Source of the DNA: Deltaproteobacteria bacterium
Lineage (GTDB): Bacteria > Desulfobacterota > Syntrophia > Syntrophales > UBA2210
Length of the DNA stretch: 64,000 nucleotides
Assembly: GCA_016933965.1 (NCBI GenBank)
Contig: JAFGTS010000006.1
Span: forward strand, 51,069 to 115,068
Direction: 5' to 3'
The position numbers were made by a program, and so were the translations under genes. The notes beneath the pieces are model-generated. The model worked only from the letters and a program-made list of their open reading frames with translations, was not told where the DNA came from and ran no database searches. Positions 1 through 64,000 of this stretch are shown here, piece by piece. Positions within the stretch are counted from its first letter, which is position 1; each line of letters starts with the position of its first letter.

Positions 1-807
1 GCAATCGAGGCCCTGAATTCCCTGAGCGATATAGATGTCATTATCGTCGCCCGGGGCGGCGGTTCGCTTGAAGACCTGTATCCCTTCAATGATGAACGGG
101 TGGCGCGGGCCATATTCGCCTCCCGGATCCCGGTCATCTCCGCCGTCGGCCATGAAATAGATTTCACCATCGCCGATTTTGTCGCCGACCTGCGCGCCCC
201 GACGCCGTCCGCGGCGGCTGAACTGGTCGTGCCGAACCGGCGGGACCTGGTGGAACGCCTGGAAACACTGAAAGCGCGCCTGTTATCGGGCCGGCGCAAC
301 ATGGCGGCCCGCCTGCGGGAGCGGGTGAATTACCTTCAGGGGAAGATACCCCACCCGAGAAGACGGATCGTCGACCTGCGGCTTCTCGTGGACGATCGGC
401 TGTCGGAGCTGATCGAGACCCTCAGGCGTGATATCGGCGCCAGGGGGAAAGAGGTATCCGCTCTGCGCGGTCTCCTGCTTCGGTCGAGTCCGGACAGGCG
501 GGTTCGGGAACACGGGAGAGCTCTCGACAACACGCTGCGGCACCTGCACATGTCATTGCGTGTGTATCTGCGGGAGCTGGAAAGCAGGGTCCGGCGGAAC
601 GCGGCGCTGCTTGACGGGTTGAGCCCGCTCGCGGTCCTCAGGCGCGGGTACGGGATCATCAGGAAAATACCGGACGGGACGGTGATCAAAGATGCCGCAA
701 CGGTCGCAGCGGGCGACCTGGTATCGGTCAAGATCGCCCTCGGCGGTTTTGACGCGAGGGTGACAGAGGTAACAGAGGAGCACGAAGATGGCGGAAAAGA
801 AATTTGA
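1..807 (+). CDS. xseA: Exodeoxyribonuclease VII large subunit, 5'-truncated by window edge
   Basis: Large subunit of exonuclease VII, a cytoplasmic nuclease that degrades single-stranded DNA to oligonucleotides. The frame is open from base 1, so the N-terminal OB-fold lies outside the window and about 268 C-terminal residues are visible. The family motifs are present: [14 protein letters not shown] near the visible start, then [24 protein letters not shown], the conserved catalytic core. The middle is a long arginine-rich helical stretch, as expected for the coiled subunit-binding arm. It overlaps xseB by 20 bases, so the two subunits are probably translationally coupled. Confidence 0.95.
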
Positions 808-1030
808 AAAGGCCCTTGAACGGCTGGAGGATATCGTCCGCAGGCTGGAGGAGGGTGAAATGACCCTCGATGAATCGCTGAAGGCCTTTGAAGAGGGCAT
901 CCGGCTGGCGCGGTTCTGTTCAAAGAAGCTTGATGAGGCGGAACGCAAGGTGGAAGTGCTGCTGGCCGATGAAGAAGGATTCACCGTGGAGCCCTTTCCC
1001 GGAGAAAGTGAACCGGGTGAAGAGGGATAG
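788..1030 (+). CDS. xseB: Exodeoxyribonuclease VII small subunit
   Basis: Small subunit of exonuclease VII, which binds the long helical arm of XseA. The 80-residue length is normal for the family. The sequence is the typical helical hairpin ([25 protein letters not shown]...FEEG) followed by an acidic tail. The start ATG lies inside the end of xseA, and ispA begins 4 bases after its stop, so xseA, xseB and ispA look like one transcription unit. Confidence 0.95.
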
Positions 1031-1034
1031 AGTC

Positions 1035-1925
1035 ATGGAACTGGACGCGTACCTCAGGGAGCGGAAAGAGCTTGTCGATGAAGCGTTGAACGAGCGTATC
1101 CCGGCGGGCGATCCACTGTCCTCATCCATCTTTGAGTCGGTCCGCTACAGTCTCTTTGCCGGGGGGAAGCGGATACGGCCCATCCTCTGCATGGCCGCCG
1201 CCGAGGCCCTGGGTGGTGACAGTGAGTTGGTGCTTCCCGTTGCCTGCGCCCTGGAGATGATCCATACCTATTCGCTGATCCATGACGATCTACCTGCCAT
1301 GGATAACGATGACTTCCGGCGGGGGAAACCGACGAATCACACCGTCTTCGGGGAAAATATCGCCATCCTGGCCGGTGACGCGCTCCTGACGGAGGCCTTT
1401 CGGGTCATGTCGGAGCCTGCCGGCAGCCCCCTGGTACCGGCGGAACGGATACTCGCCGTCATCGGTGAAATATCACGAGCGGCGGGTTTTTACGGCATGG
1501 TGGGCGGCCAGGTCGTGGATATCATCTCGGAAGGAAAGGCCGTGGACCTTGATACGCTTTCCTATATACATGAAAAAAAGACAGGCGCGCTGATCACCGT
1601 GTCTCTCCGGTCGGGGGCCATCCTGGCCGGGGCGGGGGACACTGAACTTGCAGCGCTGACACAATACGGCGGGAACATCGGCCTTGCCTTTCAAATAGCC
1701 GACGATATCCTTGATATTGAAGGCGACAGGGACCTTCTGGGAAAGGACACCGGTGCCGACGGTGTCCGGGGAAAAATGACCTTCCCCGCCCTCATGGGGA
1801 TCGAGAGATCCCGGGAGCAGGCCCGGCGCCTTGTCGAGGAGGCACTCTCGGTGATCGCGTCTTTTGATGAAAGAGCCGAACCGCTGCGGCTTATCGCCCG
1901 CTTCATCATCGAGCGGCGGTCCTAG
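1035..1925 (+). CDS. ispA: Farnesyl diphosphate synthase (polyprenyl synthetase family)
   Basis: Trans-prenyltransferase of 296 residues that condenses isopentenyl and allylic diphosphates. The first aspartate-rich motif (HDDLPAMDNDDFRRG) and the second (FQIADDILDIEGD) are both intact, as is the upstream GGKRIRP diphosphate-binding stretch. The frame stays open upstream, but ATG 1035 just after the xseB stop gives the usual family length, so the upstream extension is rejected. It sits between xseB and dxs, a common bacterial order that links isoprenoid supply genes. Chain length (C15 versus C20) cannot be decided by eye. Confidence 0.93.
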   Translation: MELDAYLRERKELVDEALNERIPAGDPLSSSIFESVRYSLFAGGKRIRPILCMAAAEALGGDSELVLPVACALEMIHTYSLIHDDLPAMDNDDFRRGKPTNHTVFGENIAILAGDALLTEAFRVMSEPAGSPLVPAERILAVIGEISRAAGFYGMVGGQVVDIISEGKAVDLDTLSYIHEKKTGALITVSLRSGAILAGAGDTELAALTQYGGNIGLAFQIADDILDIEGDRDLLGKDTGADGVRGKMTFPALMGIERSREQARRLVEEALSVIASFDERAEPLRLIARFIIERRS

Positions 1926-1954
1926 ATTGATGAAAAAAAACGGGAGCATTGCCG

Positions 1955-3850
1955 TTGGATACAAAGAAGGAACATCTTTTAGACAGGATCACCGCGCCGT
2001 CCGATGTACGCGCTCTTGAACCGGCAGAGCTGGAACAACTCGCCGAGGAGATCAGGGGCATGATCATCGAGACGGTCTCCCGGAACGGGGGGCACCTGGC
2101 TCCATCGCTGGGGACCGTCGAGCTGACCCTGGCGCTGCATTACGTTTTCAATACCCCCCACGACCGGATCGTCTGGGACGTAGGACACCAGGCATACGCA
2201 CACAAGATCATCACGGGCCGCCGGGACGTCTTCGATACCCTGCGCAAAGACAGGGGCATCAGCGGGTTTCCAAAACGCAAGGAGAGCCCTTACGATGTGT
2301 TCGACGTGGGACACAGCAGTACCTCGATCTCTGCCGCCTCCGGCATTGCCGAGGCGCGGTGCCTGAAGGATGATACCTACAAGGTGATCGCCGTCATCGG
2401 CGATGGGTCCATGACGGCGGGCCTTGCCTATGAAGGCATCAACTGGGCGGGTGATCAGAAAAAGGACCTCATCGTGGTCCTCAACGACAATGAAATGTCG
2501 ATCTCCGAGAACGTGGGGGCGCTGTCCTCGTACCTGAACCGCATCATGACGGGACAGCAGATGACGAAACTGCGCAACCGCGTGCAGGCCTTTTTGAAGA
2601 CCATCCCCGGTATCGGTGAACAGATGGTGAAGTTCACCAAGCAGGTGGAGGAATCCCTCAAGGCGTTCATTGTTCCCGGCATCCTCTTCGAAGAACTGGG
2701 ATTCATGTATGTGGGGCCCCTTGAAGGACACCATCTTGACCACCTCATCAAGACCTTCCGGAACGTGAAGGCCCTGGACCGGCCCGTGCTCGTGCATGTG
2801 ATAACGAAAAAGGGAAAGGGGTATCACTTCGCGGAAGAACGGCCGGCACTGTTCCACGGCATCGGCCCCTTCGATATTGCCACGGGCGAACCCGCTCATG
2901 AAAACGGCGCCCCCCCGGCATACACGTCGGTCTTCGGAAAGACCATGGTCACCCTGGCCCGGGAAAATCCGCGCATCGTGGCCATAACGGCGGCCATGAG
3001 CACCGGGACGGGGCTCGATCTCCTCGCCCGGGAGATCCCCCGGCGGTTCTTTGACGTGGGTATCGCCGAACAGCACGGTGTCACCTTCGCGGCGGGTCTT
3101 GCCGTGGAGGGATTCATTCCCGTGGTCGCCATTTATTCCACCTTTCTGCAGCGGGCCTACGACCAGGTCCTTCATGACGTCTGCCTCCAGGACCTTCCCG
3201 TCGTGTTCGCCCTCGACCGTGGCGGTATTGTCGGAGAGGACGGGGAGACCCACCAGGGGCTGTTCGACCTTGCCTACCTGCGATCGATCCCGAACATGAT
3301 CCTCATGGCGCCCAAGGACGAAAACGAACTCCAGCACATGCTGAAGACCGCTGTTGAATCGAAACATCCCACGGCGATCAGGTATCCCCGGGGACGGGGT
3401 GTCGGTGTTCCCCTGGATAAGGAACCGCGCTCCCTGCCCCTCGGAAAGGGAGAGGTCCTTCGGGCGGGTGGTGACCTGGCCATCGTCGCCGTGGGCGCTT
3501 CGGTCCACCCGGCCCTTGAGGCCGCCGGCATTCTCGAGGAAAAGGGCATCGAGGCTTGTGTCATCAACGGCCGCTTCATCAAGCCCCTGGACGGGGAACT
3601 CCTCCGTGATACGGCCCGAAGGATAAAAAAGATCCTCACCGTTGAAGAGAATGTCCTTATGGGAGGCTTCGGCAGCGCCGTCATGGAGCTTCTCGGTGAC
3701 GGCGGTATTTCGGATGTCCGGATCAGGCGCATCGGGATATCCGATACCTTTGTAGAGCACGCGTCCCAGACGGAACTGAGGAGGCGGTATTCCCTCGACG
3801 CGAGTGGGATCGCCCGGGTGGCACTGGAATTCCTGGCGGACGGGGAATAG
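1955..3850 (+). CDS. dxs: 1-deoxy-D-xylulose-5-phosphate synthase
   Basis: Thiamine-diphosphate enzyme that joins pyruvate and glyceraldehyde 3-phosphate in the first step of the MEP isoprenoid pathway. About 631 residues, normal for the family. The ThDP-binding motif [15 protein letters not shown]...LNDNEMSI is intact, and the transketolase central and C-terminal domains follow ([19 protein letters not shown]). No ATG fits the start. Two in-frame TTG codons exist at 1949 and 1955; the GGGAG at 1942-1946 is 2 bases from the first and 8 from the second, so 1955 is preferred. Confidence 0.95.
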
Positions 3851-3884
3851 TGTCCGTGACGCGGTCGAACGGTTCGGGCAGGTC

Positions 3885-4634
3885 ATGAAAAATGCCACAC
3901 CTCGGAAAATGAGGCTCGATACGCTCCTGGTTGAACGGGGGATAGCGGCGACGAGGCAGCGGGCAAAGGCGCTGATCCTCTCCGGTTCCGTCGTGGTCGA
4001 TGACCACCGCGTCGAAAAGGCCGGTGCCCTTGTTTCGCCCGATGCCGATATCCGCGTCCGTGGCGAGGATAATCCCTATGTCAGCCGTGGCGGCTTGAAG
4101 CTCAAGGGAGCTCTGGACCGGTTCGGTATCGATGTCCGGGGAAAGGTGGCCCTCGACGTCGGCGCTTCCACAGGCGGTTTCACCGATTGCCTGCTCCAGG
4201 AGGGCGCCCGCAGGGTGTATGCCGTGGACGTGGGATACGGGCAGCTTGCCTGGAAGCTCAGGCAGGACGAACGGGTCGTTCTCTTTGAACGCACCAATAT
4301 CCGTCATTTCGACGGCCGGGGCATCGAGGAGGCCATCGAGATTGCCGTTGTCGATGTTTCCTTTATCTCTCTGACACTGGTGCTCCCCGTGGTGTTGAAA
4401 CTGACGGAACGGGGAGGAAGCATACTTGCCCTCATCAAGCCGCAGTTCGAGGCGGGCAGGGGTGAAGTGGGCAAAAAGGGCGTGGTGCGGGACCCGGCGG
4501 TCCATGAACGGGTGGTGCGGGAGATCGTCGATCTCAGTGACCGTCTGGGAGTGGCCGTCGCGGGGACCTGCGAGTCGCCCATCACCGGGCCCGAGGGGAA
4601 CAGGGAATTCTTTCTCCATGGGGTCAAGCGTTGA
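3885..4634 (+). CDS. tlyA: TlyA family rRNA (cytidine-2'-O)-methyltransferase
   Basis: S4-domain RNA-binding protein fused to an FtsJ-like SAM-dependent methyltransferase. The S4 part is MRLDTLLVERGIAATRQRAK..., and the SAM site is VALDVGASTGGFTDCLL. The C-terminal PQFEAG...GVVRDP motif is typical of the TlyA family. About 249 residues from ATG 3885; ATG 3909 is an alternative. The longer frame running back to 3804 would overlap dxs and is not supported. Known members modify rRNA 2'-OH groups. It lies between dxs and ispH without an obvious functional tie to either. Confidence 0.88.
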   Translation: MKNATPRKMRLDTLLVERGIAATRQRAKALILSGSVVVDDHRVEKAGALVSPDADIRVRGEDNPYVSRGGLKLKGALDRFGIDVRGKVALDVGASTGGFTDCLLQEGARRVYAVDVGYGQLAWKLRQDERVVLFERTNIRHFDGRGIEEAIEIAVVDVSFISLTLVLPVVLKLTERGGSILALIKPQFEAGRGEVGKKGVVRDPAVHERVVREIVDLSDRLGVAVAGTCESPITGPEGNREFFLHGVKR

Positions 4635-4733
4635 GAGGGCTGGTGCCCGATTGCGCGTAAGACTTTACACACTCGAAACTATTGAATATTTCATAAATGC
4701 TTCGGGACGGTAAAAAGATCAGAAAGGTTCCGG

Positions 4734-6467
4734 ATGCGCGTCAAACTGGCACATACAGCGGGATTCTGCATGGGCGTGAAGAGGGCCGTTGATATCGCCC
4801 TCGATATGGCCCAGCGGGGCGGGGAAGAGAAGATATATACCTACGGTCCCCTGATCCACAATCCGCAGACCATAGAGATCCTCGAATCACGGGGGGTCAT
4901 TCCGCTGACCGATGTCAACGGGGTTCAGGACGGGCTCGTCATTATCCGGGCGCACGGGATATCCCCCGAAGACCGCGAGAAGATCAGGCGCAAGGGAATT
5001 GCCATCGTGGACGCCACCTGTCCCAAGGTGGCACGGGTCCAGGCGATCATCAAGAAGCACAGCGGCAGCGGCTATACGGTGCTCATCGCCGGCGACCGGA
5101 CCCACCCCGAGGTTATCGGTCTGCTCGGCTACGCGTCTGACCGCGGCATCGTGGTGGGCGGTCCCGATGAGATCGCCTCGCTGCCGCCCCTCGAAAAGGT
5201 CTGCCTGGTGACGCAGACAACGCTGAATTCCGCCGTTTTTGAATCGATCGTCACCGCCGTCAGGGAAAAATATCCCGGCGCCGTCATATTCAACACCATC
5301 TGCGATTCCACGGAGCGCCGCCAGACCGAGATCAGGAACATGGCGACCGAGATGGACGCGATCATCATCGTGGGAGGGAAGAACAGTGCCAATACCCGCC
5401 AGCTTGCCGCCATATCGCGGAAACTGGGGGCCCCGACCTTCCATGTCGAAACGGCCGCCGAACTGGAGGCCCTGGACCTCGGCGGGTATGAGAAGATAGG
5501 TGTCTCCGCCGGCGCGTCGACGCCGAACTGGATCACCGACGGTGTCATAGATTATCTGACGCATTACCGGGAAGGATCGAGCCGGTTCGGATTGTCACGC
5601 CTTTATCGTTTCTGGTCGTTTCTGGTCCGCACCGACCTGTATTCGGCGATCGGCGCCGGCTTTCTCTCGGCGGCGAGCATGATCCTCCAGGGACTGGCCC
5701 TCAGCGTTCTCCCCATCCTTATCGCGTCTTTTTACGTCTATGCCGTGCACGTCATCAACCGCCTGCGGAGCAGAAATATCGCGCGGCTCATGGGCAGCTA
5801 CCGCAAGGAACTTTACAGCCGGCATACGAACCTCCAGTACGCCCTCGCCCTCGTCTGCCTGGCGGTGGCCCTGGTCCTTTCCTTCCTGGCGGGACCGGCC
5901 CCCTTCGTCATTCTCCTTGTTCTCTCCGTGTTCGGCGTCCTTTACAACATCAGGATCTTTCCCTGGCGCCGGCGGGTGGACCGCCTGGCGGATATCCCCG
6001 GAACGAAAAGCCTCTTTGTCGCGCTGGCGTGGGCCGCCGCAACGGCACTTCTTCCCCCGGCGGGTGCCGGCGGGTTCTTCGAACCGGCGGCGGTCATGGC
6101 CTTTCTGTTCGTCTTTACACTTGTGTTTGTAAAGTCGGCGCTCTCGGACATGATGGATATTCAGAGTGACCGGCTTGTCGGAGAAGAGACGCTCCCCGTC
6201 GTCCTGGGTGAGGCGGGGACGAAAAAACTGCTCAAGGTCATGTCCCTTGCCATGGGGCTTCTGCTCGTGGCGGGTTACCTGGCGGGATGGGGTGCCGGCG
6301 TTGCACCGGTGCTTCTGCTGCCCATATTTTATGTGTGGATTTGTTTCCGGGTTTGTGATAAAAGAGCCCGATTTTCAAGCATTATGCTGGAAGGGCTTCT
6401 GGGGGCGAATTACATAATCGCCGGACTCGTTGCGGGGCTGTGGTTTATGATCATCACCCGTTTTTAA
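4734..6467 (+). CDS. ispH: IspH (HMBPP reductase) fused to a UbiA-like prenyltransferase domain
   Basis: 577 residues, about twice the usual IspH. Residues 1-280 are a complete 4-hydroxy-3-methylbut-2-enyl diphosphate reductase, the last MEP-pathway step. All three [4Fe-4S] cysteines are visible (Cys12 in GFCMGV, Cys96 in DATCPKV, Cys190 in TICDSTERR). Residues about 295-577 are highly hydrophobic with several membrane segments. They carry a UbiA-type second aspartate motif (SDMMDIQSDRLVGEETLPV, Asp472/475/479). At the place of the first UbiA motif the text reads HVINRLRSRN, without the usual aspartates. The frame is continuous with no sign of a sequencing join. The tail may be a membrane prenyltransferase or only an anchor. 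Confidence 0.92.
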   Translation: MRVKLAHTAGFCMGVKRAVDIALDMAQRGGEEKIYTYGPLIHNPQTIEILESRGVIPLTDVNGVQDGLVIIRAHGISPEDREKIRRKGIAIVDATCPKVARVQAIIKKHSGSGYTVLIAGDRTHPEVIGLLGYASDRGIVVGGPDEIASLPPLEKVCLVTQTTLNSAVFESIVTAVREKYPGAVIFNTICDSTERRQTEIRNMATEMDAIIIVGGKNSANTRQLAAISRKLGAPTFHVETAAELEALDLGGYEKIGVSAGASTPNWITDGVIDYLTHYREGSSRFGLSRLYRFWSFLVRTDLYSAIGAGFLSAASMILQGLALSVLPILIASFYVYAVHVINRLRSRNIARLMGSYRKELYSRHTNLQYALALVCLAVALVLSFLAGPAPFVILLVLSVFGVLYNIRIFPWRRRVDRLADIPGTKSLFVALAWAAATALLPPAGAGGFFEPAAVMAFLFVFTLVFVKSALSDMMDIQSDRLVGEETLPVVLGEAGTKKLLKVMSLAMGLLLVAGYLAGWGAGVAPVLLLPIFYVWICFRVCDKRARFSSIMLEGLLGANYIIAGLVAGLWFMIITRF

Positions 6468-6492
6468 CGGTGTAAATGCCGGGAGGGGCAAT

Positions 6493-7080
6493 ATGAAACA
6501 AATACTGAAAACAATGCTGATCGTTCTGTGTGTTCTCCTGGTCGGGGCCTGCGGCGGACTACGGTATTCGCAGCTCGCGCCGGACCTCGAGAATTTTCAT
6601 CCCACGCGGATCGCGGTTCTTCCCGTTGACGCCGGGGCCTATGGCGAGGCATCCGGGACGGCGGACGCGATCCTGGTGCAGGCACTGATCGATACCCAGT
6701 GGTTTGCCACGGTTGTGCCGGTCGAGACCGTTCAGACCCAGATAGCAACGAATGAGACCTTCCGGGACATGCTGGTTGATTACCTGTCAAAACTGGACAA
6801 GGTCAATTATTCCGATCCGGTCCTCAGCGGGAAGATCGGAGAGACCCTGGGCGTCGACGCGTTTTTGGTGGTCACCGTCGATTTCTGGAACTTTACGATG
6901 GAAGACGATGACAAGGTGGCAAAGGTCGGGTTCAGCCTGAAGCTGGTGGAATCGCCGACGGGGCGGGTTGTCTGGAAGGCCGGTCATCACGAAGTCGAAG
7001 ATTACTGGATAGTAAAACCGGACCTTGCCGAAGTCGCCGTTGAACTGGCTGAAATGATTATCAAAGAAATGCCGCATTGA
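6493..7080 (+). CDS. Putative outer-membrane lipoprotein
   Basis: 195 residues. It starts with a lipoprotein signal peptide: a hydrophobic stretch ending in the lipobox LVGAC (Cys at about 20). The mature part begins GGLRYSQLAPDL and contains HPTRIAVLPVDAG, a pattern seen in CsgG/GNA1162-like lipoproteins whose core is a small nucleotide-fold-like domain; the family assignment is tentative. A GGGAGGGG Shine-Dalgarno precedes the ATG. It stands alone between ispH and the ferredoxin gene. No function can be named. Confidence 0.8.
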   Translation: MKQILKTMLIVLCVLLVGACGGLRYSQLAPDLENFHPTRIAVLPVDAGAYGEASGTADAILVQALIDTQWFATVVPVETVQTQIATNETFRDMLVDYLSKLDKVNYSDPVLSGKIGETLGVDAFLVVTVDFWNFTMEDDDKVAKVGFSLKLVESPTGRVVWKAGHHEVEDYWIVKPDLAEVAVELAEMIIKEMPH

Positions 7081-7203
7081 AGCGGCAGTTGAGAGGGACC
7101 GGAAAACGGGGAACGAACGAGCGGATACCGAGTGCTCCGGCGATGCCGGCATCGATACCGTCAAAGGGAGGGAGCAGTAACGGAGTCTTGTTGAAATTCT
7201 TGA

Positions 7204-7395
<192 letters not shown>

Positions 7396-7502
7396 GAGCG
7401 ACACCGGATCCGAATCCCCTGTACAGCAAGAGGGTCCCTGTACCCCCGTTTCCCTGCCTGCCTCGATAATACTGTTTCCCCGCGTATCCAGGAGCGTCCG
7501 GG

Positions 7503-8147
7503 TTGCCGCCTATGAGTGTGTTCATTGCCTTTGAAGGAATTGAAGGTTGCGGAAAGACCACACAGGTCGGAAAGGCGGCGGATTATCTGACGAAGAGGGG
7601 CATCCCCTTCCTGTGCACCGTTGAGCCGGGTGGAACCGGGGTCGGCGAGGAACTGCGAAACATCCTTCTGAACAAGGTATCCCTCCGCATCCACCAGATG
7701 ACGGAACTGTTCCTCTTCGCGGCGGACCGGATACAGCACGTTGAGGAGGTCATACTTCCGGCCCTGCGATCGGGAACGGTGGTTCTCTGTGACCGGTTCG
7801 CCGATGCCACCGTCGCGTACCAGGGTTATGGACGGGAACTGGATATCGACGTTGTGCGGGCCGTGAACCGCTGGGCGTCGGGGTCCGCCACACCGGACAT
7901 GACGATCCTGATAGACCTTCCGGTGGAGGTGGGGCTTGAGCGGGCGAAAAACCGCTCGGTACGGCTGGAAACGCCTGATGACCGGTTCGAGCGAGAACGC
8001 GTGGAGTTTCACCGCCGGGTCAGGGCGGGGTATCTCCGGCTTGCCGGGGAGGAGCCCGACCGGTTCCGCCTGATCGACGGAACCCGGGGTATCGATGCCA
8101 TTCACGAAGAGATTCGCGGCCATATCGCACGGCTGCTTGCCCGGTGA
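7503..8147 (+). CDS. tmk: Thymidylate kinase
   Basis: Phosphorylates dTMP to dTDP. About 214 residues with the P-loop FEGIEGCGKTT, the DR(F/Y) motif (LCDRFADATVAYQGYGR) and the TPD-x-TILID strand. Two starts are possible: TTG 7503, 8 bases after AGGAG (7490-7494), or ATG 7512, 17 bases after it. The spacing favours TTG. holB follows almost immediately, the usual tmk-holB pairing for replication genes. Confidence 0.95.
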   Translation: MPPMSVFIAFEGIEGCGKTTQVGKAADYLTKRGIPFLCTVEPGGTGVGEELRNILLNKVSLRIHQMTELFLFAADRIQHVEEVILPALRSGTVVLCDRFADATVAYQGYGRELDIDVVRAVNRWASGSATPDMTILIDLPVEVGLERAKNRSVRLETPDDRFERERVEFHRRVRAGYLRLAGEEPDRFRLIDGTRGIDAIHEEIRGHIARLLAR

Positions 8148-8151
8148 AACC

Positions 8152-9129
8152 ATGTCGTTCCAGGATATATACGGACAGGAAATACCCATCGCAATACTAC
8201 GGAATTCCCTTCGCCGCGGGCGGGTGCCCCACGCCTACCTCTTTCACGGCATGGACGGTGTGGGAAAACGAACCACCGCCCGGGTCCTGGCCAAGGCACT
8301 GAACTGCCGGGAACGAACCGACGATTCCTGCGATCACTGTCCCTCCTGCCTGAAGATAGACCACGGCAACCACCCCGACATCGTTTTCATGGAACCCGAC
8401 GGGGTATTCATCAAGATCGAAATGGTCCGGGACCTGCGGAGCCAGATCAAGTACCGGCCCTTTGAAGGGCGGGTCCGGGTATTCATCATTGACGAGGCCG
8501 ACAGGATGAACGCACCCGCCGCCAACGCCCTTTTAAAGACCCTTGAAGAACCCTCGGTCTCGAACGTCATTATCCTGCTGACGGCGAACCTGCACGATCT
8601 GAACCAGACGATCCGGTCACGGTGCCAGAAGATCCGATTCAATCCGATCCGTACCGACGTGGTGGCGTCGTTTCTCAAGGAGAAACGGTCCGTTGCCGAC
8701 GATGAGGCCGATGAACTGGCATCGGCGTCATGGGGCAGTATCGGCGCCGCCATCGCCATGGAACAGGGGGAACGGCGGGCCCTGAAGACGGAGCTGATAG
8801 AGATACTCCTTGCCGCCCGGAGCGACAGGACCCCAAGATCAATGGTCATGCTCTCAGGAAATCTTGACGCGGACAAAAAGTCGCTCCCCGAGAAACTGGA
8901 TATCCTGCGGAGTTGGTACCGCGATGTCCTGGTATACAGCGAGACGGGCAGCCGTGAAGGTCTGCTCCACCGCGACCTGGCCGATGCAACGAAACAGATG
9001 GCCGAGGATATGACGACCCGGCGCATCCTGGAGAACATCGAAACCGTCGGCCGGGCCTGCCGTGCCATCGCCCAGAATGCCAATAAACAGTTGACTTTGG
9101 AGTCGATGGTGTTTAAGCTTCTCCGGTAA
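8152..9129 (+). CDS. holB: DNA polymerase III delta' subunit
   Basis: Clamp-loader subunit, 325 residues. AAA+ features are visible: Walker A GMDGVGKRTT, a zinc-binding cysteine set (NCRERTDDSCDHCPSC), the DEADRM Walker B and the SRC arginine-finger motif (IRSRCQKIRF). ATG 8152 is 4 bases after the tmk stop; the frame extends upstream into tmk but the family length fits this start. The C-terminal collar domain is less conserved, as usual. Confidence 0.93.
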   Translation: MSFQDIYGQEIPIAILRNSLRRGRVPHAYLFHGMDGVGKRTTARVLAKALNCRERTDDSCDHCPSCLKIDHGNHPDIVFMEPDGVFIKIEMVRDLRSQIKYRPFEGRVRVFIIDEADRMNAPAANALLKTLEEPSVSNVIILLTANLHDLNQTIRSRCQKIRFNPIRTDVVASFLKEKRSVADDEADELASASWGSIGAAIAMEQGERRALKTELIEILLAARSDRTPRSMVMLSGNLDADKKSLPEKLDILRSWYRDVLVYSETGSREGLLHRDLADATKQMAEDMTTRRILENIETVGRACRAIAQNANKQLTLESMVFKLLR

Positions 9130-9135
9130 AAATGA

Positions 9136-9151
9136 AGGGGCCTCGGCCCCT
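9136..9151 (+). repeat. GC-rich hairpin between holB and ricT
   Basis: A perfect 7-base stem (AGGGGCC / GGCCCCT) with a 2-base loop lies 6 bases after the holB stop and 15 bases before ricT. There is no T-run after it, so it is unlikely to be a full Rho-independent terminator. It may be a processing or stability signal. Confidence 0.5.
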
Positions 9152-9166
9152 GAAAGTTTGTATTGA

Positions 9167-9988
9167 ATGGATAATAGCACCGAACAGACGATCAGCATCG
9201 TCGGCGTTAGGTTCAAGGACAGGGGAAAGGTCTATACCTTCGCGGCCGGTGAACTTCAGCTGAAAAAGGATGATTTTGTGGTCGTCCACGCTGAGGACCG
9301 TCTCGCCGTCGGCACGGTCGTGACGGATGTCATGGTCCTTCCCGACGGGAAACTGCCGGAAAATCTGAAAAAGGTCGAACGGAAAGCGACCGGTGACGAT
9401 TTGAAAGCCTACGAATCGAACAAGGGACTCGAAGCGGAGGCCTTTAATTTCTGCGGCGAGCGGATAGAAAAACGGAATCTCCCCATGAAGCTCGTTGATG
9501 TGGAATGCCTCCTGGATCGGAGCAAGGTCATCTTTTTCTTCGTCGCCGACAACCGGGTCGACTTCCGGGAACTGGTAAAGGACCTGGTCCAGAAATACAA
9601 GACCAGGATAGAACTGCGACAGATCTGGGTGCGGAGCGAAGCCCGCCTCTGCGGGGGGATCGGTATTTGCGGCCGTGAGCTCTGCTGCGCGAGTTTCCTC
9701 AACACCTTTGCCCCGGTGTCGATAAAGATGGCCAAGGAACAGAACATGCTGCTCAATCCCGAAAAGATATCGGGACTCTGTGGTCGGCTCATGTGCTGCC
9801 TGGCCTTTGAGAATGACATCTATACGAAAGTAAAGAAAAGAATGCCCAAATGCGGCAAGAACATAGAAACGCCGGCGGGGAAGGGCAAGGTGGTCCGGCA
9901 GAACGTTCTCGAGGAAAAGATCTGTGTCTACCTTGAAGAGGGAAAGGAAATAGAGATCAGCATCGACGAATACCGGAAGTATAACTGA
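9167..9988 (+). CDS. ricT: PSP1/YaaT-type iron-sulfur protein (RicT-like)
   Basis: 273-residue PSP1-domain protein. The conserved cysteine cluster is present: CGGIGICGRELCCASF followed by SGLCGRLMCCLAFE. In Bacillus the homologue is part of the Y-complex, an Fe-S assembly that assists RNase Y. The gene order tmk-holB-ricT-metG seen here is also known from Firmicutes, which supports the assignment. In a Gram-negative anaerobe the role is unproven. Confidence 0.88.
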   Translation: MDNSTEQTISIVGVRFKDRGKVYTFAAGELQLKKDDFVVVHAEDRLAVGTVVTDVMVLPDGKLPENLKKVERKATGDDLKAYESNKGLEAEAFNFCGERIEKRNLPMKLVDVECLLDRSKVIFFFVADNRVDFRELVKDLVQKYKTRIELRQIWVRSEARLCGGIGICGRELCCASFLNTFAPVSIKMAKEQNMLLNPEKISGLCGRLMCCLAFENDIYTKVKKRMPKCGKNIETPAGKGKVVRQNVLEEKICVYLEEGKEIEISIDEYRKYN

Positions 9989-10045
9989 ACCGCCGGTGAC
10001 CGGCAGAGACGGAACAGAGAGCGGAAGGCAACAGGAGCAGCATTC

Positions 10046-11938
10046 ATGGACAAAAGTTTTTATGTAACGACGCCCATATATTACGTGAACGCGTCACCCC
10101 ATATCGGGCATGCATATACGACCATTGTGGCCGACGTCATGGCCCGGTTCCACCGGCTTGCGGGGTATCAAACATATTTCCTGACGGGCACCGACGAGCA
10201 CGGCGACAAGGTGGCCGAGGCGGCCCGGGAAGCGGGGGAAACGCCCCAGTCTTATACGGACCGCATCAGCGCCCTCTTCAGGGACCTCTGGCCGGAGCTA
10301 CGGATCACCAACGATTTCTTCATCAGGACCACCGACGCGCAGCACATAGAGGTTGTGCGGTCGATCCTGCAGAAGGTCTATGACGCCGGCGATATCTATT
10401 TCGGTGAATACGAGGGCTTTTACTGTGTCGGCTGCGAGCGGTTCTACCGTGAATCGGAACTGGTCGACGGCAAGTGCCCCGACCACCTGACGGAGCCCGA
10501 GTACCGCCAGGAAAGCAATTACTTTTTCAGGATGAGCAAATACCAGGACTGGCTCATCGGTCATATCAGGGACAATCCCGATTTCATCAGGCCCGAGCGG
10601 TACCGGAACGAGGCCCTGGCCTTTCTCCGGGAGCCCCTCGAAGACCTGTGCATCTCGCGGCCCAAGACGCGGCTGACCTGGGGGATCACCCTTCCCTTCG
10701 ATGAAAATTACGTTACCTATGTCTGGTTCGACGCGCTCATAAACTATCTCACCGGCGTGGGGTACCCCGACGGGGAAACCTACCGGACCTTCTGGCCCGC
10801 GGTACAGCACCTTATCGCGAAGGATATCCTGAAACCGCACGGCATTTACTGGCCCACCATGCTGAAGGCCGCCGGCGTTGAACCCTACCGGAATCTCGAT
10901 GTTCACGGGTACTGGAACATCGAGCACGGGAAGATGTCAAAAAGTCATGGAACGGTGGTCAAACCCCTGGACCTCAAGGACAAATACGGTCTCGATCCTT
11001 TCCGGTACTACCTTATGCGGGACATGGTGTTCGGGCTGGATGCCGCTTTCAGCGAGGAAGGCATGGTGCAGCGGCTTAACTCGGACCTGGCCAACGACCT
11101 GGGCAACTTGGTGAGCCGGTCGCTCTCCATGGCCGACAAGTACTGTCAGGGAAAGGTCCCTGATGCGGGGCATGCCGAAGGCGGGGATACGGCCCTCATC
11201 GAGCGGGGCGAATCCCTTATCGACGAGGTGACCGGTTCCTTTTCGACCCTGCAGTTTCACAAGGCGCTGATATCGGTCTGGGATTTCATCAACATGACCA
11301 ATAAATACATCGTGGAGCAGGAGCCGTGGCTGCTGGCCAAGGACGAATCCCGACGCGGGCGTCTCGAAGCCGTTATGTACAACATTCTCGAAGCCCTGCG
11401 GATCATCGCCGTGATCCTTTCTCCCTTCATGCCCGGGACCGCCGAGGAGATGCTGCGCCGTCTGGGCATATCAGAACAGCAGGATTTCTCCCATGTCAGG
11501 ACCTGGGGTGGCCTCCGGGCGGGCAGCGAACTGGTCCGGGGTGAGTCCCTTTTCCCACGGGTCGTCTTTGAAAAGGCCGAAGAGGCCGCGGCGCCGAGGT
11601 TGACGGACGTGAAAAAAGAAGTAACCTTCAATGACTTCGAAAAACTGGACATCCGGGTCGCCGAGATCCTGGAGGCCGAGATGGTCCCCAAGTCGAACAA
11701 GCTCGTCAAAATGAAGATCAATGTGGGTGAGGAACGGATCATCGTTGCCGGCATGGGCAACGATTACACCCCCGGGGAACTGGTGGGGAAAAAGATCGCC
11801 GTCGTGGTCAACCTGAAACCCACAAAGCTCATGGGAGTTGAATCGCGGGGCATGCTCCTTGCCGCGGAGACCGACGACAACGGTTACACCCTCGTCACCT
11901 TCGACGGGGACGCGAAGGTAGGGGCAAAGGTCCAGTGA
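10046..11938 (+). CDS. metG: Methionyl-tRNA synthetase
   Basis: Class I aminoacyl-tRNA synthetase, 630 residues, that charges tRNA-Met. The HIGH signature (ASPHIGHAYTT) and KMSKS loop (GKMSKSHGTVV) are intact. A single zinc knuckle is visible (CVGCERFY...GKCPDH). The last ~110 residues form an EMAP-II/Trbp111-like tRNA-binding domain (FEKLDIRVAEI...GVESRGMLLAAE), which usually drives dimerisation. It closes the run tmk-holB-ricT-metG. Confidence 0.96.
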   Translation: MDKSFYVTTPIYYVNASPHIGHAYTTIVADVMARFHRLAGYQTYFLTGTDEHGDKVAEAAREAGETPQSYTDRISALFRDLWPELRITNDFFIRTTDAQHIEVVRSILQKVYDAGDIYFGEYEGFYCVGCERFYRESELVDGKCPDHLTEPEYRQESNYFFRMSKYQDWLIGHIRDNPDFIRPERYRNEALAFLREPLEDLCISRPKTRLTWGITLPFDENYVTYVWFDALINYLTGVGYPDGETYRTFWPAVQHLIAKDILKPHGIYWPTMLKAAGVEPYRNLDVHGYWNIEHGKMSKSHGTVVKPLDLKDKYGLDPFRYYLMRDMVFGLDAAFSEEGMVQRLNSDLANDLGNLVSRSLSMADKYCQGKVPDAGHAEGGDTALIERGESLIDEVTGSFSTLQFHKALISVWDFINMTNKYIVEQEPWLLAKDESRRGRLEAVMYNILEALRIIAVILSPFMPGTAEEMLRRLGISEQQDFSHVRTWGGLRAGSELVRGESLFPRVVFEKAEEAAAPRLTDVKKEVTFNDFEKLDIRVAEILEAEMVPKSNKLVKMKINVGEERIIVAGMGNDYTPGELVGKKIAVVVNLKPTKLMGVESRGMLLAAETDDNGYTLVTFDGDAKVGAKVQ

Positions 11939-11982
11939 CAGGACTCGTTATTCGCAAATCGTGATTCGTGATACGTAATTCG

Positions 11983-12048
11983 TTTTTGTAGTATGCCGAT
12001 TTATCGGCGTTTTTGAAAAGCACCCGATGAATCGGGCAACTACAAAAA
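11983..12048. repeat. Cloverleaf-like palindromic repeat
   Basis: A 10-base outer inverted repeat (TTTTTGTAGT 11983-11992 / ACTACAAAAA 12039-12048) encloses two perfect hairpins: GCCGATTTATCGGC (11995-12008) and CCCGATGAATCGGG (12023-12036). The whole folds as a cruciform or cloverleaf. The flanks (11950-11981 and 12085-12140) are built of repeated ATTCGTGA-like and CGAATCCC units in roughly opposite orientation. It fills the gap between the convergent metG and kinase-like genes and looks like a dispersed intergenic repeat. Confidence 0.75.
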
Positions 12049-12159
12049 ACAGATCACGGTTCACGAGTTTCCTTTCCCGGATCACGATGTTCGAATCCCG
12101 ATTTACGAATCCCGAATCCCGAATCCCGTTTCCCGAATCGCACTCAGGCACTGCTTTTC

Positions 12160-12978
12160 CTAAATGTCATGTATCTTCTCGTAGGCCAGGTCGACCTTCA
12201 CGTCACGGACACCCGGAACGGCCTTGACGGCGTTGACGAGTTTCTCCTCCGGTTCGAGGGGGTTGATGATCCCCGTGATGACGACGATTCCCTGTTCCGG
12301 TACGTCGACATGAATATCCCCGGGGTTGAGGGCGTTCTTCAGGATCGCTGTTTCCGCCTGTTTCTGCAAGGCCCGCCGCTCGATCTCATCCATCATGGTG
12401 ATACTGCACACGCCGGCCTGTTCCGATTCGCGGGCCTCCATGATGATGTCGGCGCACCCTTCGATCCCCAGCTTGTCACGGTTGACGATCAGGTCGTACA
12501 GTGAAGGGTTTTCCCACTCCATGTGGAAGGCGTACTGCATGAAATGCCTGCGGTCCCGGTCGCTCTTCTGGATCAGCTTCTTTGCCGTTTCCTCACTGAT
12601 GCCCTGTGTGGTCCGTAACAGCTCGATGCGTCCAGTCTCGGACGCGTAGACACGTACATGGAGGGCACAGCCGAAGTCCCTCAGAAGAAAGGGGGCTCCG
12701 TGCCCGAGGATGATGGCGTTATCCTTGCCGGATACGCGGTAGACAACGGCTTCCATGATATCCAGGTAGATCCGGGGTTTCGTGCTGACAAGCCGGTTGA
12801 GAAGACCGGGTGCCGTTTCATTGAGGCTTTGTAATTCCTCGGAGGAAATCCCCATCGCCACGGCCTCTTCCTGAAGCCGGCGGTCGTCATAAATGGTGAA
12901 TCCGAGACGCTCCTGGATGATCCTCGCGATGGCATTTTCCCCGCAGCCGATTCCCGAGGTGATCGTTATCAGGGACAT
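12160..12978 (-). CDS. Cytidylate kinase-like protein with C-terminal BON domain
   Basis: 272 residues. Residues 1 to about 200 resemble the cytidylate-kinase-like family (MSLITITSGIGCGENAIARI...YDDRRLQEEA), but the P-loop region lacks the usual lysine. The last ~70 residues look like a BON domain (GDIHVDVPEQGIVVITGII...VPGVRDVKVDL), a lipid- or ligand-binding fold. The start ATG is placed by a near-perfect AGGAGGGACGTC just upstream; a longer open frame upstream is rejected. It lies 23 bases after the aldolase-like gene on the same strand, so it is probably co-transcribed with fbp. Nucleotide kinase activity is doubtful. Confidence 0.8.
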   Translation of the reverse strand: MSLITITSGIGCGENAIARIIQERLGFTIYDDRRLQEEAVAMGISSEELQSLNETAPGLLNRLVSTKPRIYLDIMEAVVYRVSGKDNAIILGHGAPFLLRDFGCALHVRVYASETGRIELLRTTQGISEETAKKLIQKSDRDRRHFMQYAFHMEWENPSLYDLIVNRDKLGIEGCADIIMEARESEQAGVCSITMMDEIERRALQKQAETAILKNALNPGDIHVDVPEQGIVVITGIINPLEPEEKLVNAVKAVPGVRDVKVDLAYEKIHDI

Positions 12979-13001
12979 GACGTCCCTCCTTTCTCTCCCC
13001 C

Positions 13002-14390
13002 TCAGAGAGAAGCCGGTTTTTTCAGGGGGACATCCACGGGTTTCACGTATCTGTCGACGATATCCTCTGTGTTCAGGACGTTCAGCCTGTCGAACAGAAA
13101 GGAGAACTGCTTTTCCAACTCGGCGCACAGGGCGTTGAGGATGTCCGGAGGCAGCTCCCACAGGTCTTTCTTGAAGGGGCCGAAGCCTTTTTTCCTCGTT
13201 TTGTAAAGGAACTGCTCCTCCGTATCCTTCTCCTTTTTCTCGCCGGCCAGTTTCGTTCGGATGTGCCCGTAGATCCTGTCCTTCAGTTCCCCGGGAAAGT
13301 GGGTGCTGTCGTAGATGATATTCTGAAAACCGGTGGCCAGGTGTATCTCCGCTGTTCCCGTCCGGGGGAAATGGTGGAAAGCCTCGTTCGGCAGCGTCGA
13401 GGCTCCGTGCTGCACGGCTCCGGAGAGACCGAAGCCGACCCGCGCCGATTCGGAGATATCTTTCAGGGTGTCGAAATCGATCTTCACATCGGCGATGGAA
13501 CCATCGGGGAGGGGCACGCCGCCGTGAGTGGTCCCCGTCTGAATGCTGATCTTGCTGATCCCCGCAAGCCCCGGTCCCTTCCCGCGCAACGTGTCGAGAT
13601 AATTCTCCATGAAGATTTCGAATTCTTCGACCGTGGTGTTCTTGGTCCCCACTTCGCCGATCTCGCCGCCCACCGATATGGTGATCCCCTCCGGTTCGAG
13701 CTCCCTGATGAACGCCGTCATCTCGGCGGTTATCGAGTAGTTCCCTTCCTGCTGTTCCTTGATCGTCGGTTTCGACAGGTCAACGATGGTGGAGGCATCG
13801 ATATCGATATTGTAGAACCCGCCCGCAATGGCCTCACGGATCAGGGCCTTCACGGCGTCGACTTCCGCCGCCGGATCAGCGGCGTACTTCTTCGCGTTTA
13901 TCTGAAAATGGTCTCCCTGGAGAAAGAGCGGGCCCATGTATCCGGTCTTGATCGCCGCCGCCGTGATGGCTGCCGTGTACTCGGCGGGTCTCTGGTCCGT
14001 ATAGCCGATCTCGGAACGGGCGATCTCGAAAATAACGGGCCCGACACGGTCCTTGAGGGCCGACCGGAAAACAGCCTGCGCGCAATGATAGGTAATGCCC
14101 CGGATATTGATGGCCGGGACGGTGAACCCCGATACTTCCTTTTTCCCCATGGCATTGTAGAGCGGCTGGATGGACTGGGACAGGATGCCCAGGGACGCGC
14201 CGGCGCGCCGGATCAACCACCGCGCCGCCTCCCTGACCGCTTCGTCGGGATTAAAAACACCGGTGTATATGAGGGCGTCGATACGGTCCGCCTTCAGTTT
14301 CTCTTCGTCAAGAACGGTAACCCTATCGCCGTCGATGTTCAGTACTCCCTCAATGCCCTTTTTCAGTTGTTTCATGTCACCGTAGATCAT
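13002..14390 (-). CDS. Class II fructose-bisphosphate aldolase family protein
   Basis: 462 residues, longer than typical class II aldolases (about 305-360). The zinc-site pattern of the family is visible: GDHFQI, THGGVPLPDG and QHGAST, with the DIDAST acidic stretch. The extra C-terminal ~100 residues (from about KTRKKGFGPFKKDL) are charged and unassigned. Downstream of fbp in the same direction, it probably supplies fructose 1,6-bisphosphate for gluconeogenesis. A tagatose-type or other substrate remains possible. Confidence 0.82.
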   Translation of the reverse strand: MIYGDMKQLKKGIEGVLNIDGDRVTVLDEEKLKADRIDALIYTGVFNPDEAVREAARWLIRRAGASLGILSQSIQPLYNAMGKKEVSGFTVPAINIRGITYHCAQAVFRSALKDRVGPVIFEIARSEIGYTDQRPAEYTAAITAAAIKTGYMGPLFLQGDHFQINAKKYAADPAAEVDAVKALIREAIAGGFYNIDIDASTIVDLSKPTIKEQQEGNYSITAEMTAFIRELEPEGITISVGGEIGEVGTKNTTVEEFEIFMENYLDTLRGKGPGLAGISKISIQTGTTHGGVPLPDGSIADVKIDFDTLKDISESARVGFGLSGAVQHGASTLPNEAFHHFPRTGTAEIHLATGFQNIIYDSTHFPGELKDRIYGHIRTKLAGEKKEKDTEEQFLYKTRKKGFGPFKKDLWELPPDILNALCAELEKQFSFLFDRLNVLNTEDIVDRYVKPVDVPLKKPASL

Positions 14391-14417
14391 AACAATTCCC
14401 CATTTTTTTCTGCTCTA

Positions 14418-15353
14418 TCACTCTGTCAGGAATTCCCGGGCCTTTTCTATCTCGAAGCGGCTTCCGATATAGACGGGACTTCTCTGGTTAAGATTTTCAG
14501 GTTTGATGGAAAGGATGTCCCGCATACCGTCCGTTGCCGCGCCGCCCGCCTGCTCCGCGAGAAACGCCATAGGCTGCAGTTCGTAGAGGAGCCGCAGCTT
14601 GCCGCGCTCGCTTCCTTTGAGCGCCGGATAGGTGAAGATACCCCCCTTCTTGATGATGATCTGGTTGATGTCGGGGACGAATCCGCCGCTGTACCGCAGC
14701 TTGTAGCCCTCTCCCTCGAGAAATTCCACGAACCGGGTATGCTGCGGGGTCCAGTCTTTCCGCAATCCCCCCAGGCTGTATATGGAACCCCGTTCCTTGA
14801 GCGTTATGTTCGCTTCTGAAAGGACATATTCGCCCTCGCGGTTCAGCACGAACTCATGGGTCCCTTTGCCGGCCGAATAGACCATGGTGATGAGGGGGCC
14901 GTAAGTGATGTAGAGGGCCGCCACCATGCTTTCCTTCCCCGGTTCCAGAAAGAAGCTCTTGTGGATCCCGATGATCGTGCCGATGGCGAGATTGGTGTCC
15001 ACCAGCGAGGAACCGTCCAGGGGGTCCGCCGTCACACAGTATTTCTCGCTCCCATCGCCGATCCGAACGATGGAATCCAGCTCTTCCGAGGCATACTCCC
15101 TGACGAACCCGGAGTACCTCAGCTGGTTCTGCAGGATCTCGTCGGAGCTCCTGTCCAGTGCGAGCTGTTCTTCGCCGTAAATGTTCTTCAACCCGGCAAG
15201 CTTGCGGTTCGACTCATGTATCTTTGCCGATATGTACTTTCCCGTGACGGCGATCTGCCATATCAGTCTCCTCAGGTCCACTTCGACACCGGCCATCCAC
15301 ATGTGCCGCCTCAGGTCGATAAATTCCTTTGTCGCATCGGAAATGTTTCTCAT
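14418..15353 (-). CDS. fbp: Fructose-1,6-bisphosphatase class I
   Basis: Hydrolyses fructose 1,6-bisphosphate to fructose 6-phosphate, the committed gluconeogenic step. 311 residues. The metal-binding DPLDGSSLVDTNLAIGT motif and the YSGGFVPD and KLRLLYELQPMAF stretches are typical. An ATG preceded by AGGAAGTGACC (plus-strand 15354-15365) is preferred over the GTG two codons upstream. It heads a three-gene minus-strand unit with the aldolase and the kinase-like gene. Confidence 0.95.
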   Translation of the reverse strand: MRNISDATKEFIDLRRHMWMAGVEVDLRRLIWQIAVTGKYISAKIHESNRKLAGLKNIYGEEQLALDRSSDEILQNQLRYSGFVREYASEELDSIVRIGDGSEKYCVTADPLDGSSLVDTNLAIGTIIGIHKSFFLEPGKESMVAALYITYGPLITMVYSAGKGTHEFVLNREGEYVLSEANITLKERGSIYSLGGLRKDWTPQHTRFVEFLEGEGYKLRYSGGFVPDINQIIIKKGGIFTYPALKGSERGKLRLLYELQPMAFLAEQAGGAATDGMRDILSIKPENLNQRSPVYIGSRFEIEKAREFLTE

Positions 15354-15524
15354 GGTCACTTCCTTCGGTGTCCTGCCATGTTCGTTGTCATCGAAATTCC
15401 GCCTCCGCCGCTTTCCTCTCCCAAGTTCCGAAGATTATATAATTTATTGCATAATTGCAATATAAAGTCTATGATTCACCGTAAATACGAATAGATAGCA
15501 AAAGAGGGATCGGGGTGTAAGGCG

Positions 15525-15803
15525 TGTTGCTCAGATTCCATCCCTTTTGAAGCGGCCATTGAAGCGTTTTTGTCATACATCTGCAGTCAGTGGCAAAGGG
15601 GCAAAGCGACAGAGTGACAAAGTGAAAAGCCCCCCTTTGACAAAGTGCCGTTCCGAAAGCCCCCCTTTGATAAAGGGGGGTTGGGGGGATTTTACATATA
15701 AAAATCCCTCCCGGTATCCTTTTACAAAGGGAAGAGAAAAACCCTTGGACCCCATAAAACCGTTTCAATGGCCGCTTCAAAAGGGATGTGCGTCTGAGCA
15801 ACA
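15525..15803. repeat. MITE-like element with long terminal inverted repeats
   Basis: Left arm 15525-15571 and right arm 15756-15803 are inverted copies sharing TGTTGCTCAGA, a 3-4 base variable spot, then CATCCCTTTTGAAGCGGCCATTGAA. The ~185-base interior has no gene but holds C-rich/G-rich palindromic units (CCCCCCTTTGATAAAGGGGGG near 15660). The size, long inverted ends and lack of coding capacity fit a non-autonomous mobile element. No clear target-site duplication was found next to the arms. The right arm abuts the 5' side of the AhpD-like gene. Confidence 0.75.
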
Positions 15804-15844
15804 TGACGTTAATACAGAAACCTGCTTCAAAGAGAGGATTTACT

Positions 15845-16186
15845 GTGGAAAAGCTGCGTGAGATGTCGAAAAGAAGGAAAAAGGCGCATGAGCAGTTGAT
15901 CGCGCTCAGATCGAACGTATACGAATCGTTCCTTGCCATGGAAGAGGCCGCCTTTTCCGACGGCGCCCTGGTGAAGAAGCACAAGGAACTGATCGCCGTC
16001 GGCATTTCCGTCGTCATCAATTGTGAATCATGCATGCAGTGGCACATCGAACAGGCGGCCCAGGCCGGGGCCTCTCAACAGGAGGTCCTTGAAGCCGTGG
16101 AGGTGGGTATCGAAATGGGCGGCGGGCCCGCCACGGTTTCCACCCGGTTCGCCCTCGAGGTAATGGGGGATGTGTTCTCAAAATAA
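15845..16186 (+). CDS. Carboxymuconolactone decarboxylase / AhpD-like protein
   Basis: 113 residues with the AhpD-type redox pair in CESCMQWHIEQA (CxxC followed by His). Members act as alkylhydroperoxidases or as gamma-carboxymuconolactone decarboxylases; the CxxC favours the former. The start chosen is GTG 15845, 7 bases after GAGG (15834-15837). The open frame continues upstream to an ATG at 15803, but that part lies in the inverted repeat and has no good ribosome site. Confidence 0.8.
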   Translation: MEKLREMSKRRKKAHEQLIALRSNVYESFLAMEEAAFSDGALVKKHKELIAVGISVVINCESCMQWHIEQAAQAGASQQEVLEAVEVGIEMGGGPATVSTRFALEVMGDVFSK

Positions 16187-16230
16187 GGGGAACATACCGA
16201 CTTTCCTTGTAAAATACCGGAGGCGGGGCC

Positions 16231-16539
16231 GTGGATGAACGAGTGACGCTGAGCCTGCTTGAGGCACTGGCGGAACAACTGGACATCCAGGTCCGGTACG
16301 ACCGGCTTACGGGGGATGAGCCTCTTCCCGGCGGCGGTCTGTGCCGGGTAAAGGGCGCTTATGTGATAATCATCGACCGAAAGGCCACGACGGGGGAAAA
16401 AATTATGATACTCGCCGAAGCATTGCGACATTTCGACCTGGAAACCGTCTATGTCCGGCCGGCCCTGCGGGAGCTACTTGAGGCGATGCCGCCGTTATCA
16501 GACGTGAATCACATTCAACGGGAGGTACCCAAACGATGA
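16231..16539 (+). CDS. Conserved hypothetical protein
   Basis: 102-residue soluble protein starting at GTG 16231 with GGAGG 7 bases upstream. The pattern (LSLLEALAEQLDIQVRYDRL...GGGLCRVKG...IDRKATTGEKI) suggests a small alpha/beta fold. The last 4 bases overlap the start of the ankyrin lipoprotein gene, so the two are probably coupled. I do not recognise a function. Confidence 0.75.
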   Translation: MDERVTLSLLEALAEQLDIQVRYDRLTGDEPLPGGGLCRVKGAYVIIIDRKATTGEKIMILAEALRHFDLETVYVRPALRELLEAMPPLSDVNHIQREVPKR

Positions 16540-17042
16540 AATACATATGCGGGAAGGAGGAAAAGAGATTCACAAGTCTGGCGTATCACAGCCTTCGATC
16601 GCTGGTGCTGCTGGCGCTTGTCGTTTCCCTCTTTTCCTGTGTGGCCCAGACGGACCTGATGATCGCGTCGTCGAAAGGTAACTATGATACCGTTCAAAGC
16701 CTGCTGGACCAGGGCGTCAATGTGAACAAAAGGAATATCGACGGCTGGACGGCCCTTTTCTTCGCTTCCTACAGCGGCCACACGGATATCGTCAAAGCCC
16801 TGCTGGACAGGGGTGCCGATGTCAATGTCGGCTCCACGACCGGCTACACGGCGCTCATGGCCGCGTCATACACGGGCCAGATTGAGACGGTCGAGCTGCT
16901 GATCGCCCGGGGCGCCGACGTGAACGCCATCGAGAGCAACAATAAAACAGCCCTGGATTATGCCGAGCAGGAAAACCGCGCCGAGGTCATGAACATCCTC
17001 ATGAGGGCCGGTGCCCGGAAAGGGGCGGAACTGTTGAAATAA
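16536..17042 (+). CDS. Ankyrin-repeat lipoprotein
   Basis: 168 residues. A long N-terminal region leads to a hydrophobic segment ending in the lipobox LFSC (about residues 32-35). The mature part holds three to four ankyrin repeats, each with the T/ALxxAS...LLxxGADVN pattern (for example WTALFFASYSGHTDIVKALLDRGADVN as two stretches). It probably mediates protein contacts at the periplasmic face of a membrane. Its start overlaps the preceding gene by 4 bases. Confidence 0.85.
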   Translation: MKYICGKEEKRFTSLAYHSLRSLVLLALVVSLFSCVAQTDLMIASSKGNYDTVQSLLDQGVNVNKRNIDGWTALFFASYSGHTDIVKALLDRGADVNVGSTTGYTALMAASYTGQIETVELLIARGADVNAIESNNKTALDYAEQENRAEVMNILMRAGARKGAELLK

Positions 17043-17191
17043 AGAAACGGTGGTTTACTAATTATCCGCTCCCATTTCGTTCCTCCTTTGCGTTGCTTTT
17101 TCCAGCGGATTCATTTAAGTTGAAAACACTCCTCAGGATCGAAACACGTGATCCCGTGTCAGGACGATCAGGAATAAGGGAGGCGATCCGT

Positions 17192-17632
17192 ATGATCACA
17201 GAAAGGCACATCCGGCGAAGAACCACAGGGCGTCTTTTCCTTATTATCATAGCAGTTCTGATCCCGTTGCTTTCTGTCGGCTGTGAGGTGGGTGACAAAA
17301 AGGGTGCCGACCCAACCGACCAGTATGGCGCTTACGGCACCTATACCTATGTGCAGGACACGCTGACCCTGTATATTGAAGGGACCGAATATCCCTCCGA
17401 CAGCCTGTTCCGGGCGAGTACGCGGGTCTTCACCGTCACGGATATCTCCGCCCAGTCGATGACCTGGCTTACAGAGGACGGCGGAGAGATCGTCTGGCCC
17501 CGGGAGTTCGGCGAGGCTGACGAGATCGTCGGCGGCTGGGGCGGCTCACAGGGAGCATCCTACGACGGGTATATCTACAATGCATACATCCATGATGACG
17601 CGACCTTCGTTGTGATCGGAACAAGGAGATAG
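17192..17632 (+). CDS. Hypothetical lipoprotein
   Basis: 146 residues from ATG 17192, which has GGGAGG 8 bases upstream; a longer frame to 17093 lacks such a site. The N-terminus is arginine-rich, then hydrophobic, ending in LLSVGC, a lipobox. The mature part has repeated beta-strand-like segments (GTYTYVQDTLTLYIEG...TVTDISAQSMTWL), reminiscent of lipocalin-like small lipoproteins. No function is recognised. Confidence 0.72.
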   Translation: MITERHIRRRTTGRLFLIIIAVLIPLLSVGCEVGDKKGADPTDQYGAYGTYTYVQDTLTLYIEGTEYPSDSLFRASTRVFTVTDISAQSMTWLTEDGGEIVWPREFGEADEIVGGWGGSQGASYDGYIYNAYIHDDATFVVIGTRR

Positions 17633-17783
17633 CATCGTTTATTCAATGGTCCCGCCGTTTCAGGTGAAAATCCGTCACGTGTCGGCATCTGTCTTGTATT
17701 ACAATCAAGGGTACGTTCTAGCTGTTTTTGGTGTTTTGCAAGACCTTTGTATATGGAACGAAAAATGGGTGGAGGTAATTATC

Positions 17784-18056
17784 ATGTGCAGAAGAAAGAG
17801 AATATTCGGTATCGTTGTTGTCATGTTGCTTGTGGTATTTCTGTTGACCGGATGCAGCAACGTGAACAAGGAAAATTACGATAAACTGAAGATGGGCATG
17901 ACCTATACAGAGGTGACCGACATACTTGGTGCCCCAGACAACTGCAGCGAGACGATGGGCGCAAAAAACTGCCTCTGGGGAGATGATGAGGTGAATATCA
18001 AGGTCAAGTTCGTTGTGGATAAGGTTGTCTGGATGTCAAATACCGGGCTTAAATAG
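17784..18056 (+). CDS. Small BamE/DUF3862-like lipoprotein
   Basis: 90 residues. The signal peptide ends in VFLLTGC, a lipobox. The mature part has the pattern YDKLKMGMTYTEVTDILGAPD followed by CLWGDDEVNIKVKFVVDKVV, the two-helix plus beta-strand signature shared by SmpA/OmlA-like and DUF3862 proteins. ATG 17784 is preceded by GGAGGTAATTATC. The open frame upstream to 17646 is not used. Confidence 0.82.
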   Translation: MCRRKRIFGIVVVMLLVVFLLTGCSNVNKENYDKLKMGMTYTEVTDILGAPDNCSETMGAKNCLWGDDEVNIKVKFVVDKVVWMSNTGLK

Positions 18057-18174
18057 GACTATCATGTTGATGGTAATAGGAACAGCAGGGTTCGTTATTC
18101 TTCAGGTGACGACATCCACGTGCATGAAGACCCGTTTTTCAGTATATTGATATGAAAAAAAAGGAGGTGGCGTC

Positions 18175-18750
18175 ATGAGACAGTTCAGGACCGTAGCGGT
18201 ATTGTGTGTTTTGCTGATGGTGATCGGGCTTTTCTGTGCCTGTGCGGGAAAAGAAATTGTCGAGGAACAGTTGCCCAAACCGGACTGGGTAGAGAAGGGA
18301 AGTGGCGCCTTTGAAGGTGATCGGGGCAAGGTATTCTATGGCGTTGGAAGCGCGTGGGGGATCAAGAGCCCCTCGCTTCAGAGAAGTACCGCCGACAACC
18401 GGGCCAGGACCGAAGTTGCCCGGGTATTCAAGATATATGTCGCCGCCCTCATGAAAGATTATCAGGCTTCGACCATGGCCGGTGATCCGAACGTGACCAG
18501 CGAGGAACAGCATGTTGAACAGACGATAAAGACCTTCACGAAGGCCGAGCTTGCCGGCGTGGAGATCGTTGATCACTGGAAGAACTATGAAACAGGGGAA
18601 CTCTTCGCACTTGCCCGCATGGATCTGAGCGTATTTGAAGATTACCTCAAACGATCGGCGGATCTGAGCGATGCGGTTCGTGAAAGGGTGATCGAACATG
18701 CCGAAAAGGCTTTCAAAGATCTTGAGGCTGAAGAAGCAAAACATGAATAG
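18175..18750 (+). CDS. LPP20 family lipoprotein
   Basis: 191 residues with a signal peptide and lipobox (LFCACAG, Cys about 22-24). The LPP20 pattern is visible: PDWVEKGSG...FYGVGSAWG...ADNRARTEVARVF. LPP20-like proteins are outer-membrane lipoproteins, some tied to flagella or envelope assembly. It opens a run of five envelope genes on the same strand, ending with a second LPP20 protein at 22110. A strong AAGGAGGTGGCGTC ribosome site precedes the ATG. Confidence 0.87.
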   Translation: MRQFRTVAVLCVLLMVIGLFCACAGKEIVEEQLPKPDWVEKGSGAFEGDRGKVFYGVGSAWGIKSPSLQRSTADNRARTEVARVFKIYVAALMKDYQASTMAGDPNVTSEEQHVEQTIKTFTKAELAGVEIVDHWKNYETGELFALARMDLSVFEDYLKRSADLSDAVRERVIEHAEKAFKDLEAEEAKHE

Positions 18751-18832
18751 AAGGCGGCTGATCAAACACTTCCCGTGACCGGATATGCTCCTTTATGCGT
18801 GTTGCCGTCATTGTCTTCCAGGCGGTTGATCT

Positions 18833-20068
18833 ATGAGAAAGAATGGAAAAAACATATTTTACGGAAGTGCATATTCTCTGTGGGGAATATGTCTGAGTAT
18901 AATGTTCGTCGTTCTCCTGGGCATGCCCGCACAGGTTCTTTCCTTTGGTGAAGATCTTGAGCAGGAATTTTTCAAAGGTGCCCGGAGCATGGAAGATGAA
19001 TACGCGAAATTCGAGCGGGAAGCATTCGCGCAATTCAAGCGGGACGTGGAAGCCATGTGGGGAGATTTCGTGATCTCCACGAAAAAGGACTGGGTGGAAT
19101 ACTCGGAAGACCGCACAGGACGGAGCCGGGTCGATTTTGAAACCGGCGTTGTGGTCGTTGAAGTGATAGTCCCGAAAGCGGAGACGCTGAGTGAACCGGG
19201 AGTGGCGGAGGAGAAACTCGCCGAGGAGATCGAGCGGCTCGTGGTTGACCACGGCAAGAACAGGGATTACGAGGTGCCGCTGCCGCCCGAACCTGTGGTG
19301 ATCGGGGAACCTGAAGAGAAAAAAGTAAATGCTCCCGAACCGCTCCTGCCGTCTCCCGTGCTTGAAGGACAGCTGGAAAACACGGCAGGGGAACCGGTTA
19401 CTGAGGATAATAAAAAAGAGTTTGCCCAGGAGGTTATCCACACACAGCCGGTACACACAGAAACGCTTTCGACGGAGAAGGGTGATGTGGTGAAGGCAAC
19501 GGTTCAATTCACACTGGTGCCGGAACATCTTCGCGTCCGTGCCGAGCAGTATCTGGGTTCTGTGAAGGATAATACGGACCGGCACGACCTTGCCGTACCC
19601 CTTGCCTTCGCGGTCATTCACACCGAGTCCTACTTCAATCCAAAAGCGACGAGCCCGGCGCCCGCCTATGGACTCATGCAGCTTGTTCCCACATCAGGAG
19701 GCCGTGACGCATACCGGTACGTGTACGGGAAAGACCGGGTCGTGACGGCCGATTACCTCTATGTTCCCGAAAACAATATCGAACTGGGATGCGCCTACCT
19801 CGGGTTTTTGAAGGACATCGTTTTCCGCAATGTTCAGGATCCTCAAAACACCATTTACTGCATTGTCGCGTCCTACAACACGGGGCCGGGCAATGTGAGC
19901 AGGGCCGTATGCGGCAGTAAACACGTGGCGAGCGCTGTGGAGAGAATCAATACAATGACGCCCGATGAGCTGTACGAACACCTGCGCATCAACTTGCCCT
20001 ACCAGGAAACACGGGACTATCTCAAGAAGGTACGGGACCGGTCGAGTTTATACCAGGAGTGGCAATAA
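18833..20068 (+). CDS. MltC-like lytic murein transglycosylase
   Basis: 411 residues. A signal-like hydrophobic segment (about 18-37) precedes a DUF3393-like domain (EDEYAKFEREAFAQFKRDVEAMWGDF), as in MltC. A variable proline/glutamate-rich linker follows, then a C-terminal SLT domain with the catalytic Glu in HTESYFNPKA, the GLMQL motif and the AYLGFLK and ASYNTGPGNVSRAV stretches. It would cleave glycan strands in the periplasm. No lipobox cysteine is evident, unlike E. coli MltC. The next gene is LpoB-like, a regulator of peptidoglycan synthesis. Confidence 0.88.
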   Translation: MRKNGKNIFYGSAYSLWGICLSIMFVVLLGMPAQVLSFGEDLEQEFFKGARSMEDEYAKFEREAFAQFKRDVEAMWGDFVISTKKDWVEYSEDRTGRSRVDFETGVVVVEVIVPKAETLSEPGVAEEKLAEEIERLVVDHGKNRDYEVPLPPEPVVIGEPEEKKVNAPEPLLPSPVLEGQLENTAGEPVTEDNKKEFAQEVIHTQPVHTETLSTEKGDVVKATVQFTLVPEHLRVRAEQYLGSVKDNTDRHDLAVPLAFAVIHTESYFNPKATSPAPAYGLMQLVPTSGGRDAYRYVYGKDRVVTADYLYVPENNIELGCAYLGFLKDIVFRNVQDPQNTIYCIVASYNTGPGNVSRAVCGSKHVASAVERINTMTPDELYEHLRINLPYQETRDYLKKVRDRSSLYQEWQ

Positions 20069-20096
20069 CCGTCATGATGACACGTGTGGTGTAGAC

Positions 20097-20726
20097 ATGA
20101 GCAAGATCAAGAGATCTCAAAGAGTGGTATGTATGTCAGTTGTGTGCCTGTCAGTGCTGTTCGTTCTGTTCGGCTGTTCCTCGGCACCCCGGGTGGAGCG
20201 GCAGGACATTGATACGACCATTGACCTCAGCGGGCACTGGAACGATACGGATTCTCAAATGGTTTCGAAGGCGATGATAGAAGACTGCCTGCGACGGCCC
20301 TGGATCGAAGATTTCAAAGAAAATCACCAGGGAGAGACGCCGACGGTGATCGTCGGGCAGGTAGTGAACCGCAGCCATGAGCACATCAATATGCAGACCT
20401 TCGTGAAAGACCTGGAGCGGAACCTGATAAACTCGGGACGGGTCAGGTTTGTAGCCGCCGCCGGTGAGCGGGAGCAGGTCAGGGAGGAACGGCTTGACAT
20501 GGCGACTCACGCGTCGGACGAGACGATGAAGACCGCCGGCAAGGAGATCGGCGCGGATTTCATGCTGATAGGCTCGATCAACACGATCAGGGATGCCGTC
20601 GATGGGAAAGCGGTTATGTATTACCAGACAAACCTGGAACTTGTAGATCTTGAAAACAACCTGAAAGTATGGATCGGCGAGCAGAAGATCAAAAAGCTGA
20701 TCGAGCAGCCGAAATTCCGGTGGTGA
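20097..20726 (+). CDS. lpoB: Penicillin-binding protein activator LpoB-like lipoprotein
   Basis: 209 residues from ATG 20097; the longer frame upstream overlaps the transglycosylase gene. The signal peptide ends in the lipobox LFGC. The mature part begins SSAPRVERQDIDTTIDLSGHWNDTDSQ, typical of LpoB/YcfM, followed by TVIVGQVVNRSHEHIN and ADFMLIGSINTI. LpoB activates the bifunctional synthase PBP1b from the outer membrane. It sits with a transglycosylase and a COG3014-like protein. Confidence 0.88.
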   Translation: MSKIKRSQRVVCMSVVCLSVLFVLFGCSSAPRVERQDIDTTIDLSGHWNDTDSQMVSKAMIEDCLRRPWIEDFKENHQGETPTVIVGQVVNRSHEHINMQTFVKDLERNLINSGRVRFVAAAGEREQVREERLDMATHASDETMKTAGKEIGADFMLIGSINTIRDAVDGKAVMYYQTNLELVDLENNLKVWIGEQKIKKLIEQPKFRW

Positions 20727-20753
20727 TGACGTTATCATGCGCAAGGATTCCTG

Positions 20754-22100
20754 ATGAAGCGATTCCGACCGTTTGTTGTCTGTTCGGTGTGCCTTCTTTT
20801 CATATCCTGCGCGGCATCGTCTCAGTACCACATACAAGCGAATCAGTATATTCAGCAGGGTGATTATTCCCAGGCACTGGAAGTCATAGAACAGAGCAGG
20901 GATGATTTCGGCGAACGGGACCGGGTCATCTACTGCCTGGAAAAGGGGATCATCGAGCACTACGCGGGGCGCTACGATGAAAGCAACCGGTACCTCGCCC
21001 AGGCTGAGGAACTCATGGAGAAGCTCTACACGCAGTCGGTCTCCCAGCATGCGGCATCATTCCTCATTAACGATAACGTCATTTCCTATCAGGGTGAAGA
21101 TTTCGAGAACGCCATGACCAATGTCTTCATGGCCCTGAACTATTCGTTTCTGGGCCGTTTTGAGGATGCGCTGGTCGAGGCGCGCAAAGTGGACAGCAAG
21201 CTTCACGTCATCAACAGCCGGTATGGTGAGAAAGAAAAAAACGTGTACCGCGATGATGCCTTTATCCGCTTCATCATGGGTGTTCTCTATGAAGCAGGGG
21301 GTGAGGTTAACGATGCCTATATCTCATTCAAGAAGGCGGCGGCGATATATCAGACCGATTACCGCTACAATTATGGCCTCAGCGTTCCGCCAGTGGTGGT
21401 GAGTAACCTGCTTTCCGCGGCCGAAGGACTGCACCTGCAGGAGGAAGCGAAGACGATCCGGTCGAACTATGGGGAAGCGCTGTCCGGGCAGACGGGATCT
21501 AAGGCCGGTGACGCCGATGTGTATGTCCTTCACTATAATGGAAGGGGCCCGGAGAAAACGGAACGGCGATGGATGATACCCATGCCCGACGGCTACATAA
21601 TGCCGATCGCATACCCGGCTTTTGAAATGCAGTTTTACAGCATAAGGGATTCGAACGTTTCATTACGTGATATCAATGGTGGAAGAACCTATGAGTGTGC
21701 TACATGGCGGGCCGAGGATATTGAGAAAATAGCCATCGAGAATCTTGAGAACCGGCTGGGAAGGATCAAGGCAAAGGCCATTGCCCGGGCAACGGCAAAG
21801 TACCTGCTTGTAAAGGAAGCCTCAAAAGCGGCAAAGAAGGAATCGGGCACGCGGGGCGAACAGCTTGTCAAGACGATCGGGAACATCGGGGTACTGGTAA
21901 CAGAGCGGGCCGATATACGCCACTGGAAACTGCTGCCCGCGGAGATACGGATCGGCCATGTCCAGGTACCTCCGGGAACCTATGAAGGTATCGTCACCTT
22001 TGTGGATTCGCGGGGGAATGTTGTCTTCGAGCATCACATCGAACGGTTCACGGTGAAGCCCTCTGAAACGCGGTTTCTTCCCTGTCGAACCGTTCAATAA
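20754..22100 (+). CDS. COG3014-like TPR lipoprotein
   Basis: 448 residues with a signal peptide and lipobox (LLFISCA). The N-terminal half contains TPR-like helices (YIQQGDYSQALEVIEQ..., AGRYDESNRYLAQAEEL..., YSFLGRFEDALVEARKVD). The C-terminal half is beta-rich (HYNGRGPEKTERRWMIPMPDG). This pattern matches an uncharacterised family commonly found beside LpoB. Likely a periplasmic scaffold in envelope biogenesis; the role is inferred from its neighbours. Confidence 0.78.
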   Translation: MKRFRPFVVCSVCLLFISCAASSQYHIQANQYIQQGDYSQALEVIEQSRDDFGERDRVIYCLEKGIIEHYAGRYDESNRYLAQAEELMEKLYTQSVSQHAASFLINDNVISYQGEDFENAMTNVFMALNYSFLGRFEDALVEARKVDSKLHVINSRYGEKEKNVYRDDAFIRFIMGVLYEAGGEVNDAYISFKKAAAIYQTDYRYNYGLSVPPVVVSNLLSAAEGLHLQEEAKTIRSNYGEALSGQTGSKAGDADVYVLHYNGRGPEKTERRWMIPMPDGYIMPIAYPAFEMQFYSIRDSNVSLRDINGGRTYECATWRAEDIEKIAIENLENRLGRIKAKAIARATAKYLLVKEASKAAKKESGTRGEQLVKTIGNIGVLVTERADIRHWKLLPAEIRIGHVQVPPGTYEGIVTFVDSRGNVVFEHHIERFTVKPSETRFLPCRTVQ

Positions 22101-22109
22101 CAGGTTCTG

Positions 22110-23150
22110 TTGAAGCGGGTTATATCGAATATGAGAATACGGCAATTACAAACGTTCTGTCTGGTCTTCGTCCTCGTCATATCCGGGTGCGCCCATTTTC
22201 AAATATCTCCTGCAGAAAAAGCGGCGCTGCAGATAAAGGACTGGGAGCGGATGTACCCTGCTCAGTTGTATCTTACGGGCACCGGTGGCGGGGATGACCC
22301 TGAGACGGCTGAAGACAGGGCACGTGCCGAGATCGCGAAGATATTTTCCTCAAGGATCGACTGGAGCCATCAGATCTATGATTCGAGCACCAGTGGGGTC
22401 GATGTCAGCGAAATACTGAATGTTTCCACAAACATGGTCATGTCGGGAATCAGGATTGCCGAGAACTGGTATGATATCAACTATGCGCCGCCATACATGG
22501 CGCTTGCCGTCCTTGACCGTCAACAGTCGGCGGAGATCCTCTCGGCACGGATCACACAGATGGACCGCCGGATTAGCGGCTTTCTGGATATCGCGGGAAA
22601 GCAGGCCGCCCTCCTTCCGCGCATCCGCTATCTCCATGCCGTCCTCAGCGACTGGGCCCTGCGGCAGGTCTATGACCAGCAGCTGAGGATCGTGAACGCC
22701 TCCGGCCGGGGGATCGCGACGGACCTGGACAGTGCCGGCATAATAGAGCGTCTCGGCACGGCACTGGGAGAATATCTGATAGTCGTTACCGTTGACGGTG
22801 CGGGCAGTGATGAACTCGGCGGGATGATCAGAGAGGAACTGGCAAAGAAAGGGTTTTCGGTAACGGAAGATCCTGCCGCTGCCCATGCGGAGATCAGGGG
22901 AACCTGTGAGATCAGCCCCCTGCCGGCCACCGGCGTGGTTGACTGGAAATTTGTGCGGTGGCATGTCATGTTCATGATCATCGATCGCGACAGCGGTTCG
23001 ATAATCGGAAGTGTCAGCGAAACAGGGAAGGAAGCGCATCTGACCACACCCATGGCCGAAAAGCGGGCACTTCTAGATATAGAAAAAAAGGCGGTGCCGA
23101 AGATCGCCGATCAACTGTCGGCCTTTGTGTTTCTTCCGGCTTCTGAATAA
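22110..23150 (+). CDS. LPP20 family lipoprotein, second copy
   Basis: 346 residues from TTG 22110, or 339 from ATG 22131; both leave an intact signal peptide with lipobox VISGCAH. The N-terminal domain has the LPP20 pattern (YLTGTGGGDDPETAEDRARAEIAKIFSSRI), like the gene at 18175. The C-terminal part carries GEYLIVVTVDGAG...IREELAKKGFSVTEDPAAAHAEI, reminiscent of secreted-component domains. It is the last gene before the left island boundary. Confidence 0.82.
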   Translation: MKRVISNMRIRQLQTFCLVFVLVISGCAHFQISPAEKAALQIKDWERMYPAQLYLTGTGGGDDPETAEDRARAEIAKIFSSRIDWSHQIYDSSTSGVDVSEILNVSTNMVMSGIRIAENWYDINYAPPYMALAVLDRQQSAEILSARITQMDRRISGFLDIAGKQAALLPRIRYLHAVLSDWALRQVYDQQLRIVNASGRGIATDLDSAGIIERLGTALGEYLIVVTVDGAGSDELGGMIREELAKKGFSVTEDPAAAHAEIRGTCEISPLPATGVVDWKFVRWHVMFMIIDRDSGSIIGSVSETGKEAHLTTPMAEKRALLDIEKKAVPKIADQLSAFVFLPASE

Positions 23151-23151
23151 G

Positions 23152-23182
23152 AAAAGGGCCAGCATTCTGGTGCTGACCCTTT
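23152..23182. terminator. Hairpin terminator at left island boundary
   Basis: GGGCCAGCA (23156-23164) pairs with TGCTGACCC (23171-23179), with one G-T type mismatch, flanked by AAAA and TTT. It can end the LPP20 gene. The minus-strand reading matches the terminator behind tRNA-Leu at 59674-59697, so it is probably the displaced original tRNA terminator. Confidence 0.65.
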
Positions 23183-23215
23183 CATGTATTCATGGTGCCG
23201 AAGCCGGGACTTGAA
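23171..23215. repeat. Left attachment-like direct repeat (tRNA-Leu 3' fragment)
   Basis: 45 bases matching 59689-59733 with a single mismatch (23186 G versus 59704 A). Bases 23193-23215 equal the last 23 bases of the tRNA-Leu gene on the minus strand, including CCA and the T-arm. The match stops at 23215, inside what would be the T-loop/stem, and no tRNA 5' part follows. This is the expected structure of a tRNA-site attachment repeat. Confidence 0.85.
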
Positions 23216-23541
23216 TGCTCGGAAATCAAAAATTCAAAAACGCAGGTATTCCGACCTTTTCCTTTTATTACAGTATGTTAAAGAGACTTTTTGAGTTCTT
23301 CAATATGTGAAATACGTTCAATAATTGCATCAAAAATGAACCAAAGGGGACCCAAAAGGACCCCAAGAAAAACCAGTTTTTTCTTCTGAGAGAAGGCTTA
23401 AAATCACATAAACCCGACTAATGAGAATGTGTTTCAAAAATAAACCGCTGTTCCAGTCGTGAGACTGAAACAACAATCTTCTTTACAAGCCATACAATAA
23501 GGAAACTGGATAACCTTTTTCTTGTTACCCTTGTCGACATA
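23216..23541. other. Non-coding left edge of the island
   Basis: 326 bases with no convincing gene. Composition becomes AT-rich at once. A short minus-strand open stretch ends near 23281 (a tail reading HIEELKKSL) and could be the remains of a decayed protein, but it is too short to assign. An integrase gene, expected here in a tRNA-integrated element, is not present in intact form. Confidence 0.5.
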
Positions 23542-24351
23542 TCAAGAAGGTATTGTATCTACGTTTATGAAACTCGGTTCATGAATCGGTATTATTATGT
23601 CAGCCATCTCATTTACTCGAGCCTGGCTCTTATATGTTTCAACTAGATCAAGATGTATCGCTGGCGGAATAACAGTCATTCCTCTTTTTATTAAAGCGAC
23701 ATCCGGCCTAAAATTAGCCAGACAACTGCAAGCTCCGTAAATTATCGCTTTTCCTTTGCCGGTTTCAACACTTACTGATTGTGTGCCTGTCGTGTGTCCC
23801 GCAGTCAGTAATACATCTATGCCATCCATAATGTTAGTATCGCCTTCAACTGTTTCCATGTTGTTAATAGCACCTATCAGGTCCTCGGGATATGAGCCCT
23901 TGAATAAAGGAAATTCATTCCATTTCGGTGCCTCTTCCAACTCCACTTTTTGAACGATAAAGGTAGCATTTTGAAATTTGGGCGCCAGTGCTATATGATC
24001 GTGATGAAGATGAGTTAAGATAACAATATCAATATCATCTGGCCTTACCCCCCACTTTCCAAGACCCTCTTCCAAACTCTGAATAGTTTTGGCCCCGGGA
24101 AAACCTCGTTCAGCAAGTATTTCGGCGTTCGGTCCAGCATCAACGCACACTTTCTTGGAACCACCTTCTATGTACCATACGTATACCGTCAAATCGACTT
24201 TCTGCCCGTAGTTTTGCAGGTGAGTCAACTTGGGCATATCTGTACTGACTGACATAAGCGGAATCGGGTGGATCAAATATTCTGATGTCATTTTCCCCTC
24301 CATCATAAAACCTGCATTTGAATCGGGTTCTAAAAGAGTATCAATTACCAT
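23542..24351 (-). CDS. MBL-fold hydrolase, AHL-lactonase-like
   Basis: 269 residues. The metallo-beta-lactamase metal motif is present (LTHLHHDH), with later metal histidines in AGHTTG and PIHEPSF. The usual bridging aspartate of the GD motif is replaced: the text reads IIYGACSCLANF. That pattern occurs in lactonase-like subgroups, so the metal site may be altered. It could hydrolyse a lactone or thioester. It is the last minus-strand gene of the island's left half. Quorum-quenching activity is not shown. Confidence 0.78.
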   Translation of the reverse strand: MVIDTLLEPDSNAGFMMEGKMTSEYLIHPIPLMSVSTDMPKLTHLQNYGQKVDLTVYVWYIEGGSKKVCVDAGPNAEILAERGFPGAKTIQSLEEGLGKWGVRPDDIDIVILTHLHHDHIALAPKFQNATFIVQKVELEEAPKWNEFPLFKGSYPEDLIGAINNMETVEGDTNIMDGIDVLLTAGHTTGTQSVSVETGKGKAIIYGACSCLANFRPDVALIKRGMTVIPPAIHLDLVETYKSQARVNEMADIIIPIHEPSFINVDTIPS

Positions 24352-24441
24352 TATCCCTTTCTTTTTATTAGTGATATGGCCGCACTTATCATGAATCGTG
24401 TGTCATGTTTTTTTAAATGACTGTTGAAAAAATAAATTAAA

Positions 24442-24456
24442 TGGCGTAGTTGTTGC
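24442..24456 (+). promoter_or_regulatory. Sigma-54 promoter upstream of uspA
   Basis: TGGCGTAGTTGTTGC matches the -24/-12 consensus with GG and GC separated by exactly 10 bases and a TTGC -12 element. The predicted transcript would start near 24468 and run into uspA at 24531. Confidence 0.65.
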
Positions 24457-24471
24457 AATATATTTAGAATA

Positions 24472-24497
24472 TTATCCGCTGAAGCTGAAGCGGATAA
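24472..24497 (+). repeat. Inverted repeat in the uspA leader
   Basis: TTATCCGCT (24472-24480) and AGCGGATAA (24489-24497) form a perfect 9-base stem with an 8-base loop. It lies between the -24/-12 motif and the uspA start, so it is either a leader RNA hairpin or an operator. Confidence 0.55.
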
Positions 24498-24530
24498 GCA
24501 TTATCTCATTTCACAATAAAGAGGTGAAGC

Positions 24531-25049
24531 ATGATACCCAGGATAAGAAAAGTTTTATATACAACGGATCTTTCAAAGAACTCTGCCTATGCCTTTCGGT
24601 ATGCTATCAATACGGCTCGACAGCATAACGCAAAAATCCATATTCTCCATGTGATTGAAGCACTACCGCCAACAGCTGAAACATTTCTTCTATTGAACCT
24701 CGGGAAGAAGAAAGTTGCTCAAACACGTCAGGGATTGCAGGAAGAATTGCGCAAGAAAATAGAGGAACGTATAGCAAAATTCGCAGAAATAGAATTGAAA
24801 GATGAGCCTGAGACACTAAAACGGATTGTAGGCATTCACGTTGTTTACGGAGATCCAGTTTCAGAGATTTTGAGTAAGACGGATGAGCTTGGCTGTGACA
24901 CGATTATTATGGGAACCCATGGAAAGGGGACCGTTACTCATACCTTTTTAGGTAGTGTTGCAGAAAAGGTACTCCGTCGTATTCGAAAACCCGTTTATAT
25001 CATCCCCTTGCCGAAAGGCGATATCGACATCAGTTTTAAAGAAATCTGA
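24531..25049 (+). CDS. Universal stress protein (UspA family)
   Basis: 172 residues, one Usp domain. The ATP-binding signature G-x2-G-x9-G-S is visible in GTHGKGTVTHTFLGS, near the C-terminus. The N-terminus (KVLYTTDLSKNSAYAFRYAI) is typical. It is the only plus-strand gene in the island's left half and lies behind a sigma-54-type promoter. Such proteins respond to starvation or redox stress; the specific role here is unknown. Confidence 0.9.
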   Translation: MIPRIRKVLYTTDLSKNSAYAFRYAINTARQHNAKIHILHVIEALPPTAETFLLLNLGKKKVAQTRQGLQEELRKKIEERIAKFAEIELKDEPETLKRIVGIHVVYGDPVSEILSKTDELGCDTIIMGTHGKGTVTHTFLGSVAEKVLRRIRKPVYIIPLPKGDIDISFKEI

Positions 25050-25168
25050 TTGGTTCGGTCTTGAAAACCAGGGAGGCCTATCTGCAAGATTACGTGCGCT
25101 CAATGTATTGAAGCGATAACGCACTATGAGAATGAACGTATCCTCGTAAAAAATTGATTGCGTGAAAC

Positions 25169-25726
25169 CTAAAATTCTATGCCAGCACGCTCTTTTATCC
25201 CTGCTGCATAATGGTGTTTGATTTCAGTTACTTCACTTACCATATCAGCCAGTTCGATAACGTCCTGGTGGGCATATCGACCGGTTATCACAAGATCCAT
25301 TTCCGGTGGTTTTGTGCGTATCAACTCCAGTACTTTATCACGATCGACCAGGTTGAAATCGAGAGCTACATTTAATTCATCGAGGATGACCATGTTATGT
25401 TGATTGGCCCCGACCACCTCATACGCTCGCTCAAGGCCTTTTTGGGCAAGTTCAATATCCACGGGTGCGGGATTATCTCTTATGACAAAACTGTCGAGAC
25501 CAAATGTTTCAATGGTAAATCCCGGAAGGTGGGTCTCTGCCGCAACTGCTTCACCGTACTTTCTTCCTTTCATAAACTGAATCATGTGGACCGTGAACCC
25601 ATGGCCGATGGCCCTCAGTGCCTGTCCCAGGGCGGAGGTTGTTTTACCTTTCCCATTCCCCGTTATCACCATTACTAGTCCATGCTGCTCATGCGTCTTT
25701 ATTACCTCTTTAACACGTTCGTTCAT
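25169..25726 (-). CDS. cobO: Cob(I)yrinic acid a,c-diamide adenosyltransferase
   Basis: 185 residues, CobO/BtuR family. It attaches the adenosyl group to cobalt(I) corrinoids to make adenosylcobalamin. The P-loop GNGKGKTT is at residues 23-30, followed by QFMKGRKYGE, the VILDELNVAL Walker B and VITGRYAH motifs. It lies beside the small and large subunits of a B12 mutase on the same strand, so it probably supplies or repairs that enzyme's cofactor. Confidence 0.93.
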   Translation of the reverse strand: MNERVKEVIKTHEQHGLVMVITGNGKGKTTSALGQALRAIGHGFTVHMIQFMKGRKYGEAVAAETHLPGFTIETFGLDSFVIRDNPAPVDIELAQKGLERAYEVVGANQHNMVILDELNVALDFNLVDRDKVLELIRTKPPEMDLVITGRYAHQDVIELADMVSEVTEIKHHYAAGIKERAGIEF

Positions 25727-25946
25727 TTCAAAGACTCCTCATGAATAGAAGAAAAAACCTGGGAGGTATGTAATATAAACAAAGGAAAGAGATTCTTGAT
25801 GGCAACCTTTGCTTCCGGGATATTATCCTCAATGTTGCATATGACACGAGAAGCTATGTGTCTGTTACCTTCCCTGATTTTCTCAACATTATTCATGCTA
25901 TTGCTGCCCCCATTCTCTGAATTGATCGCAGGTGCTTTCCCCCGGA

Positions 25947-26360
25947 TCAGATTGCTCTCTCCTCAATGGACACATTTTTTCTGATCCATTCCACAATTGA
26001 TTCCAGCGTTGAGCCGGGGGTAAAGATCGCCTTGATCCCCGCATCATGCATTAATTGAGAATCCTGATCCGGGATGATCCCTCCGCCTATAACGGTAATA
26101 TCGTCAGCGCCTTTATTTCGCAGTAATTCCACTACCCGGGGAAAGAGATATCGATGAGCACCGGAAAGGCAACTGAGCCCGACTATATCAACATCTTCCT
26201 GTATGGCGGCTTCTGCAATCTGTTCGGGTGTCTGGTGACAGCCCGTATAAATGACCTCGAACCCGGCATCACGTAAAAAGCGCGATAAGATTCTGGCACC
26301 GCGGTCGTGTCCGTCAAGTCCCGGTTTGGCAACCATGATACGAAGTTTTCTTTCCGCCAT
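25947..26360 (-). CDS. B12-binding subunit of acyl-CoA mutase A
   Basis: 137 residues, a stand-alone cobalamin-binding domain. The cobalt-ligating motif DGHDRG is at residues 16-21 (His18 as lower ligand), and the GGGIIPDQD loop follows. In classic mutases this domain is fused to the catalytic barrel; here it is a separate gene 25 bases downstream of the large subunit, as in isobutyryl-CoA mutase (IcmB) and 2-hydroxyisobutyryl-CoA mutase. Confidence 0.93.
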
Positions 26361-26385
26361 TGCCTCAACCTCCTCTCAGCTCTCT

Positions 26386-28071
26386 TCAGTACATGGCCGG
26401 GTCCGCATATTCGCCGTATATTTCCCGATACACATCACATATTTCCTGGAGGGTCGCCAAGTTTTTGACCGCCTCGATGCAGTGCGGCATGACATTTTCT
26501 CCCTTATGGCAGGCTGTGCGGATATCGTTCAGGCTTGCTTTGACCGCCTTGCTGTTGCGCTTTTGTCGCACGTGGTTTAAGCGTTCAATCTGTTTTTTCT
26601 CCATGCCGTCATCTATTTCGAGAAATGGAATTTCCCCGGTTTCTTCCGTCTGATATTTATTTACCCCGACCATCACTTTTTCACCTGCTTCGAGCTGCTT
26701 CTGAAACTGATATGCGGCGTCTGCAATTTCCATCTGTGGGAAGCCCTTTTCGATAGCAGCGATCATACCGCCCATGTTGTCTATTTTGTGTATGTATTCC
26801 CATGCCTTTTCTTCCATTTCGTTTGTCAGGGATTCTATGAAATATGATCCTGCCAGGGGATCAATGGTATTGGCCACACCCGTTTCTTCTGCGAGAATCT
26901 GCTGTGTTCTCAGTGCAATCTCCACGGCGTGATCGGTAGGAAGACACCAGACTTCATCGAGGGAGTTGGTATGGAGCGACTGTGTTCCGCCAAGCACTGC
27001 CGCAAGGGCCTCAAAAGCCGTTCGGACCACGTTGTTGTACGGTTGCTGGGCAGTCAGTGAGCAGCCTGCCGTCTGAGTATGAAATCGCATCCACCATGAA
27101 CGGGGGTCTTTTGCCTTGAACCGTTCGCGCATCACTTTGGCCCAAATGCGCCGGGCGGCTCTCATTTTGCAAATTTCTTCAAAGAAATCGATGTGGGAAT
27201 TGAAGAAAAAGGAAAGTCGTGGTGCAAAATCATCTACGTCAAGGCCTTTCTGTTTCATTACATAGTCCACATACTCGATGCCGTCACGAAGAGTGAAGGC
27301 CAGTTCCTGCACTGCCGTGGAGCCGGCTTCTCTGATGTGGTACCCGCTGATACTTATGGTGTTCCATTTTGGAACGTATTTCGTGCCGAATTCAACGGTG
27401 TCACTGATCAGTTTCACTGATGGTTCCGGTGGGCACATGAAAGTCTTTTGAGCAATGAATTCCTTCAACATGTCGTTCTGGATCGTCCCACCGATTTTAT
27501 CGAGAGATACTCCCTTTATCTGCGCTGCCGCGCAGTACATGGCCCATAATACGGATGCGGGAGGATTTATCGTCATCGATGTGGTGATTTTATCCATCGG
27601 GATGCCGTCAACGAGCTGCATGAAATCTTCAAGCGTATCGATGGCGACACCGCATTTGCCGCACTCTCCCCGGGCGTGGGGATCATCGGAGTCGTAACCC
27701 ATGAGTGTGGGAAAATCGAAGGCCGTGCTGAGGCCGGTCTGCCCCTGTTTGAGAAGGAGATGCCACCGATTATTGGTGTCCTTGGCGCTTCCCATCCCGG
27801 AGAACATTCGGAATGTCCAATAGCGGCCGCGATATCCCGTTACCTGGTTGCCGCGAAGGTAGGGATACTGTCCGGGATATCCGATGTCACGTTCGAACTC
27901 CATGCCCGCGATATCCTCAGGGCCATACAGTCGCCTGATTTCAAGATCTGAAACCGTTGACCAGCGTTCCTTCTGGTCGGCCTGCCTGGCAACGGCCTTT
28001 TTGACCTCATCCTCCCATTTCTTTTTCAATACGCCGGATTGATCGGGTGTGTTCTTGGTGAAGTACCCCAT
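26386..28071 (-). CDS. Acyl-CoA mutase A large subunit (isobutyryl-CoA mutase type)
   Basis: 561-residue adenosylcobalamin-dependent mutase barrel without B12 domain. At the positions that set substrate choice it has Phe90 (RMFSGMG) and Gln208 (KEFIAQK), the pair known from isobutyryl-CoA mutase, instead of the Tyr/Arg of methylmalonyl-CoA mutase. Ala117 also differs from the Asp of 2-hydroxyisobutyryl-CoA mutase. Other active-site residues are intact (SISGYH, APRLSFF, RFHTQTAG). It probably interconverts isobutyryl-CoA and butyryl-CoA or similar unbranched/branched pairs. Automatic annotation would call it methylmalonyl-CoA mutase. Confidence 0.88.
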   Translation of the reverse strand: MGYFTKNTPDQSGVLKKKWEDEVKKAVARQADQKERWSTVSDLEIRRLYGPEDIAGMEFERDIGYPGQYPYLRGNQVTGYRGRYWTFRMFSGMGSAKDTNNRWHLLLKQGQTGLSTAFDFPTLMGYDSDDPHARGECGKCGVAIDTLEDFMQLVDGIPMDKITTSMTINPPASVLWAMYCAAAQIKGVSLDKIGGTIQNDMLKEFIAQKTFMCPPEPSVKLISDTVEFGTKYVPKWNTISISGYHIREAGSTAVQELAFTLRDGIEYVDYVMKQKGLDVDDFAPRLSFFFNSHIDFFEEICKMRAARRIWAKVMRERFKAKDPRSWWMRFHTQTAGCSLTAQQPYNNVVRTAFEALAAVLGGTQSLHTNSLDEVWCLPTDHAVEIALRTQQILAEETGVANTIDPLAGSYFIESLTNEMEEKAWEYIHKIDNMGGMIAAIEKGFPQMEIADAAYQFQKQLEAGEKVMVGVNKYQTEETGEIPFLEIDDGMEKKQIERLNHVRQKRNSKAVKASLNDIRTACHKGENVMPHCIEAVKNLATLQEICDVYREIYGEYADPAMY

Positions 28072-28151
28072 TTCTACTCCTTGTGAAGTGTCAATATGGT
28101 ATTGAATTCTTCAGAGTGTCGAATCAAAGCCGTATTCGCTGCTTATGGTCA

Positions 28152-29282
28152 TCATACAATGTTCCGGGCGATGACGATCCGCTGAACTTCAGACGTGCCT
28201 TCATAGATGGCGGTTACCCGTGCATCGCGATACAACCGTTCTATCTTATACTCTGATATATAACCGTATCCGCCATGGATCTGCAGAGCCTTGTATGCTG
28301 CCCTGTTTGCCAGTTCCGAGGCAAAGAGCTTTGCCATCGAGGCTTCTTTCGTAAACGGGAGATTTTTATCTTTCCGATCGGCTGCTGACAGAGCGAGCCA
28401 GTTCGCTGCCTCGATCTGGGTTGCCATGTCGGCTATCATCCACTGTATTGCCTGAAAGGAACTGATCGGCCGTCCGAACTGCTTTCTGTCCTGAGCGTAT
28501 TGAACCGCTTCATCCAGACAAGCCCGGGCAATTCCCACCGACTGTGAAGCAATGCCTATCCGACCACTGTCAAGAGCGGTCATGGCCACTTTGAATCCCT
28601 GACCTTCCCGGCCCAGTAAATTCTCTTTCGGAATCCTGCAGTCGTCGAAGACAAGTTCCACCGTATCCGAGGCCTTAAGACCCATTTTCTTTTCTTTTTT
28701 ACCGATGGAAAAACCGGGGGTGCCTTTTTCAACAACCAGTGCTGAGAGCCCACGGTTGCCCCTCTGTGTGTCGGTTCGGACAATAAGATTGATGAGATCG
28801 GCATAGCTTCCGTTCGTGATGAACACCTTCGTGCCGTTTACCAGGTAGTGATCTCCCTTGTCTTCCGCGCGTGTCTTCATGCTTCCCGGATCTGAACCGG
28901 CGTCAGGCTCTGTGATGGCAAAGGCACCGAGCGTTTCTCCACCAGCAAGGGGCAGCAGATGTTGTTCCTTCTGCGCCTCATTCCCGAATTTCAGAAGAGG
29001 TTCGGTGGAAAGGTTTGCCACGGACATGGTAACTGCCGTGGAGGCACAGGCGTAGGCAATTTCCTGCAGGGCCAGGGAATAACTGACCGCTCCCGCTCCA
29101 ACTCCTCCGTAGTCAGGAGGGACCATCATGCCCATCAGTCCCAGTCCCCCCATCTTTTTTATGACGCTCTGGGGGAATATTTCTTTTTCATCCCATTCGC
29201 CGGCGTAAGGCTCCAGTTCCTTCTTGGCGAAGTCCCGAGCCATCAATCTGACCATCTCCTGTTCGCTTGTGAGTTGAAACAA
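28152..29282 (-). CDS. Acyl-CoA dehydrogenase 1 (short-chain type)
   Basis: 376 residues, FAD-dependent alpha,beta-dehydrogenation of an acyl-CoA, passing electrons to ETF. The catalytic glutamate is in place (AIYEGTSEVQRIVIARN near the C-terminus), and the FAD motifs AITEPDAGSDPGSM and QIHGGYGY are normal. It lies 80 bases upstream of mutase A on the same strand and downstream of thiolase and the XRE-cupin gene. Butyryl-CoA or 2-methyl-branched acyl-CoA are likely substrates. Confidence 0.92.
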   Translation of the reverse strand: MFQLTSEQEMVRLMARDFAKKELEPYAGEWDEKEIFPQSVIKKMGGLGLMGMMVPPDYGGVGAGAVSYSLALQEIAYACASTAVTMSVANLSTEPLLKFGNEAQKEQHLLPLAGGETLGAFAITEPDAGSDPGSMKTRAEDKGDHYLVNGTKVFITNGSYADLINLIVRTDTQRGNRGLSALVVEKGTPGFSIGKKEKKMGLKASDTVELVFDDCRIPKENLLGREGQGFKVAMTALDSGRIGIASQSVGIARACLDEAVQYAQDRKQFGRPISSFQAIQWMIADMATQIEAANWLALSAADRKDKNLPFTKEASMAKLFASELANRAAYKALQIHGGYGYISEYKIERLYRDARVTAIYEGTSEVQRIVIARNIV

Positions 29283-29294
29283 CGGGCAGTCCTC

Positions 29295-29858
29295 CTATGG
29301 AACATAAATTATGACCAGAAGCTCCGTGGTCTCTTTTGAGGGATTACTAAGCTTGTGCTGGAGCGCCGAGTTGAAGTGTATGCTCCCTCCCGGCTTCAGT
29401 TTTGTTACGTTTTCACCAACCTGGATGGTGAGTTCCCCCTTCAGGACATATATGAATTCTTCTCCCTCATGATGGTATTCAACACCCTTATGCTTTGTCC
29501 GGGAATCAATGGTTACGAGATATGCCCTCAGATGCTTATCCATTCCCGGACGGGTCAATGAAGTATAGGCATAGGAATCAACCCTTTTTTTATGGCTTTT
29601 CACTCGGCGGCGTGAAGCCTGTTTTTCCTCTTCCGTGTCAAGCTGGGCAACGTCGATTTTGAAAGTCCGGTTGAGCTGCAGGACGAGTGAAACGGGCGGG
29701 ACGGTCTCGTCGGCTTCGACGTGCTGCAGTATTTCCTTGGTATATCCCGTTTCGTGAGCCAGTTCTTCCAGGCTCAATTCCTGCTCTTCGCGCAGAACGC
29801 GTATCCTCTGACCGAATGATTTCCACTTCTTTTCTTTTTTCGGCATAGTCGTCATCAC
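29295..29858 (-). CDS. XRE-type regulator with cupin sensor domain
   Basis: 187 residues. The N-terminal helix-turn-helix (RIRVLREEQELSLEELAHETGYTKE) is joined to a C-terminal cupin (KGVEYHHEGEEFIYVLKGELTIQVG), the usual arrangement for small-molecule-responsive repressors. It overlaps the thiolase stop by 4 bases and sits 12 bases ahead of the acyl-CoA dehydrogenase, so it likely senses a pathway intermediate and tunes its own operon. Confidence 0.88.
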   Translation of the reverse strand: MMTTMPKKEKKWKSFGQRIRVLREEQELSLEELAHETGYTKEILQHVEADETVPPVSLVLQLNRTFKIDVAQLDTEEEKQASRRRVKSHKKRVDSYAYTSLTRPGMDKHLRAYLVTIDSRTKHKGVEYHHEGEEFIYVLKGELTIQVGENVTKLKPGGSIHFNSALQHKLSNPSKETTELLVIIYVP

Positions 29859-31042
29859 TCCATTTCGATAATCATGGTGACCGCTTCACCTCCTCCGAGG
29901 CAGAGCGATGCCTGACCAAGCTGAAGATGCCTTTTCTTCATTTCGTGAATAAGCGTTGTCATTACCCGCGCACCCGATGCCCCGATGGGATGACCGAGGG
30001 CTATTGCACCGCCGTTCACGTTGAGCTTGTCGTGATCAATACCTAATACTCTCATGACTCCCACGGTGGACCCGGCAAAGGCCTCGTTGATTTCATGCAG
30101 CTCGATGTCGGTTAGAGCGAGTCCCGCCTTCTTCAGTGTTTTGGGAATGGAATGTGCGGGTGCCATGAGAACATGTTCGAGTTCAATACCGGCAGTTCCG
30201 CAGGCGATGATCCTGGCGAGTACGGGCAACCCTCTCTCTTTGGCGAGCCTTCTCGATGCAATGACGAGTGCCGACGCTCCATCGCTGATAATCGAGGAGT
30301 TCCCGGCTGTAGCGTACCCGACTTTCTGGAATGCCGGTTTCATTTGAGAGAGAACGTCCATGGACGTCGGCCGAGGGCCTTCATCGGTATCGATGGTAAT
30401 ACGCTGGTTCTTTCGATCCAGGTATGTCACAGGAACTATTTCCTCGATAAATTTTCCTGATTCCTGTGCCATGACGCTTCTTCGATAGGATTCACAGGCA
30501 AAAGCGTCCTGATCTTCTCTGCTTATCCCCCATTTGCTGGATACAATATCGTTGGTCAGTCCCATGTGAAAATCATTGACGACATCCCAGAGACCATCAT
30601 GCACCATATGATCTGCGAGATTTCCGTTCCCCATTCGTATGCCGAGCCGCGAATGTGGGAGGTAATGGGGCGCGGCACTCATATTTTCCATGCCTCCCGC
30701 TACCACAATGTCAGCAAAGCCGGTCTGTATGTACTGAGACGCCAGTACCGCCGCCATAAGGCCCGATCCACAGACCTTATTGATGGTGATGGCACCTTTT
30801 TCGATTGGAATGTCTGCCCTGATTGATGCCTGGCGTGCAGGATTCTGGCCATACCCGCATGGAAGGACCATGCCCATGATGACTTCGTCGATATCGGTAT
30901 TGCTGAGACCTGCTCGTCTTATTGCTTCCCTGATAACAATGGCACCAAGTTCTGTGCCCGGAAGGTGACTCAATCCCCCCTGAAATATTCCCATGGGCGT
31001 TCTGCAGGAGCTTATAATCACAACATCTTCGGCGCGTTTCAT
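29855..31042 (-). CDS. Acetyl-CoA C-acetyltransferase (thiolase)
   Basis: 395 residues. Catalytic motifs are intact: the acylated cysteine in NKVCGSGLMA, the HEINEAFAG stretch, GHPIGASGAR, and a C-terminal CLGGGEA. It would split acetoacetyl-CoA into two acetyl-CoA in the degradative direction. First gene of a four-gene minus-strand unit: thiolase, regulator, acyl-CoA dehydrogenase, mutase A. Confidence 0.93.
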   Translation of the reverse strand: MKRAEDVVIISSCRTPMGIFQGGLSHLPGTELGAIVIREAIRRAGLSNTDIDEVIMGMVLPCGYGQNPARQASIRADIPIEKGAITINKVCGSGLMAAVLASQYIQTGFADIVVAGGMENMSAAPHYLPHSRLGIRMGNGNLADHMVHDGLWDVVNDFHMGLTNDIVSSKWGISREDQDAFACESYRRSVMAQESGKFIEEIVPVTYLDRKNQRITIDTDEGPRPTSMDVLSQMKPAFQKVGYATAGNSSIISDGASALVIASRRLAKERGLPVLARIIACGTAGIELEHVLMAPAHSIPKTLKKAGLALTDIELHEINEAFAGSTVGVMRVLGIDHDKLNVNGGAIALGHPIGASGARVMTTLIHEMKKRHLQLGQASLCLGGGEAVTMIIEME

Positions 31043-31178
31043 AGAAGTTCCTCTTGTCAGTGTGGAATGGTATTTCGACTAGAGAGCCTTTTTTATGGTA
31101 TCATTCTAAATCATGCATCCTTTCATCCTCTGCTCTGGTAATTAGAAAAATGGGTTTGCTTGTTTTGTATGTGCAGCT

Positions 31179-32051
31179 TTATTTCCCCAGCTTCTCCCCG
31201 ACCAGCCTGGGAATGTCTGTAATGATTGCCGCCACGGGCACGCCGGCATCATTAAACGCTGTTACCTTGGAACCATATGTACCCTTTCCTTCAGATACGA
31301 TTGCCCCCGCGTGTCCCATGGTTTTTCCTTCCGGCGCACTTCGTCCGGCAATAAACGCCACGACTGGTTTCTTGTATTCCTTCTGGATAAACGCTGCTGC
31401 CTCCTCTTCCTTTGCCCCGCCGATTTCCCCGATGAGTACAACGAGATCCGTCTCAGGGTCGTCACCGAACATTTTCAATACATCAATATAGGATAAGCCG
31501 ACGATGGGATCCCCTCCAAGGCCCAGACAGGTCGATTGGCCGTACCCGGCTTCGCTCAACAGGTGGGCTACCTGATAGGTGAGCGTTCCGCTCCTCGACA
31601 TGATTCCAACATTACCCTTCTTAAAGGCGTTTGCCGGCATGAATCCTGAGATAAATTCACCGGGAGTGATTATCCCGGGGCTATTCGGACCGATCAGAAT
31701 CGCGTCTGAATCCCGCAGTCTTCTGCGAACGATCATCATGTCGTGGACCGGCACGCCTTCGACGATGCAGATTATCAGTTTCAAGCCGGCATCGATTGAC
31801 TCGAGAATCGCGTTCTTCGTTGTCGACGCAGGTGTGAAGGTTATGGAAGCGTCTGCAGACTCATGGTCGAGCGCTTCTCGTATGTTGTCGTATATCGGTA
31901 CCTCATGGACCGTTTCTCCGCTTCTTCCAGGGGTCACGCCAGCCACAATGTTTGTTCCATAGTCGATCATACGCTTGGAATAATATTGCCCCCACTTTCC
32001 CGTCATTCCCTGGAAAATCAGTTTGGTATCTTTGTTCGCTATAATACTCAT
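31179..32051 (-). CDS. sucD: Succinyl-CoA ligase alpha subunit
   Basis: 290 residues. The CoA-binding N-terminus (KLIFQGMTGKWGQYYSKRM) and the phosphohistidine loop MGHAGAIVSEG are normal. With SucC it makes ATP or GTP from an acyl-CoA such as succinyl-CoA, or activates the free acid. It follows sucC by 7 bases. In an anaerobe it can provide substrate-level phosphorylation. Confidence 0.95.
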   Translation of the reverse strand: MSIIANKDTKLIFQGMTGKWGQYYSKRMIDYGTNIVAGVTPGRSGETVHEVPIYDNIREALDHESADASITFTPASTTKNAILESIDAGLKLIICIVEGVPVHDMMIVRRRLRDSDAILIGPNSPGIITPGEFISGFMPANAFKKGNVGIMSRSGTLTYQVAHLLSEAGYGQSTCLGLGGDPIVGLSYIDVLKMFGDDPETDLVVLIGEIGGAKEEEAAAFIQKEYKKPVVAFIAGRSAPEGKTMGHAGAIVSEGKGTYGSKVTAFNDAGVPVAAIITDIPRLVGEKLGK

Positions 32052-32058
32052 TACCCGT

Positions 32059-33177
32059 TTACCTCCTTGCCAGTTTTACGGCCATCTTGGCTGATTCATC
32101 AATACCGTGTGCGATGTGAATGTTGTCGTATGTACAGTTGGAAACGATTTTTTCCGCCTCTTCCTGGTTCAAGCCCTGAAATCTCACGATGATGGGGATA
32201 TTGAGTTCAGGCATGCTCTCGATCGCTTCCACGAATTTCTGGGCCATGACATCACTTCGCCCCCCCGTGTAGGTACTGAACAAGATCGAATCAACGCCGC
32301 GCTCCGCGAATATTTCCAGGCCTATCTTCGAGGCATTACTTAACAGCCCGAGGCCACCATCCAGGAAATTTGCCGGTTTTCCACCAACCGCGGCAACCTG
32401 GTCCATGACCGTCATGGTCATTCCCGCACCGCTGCTTATGATCCCGACATTTCCTCCGACATCGATATATTTGATTGCCGCCTCCTTTTCATTTTCAACC
32501 TCTTTATATGCGGCCAGTTCAGGTTGCCGATACAGCGCCATGTCATCAATGTTCAGCCGCCCGTCTGCAGCCATGATGAGGCCGTCCGTGCTGACAACCA
32601 GGGGATTGATTTCCGTCAATTCCGCGTCACATCCCTTGTACAGCGCATACAGTTTCGTGATGATCTGGACGACACTGTTGATGTCTTCTTTCGCGATCCC
32701 GCAGGAATATGCCAGATCACGCGCATCGTACTCCTGAAGCCCGTAAAGGAAATCGACGTGCTTCTTGCTGATCTTGTCCGGATAGGTTTTGCTGACCTCC
32801 TCGACGTCCATTCCCCCTCTCGAGCTGACGATTGCCATTGGACAGTATGCGTCACGATCCGTTATGATCCCCACATAGTATTCACGAGCGACATTGATTT
32901 TTTCTTCGAGTAATACCTGTTTTACCTTCAATCCCTTGATTTCAGACTTAAGAAGTTTCTCCCCCTGTGTTATTCCTTCTTCCGGGGATTCAACTATTTT
33001 GATTCCGCCGGCCTTTCCCCTTCCTCCCGTGAGGACCTGTGCCTTCAGTACCGAAGGGAATCCAATACTCTCAAAGGCGCTTGCCAATTCACCGGGGCTG
33101 CTGACCAGCACACTTTGAGGCACGGGTATGTCGTATTTACGAAAGACGGCCTTGGCTTGGTATTCTTTGCACTTCAT
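32059..33177 (-). CDS. sucC: Succinyl-CoA ligase beta subunit
   Basis: 372 residues with an N-terminal ATP-grasp domain (EYQAKAVFRKYDIPVP, KAQVLTGGRGKAGGI) and the C-terminal domain motifs ISSGAGMTM and FSTYTGGRSDVMAQ. Malate-CoA ligase-like specificity cannot be excluded. A strong sigma-54 type promoter lies about 130 bases upstream on the same strand. Confidence 0.94.
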   Translation of the reverse strand: MKCKEYQAKAVFRKYDIPVPQSVLVSSPGELASAFESIGFPSVLKAQVLTGGRGKAGGIKIVESPEEGITQGEKLLKSEIKGLKVKQVLLEEKINVAREYYVGIITDRDAYCPMAIVSSRGGMDVEEVSKTYPDKISKKHVDFLYGLQEYDARDLAYSCGIAKEDINSVVQIITKLYALYKGCDAELTEINPLVVSTDGLIMAADGRLNIDDMALYRQPELAAYKEVENEKEAAIKYIDVGGNVGIISSGAGMTMTVMDQVAAVGGKPANFLDGGLGLLSNASKIGLEIFAERGVDSILFSTYTGGRSDVMAQKFVEAIESMPELNIPIIVRFQGLNQEEAEKIVSNCTYDNIHIAHGIDESAKMAVKLARR

Positions 33178-33512
33178 AATATTCCTCCCTTTTGTATTAA
33201 AACGTGTTTGTCCATGTCATTCTTCGTTTTTCCGAGATCGTTGAGTAGGTAAGAAATTTTTTAATAGAGGATGCTTCGTTATAACTGCCGTTTTGTGATT
33301 CAATCATATGCAAATTAAATACCATGATGAAAATCTGCGGTGTAATAAACGATGAGCCGGGATGAAGGAAAACGGTCACGTCAATTAATATAAGGAGGCA
33401 GATCGTCTGCAAGAAGCAGTGTTTGCACTAGGAATGATTATAGTGATCAGCAATGTGTGGAACATTCCGGGGGCACAGCAGCGCACCTTAATAACAGAGT
33501 CATATAGGAATG
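33178..33512. other. Intergenic region between the MFS gene and sucC
   Basis: 335 bases, AT-rich, with no gene. It holds the -24/-12 motif for sucCD (33310-33324) and the sucC ribosome site (GGGAGG on the minus strand near 33187). No clear terminator for the MFS gene was seen. Confidence 0.6.
33310..33324 (-). promoter_or_regulatory. Sigma-54 promoter upstream of sucCD
   Basis: On the minus strand the text reads TGGTATTTAATTTGC: TGG, 10-base GG-to-GC spacing and a perfect TTGC -12 element. sucC starts at 33177, so the leader would be about 120 bases, with room for activator-controlled initiation. Confidence 0.65.
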
Positions 33513-34769
33513 CTATTCGGCCATGTTCTGAACGGTGACTTTGGAAAAGCGGGCGAATGAAATGGCACTGATACATCCAAACAGTGATAACATTATCCAC
33601 CCCCAGAAATACCCCACGGTATCGGATATGATTCCAAATATCGGCGGACCCAGGATTATCCCTGTCCAGCAGACAGTAATGGTAATGCCTGTTACCGCGC
33701 CGGCCAGTTTGGGACCGGCTATTTCCGCCCCCAGCGTGAGGTACACGGCATTCCAGCCCATGAAGGTAAAGCCCAGCAATATGCAACAGAGAAATATCAA
33801 GAAAAGCGGGGATGACGGTGAGAAAAATGCGACACAGAGAGCGGTCGCGCACGCAATTACACTCAGGATAATAATCGGTTTTTGCCTGTCTCCCCCAAAT
33901 ATCCGGTCACTGATTATGCCCCAGATGATCCTTCCTGCTGTTCCCGCCATCATGAAAAGAGAAAGACAGATGCCGGACATGGCAATTGAGAGGTTGAGGT
34001 CCTCTTCCAAATATAAAACCAGAAAAGAGGCTATGCATGTTTGAGATGAGGCGAGCAGCATGGAAACAAAGCAGAGAAGCCTGATGGACCTTTTGGACCA
34101 TAAGTCAGAGAAGTCTTTTCGCCAATTGGATGGCGGAGATGGTGCGTTGGTGGAATTGGCGGCGGGTGCCGTAACCGGCTGTTCCCGGTAATAGACACAT
34201 GATGCTATGGCGATAATCAGCATCAACGCACCGGTGGTTATCATGGCCACTCGCCACCCATATGCAATTGACAGGGCGGGCAATAATACGGCTCCCAATG
34301 CCCCTCCCAGGGTCACCCCGGTCTGCTTGATGCCCATGACAGTAGCCCTGGTCGTGCTTCGGAACCATATCATAATTGCCTTGGTGGAAATTTGATTGAT
34401 CATTCCATAACCAATCCCCGATATTCCGGCCAATATGATGATAATGGAAAAGTAATTTGCAGCCGAGAGAAGAATGAAGGAGCCACCCATGATGGCCAGG
34501 GCGATGATCAGCATGATGCGGGATCCCAGCCGGTCAACCGCAATTCCTGACGGTAACGCTATGATGACGGAAAAAAGATATAACGATGAGACAATAGTTC
34601 CTATCTGGGTACGACTGATACCAAACGCATCCCGTAAAAAGGGTGCCATCGGGCCCCAGGAATACGCTCCCAATGACATGACCAACTGCGCAGTGGTCAG
34701 GAGTCCGAGAATCATCCACCTGTAATGATCGCCATTTGAAACACTCACTGCTGAGCGTTCAGTGTTCAT
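33513..34769 (-). CDS. MFS transporter, oxalate/formate antiporter-like
   Basis: 418 residues with about 12 membrane segments. The N-terminus (WMILGLLTTAQLVMSLGAYSWGPMAPFLRDAFG) and the loop GIAVDRLGSRIMLI resemble the OFA subfamily of carboxylate transporters. A charged loop (NSTNAPSPPSNWRKDFSDLWSKRS) splits the two halves. It could exchange or import the organic acid degraded by the island. It has its own -24/-12 motif upstream. Confidence 0.86.
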   Translation of the reverse strand: MNTERSAVSVSNGDHYRWMILGLLTTAQLVMSLGAYSWGPMAPFLRDAFGISRTQIGTIVSSLYLFSVIIALPSGIAVDRLGSRIMLIIALAIMGGSFILLSAANYFSIIIILAGISGIGYGMINQISTKAIMIWFRSTTRATVMGIKQTGVTLGGALGAVLLPALSIAYGWRVAMITTGALMLIIAIASCVYYREQPVTAPAANSTNAPSPPSNWRKDFSDLWSKRSIRLLCFVSMLLASSQTCIASFLVLYLEEDLNLSIAMSGICLSLFMMAGTAGRIIWGIISDRIFGGDRQKPIIILSVIACATALCVAFFSPSSPLFLIFLCCILLGFTFMGWNAVYLTLGAEIAGPKLAGAVTGITITVCWTGIILGPPIFGIISDTVGYFWGWIMLSLFGCISAISFARFSKVTVQNMAE

Positions 34770-34818
34770 GATTGGAGCACCTCATTATGTGTTGTAGACG
34801 CGGATACCGGAAATTTCT

Positions 34819-34833
34819 GCAAGAATCTGACCA
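34819..34833 (-). promoter_or_regulatory. Sigma-54 promoter upstream of the MFS gene
   Basis: On the minus strand TGGTCAGATTCTTGC matches TGGCACG-N4-TTGC, with exact GG-N10-GC spacing. The -12 element ends 50 bases before the MFS start, giving a leader of about 40 bases. Confidence 0.68.
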
Positions 34834-35010
34834 ACAATAAAGCGGGAGATCAAAATTTACTCTGGATTTTTATTTGAGGCATTTTTATGTCGGTTTAGTG
34901 GTGGGAAAAGATAAATAATATCAAAAAAGGAATACATTCTCCTGATGATTGGAGGATATCCTTGATGTATAAAAGATTAAAGTACGAATTTTACATACCA
35001 GATATCCCTA

Positions 35011-36057
35011 TTACGTATCATCAGAAAAATTTTCTGATTTTATTATATATTTTAAAATTTCCGATGCGCCGGAATAGGGATCAATTTCACGCCTCATAAC
35101 TTTATTAATTACTTCATTAGCAGATCCGTTATTATCTAAGTATCTTTGAACTAAATCTTTCCATTGGTGATGTAATATATCCAGCACTTCTGTTTTTTCT
35201 TTCTCTTGTTGTTTTAATTTGAGGATATTATGCTTTTGGAGATAGTCATAGTGTTTGTTAATGGTTTGAAATAATTCATCGATTCCCTCATCAGTAGAGG
35301 ATGAGGTTTTTACAATAGGAGGTAACCAATCTTGTTTTTTGTAATGCATGCTGAGCATCGTCTCAATTTCCGTAACAATTCTGTCAACACCCGGTAAATC
35401 GCATTTATTGACCACAAAAATATCAGCAATTTCCATAATACCTGCTTTCATGGTCTGGATGCTATCACCAGCATTTGGTGTAAGGATAACGACGATACAG
35501 TCTGCAATATTTATTATATCAACTTCTGCCTGGCCCACTCCAACTGTTTCAACAATAATCCAATCTTTCCCGAATGCATCCATTATCTTGACAACATCTT
35601 TTGAATTTCTTGCAAGACCTCCTAGACTGCCCCTTGTACCCATGCTTCGTATAAATATATCTTTGTCTAGAGAGTGATTCTGCATCCGGATCCGATCCCC
35701 CAAAAGCGCTCCTCCAGTAAAAGGGCTTGTTGGATCGACTGCCACTATGCCCACGGTTTCATCGTTTTTTCTGATTTTATTTACAAGATTATCTATAAGG
35801 GAGCTTTTGCCGACACCAGGGGAACCAGTAAAACCAATTATTTTAGCCTTCCCCGTTGAATGGAATTCATTTTTAAGAATGTATTCACGCCCGGGCCTTT
35901 CGTTTTCAATCTGAGATATTATTTTCGCCAATGCCCGTCGATTTCCTTGCCGAAACTCCTTGAGTAAGTCTTGCAATGTAATATACTCCCTAGAATATTT
36001 CGTATTTATTGATAAATTGCAATATTCATACCTGGAAATCGTGTATTTATGGTGCAT
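35011..36057 (-). CDS. meaB: MeaB-type GTPase chaperone of B12 mutases
   Basis: 348 residues, G3E GTPase of the MeaB/ArgK family that protects and reloads adenosylcobalamin mutases. The Walker A motif GSPGVGKS is at residues 78-85, then VDPTSPFTGGALLGDRIRM, ETVGVGQAE and NKCDLP. The first ~25 residues (MHHKYTISRYEYCNLS) are unusual and the true start may be further in. It overlaps the end of the sigma-54 activator gene by 11 bases. It is close to mutase B and may serve both mutases. Confidence 0.93.
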   Translation of the reverse strand: MHHKYTISRYEYCNLSINTKYSREYITLQDLLKEFRQGNRRALAKIISQIENERPGREYILKNEFHSTGKAKIIGFTGSPGVGKSSLIDNLVNKIRKNDETVGIVAVDPTSPFTGGALLGDRIRMQNHSLDKDIFIRSMGTRGSLGGLARNSKDVVKIMDAFGKDWIIVETVGVGQAEVDIINIADCIVVILTPNAGDSIQTMKAGIMEIADIFVVNKCDLPGVDRIVTEIETMLSMHYKKQDWLPPIVKTSSSTDEGIDELFQTINKHYDYLQKHNILKLKQQEKEKTEVLDILHHQWKDLVQRYLDNNGSANEVINKVMRREIDPYSGASEILKYIIKSENFSDDT

Positions 36058-37438
36058 TTTTATTTAATTTATATTTATGGACTCTCCTGACGAAGGTTGG
36101 TTGACTTATTCCAAGCGCGTCTGCAGCGGCATAAGTATTACCGTATTTTTCAAAAGTGGTTTTTATAATATCTCTTTCAAAGTTTTCCACTGCATCTTTT
36201 AATTTCCCTCGATATTCCTTTTCACTTATTTTTTTACCACAAATTGATCTAGGCAAATCTTCTGGTTCAATTTTATCCTTATGTGAAACCAAAATTGTGC
36301 GTTCTACTAAATTGGCTAGCTCTCGAACATTTCCGGGCCAATTATAATTCAACAGGTATTGCATTGCTTGGGGTGAAAAGGTTTTTCGAGTTGCATATTG
36401 TTTGTTAAATTTTTCCAAGAATTTGTTAATTAATGCGATTATATCAGATGGTCTTATTCGCAATGGTGGTATTACTAATGGTAACACATTGAGTCGGTAA
36501 TACAAATCCTGACGAAATTCATTATTATAAACCATCTGTTCCAGATTCCTATTTGTTGCCGATATGATTCTTGTATTTATTTGAATTGGTTTTGTGCCGC
36601 CCACACGCGTAAATTCTCGCTCTTGTAAGACTCTGAGTACCTTTCCTTGCAGAGTTAAGGAAAGGTCGCCGATTTCATCAAGAAAAAGAATACCTCTATC
36701 AGCTAATTCAAAAACACCTTGCTTACCTCTACTGTTAGCTCCTGTAAACGCGCCTTTTTCATACCCAAAAAATTCAGATTCAAGGAGATGTTCTGGAATT
36801 GCAGCACAATTTACTTTAATAAAATCACCTTCTTCTTTTCTATCACTATTTTCATAAATTAATTGAGCCACGAGTTCCTTGCCAACTCCTGATTCACCTA
36901 AAATGAGCAATGTTGTGTCGAGTTTTGCAAATCGAAAAGCCAACTCCAAGACACGCTTCATTTCTTCACTTTCAGCAATTATATAATTTTTCTTATTTTC
37001 GATAAATTGATTGAATTTCCGTATGTTTAATAGTTCATCTTGAAGCTTCTTGAGCTCTGTGACATCACTTATAATAGAGATGATTCTTTCAATGTTTCCC
37101 TCATCATCGATGATCGGTATGCCCATTACCATACATTCTTTTCCTGTTGGATAAGATTGCATAATTGTAACTTCTTGCTTGTTTTCAAGAACAGCTAATA
37201 CCACAGATTCATCAATATATTTTTTTCTAATAAAATCATTTACGTGTGTTCCGATTGTATAACTTTTTTTTAGTCCTGTCAGTCTATATACAGCTGAATT
37301 AACCTCAATCAGGAAACCATCTTTATTGAATACACATATTCCGTTATTTAAATTTTCAAGAATCAATTTTAATTCAGAAATTTCCCTTTTTAATTCGTTG
37401 ATCTTTAAGGATTTGGAATCGTTATAATTATGTGACAT
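36047..37438 (-). CDS. Sigma-54-dependent activator with PAS domain
   Basis: 463 residues. A PAS domain (about 25-130) with an N-terminal coiled-coil-like helix precedes the AAA+ domain with Walker A GESGVGKE (181-188) and the sigma-54 contact loop GAFTGA (229-234). A Fis-type helix-turn-helix closes the protein (TYAAADALGISQPTFVRRVHK). It is divergent from mutase B and in the same unit as meaB. It is the obvious candidate activator for the island's -24/-12 promoters, with the PAS domain sensing a ligand. Confidence 0.93.
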   Translation of the reverse strand: MSHNYNDSKSLKINELKREISELKLILENLNNGICVFNKDGFLIEVNSAVYRLTGLKKSYTIGTHVNDFIRKKYIDESVVLAVLENKQEVTIMQSYPTGKECMVMGIPIIDDEGNIERIISIISDVTELKKLQDELLNIRKFNQFIENKKNYIIAESEEMKRVLELAFRFAKLDTTLLILGESGVGKELVAQLIYENSDRKEEGDFIKVNCAAIPEHLLESEFFGYEKGAFTGANSRGKQGVFELADRGILFLDEIGDLSLTLQGKVLRVLQEREFTRVGGTKPIQINTRIISATNRNLEQMVYNNEFRQDLYYRLNVLPLVIPPLRIRPSDIIALINKFLEKFNKQYATRKTFSPQAMQYLLNYNWPGNVRELANLVERTILVSHKDKIEPEDLPRSICGKKISEKEYRGKLKDAVENFERDIIKTTFEKYGNTYAAADALGISQPTFVRRVHKYKLNKNAP

Positions 37439-37791
37439 TATATACCCTATGATATACTCTATGATTCACATATGAATTTTGATTCAAAAATAAATCCCCT
37501 CAATATGTATACATTTATTTGGAGTCAAAGTCAAATATGAATTAAATTTTACAACTTCATATCATTTTGGATGATAAACAATATCGAAAGTGGTTCATAG
37601 CAATACATGAGGCTTCTTTTGATAATAGGTATAGGTAGATCATAATGTTTTGTATTTCATAATATTAGATGGTGTGTATGAAACGTAAGTTTTTATCGTT
37701 CATATGTAGAACTGGCATGATTCATGTAACATAAGATGTCAGATTAAAATTTGATGGTCTTCCGTATCAGGTAATAAAAAGGAGGATATAT
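37439..37791. other. Divergent regulatory region between activator and mutase B
   Basis: 353 AT-rich bases with no gene. Two overlapping near-palindromes, ATTCACATATGAAT (37464-37477) and TGAATTTTGATTCA (37473-37486), lie about 240 bases upstream of the putative promoter and could be activator-binding (enhancer) sites. GGAGG (37781-37785) is the mutase ribosome site. Confidence 0.45.
37713..37727 (+). promoter_or_regulatory. Candidate sigma-54 promoter of the mutase B operon
   Basis: TGGCATGATTCATGT fits the -24 element well; the -12 element reads ATGT rather than TTGC, so the match is weaker than the others in the island. It shares the central ATTC spacer with the MFS promoter. Confidence 0.4.
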
Positions 37792-39492
37792 TTGAATATG
37801 GATAATTCAGAAAAAAAAATAATGAAAGAAAAAGATCGGTGGACTAATGAAAGCCTGAGCAAGAAACCAGTTAAACCAGTTCGTACAGATGCGGGGATGG
37901 ATGTTGACGTACTGTATGTACCCAAAGAAAGGTCTCAGGAAAAGTATCTCAAAGAAATTGGATTTCCTGGAGAATATCCTTTTACACGGGGCGTGCAGCC
38001 ATCCATGTATCGAGGCAACGTATGGTCATTTAGACAATATGCAGGATACTCGACAGCGGAAGAGTCGAATAGACGGTACAAGTTTCTCTTGGAACATGGT
38101 CAAACCGGTCTGAGCGTTGCGTTTGATCTGCCCACCCAATTGGGTTTTGACTCAAGTGATCCTTCAATATTGGCTGATGAAGTCGGGAGAGTTGGTGTCG
38201 CAGTTGATAGTTTGGAAGATATGGAGCAACTTTTTGAAGGAATACCACTTGATCAGATTACCACATCATTTACATGTAACGCTCAGACTGTCGTAATTCT
38301 GGCTATGTATATCATTACAGGTGAAAAACAGGGTGTGCCCATGGGAAAATTACGGGGCACCTTACAAAATGATATTATTAAAGAGTATCTTGCAAGAGGG
38401 ACATATATATTCCCACCCAAACCGTCTCTCCGACTCACTGCGGATGTCATTGAGTTCTGTTCCAAAGAGGTACCCAAATTCAACTCCATCAGTATTTCAG
38501 GTTATCATGTCAGAGAATCCGGCGCCAACGCTTATCAGGAAGTAGCCTACGCATTGTCTGAAGCACGTACGTATACGGATGAAGTTCTCAAAAGGGGACT
38601 TGACGTGGATGATTTTGCTCCCCGTTTAAGCTTTATTTTTTCAAGCAGTCTAGAGTTATTCGAAGAAGCCGCCAAACACCGAGCGTGTAGGCGTTTATGG
38701 GCAAAAATTATGAAGGAAGAATATGGTTCCAAAGATCCCAGATCCCAGATGATGAGATTTTTTGCTGGGTGCGATGGTTCATCATTTGCGGCAAAGGAAC
38801 CCTTGAACAATATTATTCGTGCTACTTTAGAATGTCTAGCTACTGTTCTGGGTGGAGCTCAATCTTGTCACGTTATGTCATATGATGAAGCATATACAAT
38901 ACCTACCGAGGAATCAGCTCGTCTTTCTTTACGCACACAACAAATTATAGCTTATGAAACGGGGATATGCAGTACAGTTGATCCCCTTGGGGGATCGTAT
39001 TACGTCGAACATCTCACTGACGTGATTGAGGAAAAAGCAAGAGAAGAAATGAAATGGGTTGAAGACAACGGAGGAATGGTTGCTTGTGTAGAAAAGGGCC
39101 TAATCCATGAGAAACTGGCAAAACAAGCATATGAGAAAGAAAAAGCCATCAGAAATGGCGAGCGGACTGTTGTTGGAGTTAACAAATATATAATGGGTGA
39201 ATCCAAAGATGCACAAACAGGCCGAGAAAATGCGAAGACAGGTATTGAGTTATCGAAAGTTGATCCCGATGTTTACAAAAAACAACTAAAGAAACTCAAT
39301 AATATAAGAAAAAATAGGGATAACGCAAAAGTTGAGAAACTACTGAATGATCTGAAAAAAGCTGCTGAATCCGATAACGAGAACGTAATGCCCTATGTTC
39401 TGGATGCGGTGCGCAACTATGCCACAATGGGTGAAATGATTGGTGTACTTAAAAGTGTTTACGGCACTTTCAGATGTCCGACAGGTATATGA
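37792..39492 (+). CDS. Acyl-CoA mutase B large subunit, atypical methylmalonyl-CoA mutase type
   Basis: 566-residue B12-dependent mutase barrel. It has Tyr83 (RQYAGYS) and Arg202 (KEYLARG), the pair that binds the carboxylate of methylmalonyl-CoA, and intact SISGYH and APRLSF. But the stretch that normally reads R-T-H-S-Q-T-S-G is MRFFAGCDGSS (321-331). The substrate-contacting His and Gln of methylmalonyl-CoA mutase (His328, Gln330 in the Propionibacterium enzyme) are thus Phe324 and Gly326. This suggests a different, possibly bulkier, carboxylated acyl-CoA. Start: TTG 37792 (6 bases after GGAGG) or ATG 37798. Confidence 0.87.
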   Translation: MNMDNSEKKIMKEKDRWTNESLSKKPVKPVRTDAGMDVDVLYVPKERSQEKYLKEIGFPGEYPFTRGVQPSMYRGNVWSFRQYAGYSTAEESNRRYKFLLEHGQTGLSVAFDLPTQLGFDSSDPSILADEVGRVGVAVDSLEDMEQLFEGIPLDQITTSFTCNAQTVVILAMYIITGEKQGVPMGKLRGTLQNDIIKEYLARGTYIFPPKPSLRLTADVIEFCSKEVPKFNSISISGYHVRESGANAYQEVAYALSEARTYTDEVLKRGLDVDDFAPRLSFIFSSSLELFEEAAKHRACRRLWAKIMKEEYGSKDPRSQMMRFFAGCDGSSFAAKEPLNNIIRATLECLATVLGGAQSCHVMSYDEAYTIPTEESARLSLRTQQIIAYETGICSTVDPLGGSYYVEHLTDVIEEKAREEMKWVEDNGGMVACVEKGLIHEKLAKQAYEKEKAIRNGERTVVGVNKYIMGESKDAQTGRENAKTGIELSKVDPDVYKKQLKKLNNIRKNRDNAKVEKLLNDLKKAAESDNENVMPYVLDAVRNYATMGEMIGVLKSVYGTFRCPTGI

Positions 39493-39530
39493 TGCAATAC
39501 ATCTTAAGGTAGAGTGCGGGAGGAATGCAT

Positions 39531-39953
39531 ATGCAGGATGAAAAGATAAGAGTGTTAATTGGAAAACCAGGGCTTGACGGTCATGATCGAGGGGCAAAAG
39601 TTGTGGCATTGGTACTCAAGGATGCCGGTATGGAAGTTATATACACGGGTTTGCATCAATCGCCAGAGCAAATAGTTCAGGCTGCAATTGATGAAGATGT
39701 CGATGTGATAGGTTTAAGTGTACTTTCCGGTGTTCATATGAGTGCGAGCAAGAAAGTTTTAGAATTGTTGAAAAAAGAAGGCATGGCAGGTGAAAAGATA
39801 ATTATGGTTGGAGGTACTATCCACTCTGATGAGGATATTGTGGAATTAAAAAAGATGGGGGTTAACGGTGTATTCCCGACCGAAAGTTCATTTGAGGATA
39901 TAGTCAGTTTCGTTCGTAAGGCTGTCGAGGAGAAGAGGACCCAGAGAAAATGA
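39531..39953 (+). CDS. B12-binding subunit of acyl-CoA mutase B
   Basis: 140 residues from ATG 39531, which is 7 bases after GGGAGG; ATG 39525 is too close. The cobalt-ligating DGHDRG (His18) and the GGTIHSDED loop are present. Separate large and small subunits match the arrangement of mutase A on the other strand, but the two small subunits differ clearly, so this is not a recent duplicate. Confidence 0.92.
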   Translation: MQDEKIRVLIGKPGLDGHDRGAKVVALVLKDAGMEVIYTGLHQSPEQIVQAAIDEDVDVIGLSVLSGVHMSASKKVLELLKKEGMAGEKIIMVGGTIHSDEDIVELKKMGVNGVFPTESSFEDIVSFVRKAVEEKRTQRK

Positions 39954-40000
39954 TGCATTCCCCCTGATCTGAACTTTTGACCTACTGCATGAGGTGCGCA

Positions 40001-40465
40001 ATGGATGACAAAACAAAGTCTCACTTCGAGAAAAACTATCCGGCCTCGTCCGGACCCGAGGCACAGGGGTCATTGGCGAAAGCGCTGTACGAGAAGGGTG
40101 GAGCCGAAACACTGCCACTCATAGCATCCATATTCAGGAGGCTGGGTGCCGTGCAGGGCGTAAAAATGAGAAAGAAACTCGGGTGTGAAGATTTCAAATC
40201 GGCAGCATGGGGCCTTTTCGGCCCCGCATTGAAAGCGCAACCGCCGCGAGCTGAGTTCATTGAACTTACGGATAATAAGCTTGTCATCAAGGCGTTTACC
40301 TGCAGACTGGGTCTTTTTGGTGCGGGAAGGAATCTGTGCGAGGCTATCATGGAAATTGACAGAGCGATGGTCAGCGGAATGGTCGGCAAAGACGTTGACA
40401 TGAAAATAGAAAAAACTCTCGCCGCCGATGATGACTGCTGCCTTATTGAAATTAGAATTGTTTAA
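40001..40465 (+). CDS. Conserved hypothetical protein in mutase B operon
   Basis: 154 residues from ATG 40001, preceded by GAGG (39991-39994). The text contains RRLGAVQGVKMRKKLGCEDFKSAAWGLF and ends ADDDCCLIEIRIV. A paired Cys near the C-terminus with this strand pattern is seen in small-molecule-binding families such as V4R or ATC-hydrolase-like proteins, but I cannot assign it. It is inserted between the mutase and the first MmgE/PrpD gene, so a role in the same pathway is likely. Confidence 0.65.
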   Translation: MDDKTKSHFEKNYPASSGPEAQGSLAKALYEKGGAETLPLIASIFRRLGAVQGVKMRKKLGCEDFKSAAWGLFGPALKAQPPRAEFIELTDNKLVIKAFTCRLGLFGAGRNLCEAIMEIDRAMVSGMVGKDVDMKIEKTLAADDDCCLIEIRIV

Positions 40466-40480
40466 GGAAGGAATTCGCTG

Positions 40481-41833
40481 ATGAATGTGAGCATGAAGTT
40501 GGCCGAATTCATAACTGGTATCAATTATTCCGATTTTAAATCCGATATCATTGAAAAAAGTAAAGAGGCAGTACTTGATTGGCTCGGTGTAACGATCGCC
40601 GGCACGAGAGAAGAAGCCGGGTTGCTGATCAATAATTATGTGATTACTCAATGTAGCAAAGGTAACGTATCGATTATCGGAACCCCAATAAAAACCTCGG
40701 TTTCAGATGCCGCACTTGCAATGGGGACCCTCTCGCATGCACTGGATTTTGACGATATCTCCTGGCCGATGATCGGGCATCCGAGTGTCACGATTTTGCC
40801 GGCAATATTTGCTCTCTGTGAGGAGAAAGAATTACCCGGTTGGAAGGGTCTTGAAGCGTTTGTTACGGGATTTGAGGTAGAATCTCTATTGGGAGAGGCA
40901 ACTAGTGAATACCATTACCATCATGGATGGCATACCACAGGTACTCTTGGACCTCTCGGATCGGCCGCCGCATGTTCAAAAATTCTTGAACTTGATGCAC
41001 AGAAAATTTGTAATGCCTTAGGTATTGCTGCATCACATGCCTCGGGGCTTCGTCAGAATTTTGGTACGATGACGAAACCTTTGCATGCCGGCAACGCCGC
41101 CCGCGGGGGTCTGGTAGCGGCCCTTCTCGCCAAATCAGGTTTTACCGCAGACGAGAGTATTTTCGATGCCGCTCTCGGTTTTCCCAATGTCTTCTGTGGA
41201 AAAGATAATCATAAAATATTCGAACTTGATCAAAAACTGAATTTGAATAAACCCTGGTCTCTTTTAAATCCCGGTCAAACGTTAAAAAAATATCCGAGTT
41301 GTGGTCTGACCAGTGCGGCTATTGATTGTATGATTGATCTTTGCCATGAGCAAAACATAATCGCATCTGAAATTAAAGAAATTGAATGTGCCGTTGCTCA
41401 CGAAGTCACCAATGTTTTGATTAGAAACAGGCCCCAGAGTGGGCTAGAAGGCAAATTCAGCATGGAATACTGCCTTGCTGTCGCGGCATTGGATAATATC
41501 GTGGGCTTAAAACAATTTACTGATCACAGGGTAGCCGCTGATGATGTACAGGACCTGTTGCGTAGGGTGACAATTGTCACTGATGATTCCTTACATATGG
41601 GCGAATCCAGAGTCAGGATTACAACGGACAGGGGAGTTTACGAAAAAGCTTCGTTGCATGCCATTGGTACCCCTGAGAATCCCATGACCTATGATGAAAT
41701 CAAAGACAAATTTCGGATGTGTTCCGAGGATATCCTCAACAATGACGTAATTTCTCAAATTATTGATTCCGTCACGATACTAGACGATATTAAGAATTTA
41801 AAGTATTTCGTCAGCTTAACTTGTCCAATGTGA
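40481..41833 (+). CDS. MmgE/PrpD family protein 1
   Basis: 450 residues. Family motifs are visible: HALDFDDISWPMIGHPS, and the active-site region NFGTMTKPLHAGNAARGGLVAALLA. Known members are 2-methylcitrate dehydratase, cis-aconitate decarboxylase and iminodisuccinate epimerase; all act on di- or tricarboxylic acids at a carbon next to a carboxylate. The ribosome site AAGGAAGG is good, and the CoA-transferase starts 3 bases after its stop. Confidence 0.9.
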   Translation: MNVSMKLAEFITGINYSDFKSDIIEKSKEAVLDWLGVTIAGTREEAGLLINNYVITQCSKGNVSIIGTPIKTSVSDAALAMGTLSHALDFDDISWPMIGHPSVTILPAIFALCEEKELPGWKGLEAFVTGFEVESLLGEATSEYHYHHGWHTTGTLGPLGSAAACSKILELDAQKICNALGIAASHASGLRQNFGTMTKPLHAGNAARGGLVAALLAKSGFTADESIFDAALGFPNVFCGKDNHKIFELDQKLNLNKPWSLLNPGQTLKKYPSCGLTSAAIDCMIDLCHEQNIIASEIKEIECAVAHEVTNVLIRNRPQSGLEGKFSMEYCLAVAALDNIVGLKQFTDHRVAADDVQDLLRRVTIVTDDSLHMGESRVRITTDRGVYEKASLHAIGTPENPMTYDEIKDKFRMCSEDILNNDVISQIIDSVTILDDIKNLKYFVSLTCPM

Positions 41834-41836
41834 TTA

Positions 41837-43354
41837 ATGAATATGAGAGATACAATGATAGAACGGCGACTGCGCAACAAGTTATTACGTGATCGAGTTG
41901 TTTCTCCTGAGGTTGCTGCGTCCTTTGTAAAAAGTGGTATGACGTTGGGAACATCTGGAGAAACAAAAAGAGGGTGTCCTTCGGCATTCTTTCACGCTTT
42001 AGCCGAAAGGGGGAAGAAGGGCGAGGTTAAGAATCTCACTCTTTGCACCTCCAGTTTGCCCGATGAAATACATGGCATCCTGGCTGATTGTGGCGCCTTA
42101 AAACGAAAATTAGGATCGCAAGGCCATCCTGCTCTGAGGAAGTGTATTAATTCTAGGCAGGTCTTGTGTGATGATGTGAGAGCCGATATGCTCTTGTACC
42201 GAATGAGATGCGGTGTTTTAGGCAAGTTAGATTTGGCAGTAGTCAACGCCATTGCTATTAATGAGGAAGGATTTATTATTCCTTCACATACTGCTATTGA
42301 TATAAGTTCATACATTGAAGCTGCTGAACATGTAATTGTAGAGATTGATTGTTCTATACCCTTAGCACTTGAAGGTATGTACGATCATTATTTGCCTTCA
42401 CTATATCCATTCACAAGGGAAATACCTTTGTGCAAGGTGTCACAGCGGATCGGCGTCCCTTATATTCCCGTACCTCAAGAAAAAATAAAATACATAGTGA
42501 TCTCTAATCTTCAAAAAAGTGGGGTGCAAGCGATACTCCCCGATGAAAAAAGTCAAAAACTAGCAGAGCATCTAGTTAAATTCCTAAAACACGAGATACA
42601 TGAAGGAAGGCTCCCGCCTAATTTATATCCGATTGAAATGGGTCTGGGTGGAATTTCGGGAGCGATATTGAAGAATTTGTCAAAGTATGACTTCAGAGAT
42701 GTGGAGATCTTCAGTGCGGTAGTTGGAGATGCTGTGTTGGATTTAATAGATGCCGGTGTTTGCACAGCAGTGACTGGTGGAGGATTATTACTTTCGGATG
42801 ATGGTTGGCAGGCTTTATGCGATAACATCGACAAATATAAACAAGTAATAATTTTGCGTCCATTAGAGCTAACTGATCATCCGGAGTTGGTCAGGCGGCT
42901 AAAACTTATAGCTCTTAATGGAGCTATTGAAGCTGATATATACGGTCATATCAATGCAAGCCATGTTTTTGGAACCAGGTTGGTTAATGGTGTAGGGGGG
43001 TTACATGTATTTGCAAGTAACGCATATTTATCCATTTTTGCATTAATTTCATCCAATGATTCAGGGGATATATCATCAATTGTACCAATGGTGAGTCACG
43101 TTGATATCCCGGAGCACTGTGTTGACGTAATAGTGACAGAAGTTGGACTTGCTGATTTACGAGGATTATCTCCCGTTGAAAGGGCTGAGAATATAATTAA
43201 CAATTGTGCGCATCCCGATTACAAACCTCTTTTAAGAGAGTATCTCAGAAGGGCTGAAAAAGAAGTGGGGGGACATGAACCACATATTCTTGAAGAGGCC
43301 TTTTTGTTCCATCAACGGTTTAAAGAAAAGAAAACAATGAAGTTAGAAAAATAA
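41837..43354 (+). CDS. Acetyl-CoA hydrolase/CoA-transferase family protein
   Basis: 505 residues of the family that includes succinyl-CoA:acetate and 4-hydroxybutyrate CoA-transferases. Typical stretches are LPPNLYPIEMGLGGISGAIL, VEIFSAVVGDAVLDLIDAG and a C-terminal VTEVGLADLRGLSPVERAENII. It probably activates the incoming acid by CoA transfer from succinyl- or acetyl-CoA. It follows PrpD 1 by 3 bases and is AT-rich like the TRAP genes behind it. Confidence 0.88.
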   Translation: MNMRDTMIERRLRNKLLRDRVVSPEVAASFVKSGMTLGTSGETKRGCPSAFFHALAERGKKGEVKNLTLCTSSLPDEIHGILADCGALKRKLGSQGHPALRKCINSRQVLCDDVRADMLLYRMRCGVLGKLDLAVVNAIAINEEGFIIPSHTAIDISSYIEAAEHVIVEIDCSIPLALEGMYDHYLPSLYPFTREIPLCKVSQRIGVPYIPVPQEKIKYIVISNLQKSGVQAILPDEKSQKLAEHLVKFLKHEIHEGRLPPNLYPIEMGLGGISGAILKNLSKYDFRDVEIFSAVVGDAVLDLIDAGVCTAVTGGGLLLSDDGWQALCDNIDKYKQVIILRPLELTDHPELVRRLKLIALNGAIEADIYGHINASHVFGTRLVNGVGGLHVFASNAYLSIFALISSNDSGDISSIVPMVSHVDIPEHCVDVIVTEVGLADLRGLSPVERAENIINNCAHPDYKPLLREYLRRAEKEVGGHEPHILEEAFLFHQRFKEKKTMKLEK

Positions 43355-43529
43355 GATCAGAAATGAATCATATTGATGATACCAGTATTGGATAATAATT
43401 TAGGGGGTGTCTTTGAAATTAAAAAAGAAAGGTGGCGACAGTAAGAAAACATTCGTTGTGAGAAGCGGATCTTTAAAAATCATCATAAAAATATTTACTT
43501 AACATTCTATCAAAAGGGAGGGAAAAAGA

Positions 43530-44540
43530 ATGGCTAAGAAAACATTATCAATATTGATTCTCATGGTTATGTTTACCTTTGTGGCAATTATGCCGGGATC
43601 AATTGCCGATGTCCAAGCAGAGGTAATTAAGGTAAGCATGATAGGTACCCTGCCAGTTGGACACCACCTCACAAAAGCACTTGAAATGTATAAAAAGTAC
43701 GTTGAAGAAAACTCCAATGGACGCGTACAGATCGACATATATCCAGCTCAACAACTTTATAATGACAAAGATTTGGTGAGTGTATTGCCACGCGGTGCTG
43801 TTGATATGGCGATAGCAAATCTTGATATGTGGACCGGATTAGTGCCTGCAGCAGGGTTCTTTTTTATACCGATGATGTTTAAAGATGAAGACGACCTTTT
43901 TCGTGCCGCACATGGAGTTCCTGGAGACATACTAGCTCAAAACTTGGAAAATTGTAACGTAAAGGCTATTGGGTGGTGTCTTTACGATACAATTAGCATG
44001 ATCTTTAAAGATCCAGTTGTTCAAATAGAAGATTTTAAAGGCAAAAGGATGCGGGCCTATGGACAAACAATTTCATATTTTGAGGAAGCTCTTGGTGCTT
44101 CACCAACAATGATGAGTTCGGGAGAAGTTTATCAAGCATTGCAAAAAGGAACTATAGATGGAGCAATGTCAGGTATAACATCTTTTGACGCGCGTAAATG
44201 GTATGAGGTTGCTAAGCACGTACCCGATGTAACATTTACACCCTATCCATATGTAATTGTTGCAAATCTCAAATTTTGGAATTCACTGCCAGAGGATCTA
44301 CAGAAGGTATTTCTGGATGGGGCAATAACAATAGAAGAATTTACAAAAAAAGCTGCACAAGAAGCTCATGATAAAAGTCGCGACGTTTGTGAAAAAAATG
44401 GTGTTGTATTTGATGCAATATCTGATGAGGAACTTGCAAGGTGGCGGCAGGTTTCAGTACCGATTCTGATGAAAAAATTTAAAGAAAACTTTGATCCCAA
44501 GGAAGCTGAACGAATGTTTGTTTATATGAAGGAAAACTAA
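43530..44540 (+). CDS. dctP: TRAP transporter solute-binding protein DctP 1
   Basis: 336 residues with a signal peptide (about 1-30, ending near ADVQA). DctP features: GHHLTKALEMYKKYVEE, the ligand-binding arginine in FKGKRMRAYG, and PTMMSSGEVYQALQKGTIDGA. It captures an organic acid in the periplasm for the membrane permease encoded next. GGGAGGG precedes the ATG. A second, closely similar protein is encoded at 53028. Confidence 0.92.
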   Translation: MAKKTLSILILMVMFTFVAIMPGSIADVQAEVIKVSMIGTLPVGHHLTKALEMYKKYVEENSNGRVQIDIYPAQQLYNDKDLVSVLPRGAVDMAIANLDMWTGLVPAAGFFFIPMMFKDEDDLFRAAHGVPGDILAQNLENCNVKAIGWCLYDTISMIFKDPVVQIEDFKGKRMRAYGQTISYFEEALGASPTMMSSGEVYQALQKGTIDGAMSGITSFDARKWYEVAKHVPDVTFTPYPYVIVANLKFWNSLPEDLQKVFLDGAITIEEFTKKAAQEAHDKSRDVCEKNGVVFDAISDEELARWRQVSVPILMKKFKENFDPKEAERMFVYMKEN

Positions 44541-44719
44541 AGCTCTTAACAAGAATGGCTGTTTGTTTCTGAAGTTAATTAGCAATATTTTGGGAGGAAT
44601 ATTGTTTTTATCAAAATTTGGAACATCTTTATGGACTCAAAGCTAAATGCCTAAGTTTTTGATAGGTATTTCATTCCCAAGCAGCAAATATTGGGAAAAT
44701 CTGAGTTAAAGGAATTTAT

Positions 44720-46636
44720 ATGGACGGTAATGTCAAAAGTACTAATAAATTTGAAAGAAATATTATTTTCAAGTCCATAGATTATATCTCTACTTTTATG
44801 GGTGGCATTGCAGGATGGGGGATGGTGTCTATCGCTATTATGATGTGCTACGAAATAGTTGTACGCTGGATGGGCAGTCCTACAATCTGGGTAGTCGAAA
44901 TTAGTGGTTATTCATTGATTTGGTTTGCATTTCTTTCAGCAGCATATGGCTTAAAAGAAGGGAGCCACATTCAAGTTGATATATTGATATCAAGATTGAC
45001 ACCCAAAATACAAAATTTGCTAAATATAATAAACTTTTCCTTATGTTTGTTCTATAGCTTGCTCATTTTCTATTTTAGTTGGGATTTGATGCACTATGCA
45101 TTTCATGTGGGAGAGAGATCTTCCACGATGTTAAAAGTTCCTATGGGTTTACTGCATCTCGGTGTTTTAATTGGAAGTGGCTTGTTAGCTGTTCAATCTA
45201 TTAAAGAATTGATTAAAACGGTTGCACAAACTTCACGGTATAAGGGGGATATTGAAATTGGTATTTTTACAAAACCATTTTTTATAATCCCAATATATTT
45301 AATTCTTATCGGAATTTCAATATGGATATATTCACATAACCCCGGATTGGGACTTGTATTGTTGCTGATAATTAGTCTTCTTGCGGGAGTGCCTGTTTTT
45401 GCATCTCTTGGTTTAGTTGGGTCTCTTGGATTATTTTTCCTCTTGGGTGGCCATTTCGGTTTACAACAAATAAGTATGATCAGTGTTAAGTCACTTGATA
45501 GTTTTACTTTATTGGCAATACCCCTATATATTTTAGGTGGACAAATCTTGATGGCATCTGGAATCGGAGAGGATTTATTCAAGGTGTGTAGTCGATGGGT
45601 TGGGCACTTACCTGGAGGTGCCATGATAGCAACTATTGGTGCCTGTGCGGTCTTTGCAGCTATTTCCGGTTCCAGTGTTGCGACCGCAGCAACCATTGGC
45701 ATCATTGCCATTCCCGAGATGCTCAAGAGAAATTATGACCCCAGTCAGTCATACGGTGTTCTCGCGGCTGGAGGCACACTTGGCATCTTGATACCTCCGA
45801 GTGCCGCAATGATCATCTACAGCAGTGTTACCGAGGAGTCAACAGGTGCCCTGTTCATCGGGGGGATCATTCCCGGTATTATTCTGGCCCTGTTCTTTGC
45901 GGTCTTTGCAGTGATCCGGTGCTCACGCTCCGGCATGTATGAAAAAACAGAGCCATCAAGTTGGCTTGAACGTTTTAGAAGTTTAAAAGAATCTGTATGG
46001 GGGCTTCTTGCGCCGGTAATAGTAATCGGCGGCATTTATACCGGCATTTTTACACCAACCGAGGCGGCAGCTGTTGTTGTGGTTTATGCGTTGGCAGTTC
46101 TTTTGTTTTCCAGAAGAGTTTCGTTAAAGCAATTACATAAAGTAATGTCAGATGGGACACGAAACAGTACGATGATCTTGTTGATTGTTGTTGGTGCCAT
46201 GATATTGGGAACTATTGTAACATTTTTGAGAGTTCCTCAAAATTTGTGTGATTTTGTCAGCACGTTACATATGTCCCGCTGGATAATATTGGCTATTTTG
46301 TGTGTAAGTTATATATTTCTCGGCATGTTTCTTGAGGTCGTTTCTATATTATTGATCACCATCCCCATTGTTTATCCACTTATAATACAACTTGGTTTTA
46401 ATGGTCTCTGGTTCGGGGTATTTGTTACCATATTGATGGAAATGGCAATGATCACTCCTCCTGTCGGTCTCAATCTTTATGTAATACAAGGTGTGGCGTC
46501 AACAAAACTTGAGCAAGTAGTCAAAGGGGCTTGGCCTTATATGATACTGATGTTGGCATTAGTTCTTATACTGGCGATGTTTCCCAATATCGTTACGTGG
46601 CTTCCGGGAACGATGGGATATCAGACTTCATTTTAA
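44720..46636 (+). CDS. Fused TRAP transporter permease DctQM
   Basis: 638 residues in one frame. Residues 1 to about 175 are a four-helix DctQ small permease (MCYEIVVRWMGSPTIWVVEISGYSLIWFAF). The rest is a DctM large permease with many membrane segments, including GSSVATAATIGIIAIPEM and GGTLGILIPPSAAMIIYS. Fusion of Q and M occurs in some TRAP systems. It imports substrate using the ion gradient with DctP 1, 180 bases upstream. Confidence 0.93.
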   Translation: MDGNVKSTNKFERNIIFKSIDYISTFMGGIAGWGMVSIAIMMCYEIVVRWMGSPTIWVVEISGYSLIWFAFLSAAYGLKEGSHIQVDILISRLTPKIQNLLNIINFSLCLFYSLLIFYFSWDLMHYAFHVGERSSTMLKVPMGLLHLGVLIGSGLLAVQSIKELIKTVAQTSRYKGDIEIGIFTKPFFIIPIYLILIGISIWIYSHNPGLGLVLLLIISLLAGVPVFASLGLVGSLGLFFLLGGHFGLQQISMISVKSLDSFTLLAIPLYILGGQILMASGIGEDLFKVCSRWVGHLPGGAMIATIGACAVFAAISGSSVATAATIGIIAIPEMLKRNYDPSQSYGVLAAGGTLGILIPPSAAMIIYSSVTEESTGALFIGGIIPGIILALFFAVFAVIRCSRSGMYEKTEPSSWLERFRSLKESVWGLLAPVIVIGGIYTGIFTPTEAAAVVVVYALAVLLFSRRVSLKQLHKVMSDGTRNSTMILLIVVGAMILGTIVTFLRVPQNLCDFVSTLHMSRWIILAILCVSYIFLGMFLEVVSILLITIPIVYPLIIQLGFNGLWFGVFVTILMEMAMITPPVGLNLYVIQGVASTKLEQVVKGAWPYMILMLALVLILAMFPNIVTWLPGTMGYQTSF

Positions 46637-46666
46637 ATTAGTTCTGACAGACCTCAGATAGGTATT

Positions 46667-47386
46667 ATGCAAAAACTTATTATTCATTTAAAAAATGGTT
46701 GTATCAGCACGCTGATAATTAACAGGCCTGAGAAAGCCAATGCATTAAACACGGAACTATTGATGAAGCTTGGCGATACCATACATGCATTGAAGGAGCG
46801 GGAACGATATACAGTGTTAGTTCTAAGAGGTGCCGGTGAAAAATCGTTTTCCTCGGGCGGGGACCTGGAAGAAGCGAGAAGTGATCGTGATTTTCAGGAT
46901 TTCATCAAGGCGTTGGTCTATTTTCAGAACAGTCTTTTAGAGTACCCCTTTCCCGTTATGGCAATGATAAACGGTCGTGCGATCGGTCTTGGAGTTGATA
47001 TGGCTGCCATGTGTGACATTCGCCTCGCGGCAGATACTGCATCATTTGTCATAAATGCGGTCAAGCTGGGGAGGGTCTATCATCACACAGCGGCCCTGCG
47101 GTTAATTAACCTGGTGGGATTCGGCGTGGCGACAGAAATGCTCCTGAGTGGAAAAGAGATAGATGCCCGGCAGGCCGTCGAATATGGGCTCGTAAATCAA
47201 GTCTATCCGCTGTCCCTTTTGGAAGAGAGGACATATGCACTGGCTCAGGGCATTGGCACGGGCTGTCATCCGCAGGCAGTGAAGAATACCAAGATAATGC
47301 TACAAAAACTGGCCCAGGCACGTCACCGGGGCATGACCCAGAAACTGGAATGGGAGTTGGAGGCATTAACATCCGTGCACGGGTAA
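46667..47386 (+). CDS. Enoyl-CoA hydratase/isomerase family protein
   Basis: 239 residues, crotonase fold. The oxyanion-hole loops are visible (EKSFSSGGDLEEA; MINGRAIGLGVDMAAMCDIRLAADTA). The usual catalytic glutamate in the P-E-x-x-x-G segment is absent: the text reads INAVKLGRVYHH. It may therefore be a decarboxylase, isomerase or hydrolase of the superfamily rather than a hydratase. It starts 30 bases after the TRAP permease, and base composition turns more GC-rich within it. Confidence 0.85.
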   Translation: MQKLIIHLKNGCISTLIINRPEKANALNTELLMKLGDTIHALKERERYTVLVLRGAGEKSFSSGGDLEEARSDRDFQDFIKALVYFQNSLLEYPFPVMAMINGRAIGLGVDMAAMCDIRLAADTASFVINAVKLGRVYHHTAALRLINLVGFGVATEMLLSGKEIDARQAVEYGLVNQVYPLSLLEERTYALAQGIGTGCHPQAVKNTKIMLQKLAQARHRGMTQKLEWELEALTSVHG

Positions 47387-47494
47387 TTTTCAGTTACGGG
47401 GCGATACCGATTGTTGTAACCCGTTGCGAGAAGAGCAAATGCCATAAAGGCCGCACTTCAAAAGTGAACGCCACAAATATAAGGGAGGTACCCA

Positions 47495-47908
47495 ATGATT
47501 AAAAAAATAGCCCATATCGGTGTAGCAGTCAGGGATATTGAAGCGGCGGAACGGTTTTATTCCGATGTCCTGTTACTGAAGGGAGGGGATCGGGAAGTCC
47601 ACGGAGAACTTTCTGCCTCCTTCTTTCCCATCGGCGATACACGGATTGAGCTTCTGCAGTCAGCAACCCCCGAAGGTGTCATATCCAAATTTATTGAGAA
47701 AAGAGGGGAGGGAGTTCACCATATCGCCTATGAAGTTGATGACATAGAAAAAGCCCTGGAAACACTGAAGTCGAAGGGGGTCCAGTTGATTGATGAAAAA
47801 CCGCGGAAAGGTGCGCACAACTCCAAGGTCGCATTTGTTAATCCCCGGAATACATACGGTGTTTTGGTTGAATTGGTCGAGCATCAAAAAAAAAAGATGG
47901 ATGAATAA
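47495..47908 (+). CDS. Methylmalonyl-CoA epimerase-like protein
   Basis: 137-residue glyoxalase-fold protein. Metal-ligand positions are evident (HIGVAVRDIEAAERFY, GVHHIAYEVDDIE, YGVLVELVEH). The family flips the C2 centre of methylmalonyl-CoA before the mutase. With mutase B in the same module, it may epimerise that mutase's substrate or product. GGGAGG lies 8 bases before the ATG. Confidence 0.9.
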   Translation: MIKKIAHIGVAVRDIEAAERFYSDVLLLKGGDREVHGELSASFFPIGDTRIELLQSATPEGVISKFIEKRGEGVHHIAYEVDDIEKALETLKSKGVQLIDEKPRKGAHNSKVAFVNPRNTYGVLVELVEHQKKKMDE

Positions 47909-47997
47909 CGATATCAGGTACGAGCTGGAATGGTGGTATTGATGATGAAGCAGCACGTCAGACGTGTCATGCAACCATGAAATACAGGAGGGATACC

Positions 47998-49155
47998 GTG
48001 GATCTTGAACTTACACAAGAGCAATTGATGTTTCGGGATATGGCAAAGGAATTTGCCATGAGAGAAGTCCAACCTACCGCGCGGGAAAGGGATCGCGAGG
48101 AAAAGTTCTTTCCCGATATCATGAAGAAAATGGGTGACCAGGGACTGTTCGGCATTAAAGTCCCCAGAGAGTTGGGGGGACTGGATCTGGATTGGATGAC
48201 CGTCGGGTTGGTTGTAGAACAACTGTCTTATTATGATTTCTGTGTTGGGATAAATTGTCTGATCGGAACGACACTGCAGATAATGCCGATTTTGACCGGA
48301 GGGAATGACGCACAGAAAAAAAATTACATAGCTCAATTGGTAAGTGGCAAAAAGTGCGCTGCGTTCGCCGCGGTGGAGCCGAATGCCGGGAGCGATGCTG
48401 TGGCAGTGGAAACCACAGCCACATTAAAAGGCGATGAGTGGATTCTAAACGGAAATAAAACATGGATTACCAATGCGACGCAAGGAGATTGGGCAATCGT
48501 TTTGTGCCAGACAGATAAAAGCAAGGGAGTCAAAGGAATGGCATGTTTCATCGTTGAAAGGGATGCCCCGGGATTCTCTTCAACGAAGATTGGTCACAAG
48601 ATGGGATTCCGTTCTTCTGATACAGGGCAATTGTTTTTCAGAGACTGTCGCATACCCAATGCCAATTTATTAGGTGATATCGGCAGAGGATTGCAACTGG
48701 CATTGACCTGTATAGAACACACCCGTTTCGGGATCTCCTTTGCCACGCTCGGCGTTATGGAGGCTTGTATCGATTCGAGCATAAAGTATTGTCTGGAACG
48801 GAATCAATTCAGCAAACCCATTGGAAGCTTTCAATTAATGCAAAGTCAGATCGCCGATATGGTTGTTGATTGTGAGGCTTCAAAGTGTCTCGCCTACCAG
48901 GCAGCCTATTTGAAAGATAATGGATTGAAATATTCAAGAGAAACATCCATCGCAAAGTTACACAATTCAGAAAAAGCTGCCAAGATTTCTCGGACCGCGG
49001 TTGAAATGCACGGCGCCTATGGCATTACTGATGATTTTCCTGTGGAACGATATTATCGAGATATGCTCTCACCGCTGATCTTTGGTGGTACGTCCAATAT
49101 ACAGAGATTGATCATCGGTCGGAATATGCTCGGGATTGAAGCCATCTCACGGTGA
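47998..49155 (+). CDS. Acyl-CoA dehydrogenase 2 without the usual catalytic glutamate
   Basis: 385 residues from GTG 47998, 5 bases after AGGAGGG. The fold motifs are normal (AAVEPNAGSDAVAV, WITNATQGD, EMHGAYGITDDF). At the catalytic site the text reads FGGTSNIQR (Gly363 instead of Glu), and at the alternative site used by isovaleryl-CoA dehydrogenase it reads CIEHTRFG (Thr242). A usual base is thus missing from both places. It may use another acid residue, act on a substrate with its own carboxylate, or have another reaction. Confidence 0.88.
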   Translation: MDLELTQEQLMFRDMAKEFAMREVQPTARERDREEKFFPDIMKKMGDQGLFGIKVPRELGGLDLDWMTVGLVVEQLSYYDFCVGINCLIGTTLQIMPILTGGNDAQKKNYIAQLVSGKKCAAFAAVEPNAGSDAVAVETTATLKGDEWILNGNKTWITNATQGDWAIVLCQTDKSKGVKGMACFIVERDAPGFSSTKIGHKMGFRSSDTGQLFFRDCRIPNANLLGDIGRGLQLALTCIEHTRFGISFATLGVMEACIDSSIKYCLERNQFSKPIGSFQLMQSQIADMVVDCEASKCLAYQAAYLKDNGLKYSRETSIAKLHNSEKAAKISRTAVEMHGAYGITDDFPVERYYRDMLSPLIFGGTSNIQRLIIGRNMLGIEAISR

Positions 49156-49274
49156 GTGCAACAATGTGTTGAAACAAGGTCATAAAATCGTTATTGAAGG
49201 CAATTTTTCGACTGCTACATGCATTTTAAATTCCTCTGTATCGTAATTGATGTCATGAAAAAAAGAAATAACAG

Positions 49275-50573
49275 GTGTCGTGGAAAATGGAAGAATTTGA
49301 TGCGATTGTGGTAGGTGCCGGGCCGGCCGGCTGTGCTGCTGCCTATGTTATGGCGAAAGCCGGACATAATGTATTGGTATTGGAAAGAGGGAAATTCCCC
49401 GGGGCGAAGAACATGTGGGGCGGTGCCTTCTTCGGTCCTGTCATGAACGAGCTTTTCCCCGGTTTTTGGGAGGAGGCACCCTTTGAACGGTTTGTCACCC
49501 GTCATGCGATTTCCTTTTTGACGGAACAGGATATCCTCTCGATAGATTACAAGTCAGACGTTACGGAGCCTGCGGAAAAGAAGGGTTTCATAACATTGCG
49601 CGCCAAGTTTGACAAATGGATGTCGCAGAAAGTCGAACAGGCAGGGGCAATCGTCGCTTCAGGCCTGGCCGTCGATGATCTCATCGTTGAGGGTGGCGTG
49701 GTAAAGGGAGTAAAAGTCGGGGATGAACAGTTCGCATCAAATGCTGTGGTCCTGGCGGATGGCGTAAATTCGCTTCTCTCGGAGAAAATCGGCCTGCGGA
49801 AGGCATATTCACCCCACGACATGAAACAGGGTGTCAAGGAAATTATCCGCCTACCCCGGGAAGTGATCGAGGACCGATTCAATATCAGCGGTACCGCCGG
49901 TGTTGCCATGGAATTCATCGGGTCCTGCACGCGCGGATTACCGGGTGGCGGTTTTATGTATACGAACCTTGACAGTGTATCGCTCGGGGTTGTCGTTCAA
50001 TTAAGTGCGCTTATGGATACGCAGATCAAGGCGTCCGATCTCATCGAGGACTTTAAAAACCACCCCGCCATCGCGCAGCTTATCAAAGGAGGGCAGACGG
50101 CAGAGTATTCAGCACACTTGATTCCCGTATCCGGCCTTAAAATGATGCCGAAACTGTATGATAACGGCGTTCTTGTTACTGGTGATGCCGCTTCCCTGGT
50201 TCTCGGGACGGGGTTGATATTGGAAGGCGCGAATTTTGCCGTTGCCTCGGGTATGGCAGCTGCAGAAACGGTAATTGAAGCACACAGGAAAGAAGACTTT
50301 ACCAGGGACGAACTGAGTAATTACGAAAAAAGGCTCAGGGAGCAGTTTGTGCTGAAGGATCTTCAGACGTTCAGCAGGGCTCCGCAGTTTCTCGAAAACG
50401 AAAGGATCTACCAGCTGTATCCGGAATTGGCCTGTTCCATGGCCAGAAAGATTTTCAGCAGTGATGGAAAACCCCGGGAGAACACTTTCAAGGTCCTGAG
50501 GAAGTCCCTTGGAAAACAAGCATCCATGTGGAAGATGGCCTCAGATATGATAAAAGCGGGAAGGGCATTATGA
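49275..50573 (+). CDS. fixC: Electron-transfer flavoprotein:quinone oxidoreductase-like (FixC)
   Basis: 432 residues, FAD-binding oxidoreductase. The dinucleotide motif DAIVVGAGPAGCAAAYVMAKAG opens the protein, and GVLVTGDAASLVLGTGLILEGANFA is the second FAD contact. It moves electrons from ETF to quinone or, in FixABCX complexes, takes part in bifurcation. Start GTG 49275 or ATG 49287. Its stop overlaps the start of the ferredoxin gene fixX. Confidence 0.9.
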   Translation: MSWKMEEFDAIVVGAGPAGCAAAYVMAKAGHNVLVLERGKFPGAKNMWGGAFFGPVMNELFPGFWEEAPFERFVTRHAISFLTEQDILSIDYKSDVTEPAEKKGFITLRAKFDKWMSQKVEQAGAIVASGLAVDDLIVEGGVVKGVKVGDEQFASNAVVLADGVNSLLSEKIGLRKAYSPHDMKQGVKEIIRLPREVIEDRFNISGTAGVAMEFIGSCTRGLPGGGFMYTNLDSVSLGVVVQLSALMDTQIKASDLIEDFKNHPAIAQLIKGGQTAEYSAHLIPVSGLKMMPKLYDNGVLVTGDAASLVLGTGLILEGANFAVASGMAAAETVIEAHRKEDFTRDELSNYEKRLREQFVLKDLQTFSRAPQFLENERIYQLYPELACSMARKIFSSDGKPRENTFKVLRKSLGKQASMWKMASDMIKAGRAL

Positions 50574-50839
50574 AAGTAGAAGACAAACTGGCTCTCAATA
50601 AGTTCGACGTGGACAGGGATGTTCATATCACGGTGAATGACGTCGTATGCGTTGAATGTGAACTGAAACCCTGTGTGAGCGTCTGCCCGGCCGAGTGTTA
50701 TGTAATCAGAGAAAATCATATGACGTTTTCTTACGAGGGGTGCCTTGAGTGCGGCAGTTGCCGCATTGCGTGCCCAAAGGGTGCAATAGATTGGGTGTAT
50801 CCGCGCGGAGGATTCGGCATCTGCTATCAATACGGTTAA
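50570..50839 (+). CDS. fixX: FixX-like ferredoxin
   Basis: 89 residues. Two cysteine sets are visible: CVECELKPCVSVCPAECY and CLECGSCRIACPKG, enough for one to two [4Fe-4S] clusters. The start ATG overlaps the fixC stop by 4 bases (ATGA). In the Fix system it accepts electrons from FixC. etfB/fixA follows by 13 bases. Confidence 0.92.
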   Translation: MKVEDKLALNKFDVDRDVHITVNDVVCVECELKPCVSVCPAECYVIRENHMTFSYEGCLECGSCRIACPKGAIDWVYPRGGFGICYQYG

Positions 50840-50852
50840 AAAAGGAGGAGTA

Positions 50853-51650
50853 ATGGAGATCATTGTCTGCATCAAGCAAGTTCTGGATCCAGATCTGCCA
50901 CCGGCAAAGTTTGCAATCGACAGTCGCATGAACAGGGCAATCCAGCCTGATGGTATGCCTCTGGTAATCAGTCCCTATGATGCCCTGGCAGTTGAGGCCG
51001 CACTGAGGATAAAGGAAAACAACACTGCCAATATAACAGTTCTGACGGTCGGTGATACGTCTGCTGACGTTGTTGTAAAAAAGGCTTTGGCAATGGGTGC
51101 GGATAAGGCCGTCATCATTTCTGACGAGGCTTTTAATGAATCTGATGGATTTGCTACAGCCTCTATTCTGGCAAAAGCCATAGAGAAAATAGGCCAGTAC
51201 GATCTGATCCTCTGCGGTCGCCAGGCTGCTGACTGGGATGTGGGAATGGTAGGCCTTGTATTAGCGGAGAACCTCAATGTTCCTGTGGTTACAAGGGCAA
51301 AGGAGATCAGAATACGCGATGGAGAAGTGGAAGTTCAGAGATTAACCGCCGGCGGATATGAGACATACGGAGGCACCTTACCGATGGTGGTGACAGTCAG
51401 CAGTGAACTGGGACAGGCACGGATTCCTTCAGGGATGGGAATCATCAAGGCCGCGCGGCAGGAAATTCCGGTATGGAGCAGTGCTGATCTTGCTATCGAC
51501 CCTTCAATGGCGGGGGCGAGTTCGGCACGGAACAGTCTCGTTAAACTGTATGTTCCTTCCTATGAGCGGAAGTGCGAGATGATTGAAAAGGAAGACGTTG
51601 CGGAAGCGGCCGCACTGCTGGCTGAGAGAATCGCCGCGATCATTCAGTAA
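50853..51650 (+). CDS. fixA: Electron-transfer flavoprotein beta subunit (FixA)
   Basis: 265 residues. ETF beta features: MEIIVCIKQVLDPDLPPAKF at the start and SPYDALAVEAALRIKE, then the ILCGRQAADWDVGMVG loop. It binds AMP or FAD at the interface and takes electrons from the island's acyl-CoA dehydrogenases. Order fixC-fixX-fixA-fixB is compact, so it is one operon. Confidence 0.94.
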   Translation: MEIIVCIKQVLDPDLPPAKFAIDSRMNRAIQPDGMPLVISPYDALAVEAALRIKENNTANITVLTVGDTSADVVVKKALAMGADKAVIISDEAFNESDGFATASILAKAIEKIGQYDLILCGRQAADWDVGMVGLVLAENLNVPVVTRAKEIRIRDGEVEVQRLTAGGYETYGGTLPMVVTVSSELGQARIPSGMGIIKAARQEIPVWSSADLAIDPSMAGASSARNSLVKLYVPSYERKCEMIEKEDVAEAAALLAERIAAIIQ

Positions 51651-51662
51651 GAGAGGGGAAAA

Positions 51663-52655
51663 ATGAGTGATTATAAGGGTATTTTTGTGGTTGGAGAAAT
51701 CGAGAATGGCTCGTTGTCCTCGTTAACCAGGGAGCTTCTTGGAGGAGCGAGAAGGCTGGCGGATACGATGCAGGATGAAGTCGGGCTTTTTCTGGTTGCA
51801 AAGGAACCCGGCAATGCAGGTCAGGAGGGAATCACCCTGGGAGCAGACAAGGTGTATGTATCCACAGATCCTGCCCTGTTGGACATGAACCCTGACGCCT
51901 ATGTCTTTGTCGTGACGCACCTGTGCAGTCAGATAAAGCCGCTGCTGTGCCTGATCGGTCAAACAGATCTGGGACGTGACCTGGCACCGCGGGTGGCCGC
52001 ACGACTGGAAGCAGGGCTCTGCATGGATTGCATTCACGTTGACGTGAATGAAGAGAGAAATGGTTTTATTCAGACGAGGCCTGCATACGGGGGAAAGGCC
52101 CTTTCGGTAATTGCTTCCACAAACGGCAGACCACAGGTGAATACCGTGCGATCAAAGGCGATGGAACCTCTTCTGCCGCAGGACCAGCGAACGGGCGAAA
52201 CAATTGCTGTTCAAGAGAGCCCGGATTCCTCTTCGATCAGGATCAGGATTCTCGAACGGGAGGCAGCCACATCCGGGGGGATCAAGCTGGAGGATGCAAA
52301 AGTTATTGTCGCCGGTGGCGGGGGGATTGGTGGACCCGAGGGCTTTGACATGATCAAAGACCTGGCTCGGAGAATCGGGGGCGAAGTGGGTGCCACACGA
52401 GTTCCGGTTGATGAAAACTGGGTTCCCTTGAGCATGGAAATAGGTCAGACGGGAAAGATCGTCAATCCGGAACTGTATATTGCCATTGGTATTTCCGGGG
52501 CAGCACAGCACATTACCGGGTGCCTGAATTCAAAAACAATAGTGTCAATCAACAAAGATCCTGATGCAAACATCTTTAAGATTTCCGATATCGGGCTTGT
52601 TGGTGATTACCGGGATGTTCTGCCCGTGTTAATAGAAAAATTTCAAGAGAGATAG
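51663..52655 (+). CDS. fixB: Electron-transfer flavoprotein alpha subunit (FixB)
   Basis: 330 residues. The C-terminal FAD domain is clear: AGGGGIGGPEGFDMIKDLA, GATRVPVDENWVP, EIGQTGKIVNPELYIAIGISGAAQH. It partners FixA. Together with FixC and FixX it provides the electron exit for the two acyl-CoA dehydrogenases. Confidence 0.95.
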   Translation: MSDYKGIFVVGEIENGSLSSLTRELLGGARRLADTMQDEVGLFLVAKEPGNAGQEGITLGADKVYVSTDPALLDMNPDAYVFVVTHLCSQIKPLLCLIGQTDLGRDLAPRVAARLEAGLCMDCIHVDVNEERNGFIQTRPAYGGKALSVIASTNGRPQVNTVRSKAMEPLLPQDQRTGETIAVQESPDSSSIRIRILEREAATSGGIKLEDAKVIVAGGGGIGGPEGFDMIKDLARRIGGEVGATRVPVDENWVPLSMEIGQTGKIVNPELYIAIGISGAAQHITGCLNSKTIVSINKDPDANIFKISDIGLVGDYRDVLPVLIEKFQER

Positions 52656-53027
52656 TCGCTAAATGGACTTTACTATAAATAAGGATAGATAATTCTAAGA
52701 TGGTGTTTTCTTGAACCAAAAACTTGCTCCACAAAGGTGTTTTTATAACCTTAACCATCGTGAGAGAAAATTGCCACAGACATAAAAATGATCAAGTGGC
52801 TAAGCGTTTTGTCATGAGGTGCTGAATGCCGTTAAAAAGCCGATTACGATATATGTAAGAAAATACTTATTATCAATGAAATCTAAAACTGAGAGTTAGA
52901 AACTGGTTGAAAAAAGAGATAAAATGAGCAGGAGGTTAAAAATATGATGTGTAAGTAGTAGTAATCCAACCAAACTTTTTGGAATTTAATTGTTTCAACT
53001 TTAAAATGGAATAAGGAGGGTAAAATA
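52656..53027. other. Intergenic region before DctP 2
   Basis: 372 AT-rich bases without a convincing gene. AAGGAGGG at about 53013-53020 is the ribosome site of the next gene. No clean -24/-12 motif with correct spacing and no strong terminator were seen. Confidence 0.5.
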
Positions 53028-54059
53028 ATGTTTGAAAAAAAGAACAAATTATTTGCCATTATTGTTGCGGTGTCACTGTTGACAGTTCTCATTTCTTTTC
53101 AAGACTCAAATGCCGCCTCCCAAGGTAAAGATGTTATCAAGATTAGAATGGTAGGAACCCTTCCTGTTGGGCATCACCTGACCGATGCTTTAAACCTTTA
53201 TAAAAAGTATGTTGAAGAAAAATCACAAGGAAGAGTTATCGTAGAGATTTTTCCAGCTCAACAACTTTATAATGACAAAGATTTAGTAAGTGTACTGCCT
53301 AGGGGTGCCGTTGATATGGCAATTGCAAACCTAGACATGTGGGCTGGTCTAAATCCTTCAGTTAGCTTTCTTACAATGCCACTCATCTTCGATAGTGAGG
53401 ATCACTTCTACGCAGTTGCTCATGGAGAAGCCGGAGATATCATAAATGGCGAGTTTCTTAAAGTTAACTGTAAAACATTGGGATGGATTCAGTATGGTAC
53501 GGCCGATATTATAAGTAAAGAACCTTATGCTACTCTTGAGGATTTTAAGGGGAAGCGTGTACGTGCCTATGGCCAGATGTGCCAATATTTTTTGGAGGCA
53601 CTTGGGATGGCACCTACAATGATGAGTTCGAGTGAAATGTATCAGGCATTGCAAAAGGGAACCATAGATTTAGCAATGTCAGGATTAACCTCATTCGTTT
53701 CTCGTAAATTATATGAAGTGGCAAAGTACGTGCCGGATGTAACGCTATCATACAACGCTGGTGCATTTGGTACTGTTGCAAATTTAGATTTCTACAATAA
53801 CCTTCCTAAAGATATTCAGAAAATATTGGATGATGGTGCTTTAGAAATAGAAAATTTTACTAGAGAGCGGGCAAAAGAAGCTACGGTAAAAAGCCGTCAG
53901 ATATTACTTGATAATGGTGTAACGTTCCTGAAGATTTCTGATGAACAACTTGCCAATTGGAAAGCAAGGACCTTACCCGTTATGAAAGCGCGTTTGAAGG
54001 AAAATTATGATAGCGACAAAGTGGATATAATGTTCGATGCATTAGAAAAGCATAAATAG
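53028..54059 (+). CDS. dctP: TRAP transporter solute-binding protein DctP 2 (orphan)
   Basis: 343 residues, signal peptide about 1-29. It is clearly a paralogue of DctP 1: it shares GTLPVGHHLT, PAQQLYNDKDLVSVLPRGAVDMA (as two stretches), FKGKRxRAYGQ and PTMMSSxExYQALQKGTID. Long DNA identity around 53252 and 43743 points to a fairly recent duplication. No permease lies next to it, so it may share the DctQM protein at 44720 with a different ligand. Confidence 0.9.
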   Translation: MFEKKNKLFAIIVAVSLLTVLISFQDSNAASQGKDVIKIRMVGTLPVGHHLTDALNLYKKYVEEKSQGRVIVEIFPAQQLYNDKDLVSVLPRGAVDMAIANLDMWAGLNPSVSFLTMPLIFDSEDHFYAVAHGEAGDIINGEFLKVNCKTLGWIQYGTADIISKEPYATLEDFKGKRVRAYGQMCQYFLEALGMAPTMMSSSEMYQALQKGTIDLAMSGLTSFVSRKLYEVAKYVPDVTLSYNAGAFGTVANLDFYNNLPKDIQKILDDGALEIENFTRERAKEATVKSRQILLDNGVTFLKISDEQLANWKARTLPVMKARLKENYDSDKVDIMFDALEKHK

Positions 54060-54078
54060 AAATATCACACCCAAATGT

Positions 54079-54123
54079 GGACACACACAGCCAGGTAGCC
54101 TTTTTTAAGGGTTGTGTGTGTCC
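54079..54123. repeat. Inverted repeat after DctP 2
   Basis: GGACACACACA (54079-54089) and TGTGTGTGTCC (54113-54123) form a perfect 11-base stem with a 23-base loop, 19 bases after the dctP stop. A T-run lies in the loop rather than after the stem, so it is a possible terminator or mRNA-stabilising hairpin. Confidence 0.55.
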
Positions 54124-54751
54124 ATAATCAAAAGAGACAAAATCCGGTAAGGAATTGCCTTGTGATATGTTTTTTATACTTAAAAAATGCTTGATGTAAT
54201 TGTGTGCCGTGGAATCGCAATATATGACCTCTGTTTTAAGCGTACAAGAGTAAACGACTCATTAATGGTTTTAGCGTAACAGTTTCTCGCTGAGCCCATG
54301 TATTTTGAAGGATTATGCTGTTTAAGAATATGTTAACAGGGTGGACATGCTGAATGTCTTGTGTTCTTGGTGAAAAACGGTGACGGACTCAGGTGTCGAC
54401 TCCATTATTGCTCGTTCATGAAACTGTATGATTATGTTCTAGCTGAACCGTTCTCATTATTAAGATTGGCCAGCCACTTAACGATTATAAAAATGCAAGT
54501 TAAACGCCAGAAAAATCCGATACTGCTGGCGTCTCTTGTAAAACAAGCTCTTGTAAGTGACGAAATCAACTGCCACTTTCACACATTCAATGATCATTCT
54601 CCGCAACTAATGAGAAAGGGTTCGATGTTGAAAGTTTGTTCATGTTTTCTGCGATGTTCAGATGGATAGTTCGCTCTTCTCAGTGAATTCACTAAACCGA
54701 AAGGAGAACGTTCCATATCAAAGCAGAAATATAATTATAGGAGGAATGGTG
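54124..54751. other. Long intergenic region before PrpD 2
   Basis: 628 bases. A 102-codon open frame (54361-54669) has no family look and no ribosome site, so it is not called. The only clear signal is AGGAGG at 54739-54744 for the next gene. The composition is mixed, and the stretch may hold regulatory sites that I could not resolve. Confidence 0.5.
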
Positions 54752-56110
54752 ATGTCGCTATCCCGGCAACTCGCTAACTTCGTTTTGGAAACGGATTATG
54801 ACAGTGTTCCACAGACGGCCCTGCAGCGAGCGAAGCACCATATCATCGATTGCCTCGGCTGCATGCTGGCCGGCACCAGAGAGCCACTTGCCGGTATCCT
54901 GGGAACATACATAGACACAGTTGGGGGCAGGCCGCAAGCCTCCATCCTTGGTAGCGAAACACAAACATCGATCTATAATGCGGCCATGATCAATGGAACT
55001 CTCGGCCACGCCCTTGATTTCGATGACATGAGCAGCTCGTTGATCGGTCATCCCACGACCGTTATCCTGCCAACGATTCTTGCCCTGGGGGAGTATCAGA
55101 AAATCAGTGCCAGAAAGGCGTTGGAAGCTTACGTACTGGGTGTCGAGGTTGCCTGCGCATTGGGAAGGCTTATGAATCCAGGCCACTATCAGCAGGGTTG
55201 GCACCCGACAACGTCACTGGGTATCTTCGGAGCAACTGCAGCCGCGGGCAAGCTGCTTGGAGTGAGCGAAGCGGAACTGGCCCATGCCTTTGGCATAGCG
55301 GCAAGCGAGGCTTCTGGCATACGGGAAAACTTCGGGACGATGACAAAACCGTTTCACGCGGGAAGAGCGTCTGCCAAGGGCTTTCTGTCAGCCATGCTGG
55401 CTAGGACGGGATTCAACTCATCGGACAGGGCCTTTGAGGGCGATGCCGGATTCTTACGGGCTACATGCGACCACTATGACATTGAAGAAACTTTGAAAAC
55501 GCTGGGTAATCCATACGAGTTGGTATCACCCGGGCTCTCTATTAAGAAGTATCCGTCATGCGGAGCTACTTCCAATGGTATTGACGCCATGATCAGTCTG
55601 GCGGAAGACAACGCCATTCTGACTGATTCCGTCAAGAGCATAGAGTGTGGTTCGGTTCCAATCGCGAAAGACGTCCTGATATACGAAGTACCCAGAAATG
55701 GTTTAGAGGGTAAGTTCAGCATGCATTTTTGCCTGGCGGTGGCACTGGCGGAAAAGAAGGTAACTCTCGAGCATTTTCATGATCCATGGATCAATAATCC
55801 CACCATCAGTGATCTGATGAATAAAACGACGTTCACCGTTGCTCCCGAACTGGCACAGTATGGCTATCGAGGGACGTTTAACACACTGTTGAAAGTTTCC
55901 CTTTTCAATGGTGATGAGTATGTGCTCAAGGTCGATCACGCCAAAGGTTCTCCGGAGAACCCTCTTTCCGAAGCTGAGGTGTTTGAAAAATATACACATT
56001 GTGCGGAGGGGGTCTTGCCAGACGGCAAAATCGAACGATCAATTGAAATGCTGAGCGATTTTCCCATGCTTGAAGATCTGTCGGACTTGCTGAAAGTCCT
56101 GCGGAAATAA
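54752..56110 (+). CDS. MmgE/PrpD family protein 2
   Basis: 452 residues from ATG 54752, 7 bases after AGGAGG; in-frame ATG 54746 is too close and the open frame to 54662 is unsupported. Motifs: HALDFDDMSSSLIGHPTT and NFGTMTKPFHAGRASAKGFLSAMLA, close to PrpD 1. It is the first gene of a tight unit with the ene-reductase (16 bases) and PrpD 3 (12 bases). Confidence 0.9.
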   Translation: MSLSRQLANFVLETDYDSVPQTALQRAKHHIIDCLGCMLAGTREPLAGILGTYIDTVGGRPQASILGSETQTSIYNAAMINGTLGHALDFDDMSSSLIGHPTTVILPTILALGEYQKISARKALEAYVLGVEVACALGRLMNPGHYQQGWHPTTSLGIFGATAAAGKLLGVSEAELAHAFGIAASEASGIRENFGTMTKPFHAGRASAKGFLSAMLARTGFNSSDRAFEGDAGFLRATCDHYDIEETLKTLGNPYELVSPGLSIKKYPSCGATSNGIDAMISLAEDNAILTDSVKSIECGSVPIAKDVLIYEVPRNGLEGKFSMHFCLAVALAEKKVTLEHFHDPWINNPTISDLMNKTTFTVAPELAQYGYRGTFNTLLKVSLFNGDEYVLKVDHAKGSPENPLSEAEVFEKYTHCAEGVLPDGKIERSIEMLSDFPMLEDLSDLLKVLRK

Positions 56111-56126
56111 GGGGAAGGATGGAAAA

Positions 56127-58085
56127 ATGAAATTATTCGAGCCATGTAAAATAGGCACTATTGAGTTAAAGAATCGATTGGTCCTGGCGCCTATGTCAAA
56201 CAATATGACGGATAACGGGTTCGTTACTGAAGAGGCGATACACTTTTACAAGGCACGTGCGGAGGGAGGAGTGGGACTCATCACCGTTGAGGATGGCATT
56301 GTTGATTATCCTCTTGCAAACAATGTCAAATCCCCCGTGGCCATCAGTGATGATAAATACATTCCCATGTTGAAAAAGCTGAATGATACGATACATCAAT
56401 ACGATGTAAAGACAGTCATGCAGTTGGCTCATGCCGGCAGACGGGCGGGTCGGGTAGCCAAATCAGGGTGCCTGGAAGTGACGAGGGGGAAAATCCCTGT
56501 CGCTCCGTCTGCGCTGGCGCACCCCGTTTCCGGGTATGTGGTGCCTCATGAATTGTCCAGAGATGAGATACGGGAGATAATTGAACAGTTCGGACAGGGA
56601 GCGAGAAGAGCGGTAAAAGCCGGTTTTGATTTTATTGCACTCCATTGTGCCCATATGTACCTCTGTGGGGAATTTCTATCGCCATGGGCGAATAAGAGGA
56701 AGGATGAGTATGGAAGAGGATTGAAGGGACGGCTCAGATTCGTATTGGAGGTGATTGAGCGGATACGGGCTGAAGCCGGGGAAGATCATCCCATTATTGT
56801 GAGAATCAATGGACAGGAACCCAGAGGAGGCAACAGCCTGGCAGATATACGCAGGATTGCGCAGGCGCTGGAAAAGGCAGGTGTTGACGCAATCCATGTG
56901 TCGGTCGGGTTTGCCGCCACGATCAAAGACCCGGAGTTTATTCCTTCCATCCCCTCGATGCGTTTTCCCGACGGGCCAATAATTCATCTCGCGAAGAATG
57001 TGAAAGATGGCGTTTCCATTCCGGTCATTGCAGTGAATAAAATACGAGACGCCAGGTTTGCGGAACAGATACTGCAGGAGGGGAAGGCTGATCTGATAGC
57101 GATGGGCAGAACGCTGGTTGCTGATCCTGAATTCCCCAAAAAATCGAAAGAGGGACGGTACGATGATGTGCGACCCTGTATATCCTGCTGTCAGGGTTGT
57201 ATCAACAGAGTATTAGCCGATCTTCCCATGAAATGTACCGTGAATCCCCTGGTCGGGAGAGAAGGGGAAAAGATCATTGAGCCTGCCGACCCCCCCAGGA
57301 AGGTAATGATCGTCGGCGGTGGACCGGCCGGTCTTGAAACAGCCCTTATCAGTGCGCAAAGAGGGAATACTGTGGTGCTGTATGAACAAAGTGGGAGCCT
57401 GGGAGGACAGATGAAGGATGCGGCGCTCCTGCCGTTTAAAAAGGAAATCAAGAAATTCACGGATTACCTGATCAGACAGGTTACCAAAGCTGGAGTCGCG
57501 ATTACATTAAACACGGTCGTCACGAATGAAATCATCAAAAAGGTAAGACCGGACATTTTAATAATGGCGGTTGGCGCCCAGCCGATCATTCCGGAGATAC
57601 CGGGTGTGAATAACGGGAACGTGGTAAAGGCGCAGGATGTGCTGAGAGAAACCGTCGATGTGGGGAACCGTGTACTGATAATCGGTGGTGGCGAATTAGG
57701 CCTGGAGACGGGCGAATTCCTTGGTCTCAAAGGCAAGAAGGTCACAATCGTCGAAATGACGAGTACGGTGGGAGCCACTATGCCTTCACAGACAAGGATG
57801 CCTCTTATGTTCAATCTTGAAAATCACAAAGTGAAAATCCTGACGCTGGCAACCCCTGTGAGCATAAATGACAAGGGCGTGGTGATAGAACAGTTGGGGA
57901 AAAAGAAACTCATTCCTGCGGATACCGTGGTTATCGCTGCCGGTTATAGGCCGCCGGACCGATCCGATATACAATCCCTGACCAAAGATGCCGCCTCTGT
58001 GATCATTATGCTCGGCAATTGTGGGAGTGTGGGTGATATCATGAATGCAGTCGAGAATGGGTTCAACTTTGCAGCGAGCATATAA
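56127..58085 (+). CDS. FMN/FAD/Fe-S ene-reductase (2,4-dienoyl-CoA reductase-like)
   Basis: 652 residues. Residues 1 to about 340 are an Old Yellow Enzyme FMN barrel; a [4Fe-4S] site follows (CISCCQGCINRV...KCTVNP), then a FAD/NAD(P)H domain (MIVGGGPAGLETALISAQRG). This is the 2,4-dienoyl-CoA reductase, enoate reductase and dehydrogenase architecture. The usual barrel segment H-x-A-H-G-Y-L...Y-G-G-S-x-E-N-R appears as HCAHMYLCGEFLSP...YGRGLKGR, partly degenerate. It probably reduces or oxidises a C=C next to a carboxyl group, between two PrpD genes. Confidence 0.9.
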   Translation: MKLFEPCKIGTIELKNRLVLAPMSNNMTDNGFVTEEAIHFYKARAEGGVGLITVEDGIVDYPLANNVKSPVAISDDKYIPMLKKLNDTIHQYDVKTVMQLAHAGRRAGRVAKSGCLEVTRGKIPVAPSALAHPVSGYVVPHELSRDEIREIIEQFGQGARRAVKAGFDFIALHCAHMYLCGEFLSPWANKRKDEYGRGLKGRLRFVLEVIERIRAEAGEDHPIIVRINGQEPRGGNSLADIRRIAQALEKAGVDAIHVSVGFAATIKDPEFIPSIPSMRFPDGPIIHLAKNVKDGVSIPVIAVNKIRDARFAEQILQEGKADLIAMGRTLVADPEFPKKSKEGRYDDVRPCISCCQGCINRVLADLPMKCTVNPLVGREGEKIIEPADPPRKVMIVGGGPAGLETALISAQRGNTVVLYEQSGSLGGQMKDAALLPFKKEIKKFTDYLIRQVTKAGVAITLNTVVTNEIIKKVRPDILIMAVGAQPIIPEIPGVNNGNVVKAQDVLRETVDVGNRVLIIGGGELGLETGEFLGLKGKKVTIVEMTSTVGATMPSQTRMPLMFNLENHKVKILTLATPVSINDKGVVIEQLGKKKLIPADTVVIAAGYRPPDRSDIQSLTKDAASVIIMLGNCGSVGDIMNAVENGFNFAASI

Positions 58086-58097
58086 GGAGATAACCGG

Positions 58098-59447
58098 GTG
58101 AGTGCGACAAAAATATTGGCGGATCATGTTTCTTCAATTCGGTATGAGACTCTCTCCGAGGAAGTTGTGCAGAAGACCAAGGCCACCATTCTTGATACAC
58201 TTGGTTGTGCAATTGCCGGTTTTACCCTGGCTTCCGATGAGATATCGCCCCTTTTACATCTGATTATGGAATCCGGCGGGCGACCGGAAGCAACAATTAT
58301 CGGGTCCGGCAACCGGACATCCTGCCTCAATGCCGCGCTGGTCAACAGTTCGATGACACATACCATTGATTATGATGATACTCATGTGCCATCGCTCGCA
58401 CATTTCGGATGCTGCACGGTACCCGCGGCCATTGCCCTGGGTGAAAAGATAGATGCCGGTGGCGCGGAGATCATAGCGGCTGTTGTGGCGGGTTTTGAAG
58501 CGGCGAGCAAGGTGGCACGGAGTGTCATGCCGAGCCATTATAGCTACTGGCACAGCACTGCAACAAATGGCGTCATCGCTGCAGCGGCAACTGTGGCGAA
58601 TCTGTTGAAATTTAACAGCGAGAAGACGGAGATGACCCTGGGTATGGCTGCCGATCAGGCCGCAGGGAGCCGGTATTGCCTGGACTACGGAGATTTCACA
58701 AAAAGTCTGCACCCGGGGATGGCAGCCTTTAACGGCATGCTTGCCGGGCTTTTGATTCAAAGAGGGAGCATCGGGCCAAAGGATTTCTTTGACTACGATA
58801 AAGGGTATTGCAACGTGTATTCCGATGAACCGCATATTAATATGATGACGGAGAATCTGGGCTCTCCCTATGAAATCATGATCAATGACATCAAGGGATT
58901 TCCAACAATTCTGTGCAGTCACACACCGGTACAGGCAACTCTGAAATTAGTTGAGGAAAATCATCTTCAAGCGTCGGATATCGAAAAGATCGTTGTTAAA
59001 ATGGTAACGCTGCCAAAGGGACAGGGATGTAATTATAATCCCGATACGCCAATGGCCGCGAGGTTGAGCATACCCTATTGCGTTGCCCTGGCCATAATTG
59101 ATAGGGCGGTTCAGCTAGAGTATTTTGAGATGGAGAAAATTCATGATCCCCGGATAAGGGAACTCATGGGGAAAATAACGATTTATCCAGACCCCGAATT
59201 GGATACATTCAAACCCGATATGCCGGCTGTCGTTGAGATTACGGACAAGAAAGGAAGGCACTTCGAATTGAAGTCCTTATATCCGAAGGGCTCTGTTAAA
59301 AATCCCATGACGGATGAGGAAATAAAAGAGAAGTTTATCCTGTTGGCATCCAACACTGTCAGTAAAACCAAGGCAAACAAAATAGTCAGCACCATAGATA
59401 CGCTGGAAACAACACGGTCCATCCGTTCGCTTGCCGAACTGTTTTAG
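58098..59447 (+). CDS. MmgE/PrpD family protein 3 (divergent)
   Basis: 449 residues from GTG 58098, with AAGGAG about 9 bases upstream. It keeps the fold motifs in altered form: HTIDYDDTHVPSLAHFGCCTVPA and DYGDFTKSLHPGMAAFNGMLAGLL. Compared with PrpD 1 and 2, the T-K-P-x-H-A-G stretch reads T-K-S-L-H-P-G. Different substrate or loss of activity is possible. Last gene of the island. Confidence 0.88.
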   Translation: MSATKILADHVSSIRYETLSEEVVQKTKATILDTLGCAIAGFTLASDEISPLLHLIMESGGRPEATIIGSGNRTSCLNAALVNSSMTHTIDYDDTHVPSLAHFGCCTVPAAIALGEKIDAGGAEIIAAVVAGFEAASKVARSVMPSHYSYWHSTATNGVIAAAATVANLLKFNSEKTEMTLGMAADQAAGSRYCLDYGDFTKSLHPGMAAFNGMLAGLLIQRGSIGPKDFFDYDKGYCNVYSDEPHINMMTENLGSPYEIMINDIKGFPTILCSHTPVQATLKLVEENHLQASDIEKIVVKMVTLPKGQGCNYNPDTPMAARLSIPYCVALAIIDRAVQLEYFEMEKIHDPRIRELMGKITIYPDPELDTFKPDMPAVVEITDKKGRHFELKSLYPKGSVKNPMTDEEIKEKFILLASNTVSKTKANKIVSTIDTLETTRSIRSLAELF

Positions 59448-59478
59448 CCATACGGGCACATTGTTGTGCTGAAGCATG

Positions 59479-59541
59479 AAACCCGCGGGCATCCCCTCAT
59501 CACTTCCCCCCCCCTTGTCCTTGGATCCCGCGGGTTTTTTT
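59479..59541 (+). terminator. Rho-independent terminator after PrpD 3
   Basis: AAACCCGCGGG (59479-59489) pairs with CCCGCGGGTTT (59527-59537); the stem can be extended by ATCC/GGAT with one bulge. It is followed by a T-run to 59541. Confidence 0.85.
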
Positions 59542-59667
59542 ACTCGAGGTATCGGATTTTCAGCATTATCAACGGGGTTGGTGTAAGAGAATGTTCGCAA
59601 TTTCGAGTAACAAAATCACTTCTCATTAAAACGTTGATCACACCTTGACCACCCTCCCCCCTCAACG

Positions 59668-59700
59668 AAAAAAGGGTCAGCAATTGCCTGCTGACCCTTT
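59668..59700 (-). terminator. Terminator of tRNA-Leu
   Basis: On the minus strand GGGTCAGCA and TGCTGACCC form a perfect 9-base stem with a 6-base loop followed by TTTTTT. It lies 11 bases after the tRNA 3' end. Half of it is part of the 45-base direct repeat. Confidence 0.88.
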
Positions 59701-59733
59701 CATATATTCATGGTGCCGAAGCCGGGACTTGAA
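59689..59733. repeat. Right attachment-like direct repeat in tRNA-Leu
   Basis: Matches 23171-23215 with one mismatch. It covers the last 23 bases of the tRNA gene (59711-59733) plus 22 bases downstream, including half of the terminator. The intact tRNA at this end fits the usual outcome of tRNA-site integration. Confidence 0.85.
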
Positions 59734-59797
59734 CCCGGACGGGCGTGGCCCACTACCCCCTCAAGATAGCGTGTCTACCAAATTCCACCACTTCGGC
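59711..59797 (-). tRNA. tRNA-Leu (GAG anticodon)
   Basis: 87 bases with encoded CCA. The acceptor stem GCCGAAG pairs with CTTCGGC; the anticodon stem CTATC/GGTAG holds the loop TTGAGGG with anticodon GAG at 59760-59762. A long variable arm (TGGGCCACGCCCGT) marks a class II tRNA. T-arm CCGGG-TTCAAGT-CCCGG is normal. It is the likely integration site of the 36-kb island. Confidence 0.95.
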
Positions 59798-59876
59798 AAG
59801 AGCGTGACTACGTTATTTCCTTCTTCCATCAATGTCAATAAAAAATTGCCCTCGTCCCGGTGTTTGCGGGCATTTC

Positions 59877-60233
59877 CTACTCAGCAGCCGGCGGTGCTTC
59901 CGGTGCCGATGACTGCTCGGCGGGGAGCGCCGGTGGGACCGTCTGTCCCGCTGGGAGCGTTTCTTCAACACCCGACGCGGGAGGTACTTCCACGACGGAC
60001 GGTGCCTTGTGGGTGGCGAAATAAGCCAGCCACAGGGAGGTGAGCATGAACACGATGGCGAAAACGGTGGTCATTTTCCCCAGAAACGTGCCCGGCCCGC
60101 TGCTCCCGAAGATGGTCTGGCTCGACCCGCCGAAGGCCGCACCCATGTCGGCTCCCTTTCCGGTCTGGAGAAGGACGACGAGGATAAGAATGATGCAGAT
60201 CACGACATGTAAGATGGTAACCAGGATATGCAA
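59877..60233 (-). CDS. secG: Preprotein translocase subunit SecG
   Basis: 118 residues, two membrane segments (about 4-20 and 53-71) with the family signature LLQTGKGADMGAAFGGSSQTIFG between them. The alanine/proline-rich tail (about 75-118) is longer than in E. coli. It follows tpiA by 23 bases in the order gap-tpiA-secG, common in many bacteria. Confidence 0.94.
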   Translation of the reverse strand: MHILVTILHVVICIILILVVLLQTGKGADMGAAFGGSSQTIFGSSGPGTFLGKMTTVFAIVFMLTSLWLAYFATHKAPSVVEVPPASGVEETLPAGQTVPPALPAEQSSAPEAPPAAE

Positions 60234-60256
60234 GGTTGATTTGTCTCCTTGTACTG

Positions 60257-61015
60257 TTATTGTCTGTCGTACCGCACGATGGAGCCGAAAACCGCCGCAT
60301 CGAGGCTCGCCCCGCCTACCAGGGCGCCGTTGATGTCGGCTTCGGCCATGAGCGAAGCGATATTGTCCGCCTTGACGCTTCCGCCGTAGAGGATCGCGAT
60401 GGCCGCCGCGCTCTCACCGCCGTACGCATCGCCGAGCAGTTTTCTAATAAAAGCATGTACTTCCTGCGCCTGCCCGGCCGTTGCCGTCTTGCCCGTTCCT
60501 ATCGCCCACACGGGTTCATAGGCAAAAGTGAACCGTCTTATATCACTTGCCGACATATTATTCAACGCTTCTTTTACCTGCTCTTCGATGACGCTAAATG
60601 TTCGTTCTTCCTCACGTTCTTCAAGGGTTTCCCCGATACAGAGGATCGGCAGCAGGTTATGGTCGAGCACGGACCGCAGCTTTCTGTTCACCGTTTCGTT
60701 CGTTTCCCCGAAGAGGGTCCTCCGCTCCGAGTGGCCCACGATGACATACCGGCAGCCTGCGTCGGCGAGCATGGCGGCCGATATCTCACCGGTGAAGGCG
60801 CCCTTTTCTTCCCAGTGGACGTTCTGCGCCCCGAGATGGATGGGGGAGTCCTTCAGAACGGCCGCGACGGCCGACAGTGCCGTGTAGGGCGGCGCGAGCA
60901 CGATATCCCGGTCCGCCGTTTCCGGAAATTCGGCCTTCAGCGCCCGGGCGAAATCGACCGCTTCGGGAATGGTTTTATGCATCTTCCAGTTGGCGGCGAT
61001 CATGGGGTGTACCAT
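60257..61015 (-). CDS. tpiA: Triosephosphate isomerase
   Basis: 252 residues; interconverts dihydroxyacetone phosphate and glyceraldehyde 3-phosphate. Catalytic residues are visible: Lys in AANWKMHK, His in VGHSERR and Glu in YEPVWAIGTGK. ATG at 61015 is placed by GAGGAG 7 bases upstream; a longer open frame upstream is not used. Its start lies right at the gap stop. Confidence 0.96.
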   Translation of the reverse strand: MVHPMIAANWKMHKTIPEAVDFARALKAEFPETADRDIVLAPPYTALSAVAAVLKDSPIHLGAQNVHWEEKGAFTGEISAAMLADAGCRYVIVGHSERRTLFGETNETVNRKLRSVLDHNLLPILCIGETLEEREEERTFSVIEEQVKEALNNMSASDIRRFTFAYEPVWAIGTGKTATAGQAQEVHAFIRKLLGDAYGGESAAAIAILYGGSVKADNIASLMAEADINGALVGGASLDAAVFGSIVRYDRQ

Positions 61016-61016
61016 G

Positions 61017-62033
61017 TCATTTCTCCTCTTTGCTTCCCAGGTAGACGGCGAGATCCACCATGCGGCAGGCATAGCCACTCTCGTTGTCGTACCAGGAGAA
61101 GACCTTGACGAAATTGCCGTCGATGACCTTCGTCAGGGGGGCGTCCACGATGGAGGAATGGGGATCGCTCGTGAAATCCACGGAGACCAGTTCTTCCTCG
61201 CAGTAGGCCATGATCCCCCGCAGCGGTCCTTCCGCGGCGGCTTTCAGGGCGCCGTTGACGTCTTTCTCGGTGACCGGTTTTCCCACTTCAACGGCCAGGT
61301 CGACGAGCGACACGTTGGGGGTGGGGACCCGGAGGGCTATGCCGTCGAGTTTTCCCTTCAGCGCGGGGATGACCTCGGTGACGGCCTTCGCCGCGCCCGT
61401 CGATGTGGGGACGATGGACATGGCCGCCGCCCGGGCACGCCTGAGGTCCTTGTGCGAGCCGTCGAGAAGGCGCTGGTCCATGGTGTAGGAGTGGACCGTC
61501 GTCATGAGCCCCTTGACGATGGAAAAGTTGTCATGCAGGACCTTCACCACCGGCGCCAGGCAGTTCGTGGTGCAGGAGGCGTTCGAGATGATGTGGTGTT
61601 TCGCCGGGTCGTAGGTGTCCTCGTTCACGCCCATGACAAAGGTGCCGTCCACGCCCTTGCCGGGCGCGGCGATAATGACCTTCTTCGCCCCTGCTTCGAG
61701 GTGCCCCACGCACTGGTCCCGCTTCCTGAACTTGCCCGTCGACTCCATGACGATGTCCACACCCAGGTCTTTCCAGGGAAGGGCCGAGAGATCGCCGGTC
61801 TCATTGGTGATCCGGATCCTTTTGCCGTCCACGATGAGGGCCGTCCCGTCGGTGGAGGCCGTAACGGGGAGTTTCCCGTGGACGGAGTCGTATTTCAGGA
61901 GGTGGAGAAGCGTTTCCGCCGCCGCTCGTGTGTTGACGGCCACGATCTCGATATCGCCCCTGCCGAGAGCGGCCCGGATGATATACCGGCCCACTCGCCC
62001 GAATCCGTTGATCGCTGCACGAACAGTCATCAT
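61017..62033 (-). CDS. gap: Glyceraldehyde-3-phosphate dehydrogenase
   Basis: 338 residues. The catalytic Cys is in SNASCTTNC and the NAD fold starts INGFGRVGR. After the second strand the text reads VNTRAAAETLLHLLKYDS, so the aspartate that normally binds the adenosine ribose of NAD (N-D motif) is Thr. This suggests relaxed or NADP-type cofactor use. No pgk lies between gap and tpiA, unlike in many genomes. Confidence 0.94.
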   Translation of the reverse strand: MMTVRAAINGFGRVGRYIIRAALGRGDIEIVAVNTRAAAETLLHLLKYDSVHGKLPVTASTDGTALIVDGKRIRITNETGDLSALPWKDLGVDIVMESTGKFRKRDQCVGHLEAGAKKVIIAAPGKGVDGTFVMGVNEDTYDPAKHHIISNASCTTNCLAPVVKVLHDNFSIVKGLMTTVHSYTMDQRLLDGSHKDLRRARAAAMSIVPTSTGAAKAVTEVIPALKGKLDGIALRVPTPNVSLVDLAVEVGKPVTEKDVNGALKAAAEGPLRGIMAYCEEELVSVDFTSDPHSSIVDAPLTKVIDGNFVKVFSWYDNESGYACRMVDLAVYLGSKEEK

Positions 62034-62235
62034 AAACCTCCAGGATCAGAACATTAACATTGGTGAGATACCGAGCCGTGCCGGTATTTCCCCATATGGG
62101 CGTTGGATAGTATTATCACGGGTATTAGTCAACCGGTTTTTTGCATTTCTTCCATACAGAGGATCACCCCGATGGGTGACGGCCGAGAGATAACGGAAGG
62201 GACCCGCGTGCAAAGGCCCCGTTGCAAATCCTGTC

Positions 62236-62262
62236 TTGACAGAAACGGGAAACATTTATACA
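62236..62262 (+). promoter_or_regulatory. Possible sigma-70 promoter for the AmmeMemoRadiSam gene
   Basis: TTGACA (62236-62241) and TATACA (62257-62262) with a 15-base spacer, shorter than ideal. It lies 32 bases upstream of ATG 62294 in a 260-base gap between divergent genes. Confidence 0.4.
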
Positions 62263-62293
62263 GTCACAAAATTATCAAGGGGGACCGGCGGTT

Positions 62294-63805
62294 ATGACAG
62301 CATTTCGGGGCAAAGAATGGATCGCCTGCTTCTGTGCCTGTCTGGCCCTCTTTGTGTTTTCCGGGAAGGGGGAATGTGCCGATATGAATGAAAATATCCG
62401 TAAACCCGTTCTCGCCGGCGCCTGGTATCCGGGCACCGCGACCGCTCTGCGGTCCGACATAGTATCCTTTCTGGAAAACGTTCCTCCCGTCGTTCTGCCG
62501 GGAAAGGTCATCGCGCTGATCTCCCCGCACGCGGGGATCGTTTACTCGGGCCAGGTGGCGGCCTATGGGTTCGAGGCTGTCGAAAGAAATGACTACGATG
62601 CCGTCATCGTCGTCGGGATCAGTCACCGGGCCCGTTTCAACGGCGCGGCCCTTTACGACGGTGGGGGTTATGAAACGCCGCTTGGCGTGGCGAAGATCGA
62701 CCGGGGCCTGGCGGAACAGATCATCGATCACGGCGGCAACCGGCTCTTTTTCAGTCAAAAGGATCCGGCGCCTGAAAACTCCATAGAGATACAGGTCCCC
62801 TTTCTGCAGGTGGCCCTTGAGGGGCTTCCCTTCGTTCCCGTCATGATGGGGAGCCAGGACATGAGTACCTGCCGGATGCTGGCCGACGCCATACTCGCGG
62901 CGACGGCAGGCAGGCGGGTGCTGCTGGTCGCCAGTACCGATCTGTCCCATTACCACGGTTACGACGCGGCCATGAAGCTCGACTCCCTGGCCCTGGAAAA
63001 TATTGAGACCATGGACATCGAGGGCTTTACCCGCTGCGTCTCCACCGGCAGCTGCGAGGCCTGCGGGGCCGGCCCCGTCATCGTGGCCATGATGGTAGCG
63101 GAAAAGCTGGGTGCCCGGGCCAGGATCCTGCACTACGCCAACTCCGGTGATGTGACGGGAGACAAAAGCGGTGTCGTCGGCTACGGCTCCGTCGCCTTTT
63201 ACCTGCCCGATGCGGGAGAAAAAGAGGATGAGCCGGAACGCGGTGTCGGCGTCGATATGGGACTGAGCGAGACCGACAAGGACCTGCTCCTTGACCTGGC
63301 GCGCAAAAGTATCGAAACAAAGTTCACCGGCGGCGATGTTCCCGCCTGCACGGTGGATTCGGAGATCCTGAAACAGAACATGGGTGCCTTCGTCACCCTC
63401 AAAAAGCACGGGCAGCTGCGGGGCTGCATCGGCTTTATCGAAGGAAGGAAACCACTGCTCGAGACGGTGAAGGAAATGGCCCGGGCGGCGGCGTTCCAGG
63501 ATCCCCGGTTCCGTCCCGTTTCCCGGGAGGAACTGGATGAACTGACCATAGAGATCTCGGCGCTGACGCCGCTGCGTCAGATAAAGGACGCCAATGAAAT
63601 TACCGTGGGAACGCACGGTATCTATATCGTTAAGGGATTTCGGTCCGGACTCCTTCTTCCCCAGGTAGCCACCGAACATCATTGGGACAGAATAAAATTT
63701 TTACAGGAAACCTGCCACAAGGCAGGCCTTCCATCCGATGCCTGGAAAGATAAGGAATCGAAGATATTTATCTTTTCGGCCGACATCTTCGGGGAAGAGG
63801 AATAA
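62294..63805 (+). CDS. AmmeMemoRadiSam system protein B-A fusion
   Basis: 503 residues. The first half (about 38-310) is a MEMO1-like domain (RKPVLAGAWYPG, ISPHAGIVYSGQVAAYGF, SHRARFNGAAL, STDLSHYHGY). The second half (about 325-503) is an AMMECR1 domain (GAFVTLKKHGQLRGCIGFIEG, AAFQDPRFRP). The radical-SAM partner is not in the window. The first 30 residues look like a signal peptide (WIACFCACLALFVFSG...ECA). A second ATG at 62384, with AAGGGGGAA about 10 bases upstream, would give a cytoplasmic form. Function of the family is not established. Confidence 0.9.
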   Translation: MTAFRGKEWIACFCACLALFVFSGKGECADMNENIRKPVLAGAWYPGTATALRSDIVSFLENVPPVVLPGKVIALISPHAGIVYSGQVAAYGFEAVERNDYDAVIVVGISHRARFNGAALYDGGGYETPLGVAKIDRGLAEQIIDHGGNRLFFSQKDPAPENSIEIQVPFLQVALEGLPFVPVMMGSQDMSTCRMLADAILAATAGRRVLLVASTDLSHYHGYDAAMKLDSLALENIETMDIEGFTRCVSTGSCEACGAGPVIVAMMVAEKLGARARILHYANSGDVTGDKSGVVGYGSVAFYLPDAGEKEDEPERGVGVDMGLSETDKDLLLDLARKSIETKFTGGDVPACTVDSEILKQNMGAFVTLKKHGQLRGCIGFIEGRKPLLETVKEMARAAAFQDPRFRPVSREELDELTIEISALTPLRQIKDANEITVGTHGIYIVKGFRSGLLLPQVATEHHWDRIKFLQETCHKAGLPSDAWKDKESKIFIFSADIFGEEE

Positions 63806-63836
63806 TTCACGTTTTATTGAAAAGGGAAAAAAGTCC

Positions 63837-63865
63837 TTGACAAATGCGGGCAATGCATTTAGATT
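63837..63865 (+). promoter_or_regulatory. Sigma-70 promoter of tRNA-Thr
   Basis: TTGACA (63837-63842), 17-base spacer, TAGATT (63860-63865). It lies about 75 bases upstream of the tRNA gene; the strong -35 and ideal spacing suit a stable-RNA operon. Confidence 0.7.
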
Positions 63866-63941
63866 TTCCCATTTGTTGGCTCGGAATATATTTGCGCTTT
63901 CGTGCCGGTTGAAAAGTACGTGAATATACATGGTTTCGGTT

Positions 63942-64000
63942 GCTGGCGTAGCTCAATCGGTAGAGCAGCTGATTTGTAATCAGCAGGTTGCGGGTTCGAG
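63942..64000 (+). tRNA. tRNA-Thr (TGT anticodon), cut by window end
   Basis: The first 59 bases of a tRNA. The acceptor start GCTGGCG, D-arm GCTC...GAGC and anticodon arm GCTGA-TTTGTAA-TCAGC with TGT at 63975-63977 are complete; the T-arm begins GCGGGTTCGAG at the edge. In many bacteria this tRNA opens a cluster ahead of tuf; that part is outside the window. Confidence 0.93.

Follow-up and report, generated by a model that had tools for sequence, protein, structure and literature searches.

ICEclc of Pseudomonas integrates at a tRNA gene. It carries catabolic genes together with its own tyrosine integrase and transfer genes (PMC2704930). The Dehalococcoides ssrA islands hold accessory metabolic genes at one RNA gene, have truncated 3' repeats with a short conserved motif beside the repeat, are inserted in the T-loop, and rely on serine recombinases and a tmRNA target (PMC3146451). 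The integration module is present in 16 of 31 islands and absent from 15 (PMC3146451). CGI48 of Shewanella putrefaciens is described as a composite island that occupies a tRNA gene and combines elements whose attachment sites differ; it keeps working integrases and excises (PMC8978831).

The DNA analyzed here (the window) is a 64-kb stretch from a draft genome of 55 contigs. It contains a 36.5-kb block which is probably a genomic island at a tRNA-Leu(GAG) site that is empty in relatives, with a type-1 left end, a likely type-2 right end, no integrase found, and a predicted fixed state. The block resembles ICEclc in its catabolic genes and the tyrosine-integrase type of its elements, but neither an integrase nor transfer genes were found in it. 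It shares with the ssrA islands the metabolic cargo, the truncated repeat, the T-loop insertion, the motif beside the repeat, and the occurrence of islands with and without an integration module. In contrast to those islands, the elements related to it integrate by tyrosine integrases at tRNA-Leu, and its own two ends are of different types. With CGI48 it has in common a composite make-up at a tRNA gene; unlike in CGI48, no integrase was found, and the nesting is suggested by the ends of the block. Among the titles listed in literature searches there was no paper on tRNA-Leu islands of this lineage, judged by title or abstract start, and none was found on genomic islands of the Smithellaceae.

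Table 1. Features of the locus. Positions are those of the window.
Position	Strand	Feature	Basis
14418..15359	-	fbp, the backbone gene that comes next after tRNA-Leu in six relatives from the family	tblastn, Pfam
15381..23150	+	Second accessory stretch: BamE-like, LPP20, transglycosylase, LpoB and TPR proteins; missing from empty sites too	
23156..23179	-	Hairpin 3' of truncated copy	Read from sequence; similar hairpins 3' of tRNA-Leu in relatives
23171..23215	-	Left repeat copy: truncated tRNA-Leu 3' end from TTCAAG, attachment scar	Repeat match; same break in G022, G024, G054, G123, G124
23189..23378	-	Type-1 element end, includes 23-base core; conserved with G022, G054, G123, G124	blastn
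23243..23262	-	Conserved type-1 end motif GGAAAAGGTCGGAATACCTG	Alignment of ends
23347..23363	-	Type-1 arm pair GGGTCCT + GGGTCCC, spacing 10	7/20000 shuffles
23542..25726	mixed	Metallo-beta-lactamase-fold hydrolase (-), universal stress protein (+), cobalamin adenosyltransferase (-)	Pfam
25947..28071	-	Mutase 1: B12-binding and large subunit, predicted isobutyryl-CoA type	Pfam
28152..33177	-	Acyl-CoA dehydrogenase, HTH-cupin regulator, thiolase, succinate-CoA ligase alpha and beta	Pfam, NCBIfam
33513..37438	-	MFS transporter, MeaB GTPase, PAS sigma-54 activator	Pfam
37792..43354	+	Mutase 2 (large and B12 subunits, predicted carboxylated acyl-CoA), ATC-hydrolase-like protein, MmgE/PrpD, CoA-transferase	Pfam, alignments, NCBIfam
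43530..52655	+	TRAP transporter, enoyl-CoA hydratase family, methylmalonyl-CoA epimerase, acyl-CoA dehydrogenase, FixC/ETF-QO-like, ETF beta and alpha	Pfam, NCBIfam
53028..59447	+	Second TRAP binding protein, MmgE/PrpD, enoate-reductase-like flavoenzyme, MmgE/PrpD	Pfam
59633..59652	-	Likely type-2 arm pair: two TTGGTCAAC-like motifs with spacing 11, located 59 and 70 bases beyond CCA	Motif position
59674..59697	-	Terminator hairpin 3' of intact tRNA	Read from sequence
59689..59733	-	Right repeat copy: tRNA 3' end and terminator	44/45 bases match left copy
59711..59797	-	Intact tRNA-Leu(GAG), integration target	ARAGORN; present in 27/29 tpiA loci of relatives
59877..62033	-	secG, tpiA, gap: tRNA-side backbone	Pfam

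The original prediction described a 45-base repeat with one mismatch, its right copy within an intact tRNA-Leu(GAG), its left copy holding the tRNA 3' end only, and a hairpin behind each copy; all of this was confirmed (Table 1). Identity between the copies extends into the terminator (23152-23215 and 59670-59733, 57/64 bases, blastn E 3e-19), and a chance repeat is rejected as their origin on these values. The intact gene is the single tRNA called by ARAGORN in the window, and the left copy is not called a tRNA. Rfam adds a tRNA at 63942 that is interrupted by the right edge of the window. The hairpin behind the left copy is probably the original tRNA terminator.

The left end is that of a type-1 element. 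About 190 bp of it match the ends of elements in G022, G054, G123 and G124, four genomes that belong to another family (70-80% identity over 91-193 bp, blastn E 3e-14 to 1e-18). These elements also have the type-1 motif pair, and the break at the T-loop base TTCAA is common to the left copy, these four genomes and G024. G022 has a type-1 tyrosine integrase 26 bp away from a tRNA-Leu, and the arm pair of the window recurs there. Two empty/occupied site pairs in the genus of the type-1 carriers, G054 with G040 (93% over 2449 bp) and G022 with G040, locate the crossover at TTCAARTCCCGGCTTCGGCACCA. The outer end of type 1, a TTCAA break with a conserved arm, is present here, and judged by its sequence the left copy is a true attachment end. 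The inner end of type 1, a GGGTCCC pair beside the tRNA with an integrase, was not found in the window. A phage origin of type 1 was considered and rejected; viral contigs scanned with the type-1 integrase gave 5 loci at 24-32% identity.

The right end likely carries arm sites of a second element family, type 2. The inner end of that type has a TTGGTCAAC pair about 60 and 72 bases past the CCA, of which the window has a degenerate copy that is weak in gapped alignment: its own score was reached by 14 of 1000 shuffles with the G045 arm and by 730 of 1000 with the G006 arm. A type-2 pair occupies the equivalent place in 6 of 28 tRNA-Leu(GAG) loci, the window's own included, and only 2 of 20000 shuffles were as good. 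At equal tolerance, both motif pairs match the 64-kb window once more elsewhere (34641 and 11087). No type-1 pair was found at the right end. In complete elements the pairs of the two ends match, type 1 in G022 and type 2 in G045. A type-2 outer scar, which would start at the anticodon loop, was found neither in the window nor among the pattern matches of the genome, and no integrase lies beside the tRNA. Because the two ends are marked by different element types, the block looks unlike a single element minus its integrase, and a single intact element is not favored since the motif pairs of the two ends differ. The predicted integration at tRNA-Leu stands, but that of one single element probably does not.

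None of the genomes searched, besides the window's own, is from its genus. Six genomes of one genus in the same family (G005, G008, G014, G016, G017 and G018) have fbp 158-287 bp from tRNA-Leu(GAG), compared with 44.4 kb in the window, and the empty site expected in relatives is thereby observed. The stretch missing there, 15.4-59.7 kb, is larger than the repeat-bounded block. G001, G004 and G009 do not show a simple empty site: the sequence covered behind their tRNA (4.2, 2.9 and 12.2 kb) contains no fbp match. Integrase remnants occur at tRNA-Leu(GAG) in G019, G023 and G039; one in G016 is borderline (E 9e-4).

The G+C content of the conserved flanks is 0.584 and 0.583, while four successive blocks inside the island have 0.483, 0.389, 0.444 and 0.465; GC3 is 0.755 in the conserved flanks versus 0.39-0.56 inside. 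The island is thus AT-richer than its flanks, as predicted. The 7.8 kb left of the repeat are also missing at the empty sites, so that the left border first proposed is not the edge of the backbone. This second accessory stretch (15.4-23.15 kb; G+C 0.530, GC3 0.627) contradicts, for the left flank near the repeat, the view that the flanks are all housekeeping; the conserved backbone stops at fbp. The gene at 22110, taken for an LPP20 gene adjoining the empty site, does not have that place: the conserved neighbor is fbp at 15.4 kb, the 22110 protein belongs to no Pfam family, and the LPP20 match sits at 18175-18750. The 22110 protein had no match in the 59 other genomes of the 60 searched, its sole match being in the window's own. 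There are no tandem repeats between 15 and 60 kb, and no Rfam RNAs inside the island at gathering score.

The absence of an integrase or other mobility gene from the island, also predicted, agrees with all searches. PF00589 has four matches in the genome and none on the window's contig; PF00239 has no match in the genome, and thus no serine recombinase was found genome-wide. A type-1 integrase was not found in the genome at E 1e-30. A tyrosine recombinase at C11:64971 in this genome is about 30% identical to type-2 integrases. No mobility, relaxase or conjugation Pfam family was found among 30 of the 31 island proteins (a 102-aa ORF at 54361 was left out). The integrases of relatives gave chance-level matches only against the whole window; those of four relatives matched nothing within 2.5 kb inside either border at E up to 1e-3, and decay of an integrase in place was rejected. 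Of the features of a tRNA island, the block has the repeat of the tRNA 3' end at its far border, the empty site and a composition unlike the backbone (G+C 0.39-0.48 against 0.58) and lacks the integrase gene, which such islands commonly carry but often lose; the relaxase or conjugation genes of an ICE or IME are likewise absent from the proteins scanned.

A succession of two elements would account for these ends, the block being in this reading a chimeric island that was stranded by repeated integration and deletion. The first step was likely recombination by a type-1 tyrosine integrase in the T-loop of the tRNA (TTCAAGTCCCGGCTTCGGCACCA), which would have displaced the original 3' end, with its terminator, to 23.2 kb. 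Integration of a type-2 element into this tRNA-Leu gene likely followed and supplied another 3' end and terminator. Finally, the two integrases were likely lost through at least one internal deletion, along with the inner end of type 1 and the outer end of type 2, and the cargo stayed. We infer the deletions because neither the type-2 outer scar nor the type-1 inner end remains in the window. A rival history, which appears rather unlikely, is a single type-1 element at tRNA-Leu that lost its integrase end by simple deletion, with the type-2-like pair a coincidence or an older scar. The left end, clearly of type 1, is consistent with it, as is the weak match of the right end to type-2 arms when gaps are allowed, but the pair is located as in five other genomes, is rare among shuffles, and is not accompanied by a type-1 pair.

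The recombinase at C11:64971 would suit one mobilizable element with two different arm sets and an integrase encoded elsewhere in the genome. Such an element is improbable, given the matching pairs at both ends of the complete examples of each type, the lack of a type-1 integrase in the genome at E 1e-30, and the lack of relaxase or conjugation families among the scanned proteins. Still harder to credit is a left copy left over from tRNA duplication or homologous exchange in a region that was never an integrative element. Both copies do keep a terminator, and the 7.8 kb further left are likewise accessory; however, on its island side the left copy adjoins sequence that is also conserved at the ends of elements in another family, for which reason plain tRNA duplication is rejected, and integration there is shown by the occupied/empty pairs.

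A fixed or decayed state fits best among the fixed, decayed or passively mobilized states first suggested. We propose tentatively that an end swap may have locked a catabolic supercluster into the chromosome: two unrelated tyrosine-integrase systems would have acted in turn at tRNA-Leu, and deletion of both integrases would have left ends that neither enzyme can pair, so that mobile cargo would have become permanent in a single step. tRNA-Leu could then serve the whole lineage as a docking port, at which incoming elements lose their integrases while their cargo stays behind, defense genes in one genus and fuel genes here. At base resolution, the locus illustrates how a chromosome can acquire a mobile metabolic island as a permanent part, and it cautions that a clean tRNA repeat pair need not enclose one single element. 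Shared as an integration site by at least two element types, tRNA-Leu offers a means of tracing how catabolic and defense cargo is exchanged in the lineage.

The cargo is ordinary in kind; the interest of the locus lies in its mismatched ends. Pfam places 29 of the 30 island proteins scanned in families of metabolism, transport, stress response or regulation, with scores above the curated cut-off, in keeping with the almost purely catabolic content first described; the 39977-40465 protein has a Pfam match below that cut-off only. The genes are predicted to serve the uptake of organic acids, probably dicarboxylates, their activation, and their degradation via two coenzyme-B12 acyl-CoA mutases and beta-oxidation, the substrates of the enzymes being putative. 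No sigma-54 promoters for the PAS activator were found inside the island at up to one mismatch, and two-mismatch candidates were uninformative. With mutase 2 as bait, the mutases in the named genomes were at most 50% identical among the 80 matches listed. Mutase 1 has F and Q where human methylmalonyl-CoA mutase has Y and R.

The two copies of the tRNA-Leu 3′-end repeat that bound the 36.5-kb island agree at 44 of 45 positions, or 57 of 64 once the terminator is included. The right copy supplies the 3′ end of an intact tRNA-Leu(GAG) identified with ARAGORN; the left copy is truncated, begins TTCAAG and retains its own hairpin. G+C across four consecutive blocks inside the island is 0.483, 0.389, 0.444 and 0.465, versus 0.584 and 0.583 in the conserved flanks. 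The original prediction of a repeat with one mismatch, a whole tRNA on the right, only a tRNA 3′ end and hairpin on the left and an AT-richer interior is borne out on each point.

In relatives, tpiA, secG and tRNA-Leu(GAG) remain linked (ARAGORN detected the tRNA at 27 of 29 scanned tpiA loci), and tblastn of the left-flank proteins against the fetched loci places fbp behind the tRNA and fba, metG, psp1 and holB farther on. The fbp alignment starts 158-160 bp from the tRNA in G005, G008, G014 and G017, 214 bp in G018 and 287 bp in G016; these six all belong to a single genus, g6, in the family of the window's genome. In other g6 genomes the distance is 4.0 kb (G011) and 8.3 kb (G006). No fbp match was present behind the tRNA in G001, G004 and G009 within the fetched 4.2, 2.9 and 12.2 kb, respectively. 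Because the tRNA-to-fbp gap is short in those six genomes and 44.4 kb in the window, the extra DNA spans 15.4-59.7 kb, with the truncated tRNA copy, or scar, inside it at 23.2 kb. The predicted empty tRNA-Leu site therefore exists in the six g6 genomes, but the DNA missing from it extends beyond the repeat-bounded block. Between the scar and fbp lies a 7.8-kb accessory stretch separate from the island; a scar was looked for at its left border and none was found. Matches to the LpoB-like protein of this stretch occur in 14 of the 155 genomes of the order, the window's genome counted (best, 52% in G144), none of them from another genome of its own family. The last gene of the stretch, at 22110, encodes a protein without a match in the other 59 genomes searched.

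Locations of the features discussed (window positions unless a fetched locus, L, is named)
Feature	Location	Contents
Left repeat copy	23171-23215	
Right repeat copy	59689-59733	
Intact tRNA-Leu(GAG)	59711-59797, minus strand	
Second accessory stretch	15381-23150	Envelope-type proteins (BamE-like, LPP20, transglycosylase, LpoB, TPR); G+C 0.530
Second copies on contig C8 of the same genome	L143 8012-15089	Mutase 1, B12 subunit, adenosyltransferase, thiolase, HTH-cupin, acyl-CoA dehydrogenase
Cluster in G134:C78	L140 1634-19900	Relatives (28-67%) of TRAP, epimerase, MmgE, CoA-transferase, mutase, SucCD, MFS
Type-1 element in G124:C105	L113 1-15240	KAP NTPase, two unassigned proteins and TatD nuclease in a row; NACHT, DNA methylase, HD, radical-SAM proteins
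Integrase fragment on contig C31 of the same genome	L055 1154-1600	Short, C-terminal, behind tRNA-Glu

Two kinds of tRNA-Leu element are distinguished by pairs of end motifs, and the island's left end is of type 1. A tRNA 3′-end pattern was run over 60 genomes, the window's included, and 20 places, picked as extra or contig-end copies, were fetched: 12 full tRNAs, six truncated copies and two contigs beginning exactly at the core, the 23 bases of the repeat at the crossover. A stricter pattern, blind to anticodon-loop scars and to copies in which the base under test is a G (the G004 copy, for example), found truncated copies in 6 of the 155 genomes of the order (the window's, G022, G024, G054, G123 and G124). 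By blastn, the left end matches those of G123, G022, G124 and G054 at 70-80% over 91-193 bp, core included. Type-1 ends have in common the GGGTCCC pair and GGAAAAGRCCGGAATACCTG; the island's pair is one base off and spaced by 10 instead of 11, and shuffling the 200 bp of the island's left end gave such a pair by chance in 7 of 20000 trials. G024 and G004 have the break in common with type 1, and their end sequence is little conserved.

The type-1 pair was not found at the island's right end. There the locus has the type-2 pair TTGGTCAAC (≤2 mismatches per motif), which lies 59-64 and 70-76 bases past the CCA in 6 of 28 tRNA-Leu(GAG) loci (the window's, G004, G019, G039, G045 and G048). The outer scar of G045, which runs from the anticodon loop on, also has this pair. 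Shuffles produced the island's pair in 2 of 20000 trials at the observed position and in 39-43 of 20000 anywhere in 160 bp. Counting against type 2, gapped local alignment scores of the right arm with those of G045 and G006 were reached by 14 and 730 of 1000 shuffles; a further match to each motif pair, type 1 and type 2, within the 64-kb window also counts against these assignments. The integration site, the type-1 left end and the absence of an integrase match are established; a chimeric island best accounts for the mismatched ends, and for it we infer an order of events, deletions and immobility.

The island lies at an integration site and, as originally predicted, has no visible integrase: the genome's four PF00589 matches all lie off the window's contig, and no type-1 integrase reaches E 1e-30 anywhere in the genome. 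Close behind tRNA-Leu(GAG), the integrase is intact in G045, reduced to short or broken remnants in G019, G023 and G039, and to a borderline remnant in G016 (E 9e-4), so its loss at this site looks recurrent. The tRNA-Glu locus on C31 looks like another stripped integration site.

A type-1 inner end is seen in G022:C9, where a 401-aa tyrosine integrase (PF00589) ends 26 bp from tRNA-Leu(CAG); the final part of the integrase gene contains GGGTCCCTTTTGGGTCCC, and a 93-aa reading frame, perhaps an excisionase, precedes the gene. The same inner end occurs in G123 and G122; the integrase match has two in-frame stops in the former, and in the latter the contig covers just its final 79 residues. Two site pairs in genus g11 position the crossover. 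For the GAG site, the tRNA and its flank are intact in G040, and G054 carries an element end and the core TTCAAGTCCCGGCTTCGGCACCA next to a flank that matches that of G040 (93% over 2449 bp). The CAG site is empty in G040, and G022:C13 has an element end ahead of the matching flank, which aligns at 81% over 230 bp and, past ~0.8 kb unique to G040, at 92% over 399 bp. The KAP NTPase, TatD, NACHT and DNA-methylase proteins of the G124 element indicate that type-1 cargo varies by host; we take its KAP NTPase-to-TatD row to resemble QatABCD.

A Pfam scan of 30 island proteins showed no mobility family. In alignments with human methylmalonyl-CoA mutase, mutase 1, one of two B12 acyl-CoA mutases, carries F and Q at the two positions occupied by Y and R in the human enzyme, and mutase 2 carries Y and R. 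The F/Q combination is characteristic of isobutyryl-CoA mutases and Y/R of mutases acting on carboxylated substrates, so the substrates of the two enzymes are predictions. NCBIfam cut-offs were passed by the CoA-transferase (ScpC), epimerase, SucD and one of two MeaB models, and missed by SucC, the mutase equivalog models and the MmgE/PrpD proteins. Six left-block genes have paralogues at 68-83% on C8, in a different order. Mutase 2 reaches ≤57% identity to other proteins across the 155 genomes and 70-73% to eleven database proteins among the 7999 scored candidates sharing most words; three of the eleven are named from Desulfallas, Syntrophaceae and Smithellaceae. The G134 cluster, without a known tRNA scar, may represent a source-like arrangement of the pathway. 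G040 and G123 each have, behind the tRNA-Leu site and on its chromosomal side, a mutase cluster at 32-49% identity, which we interpret as an ordinary mutase cluster and not as this island.

Two relatives' contigs (L086, L087) begin at position 1 with the TTCAAG core and three (L018, L019, L024) stop precisely at the CCA of the tRNA, as though the source populations were heterogeneous in the DNA that follows tRNA-Leu.
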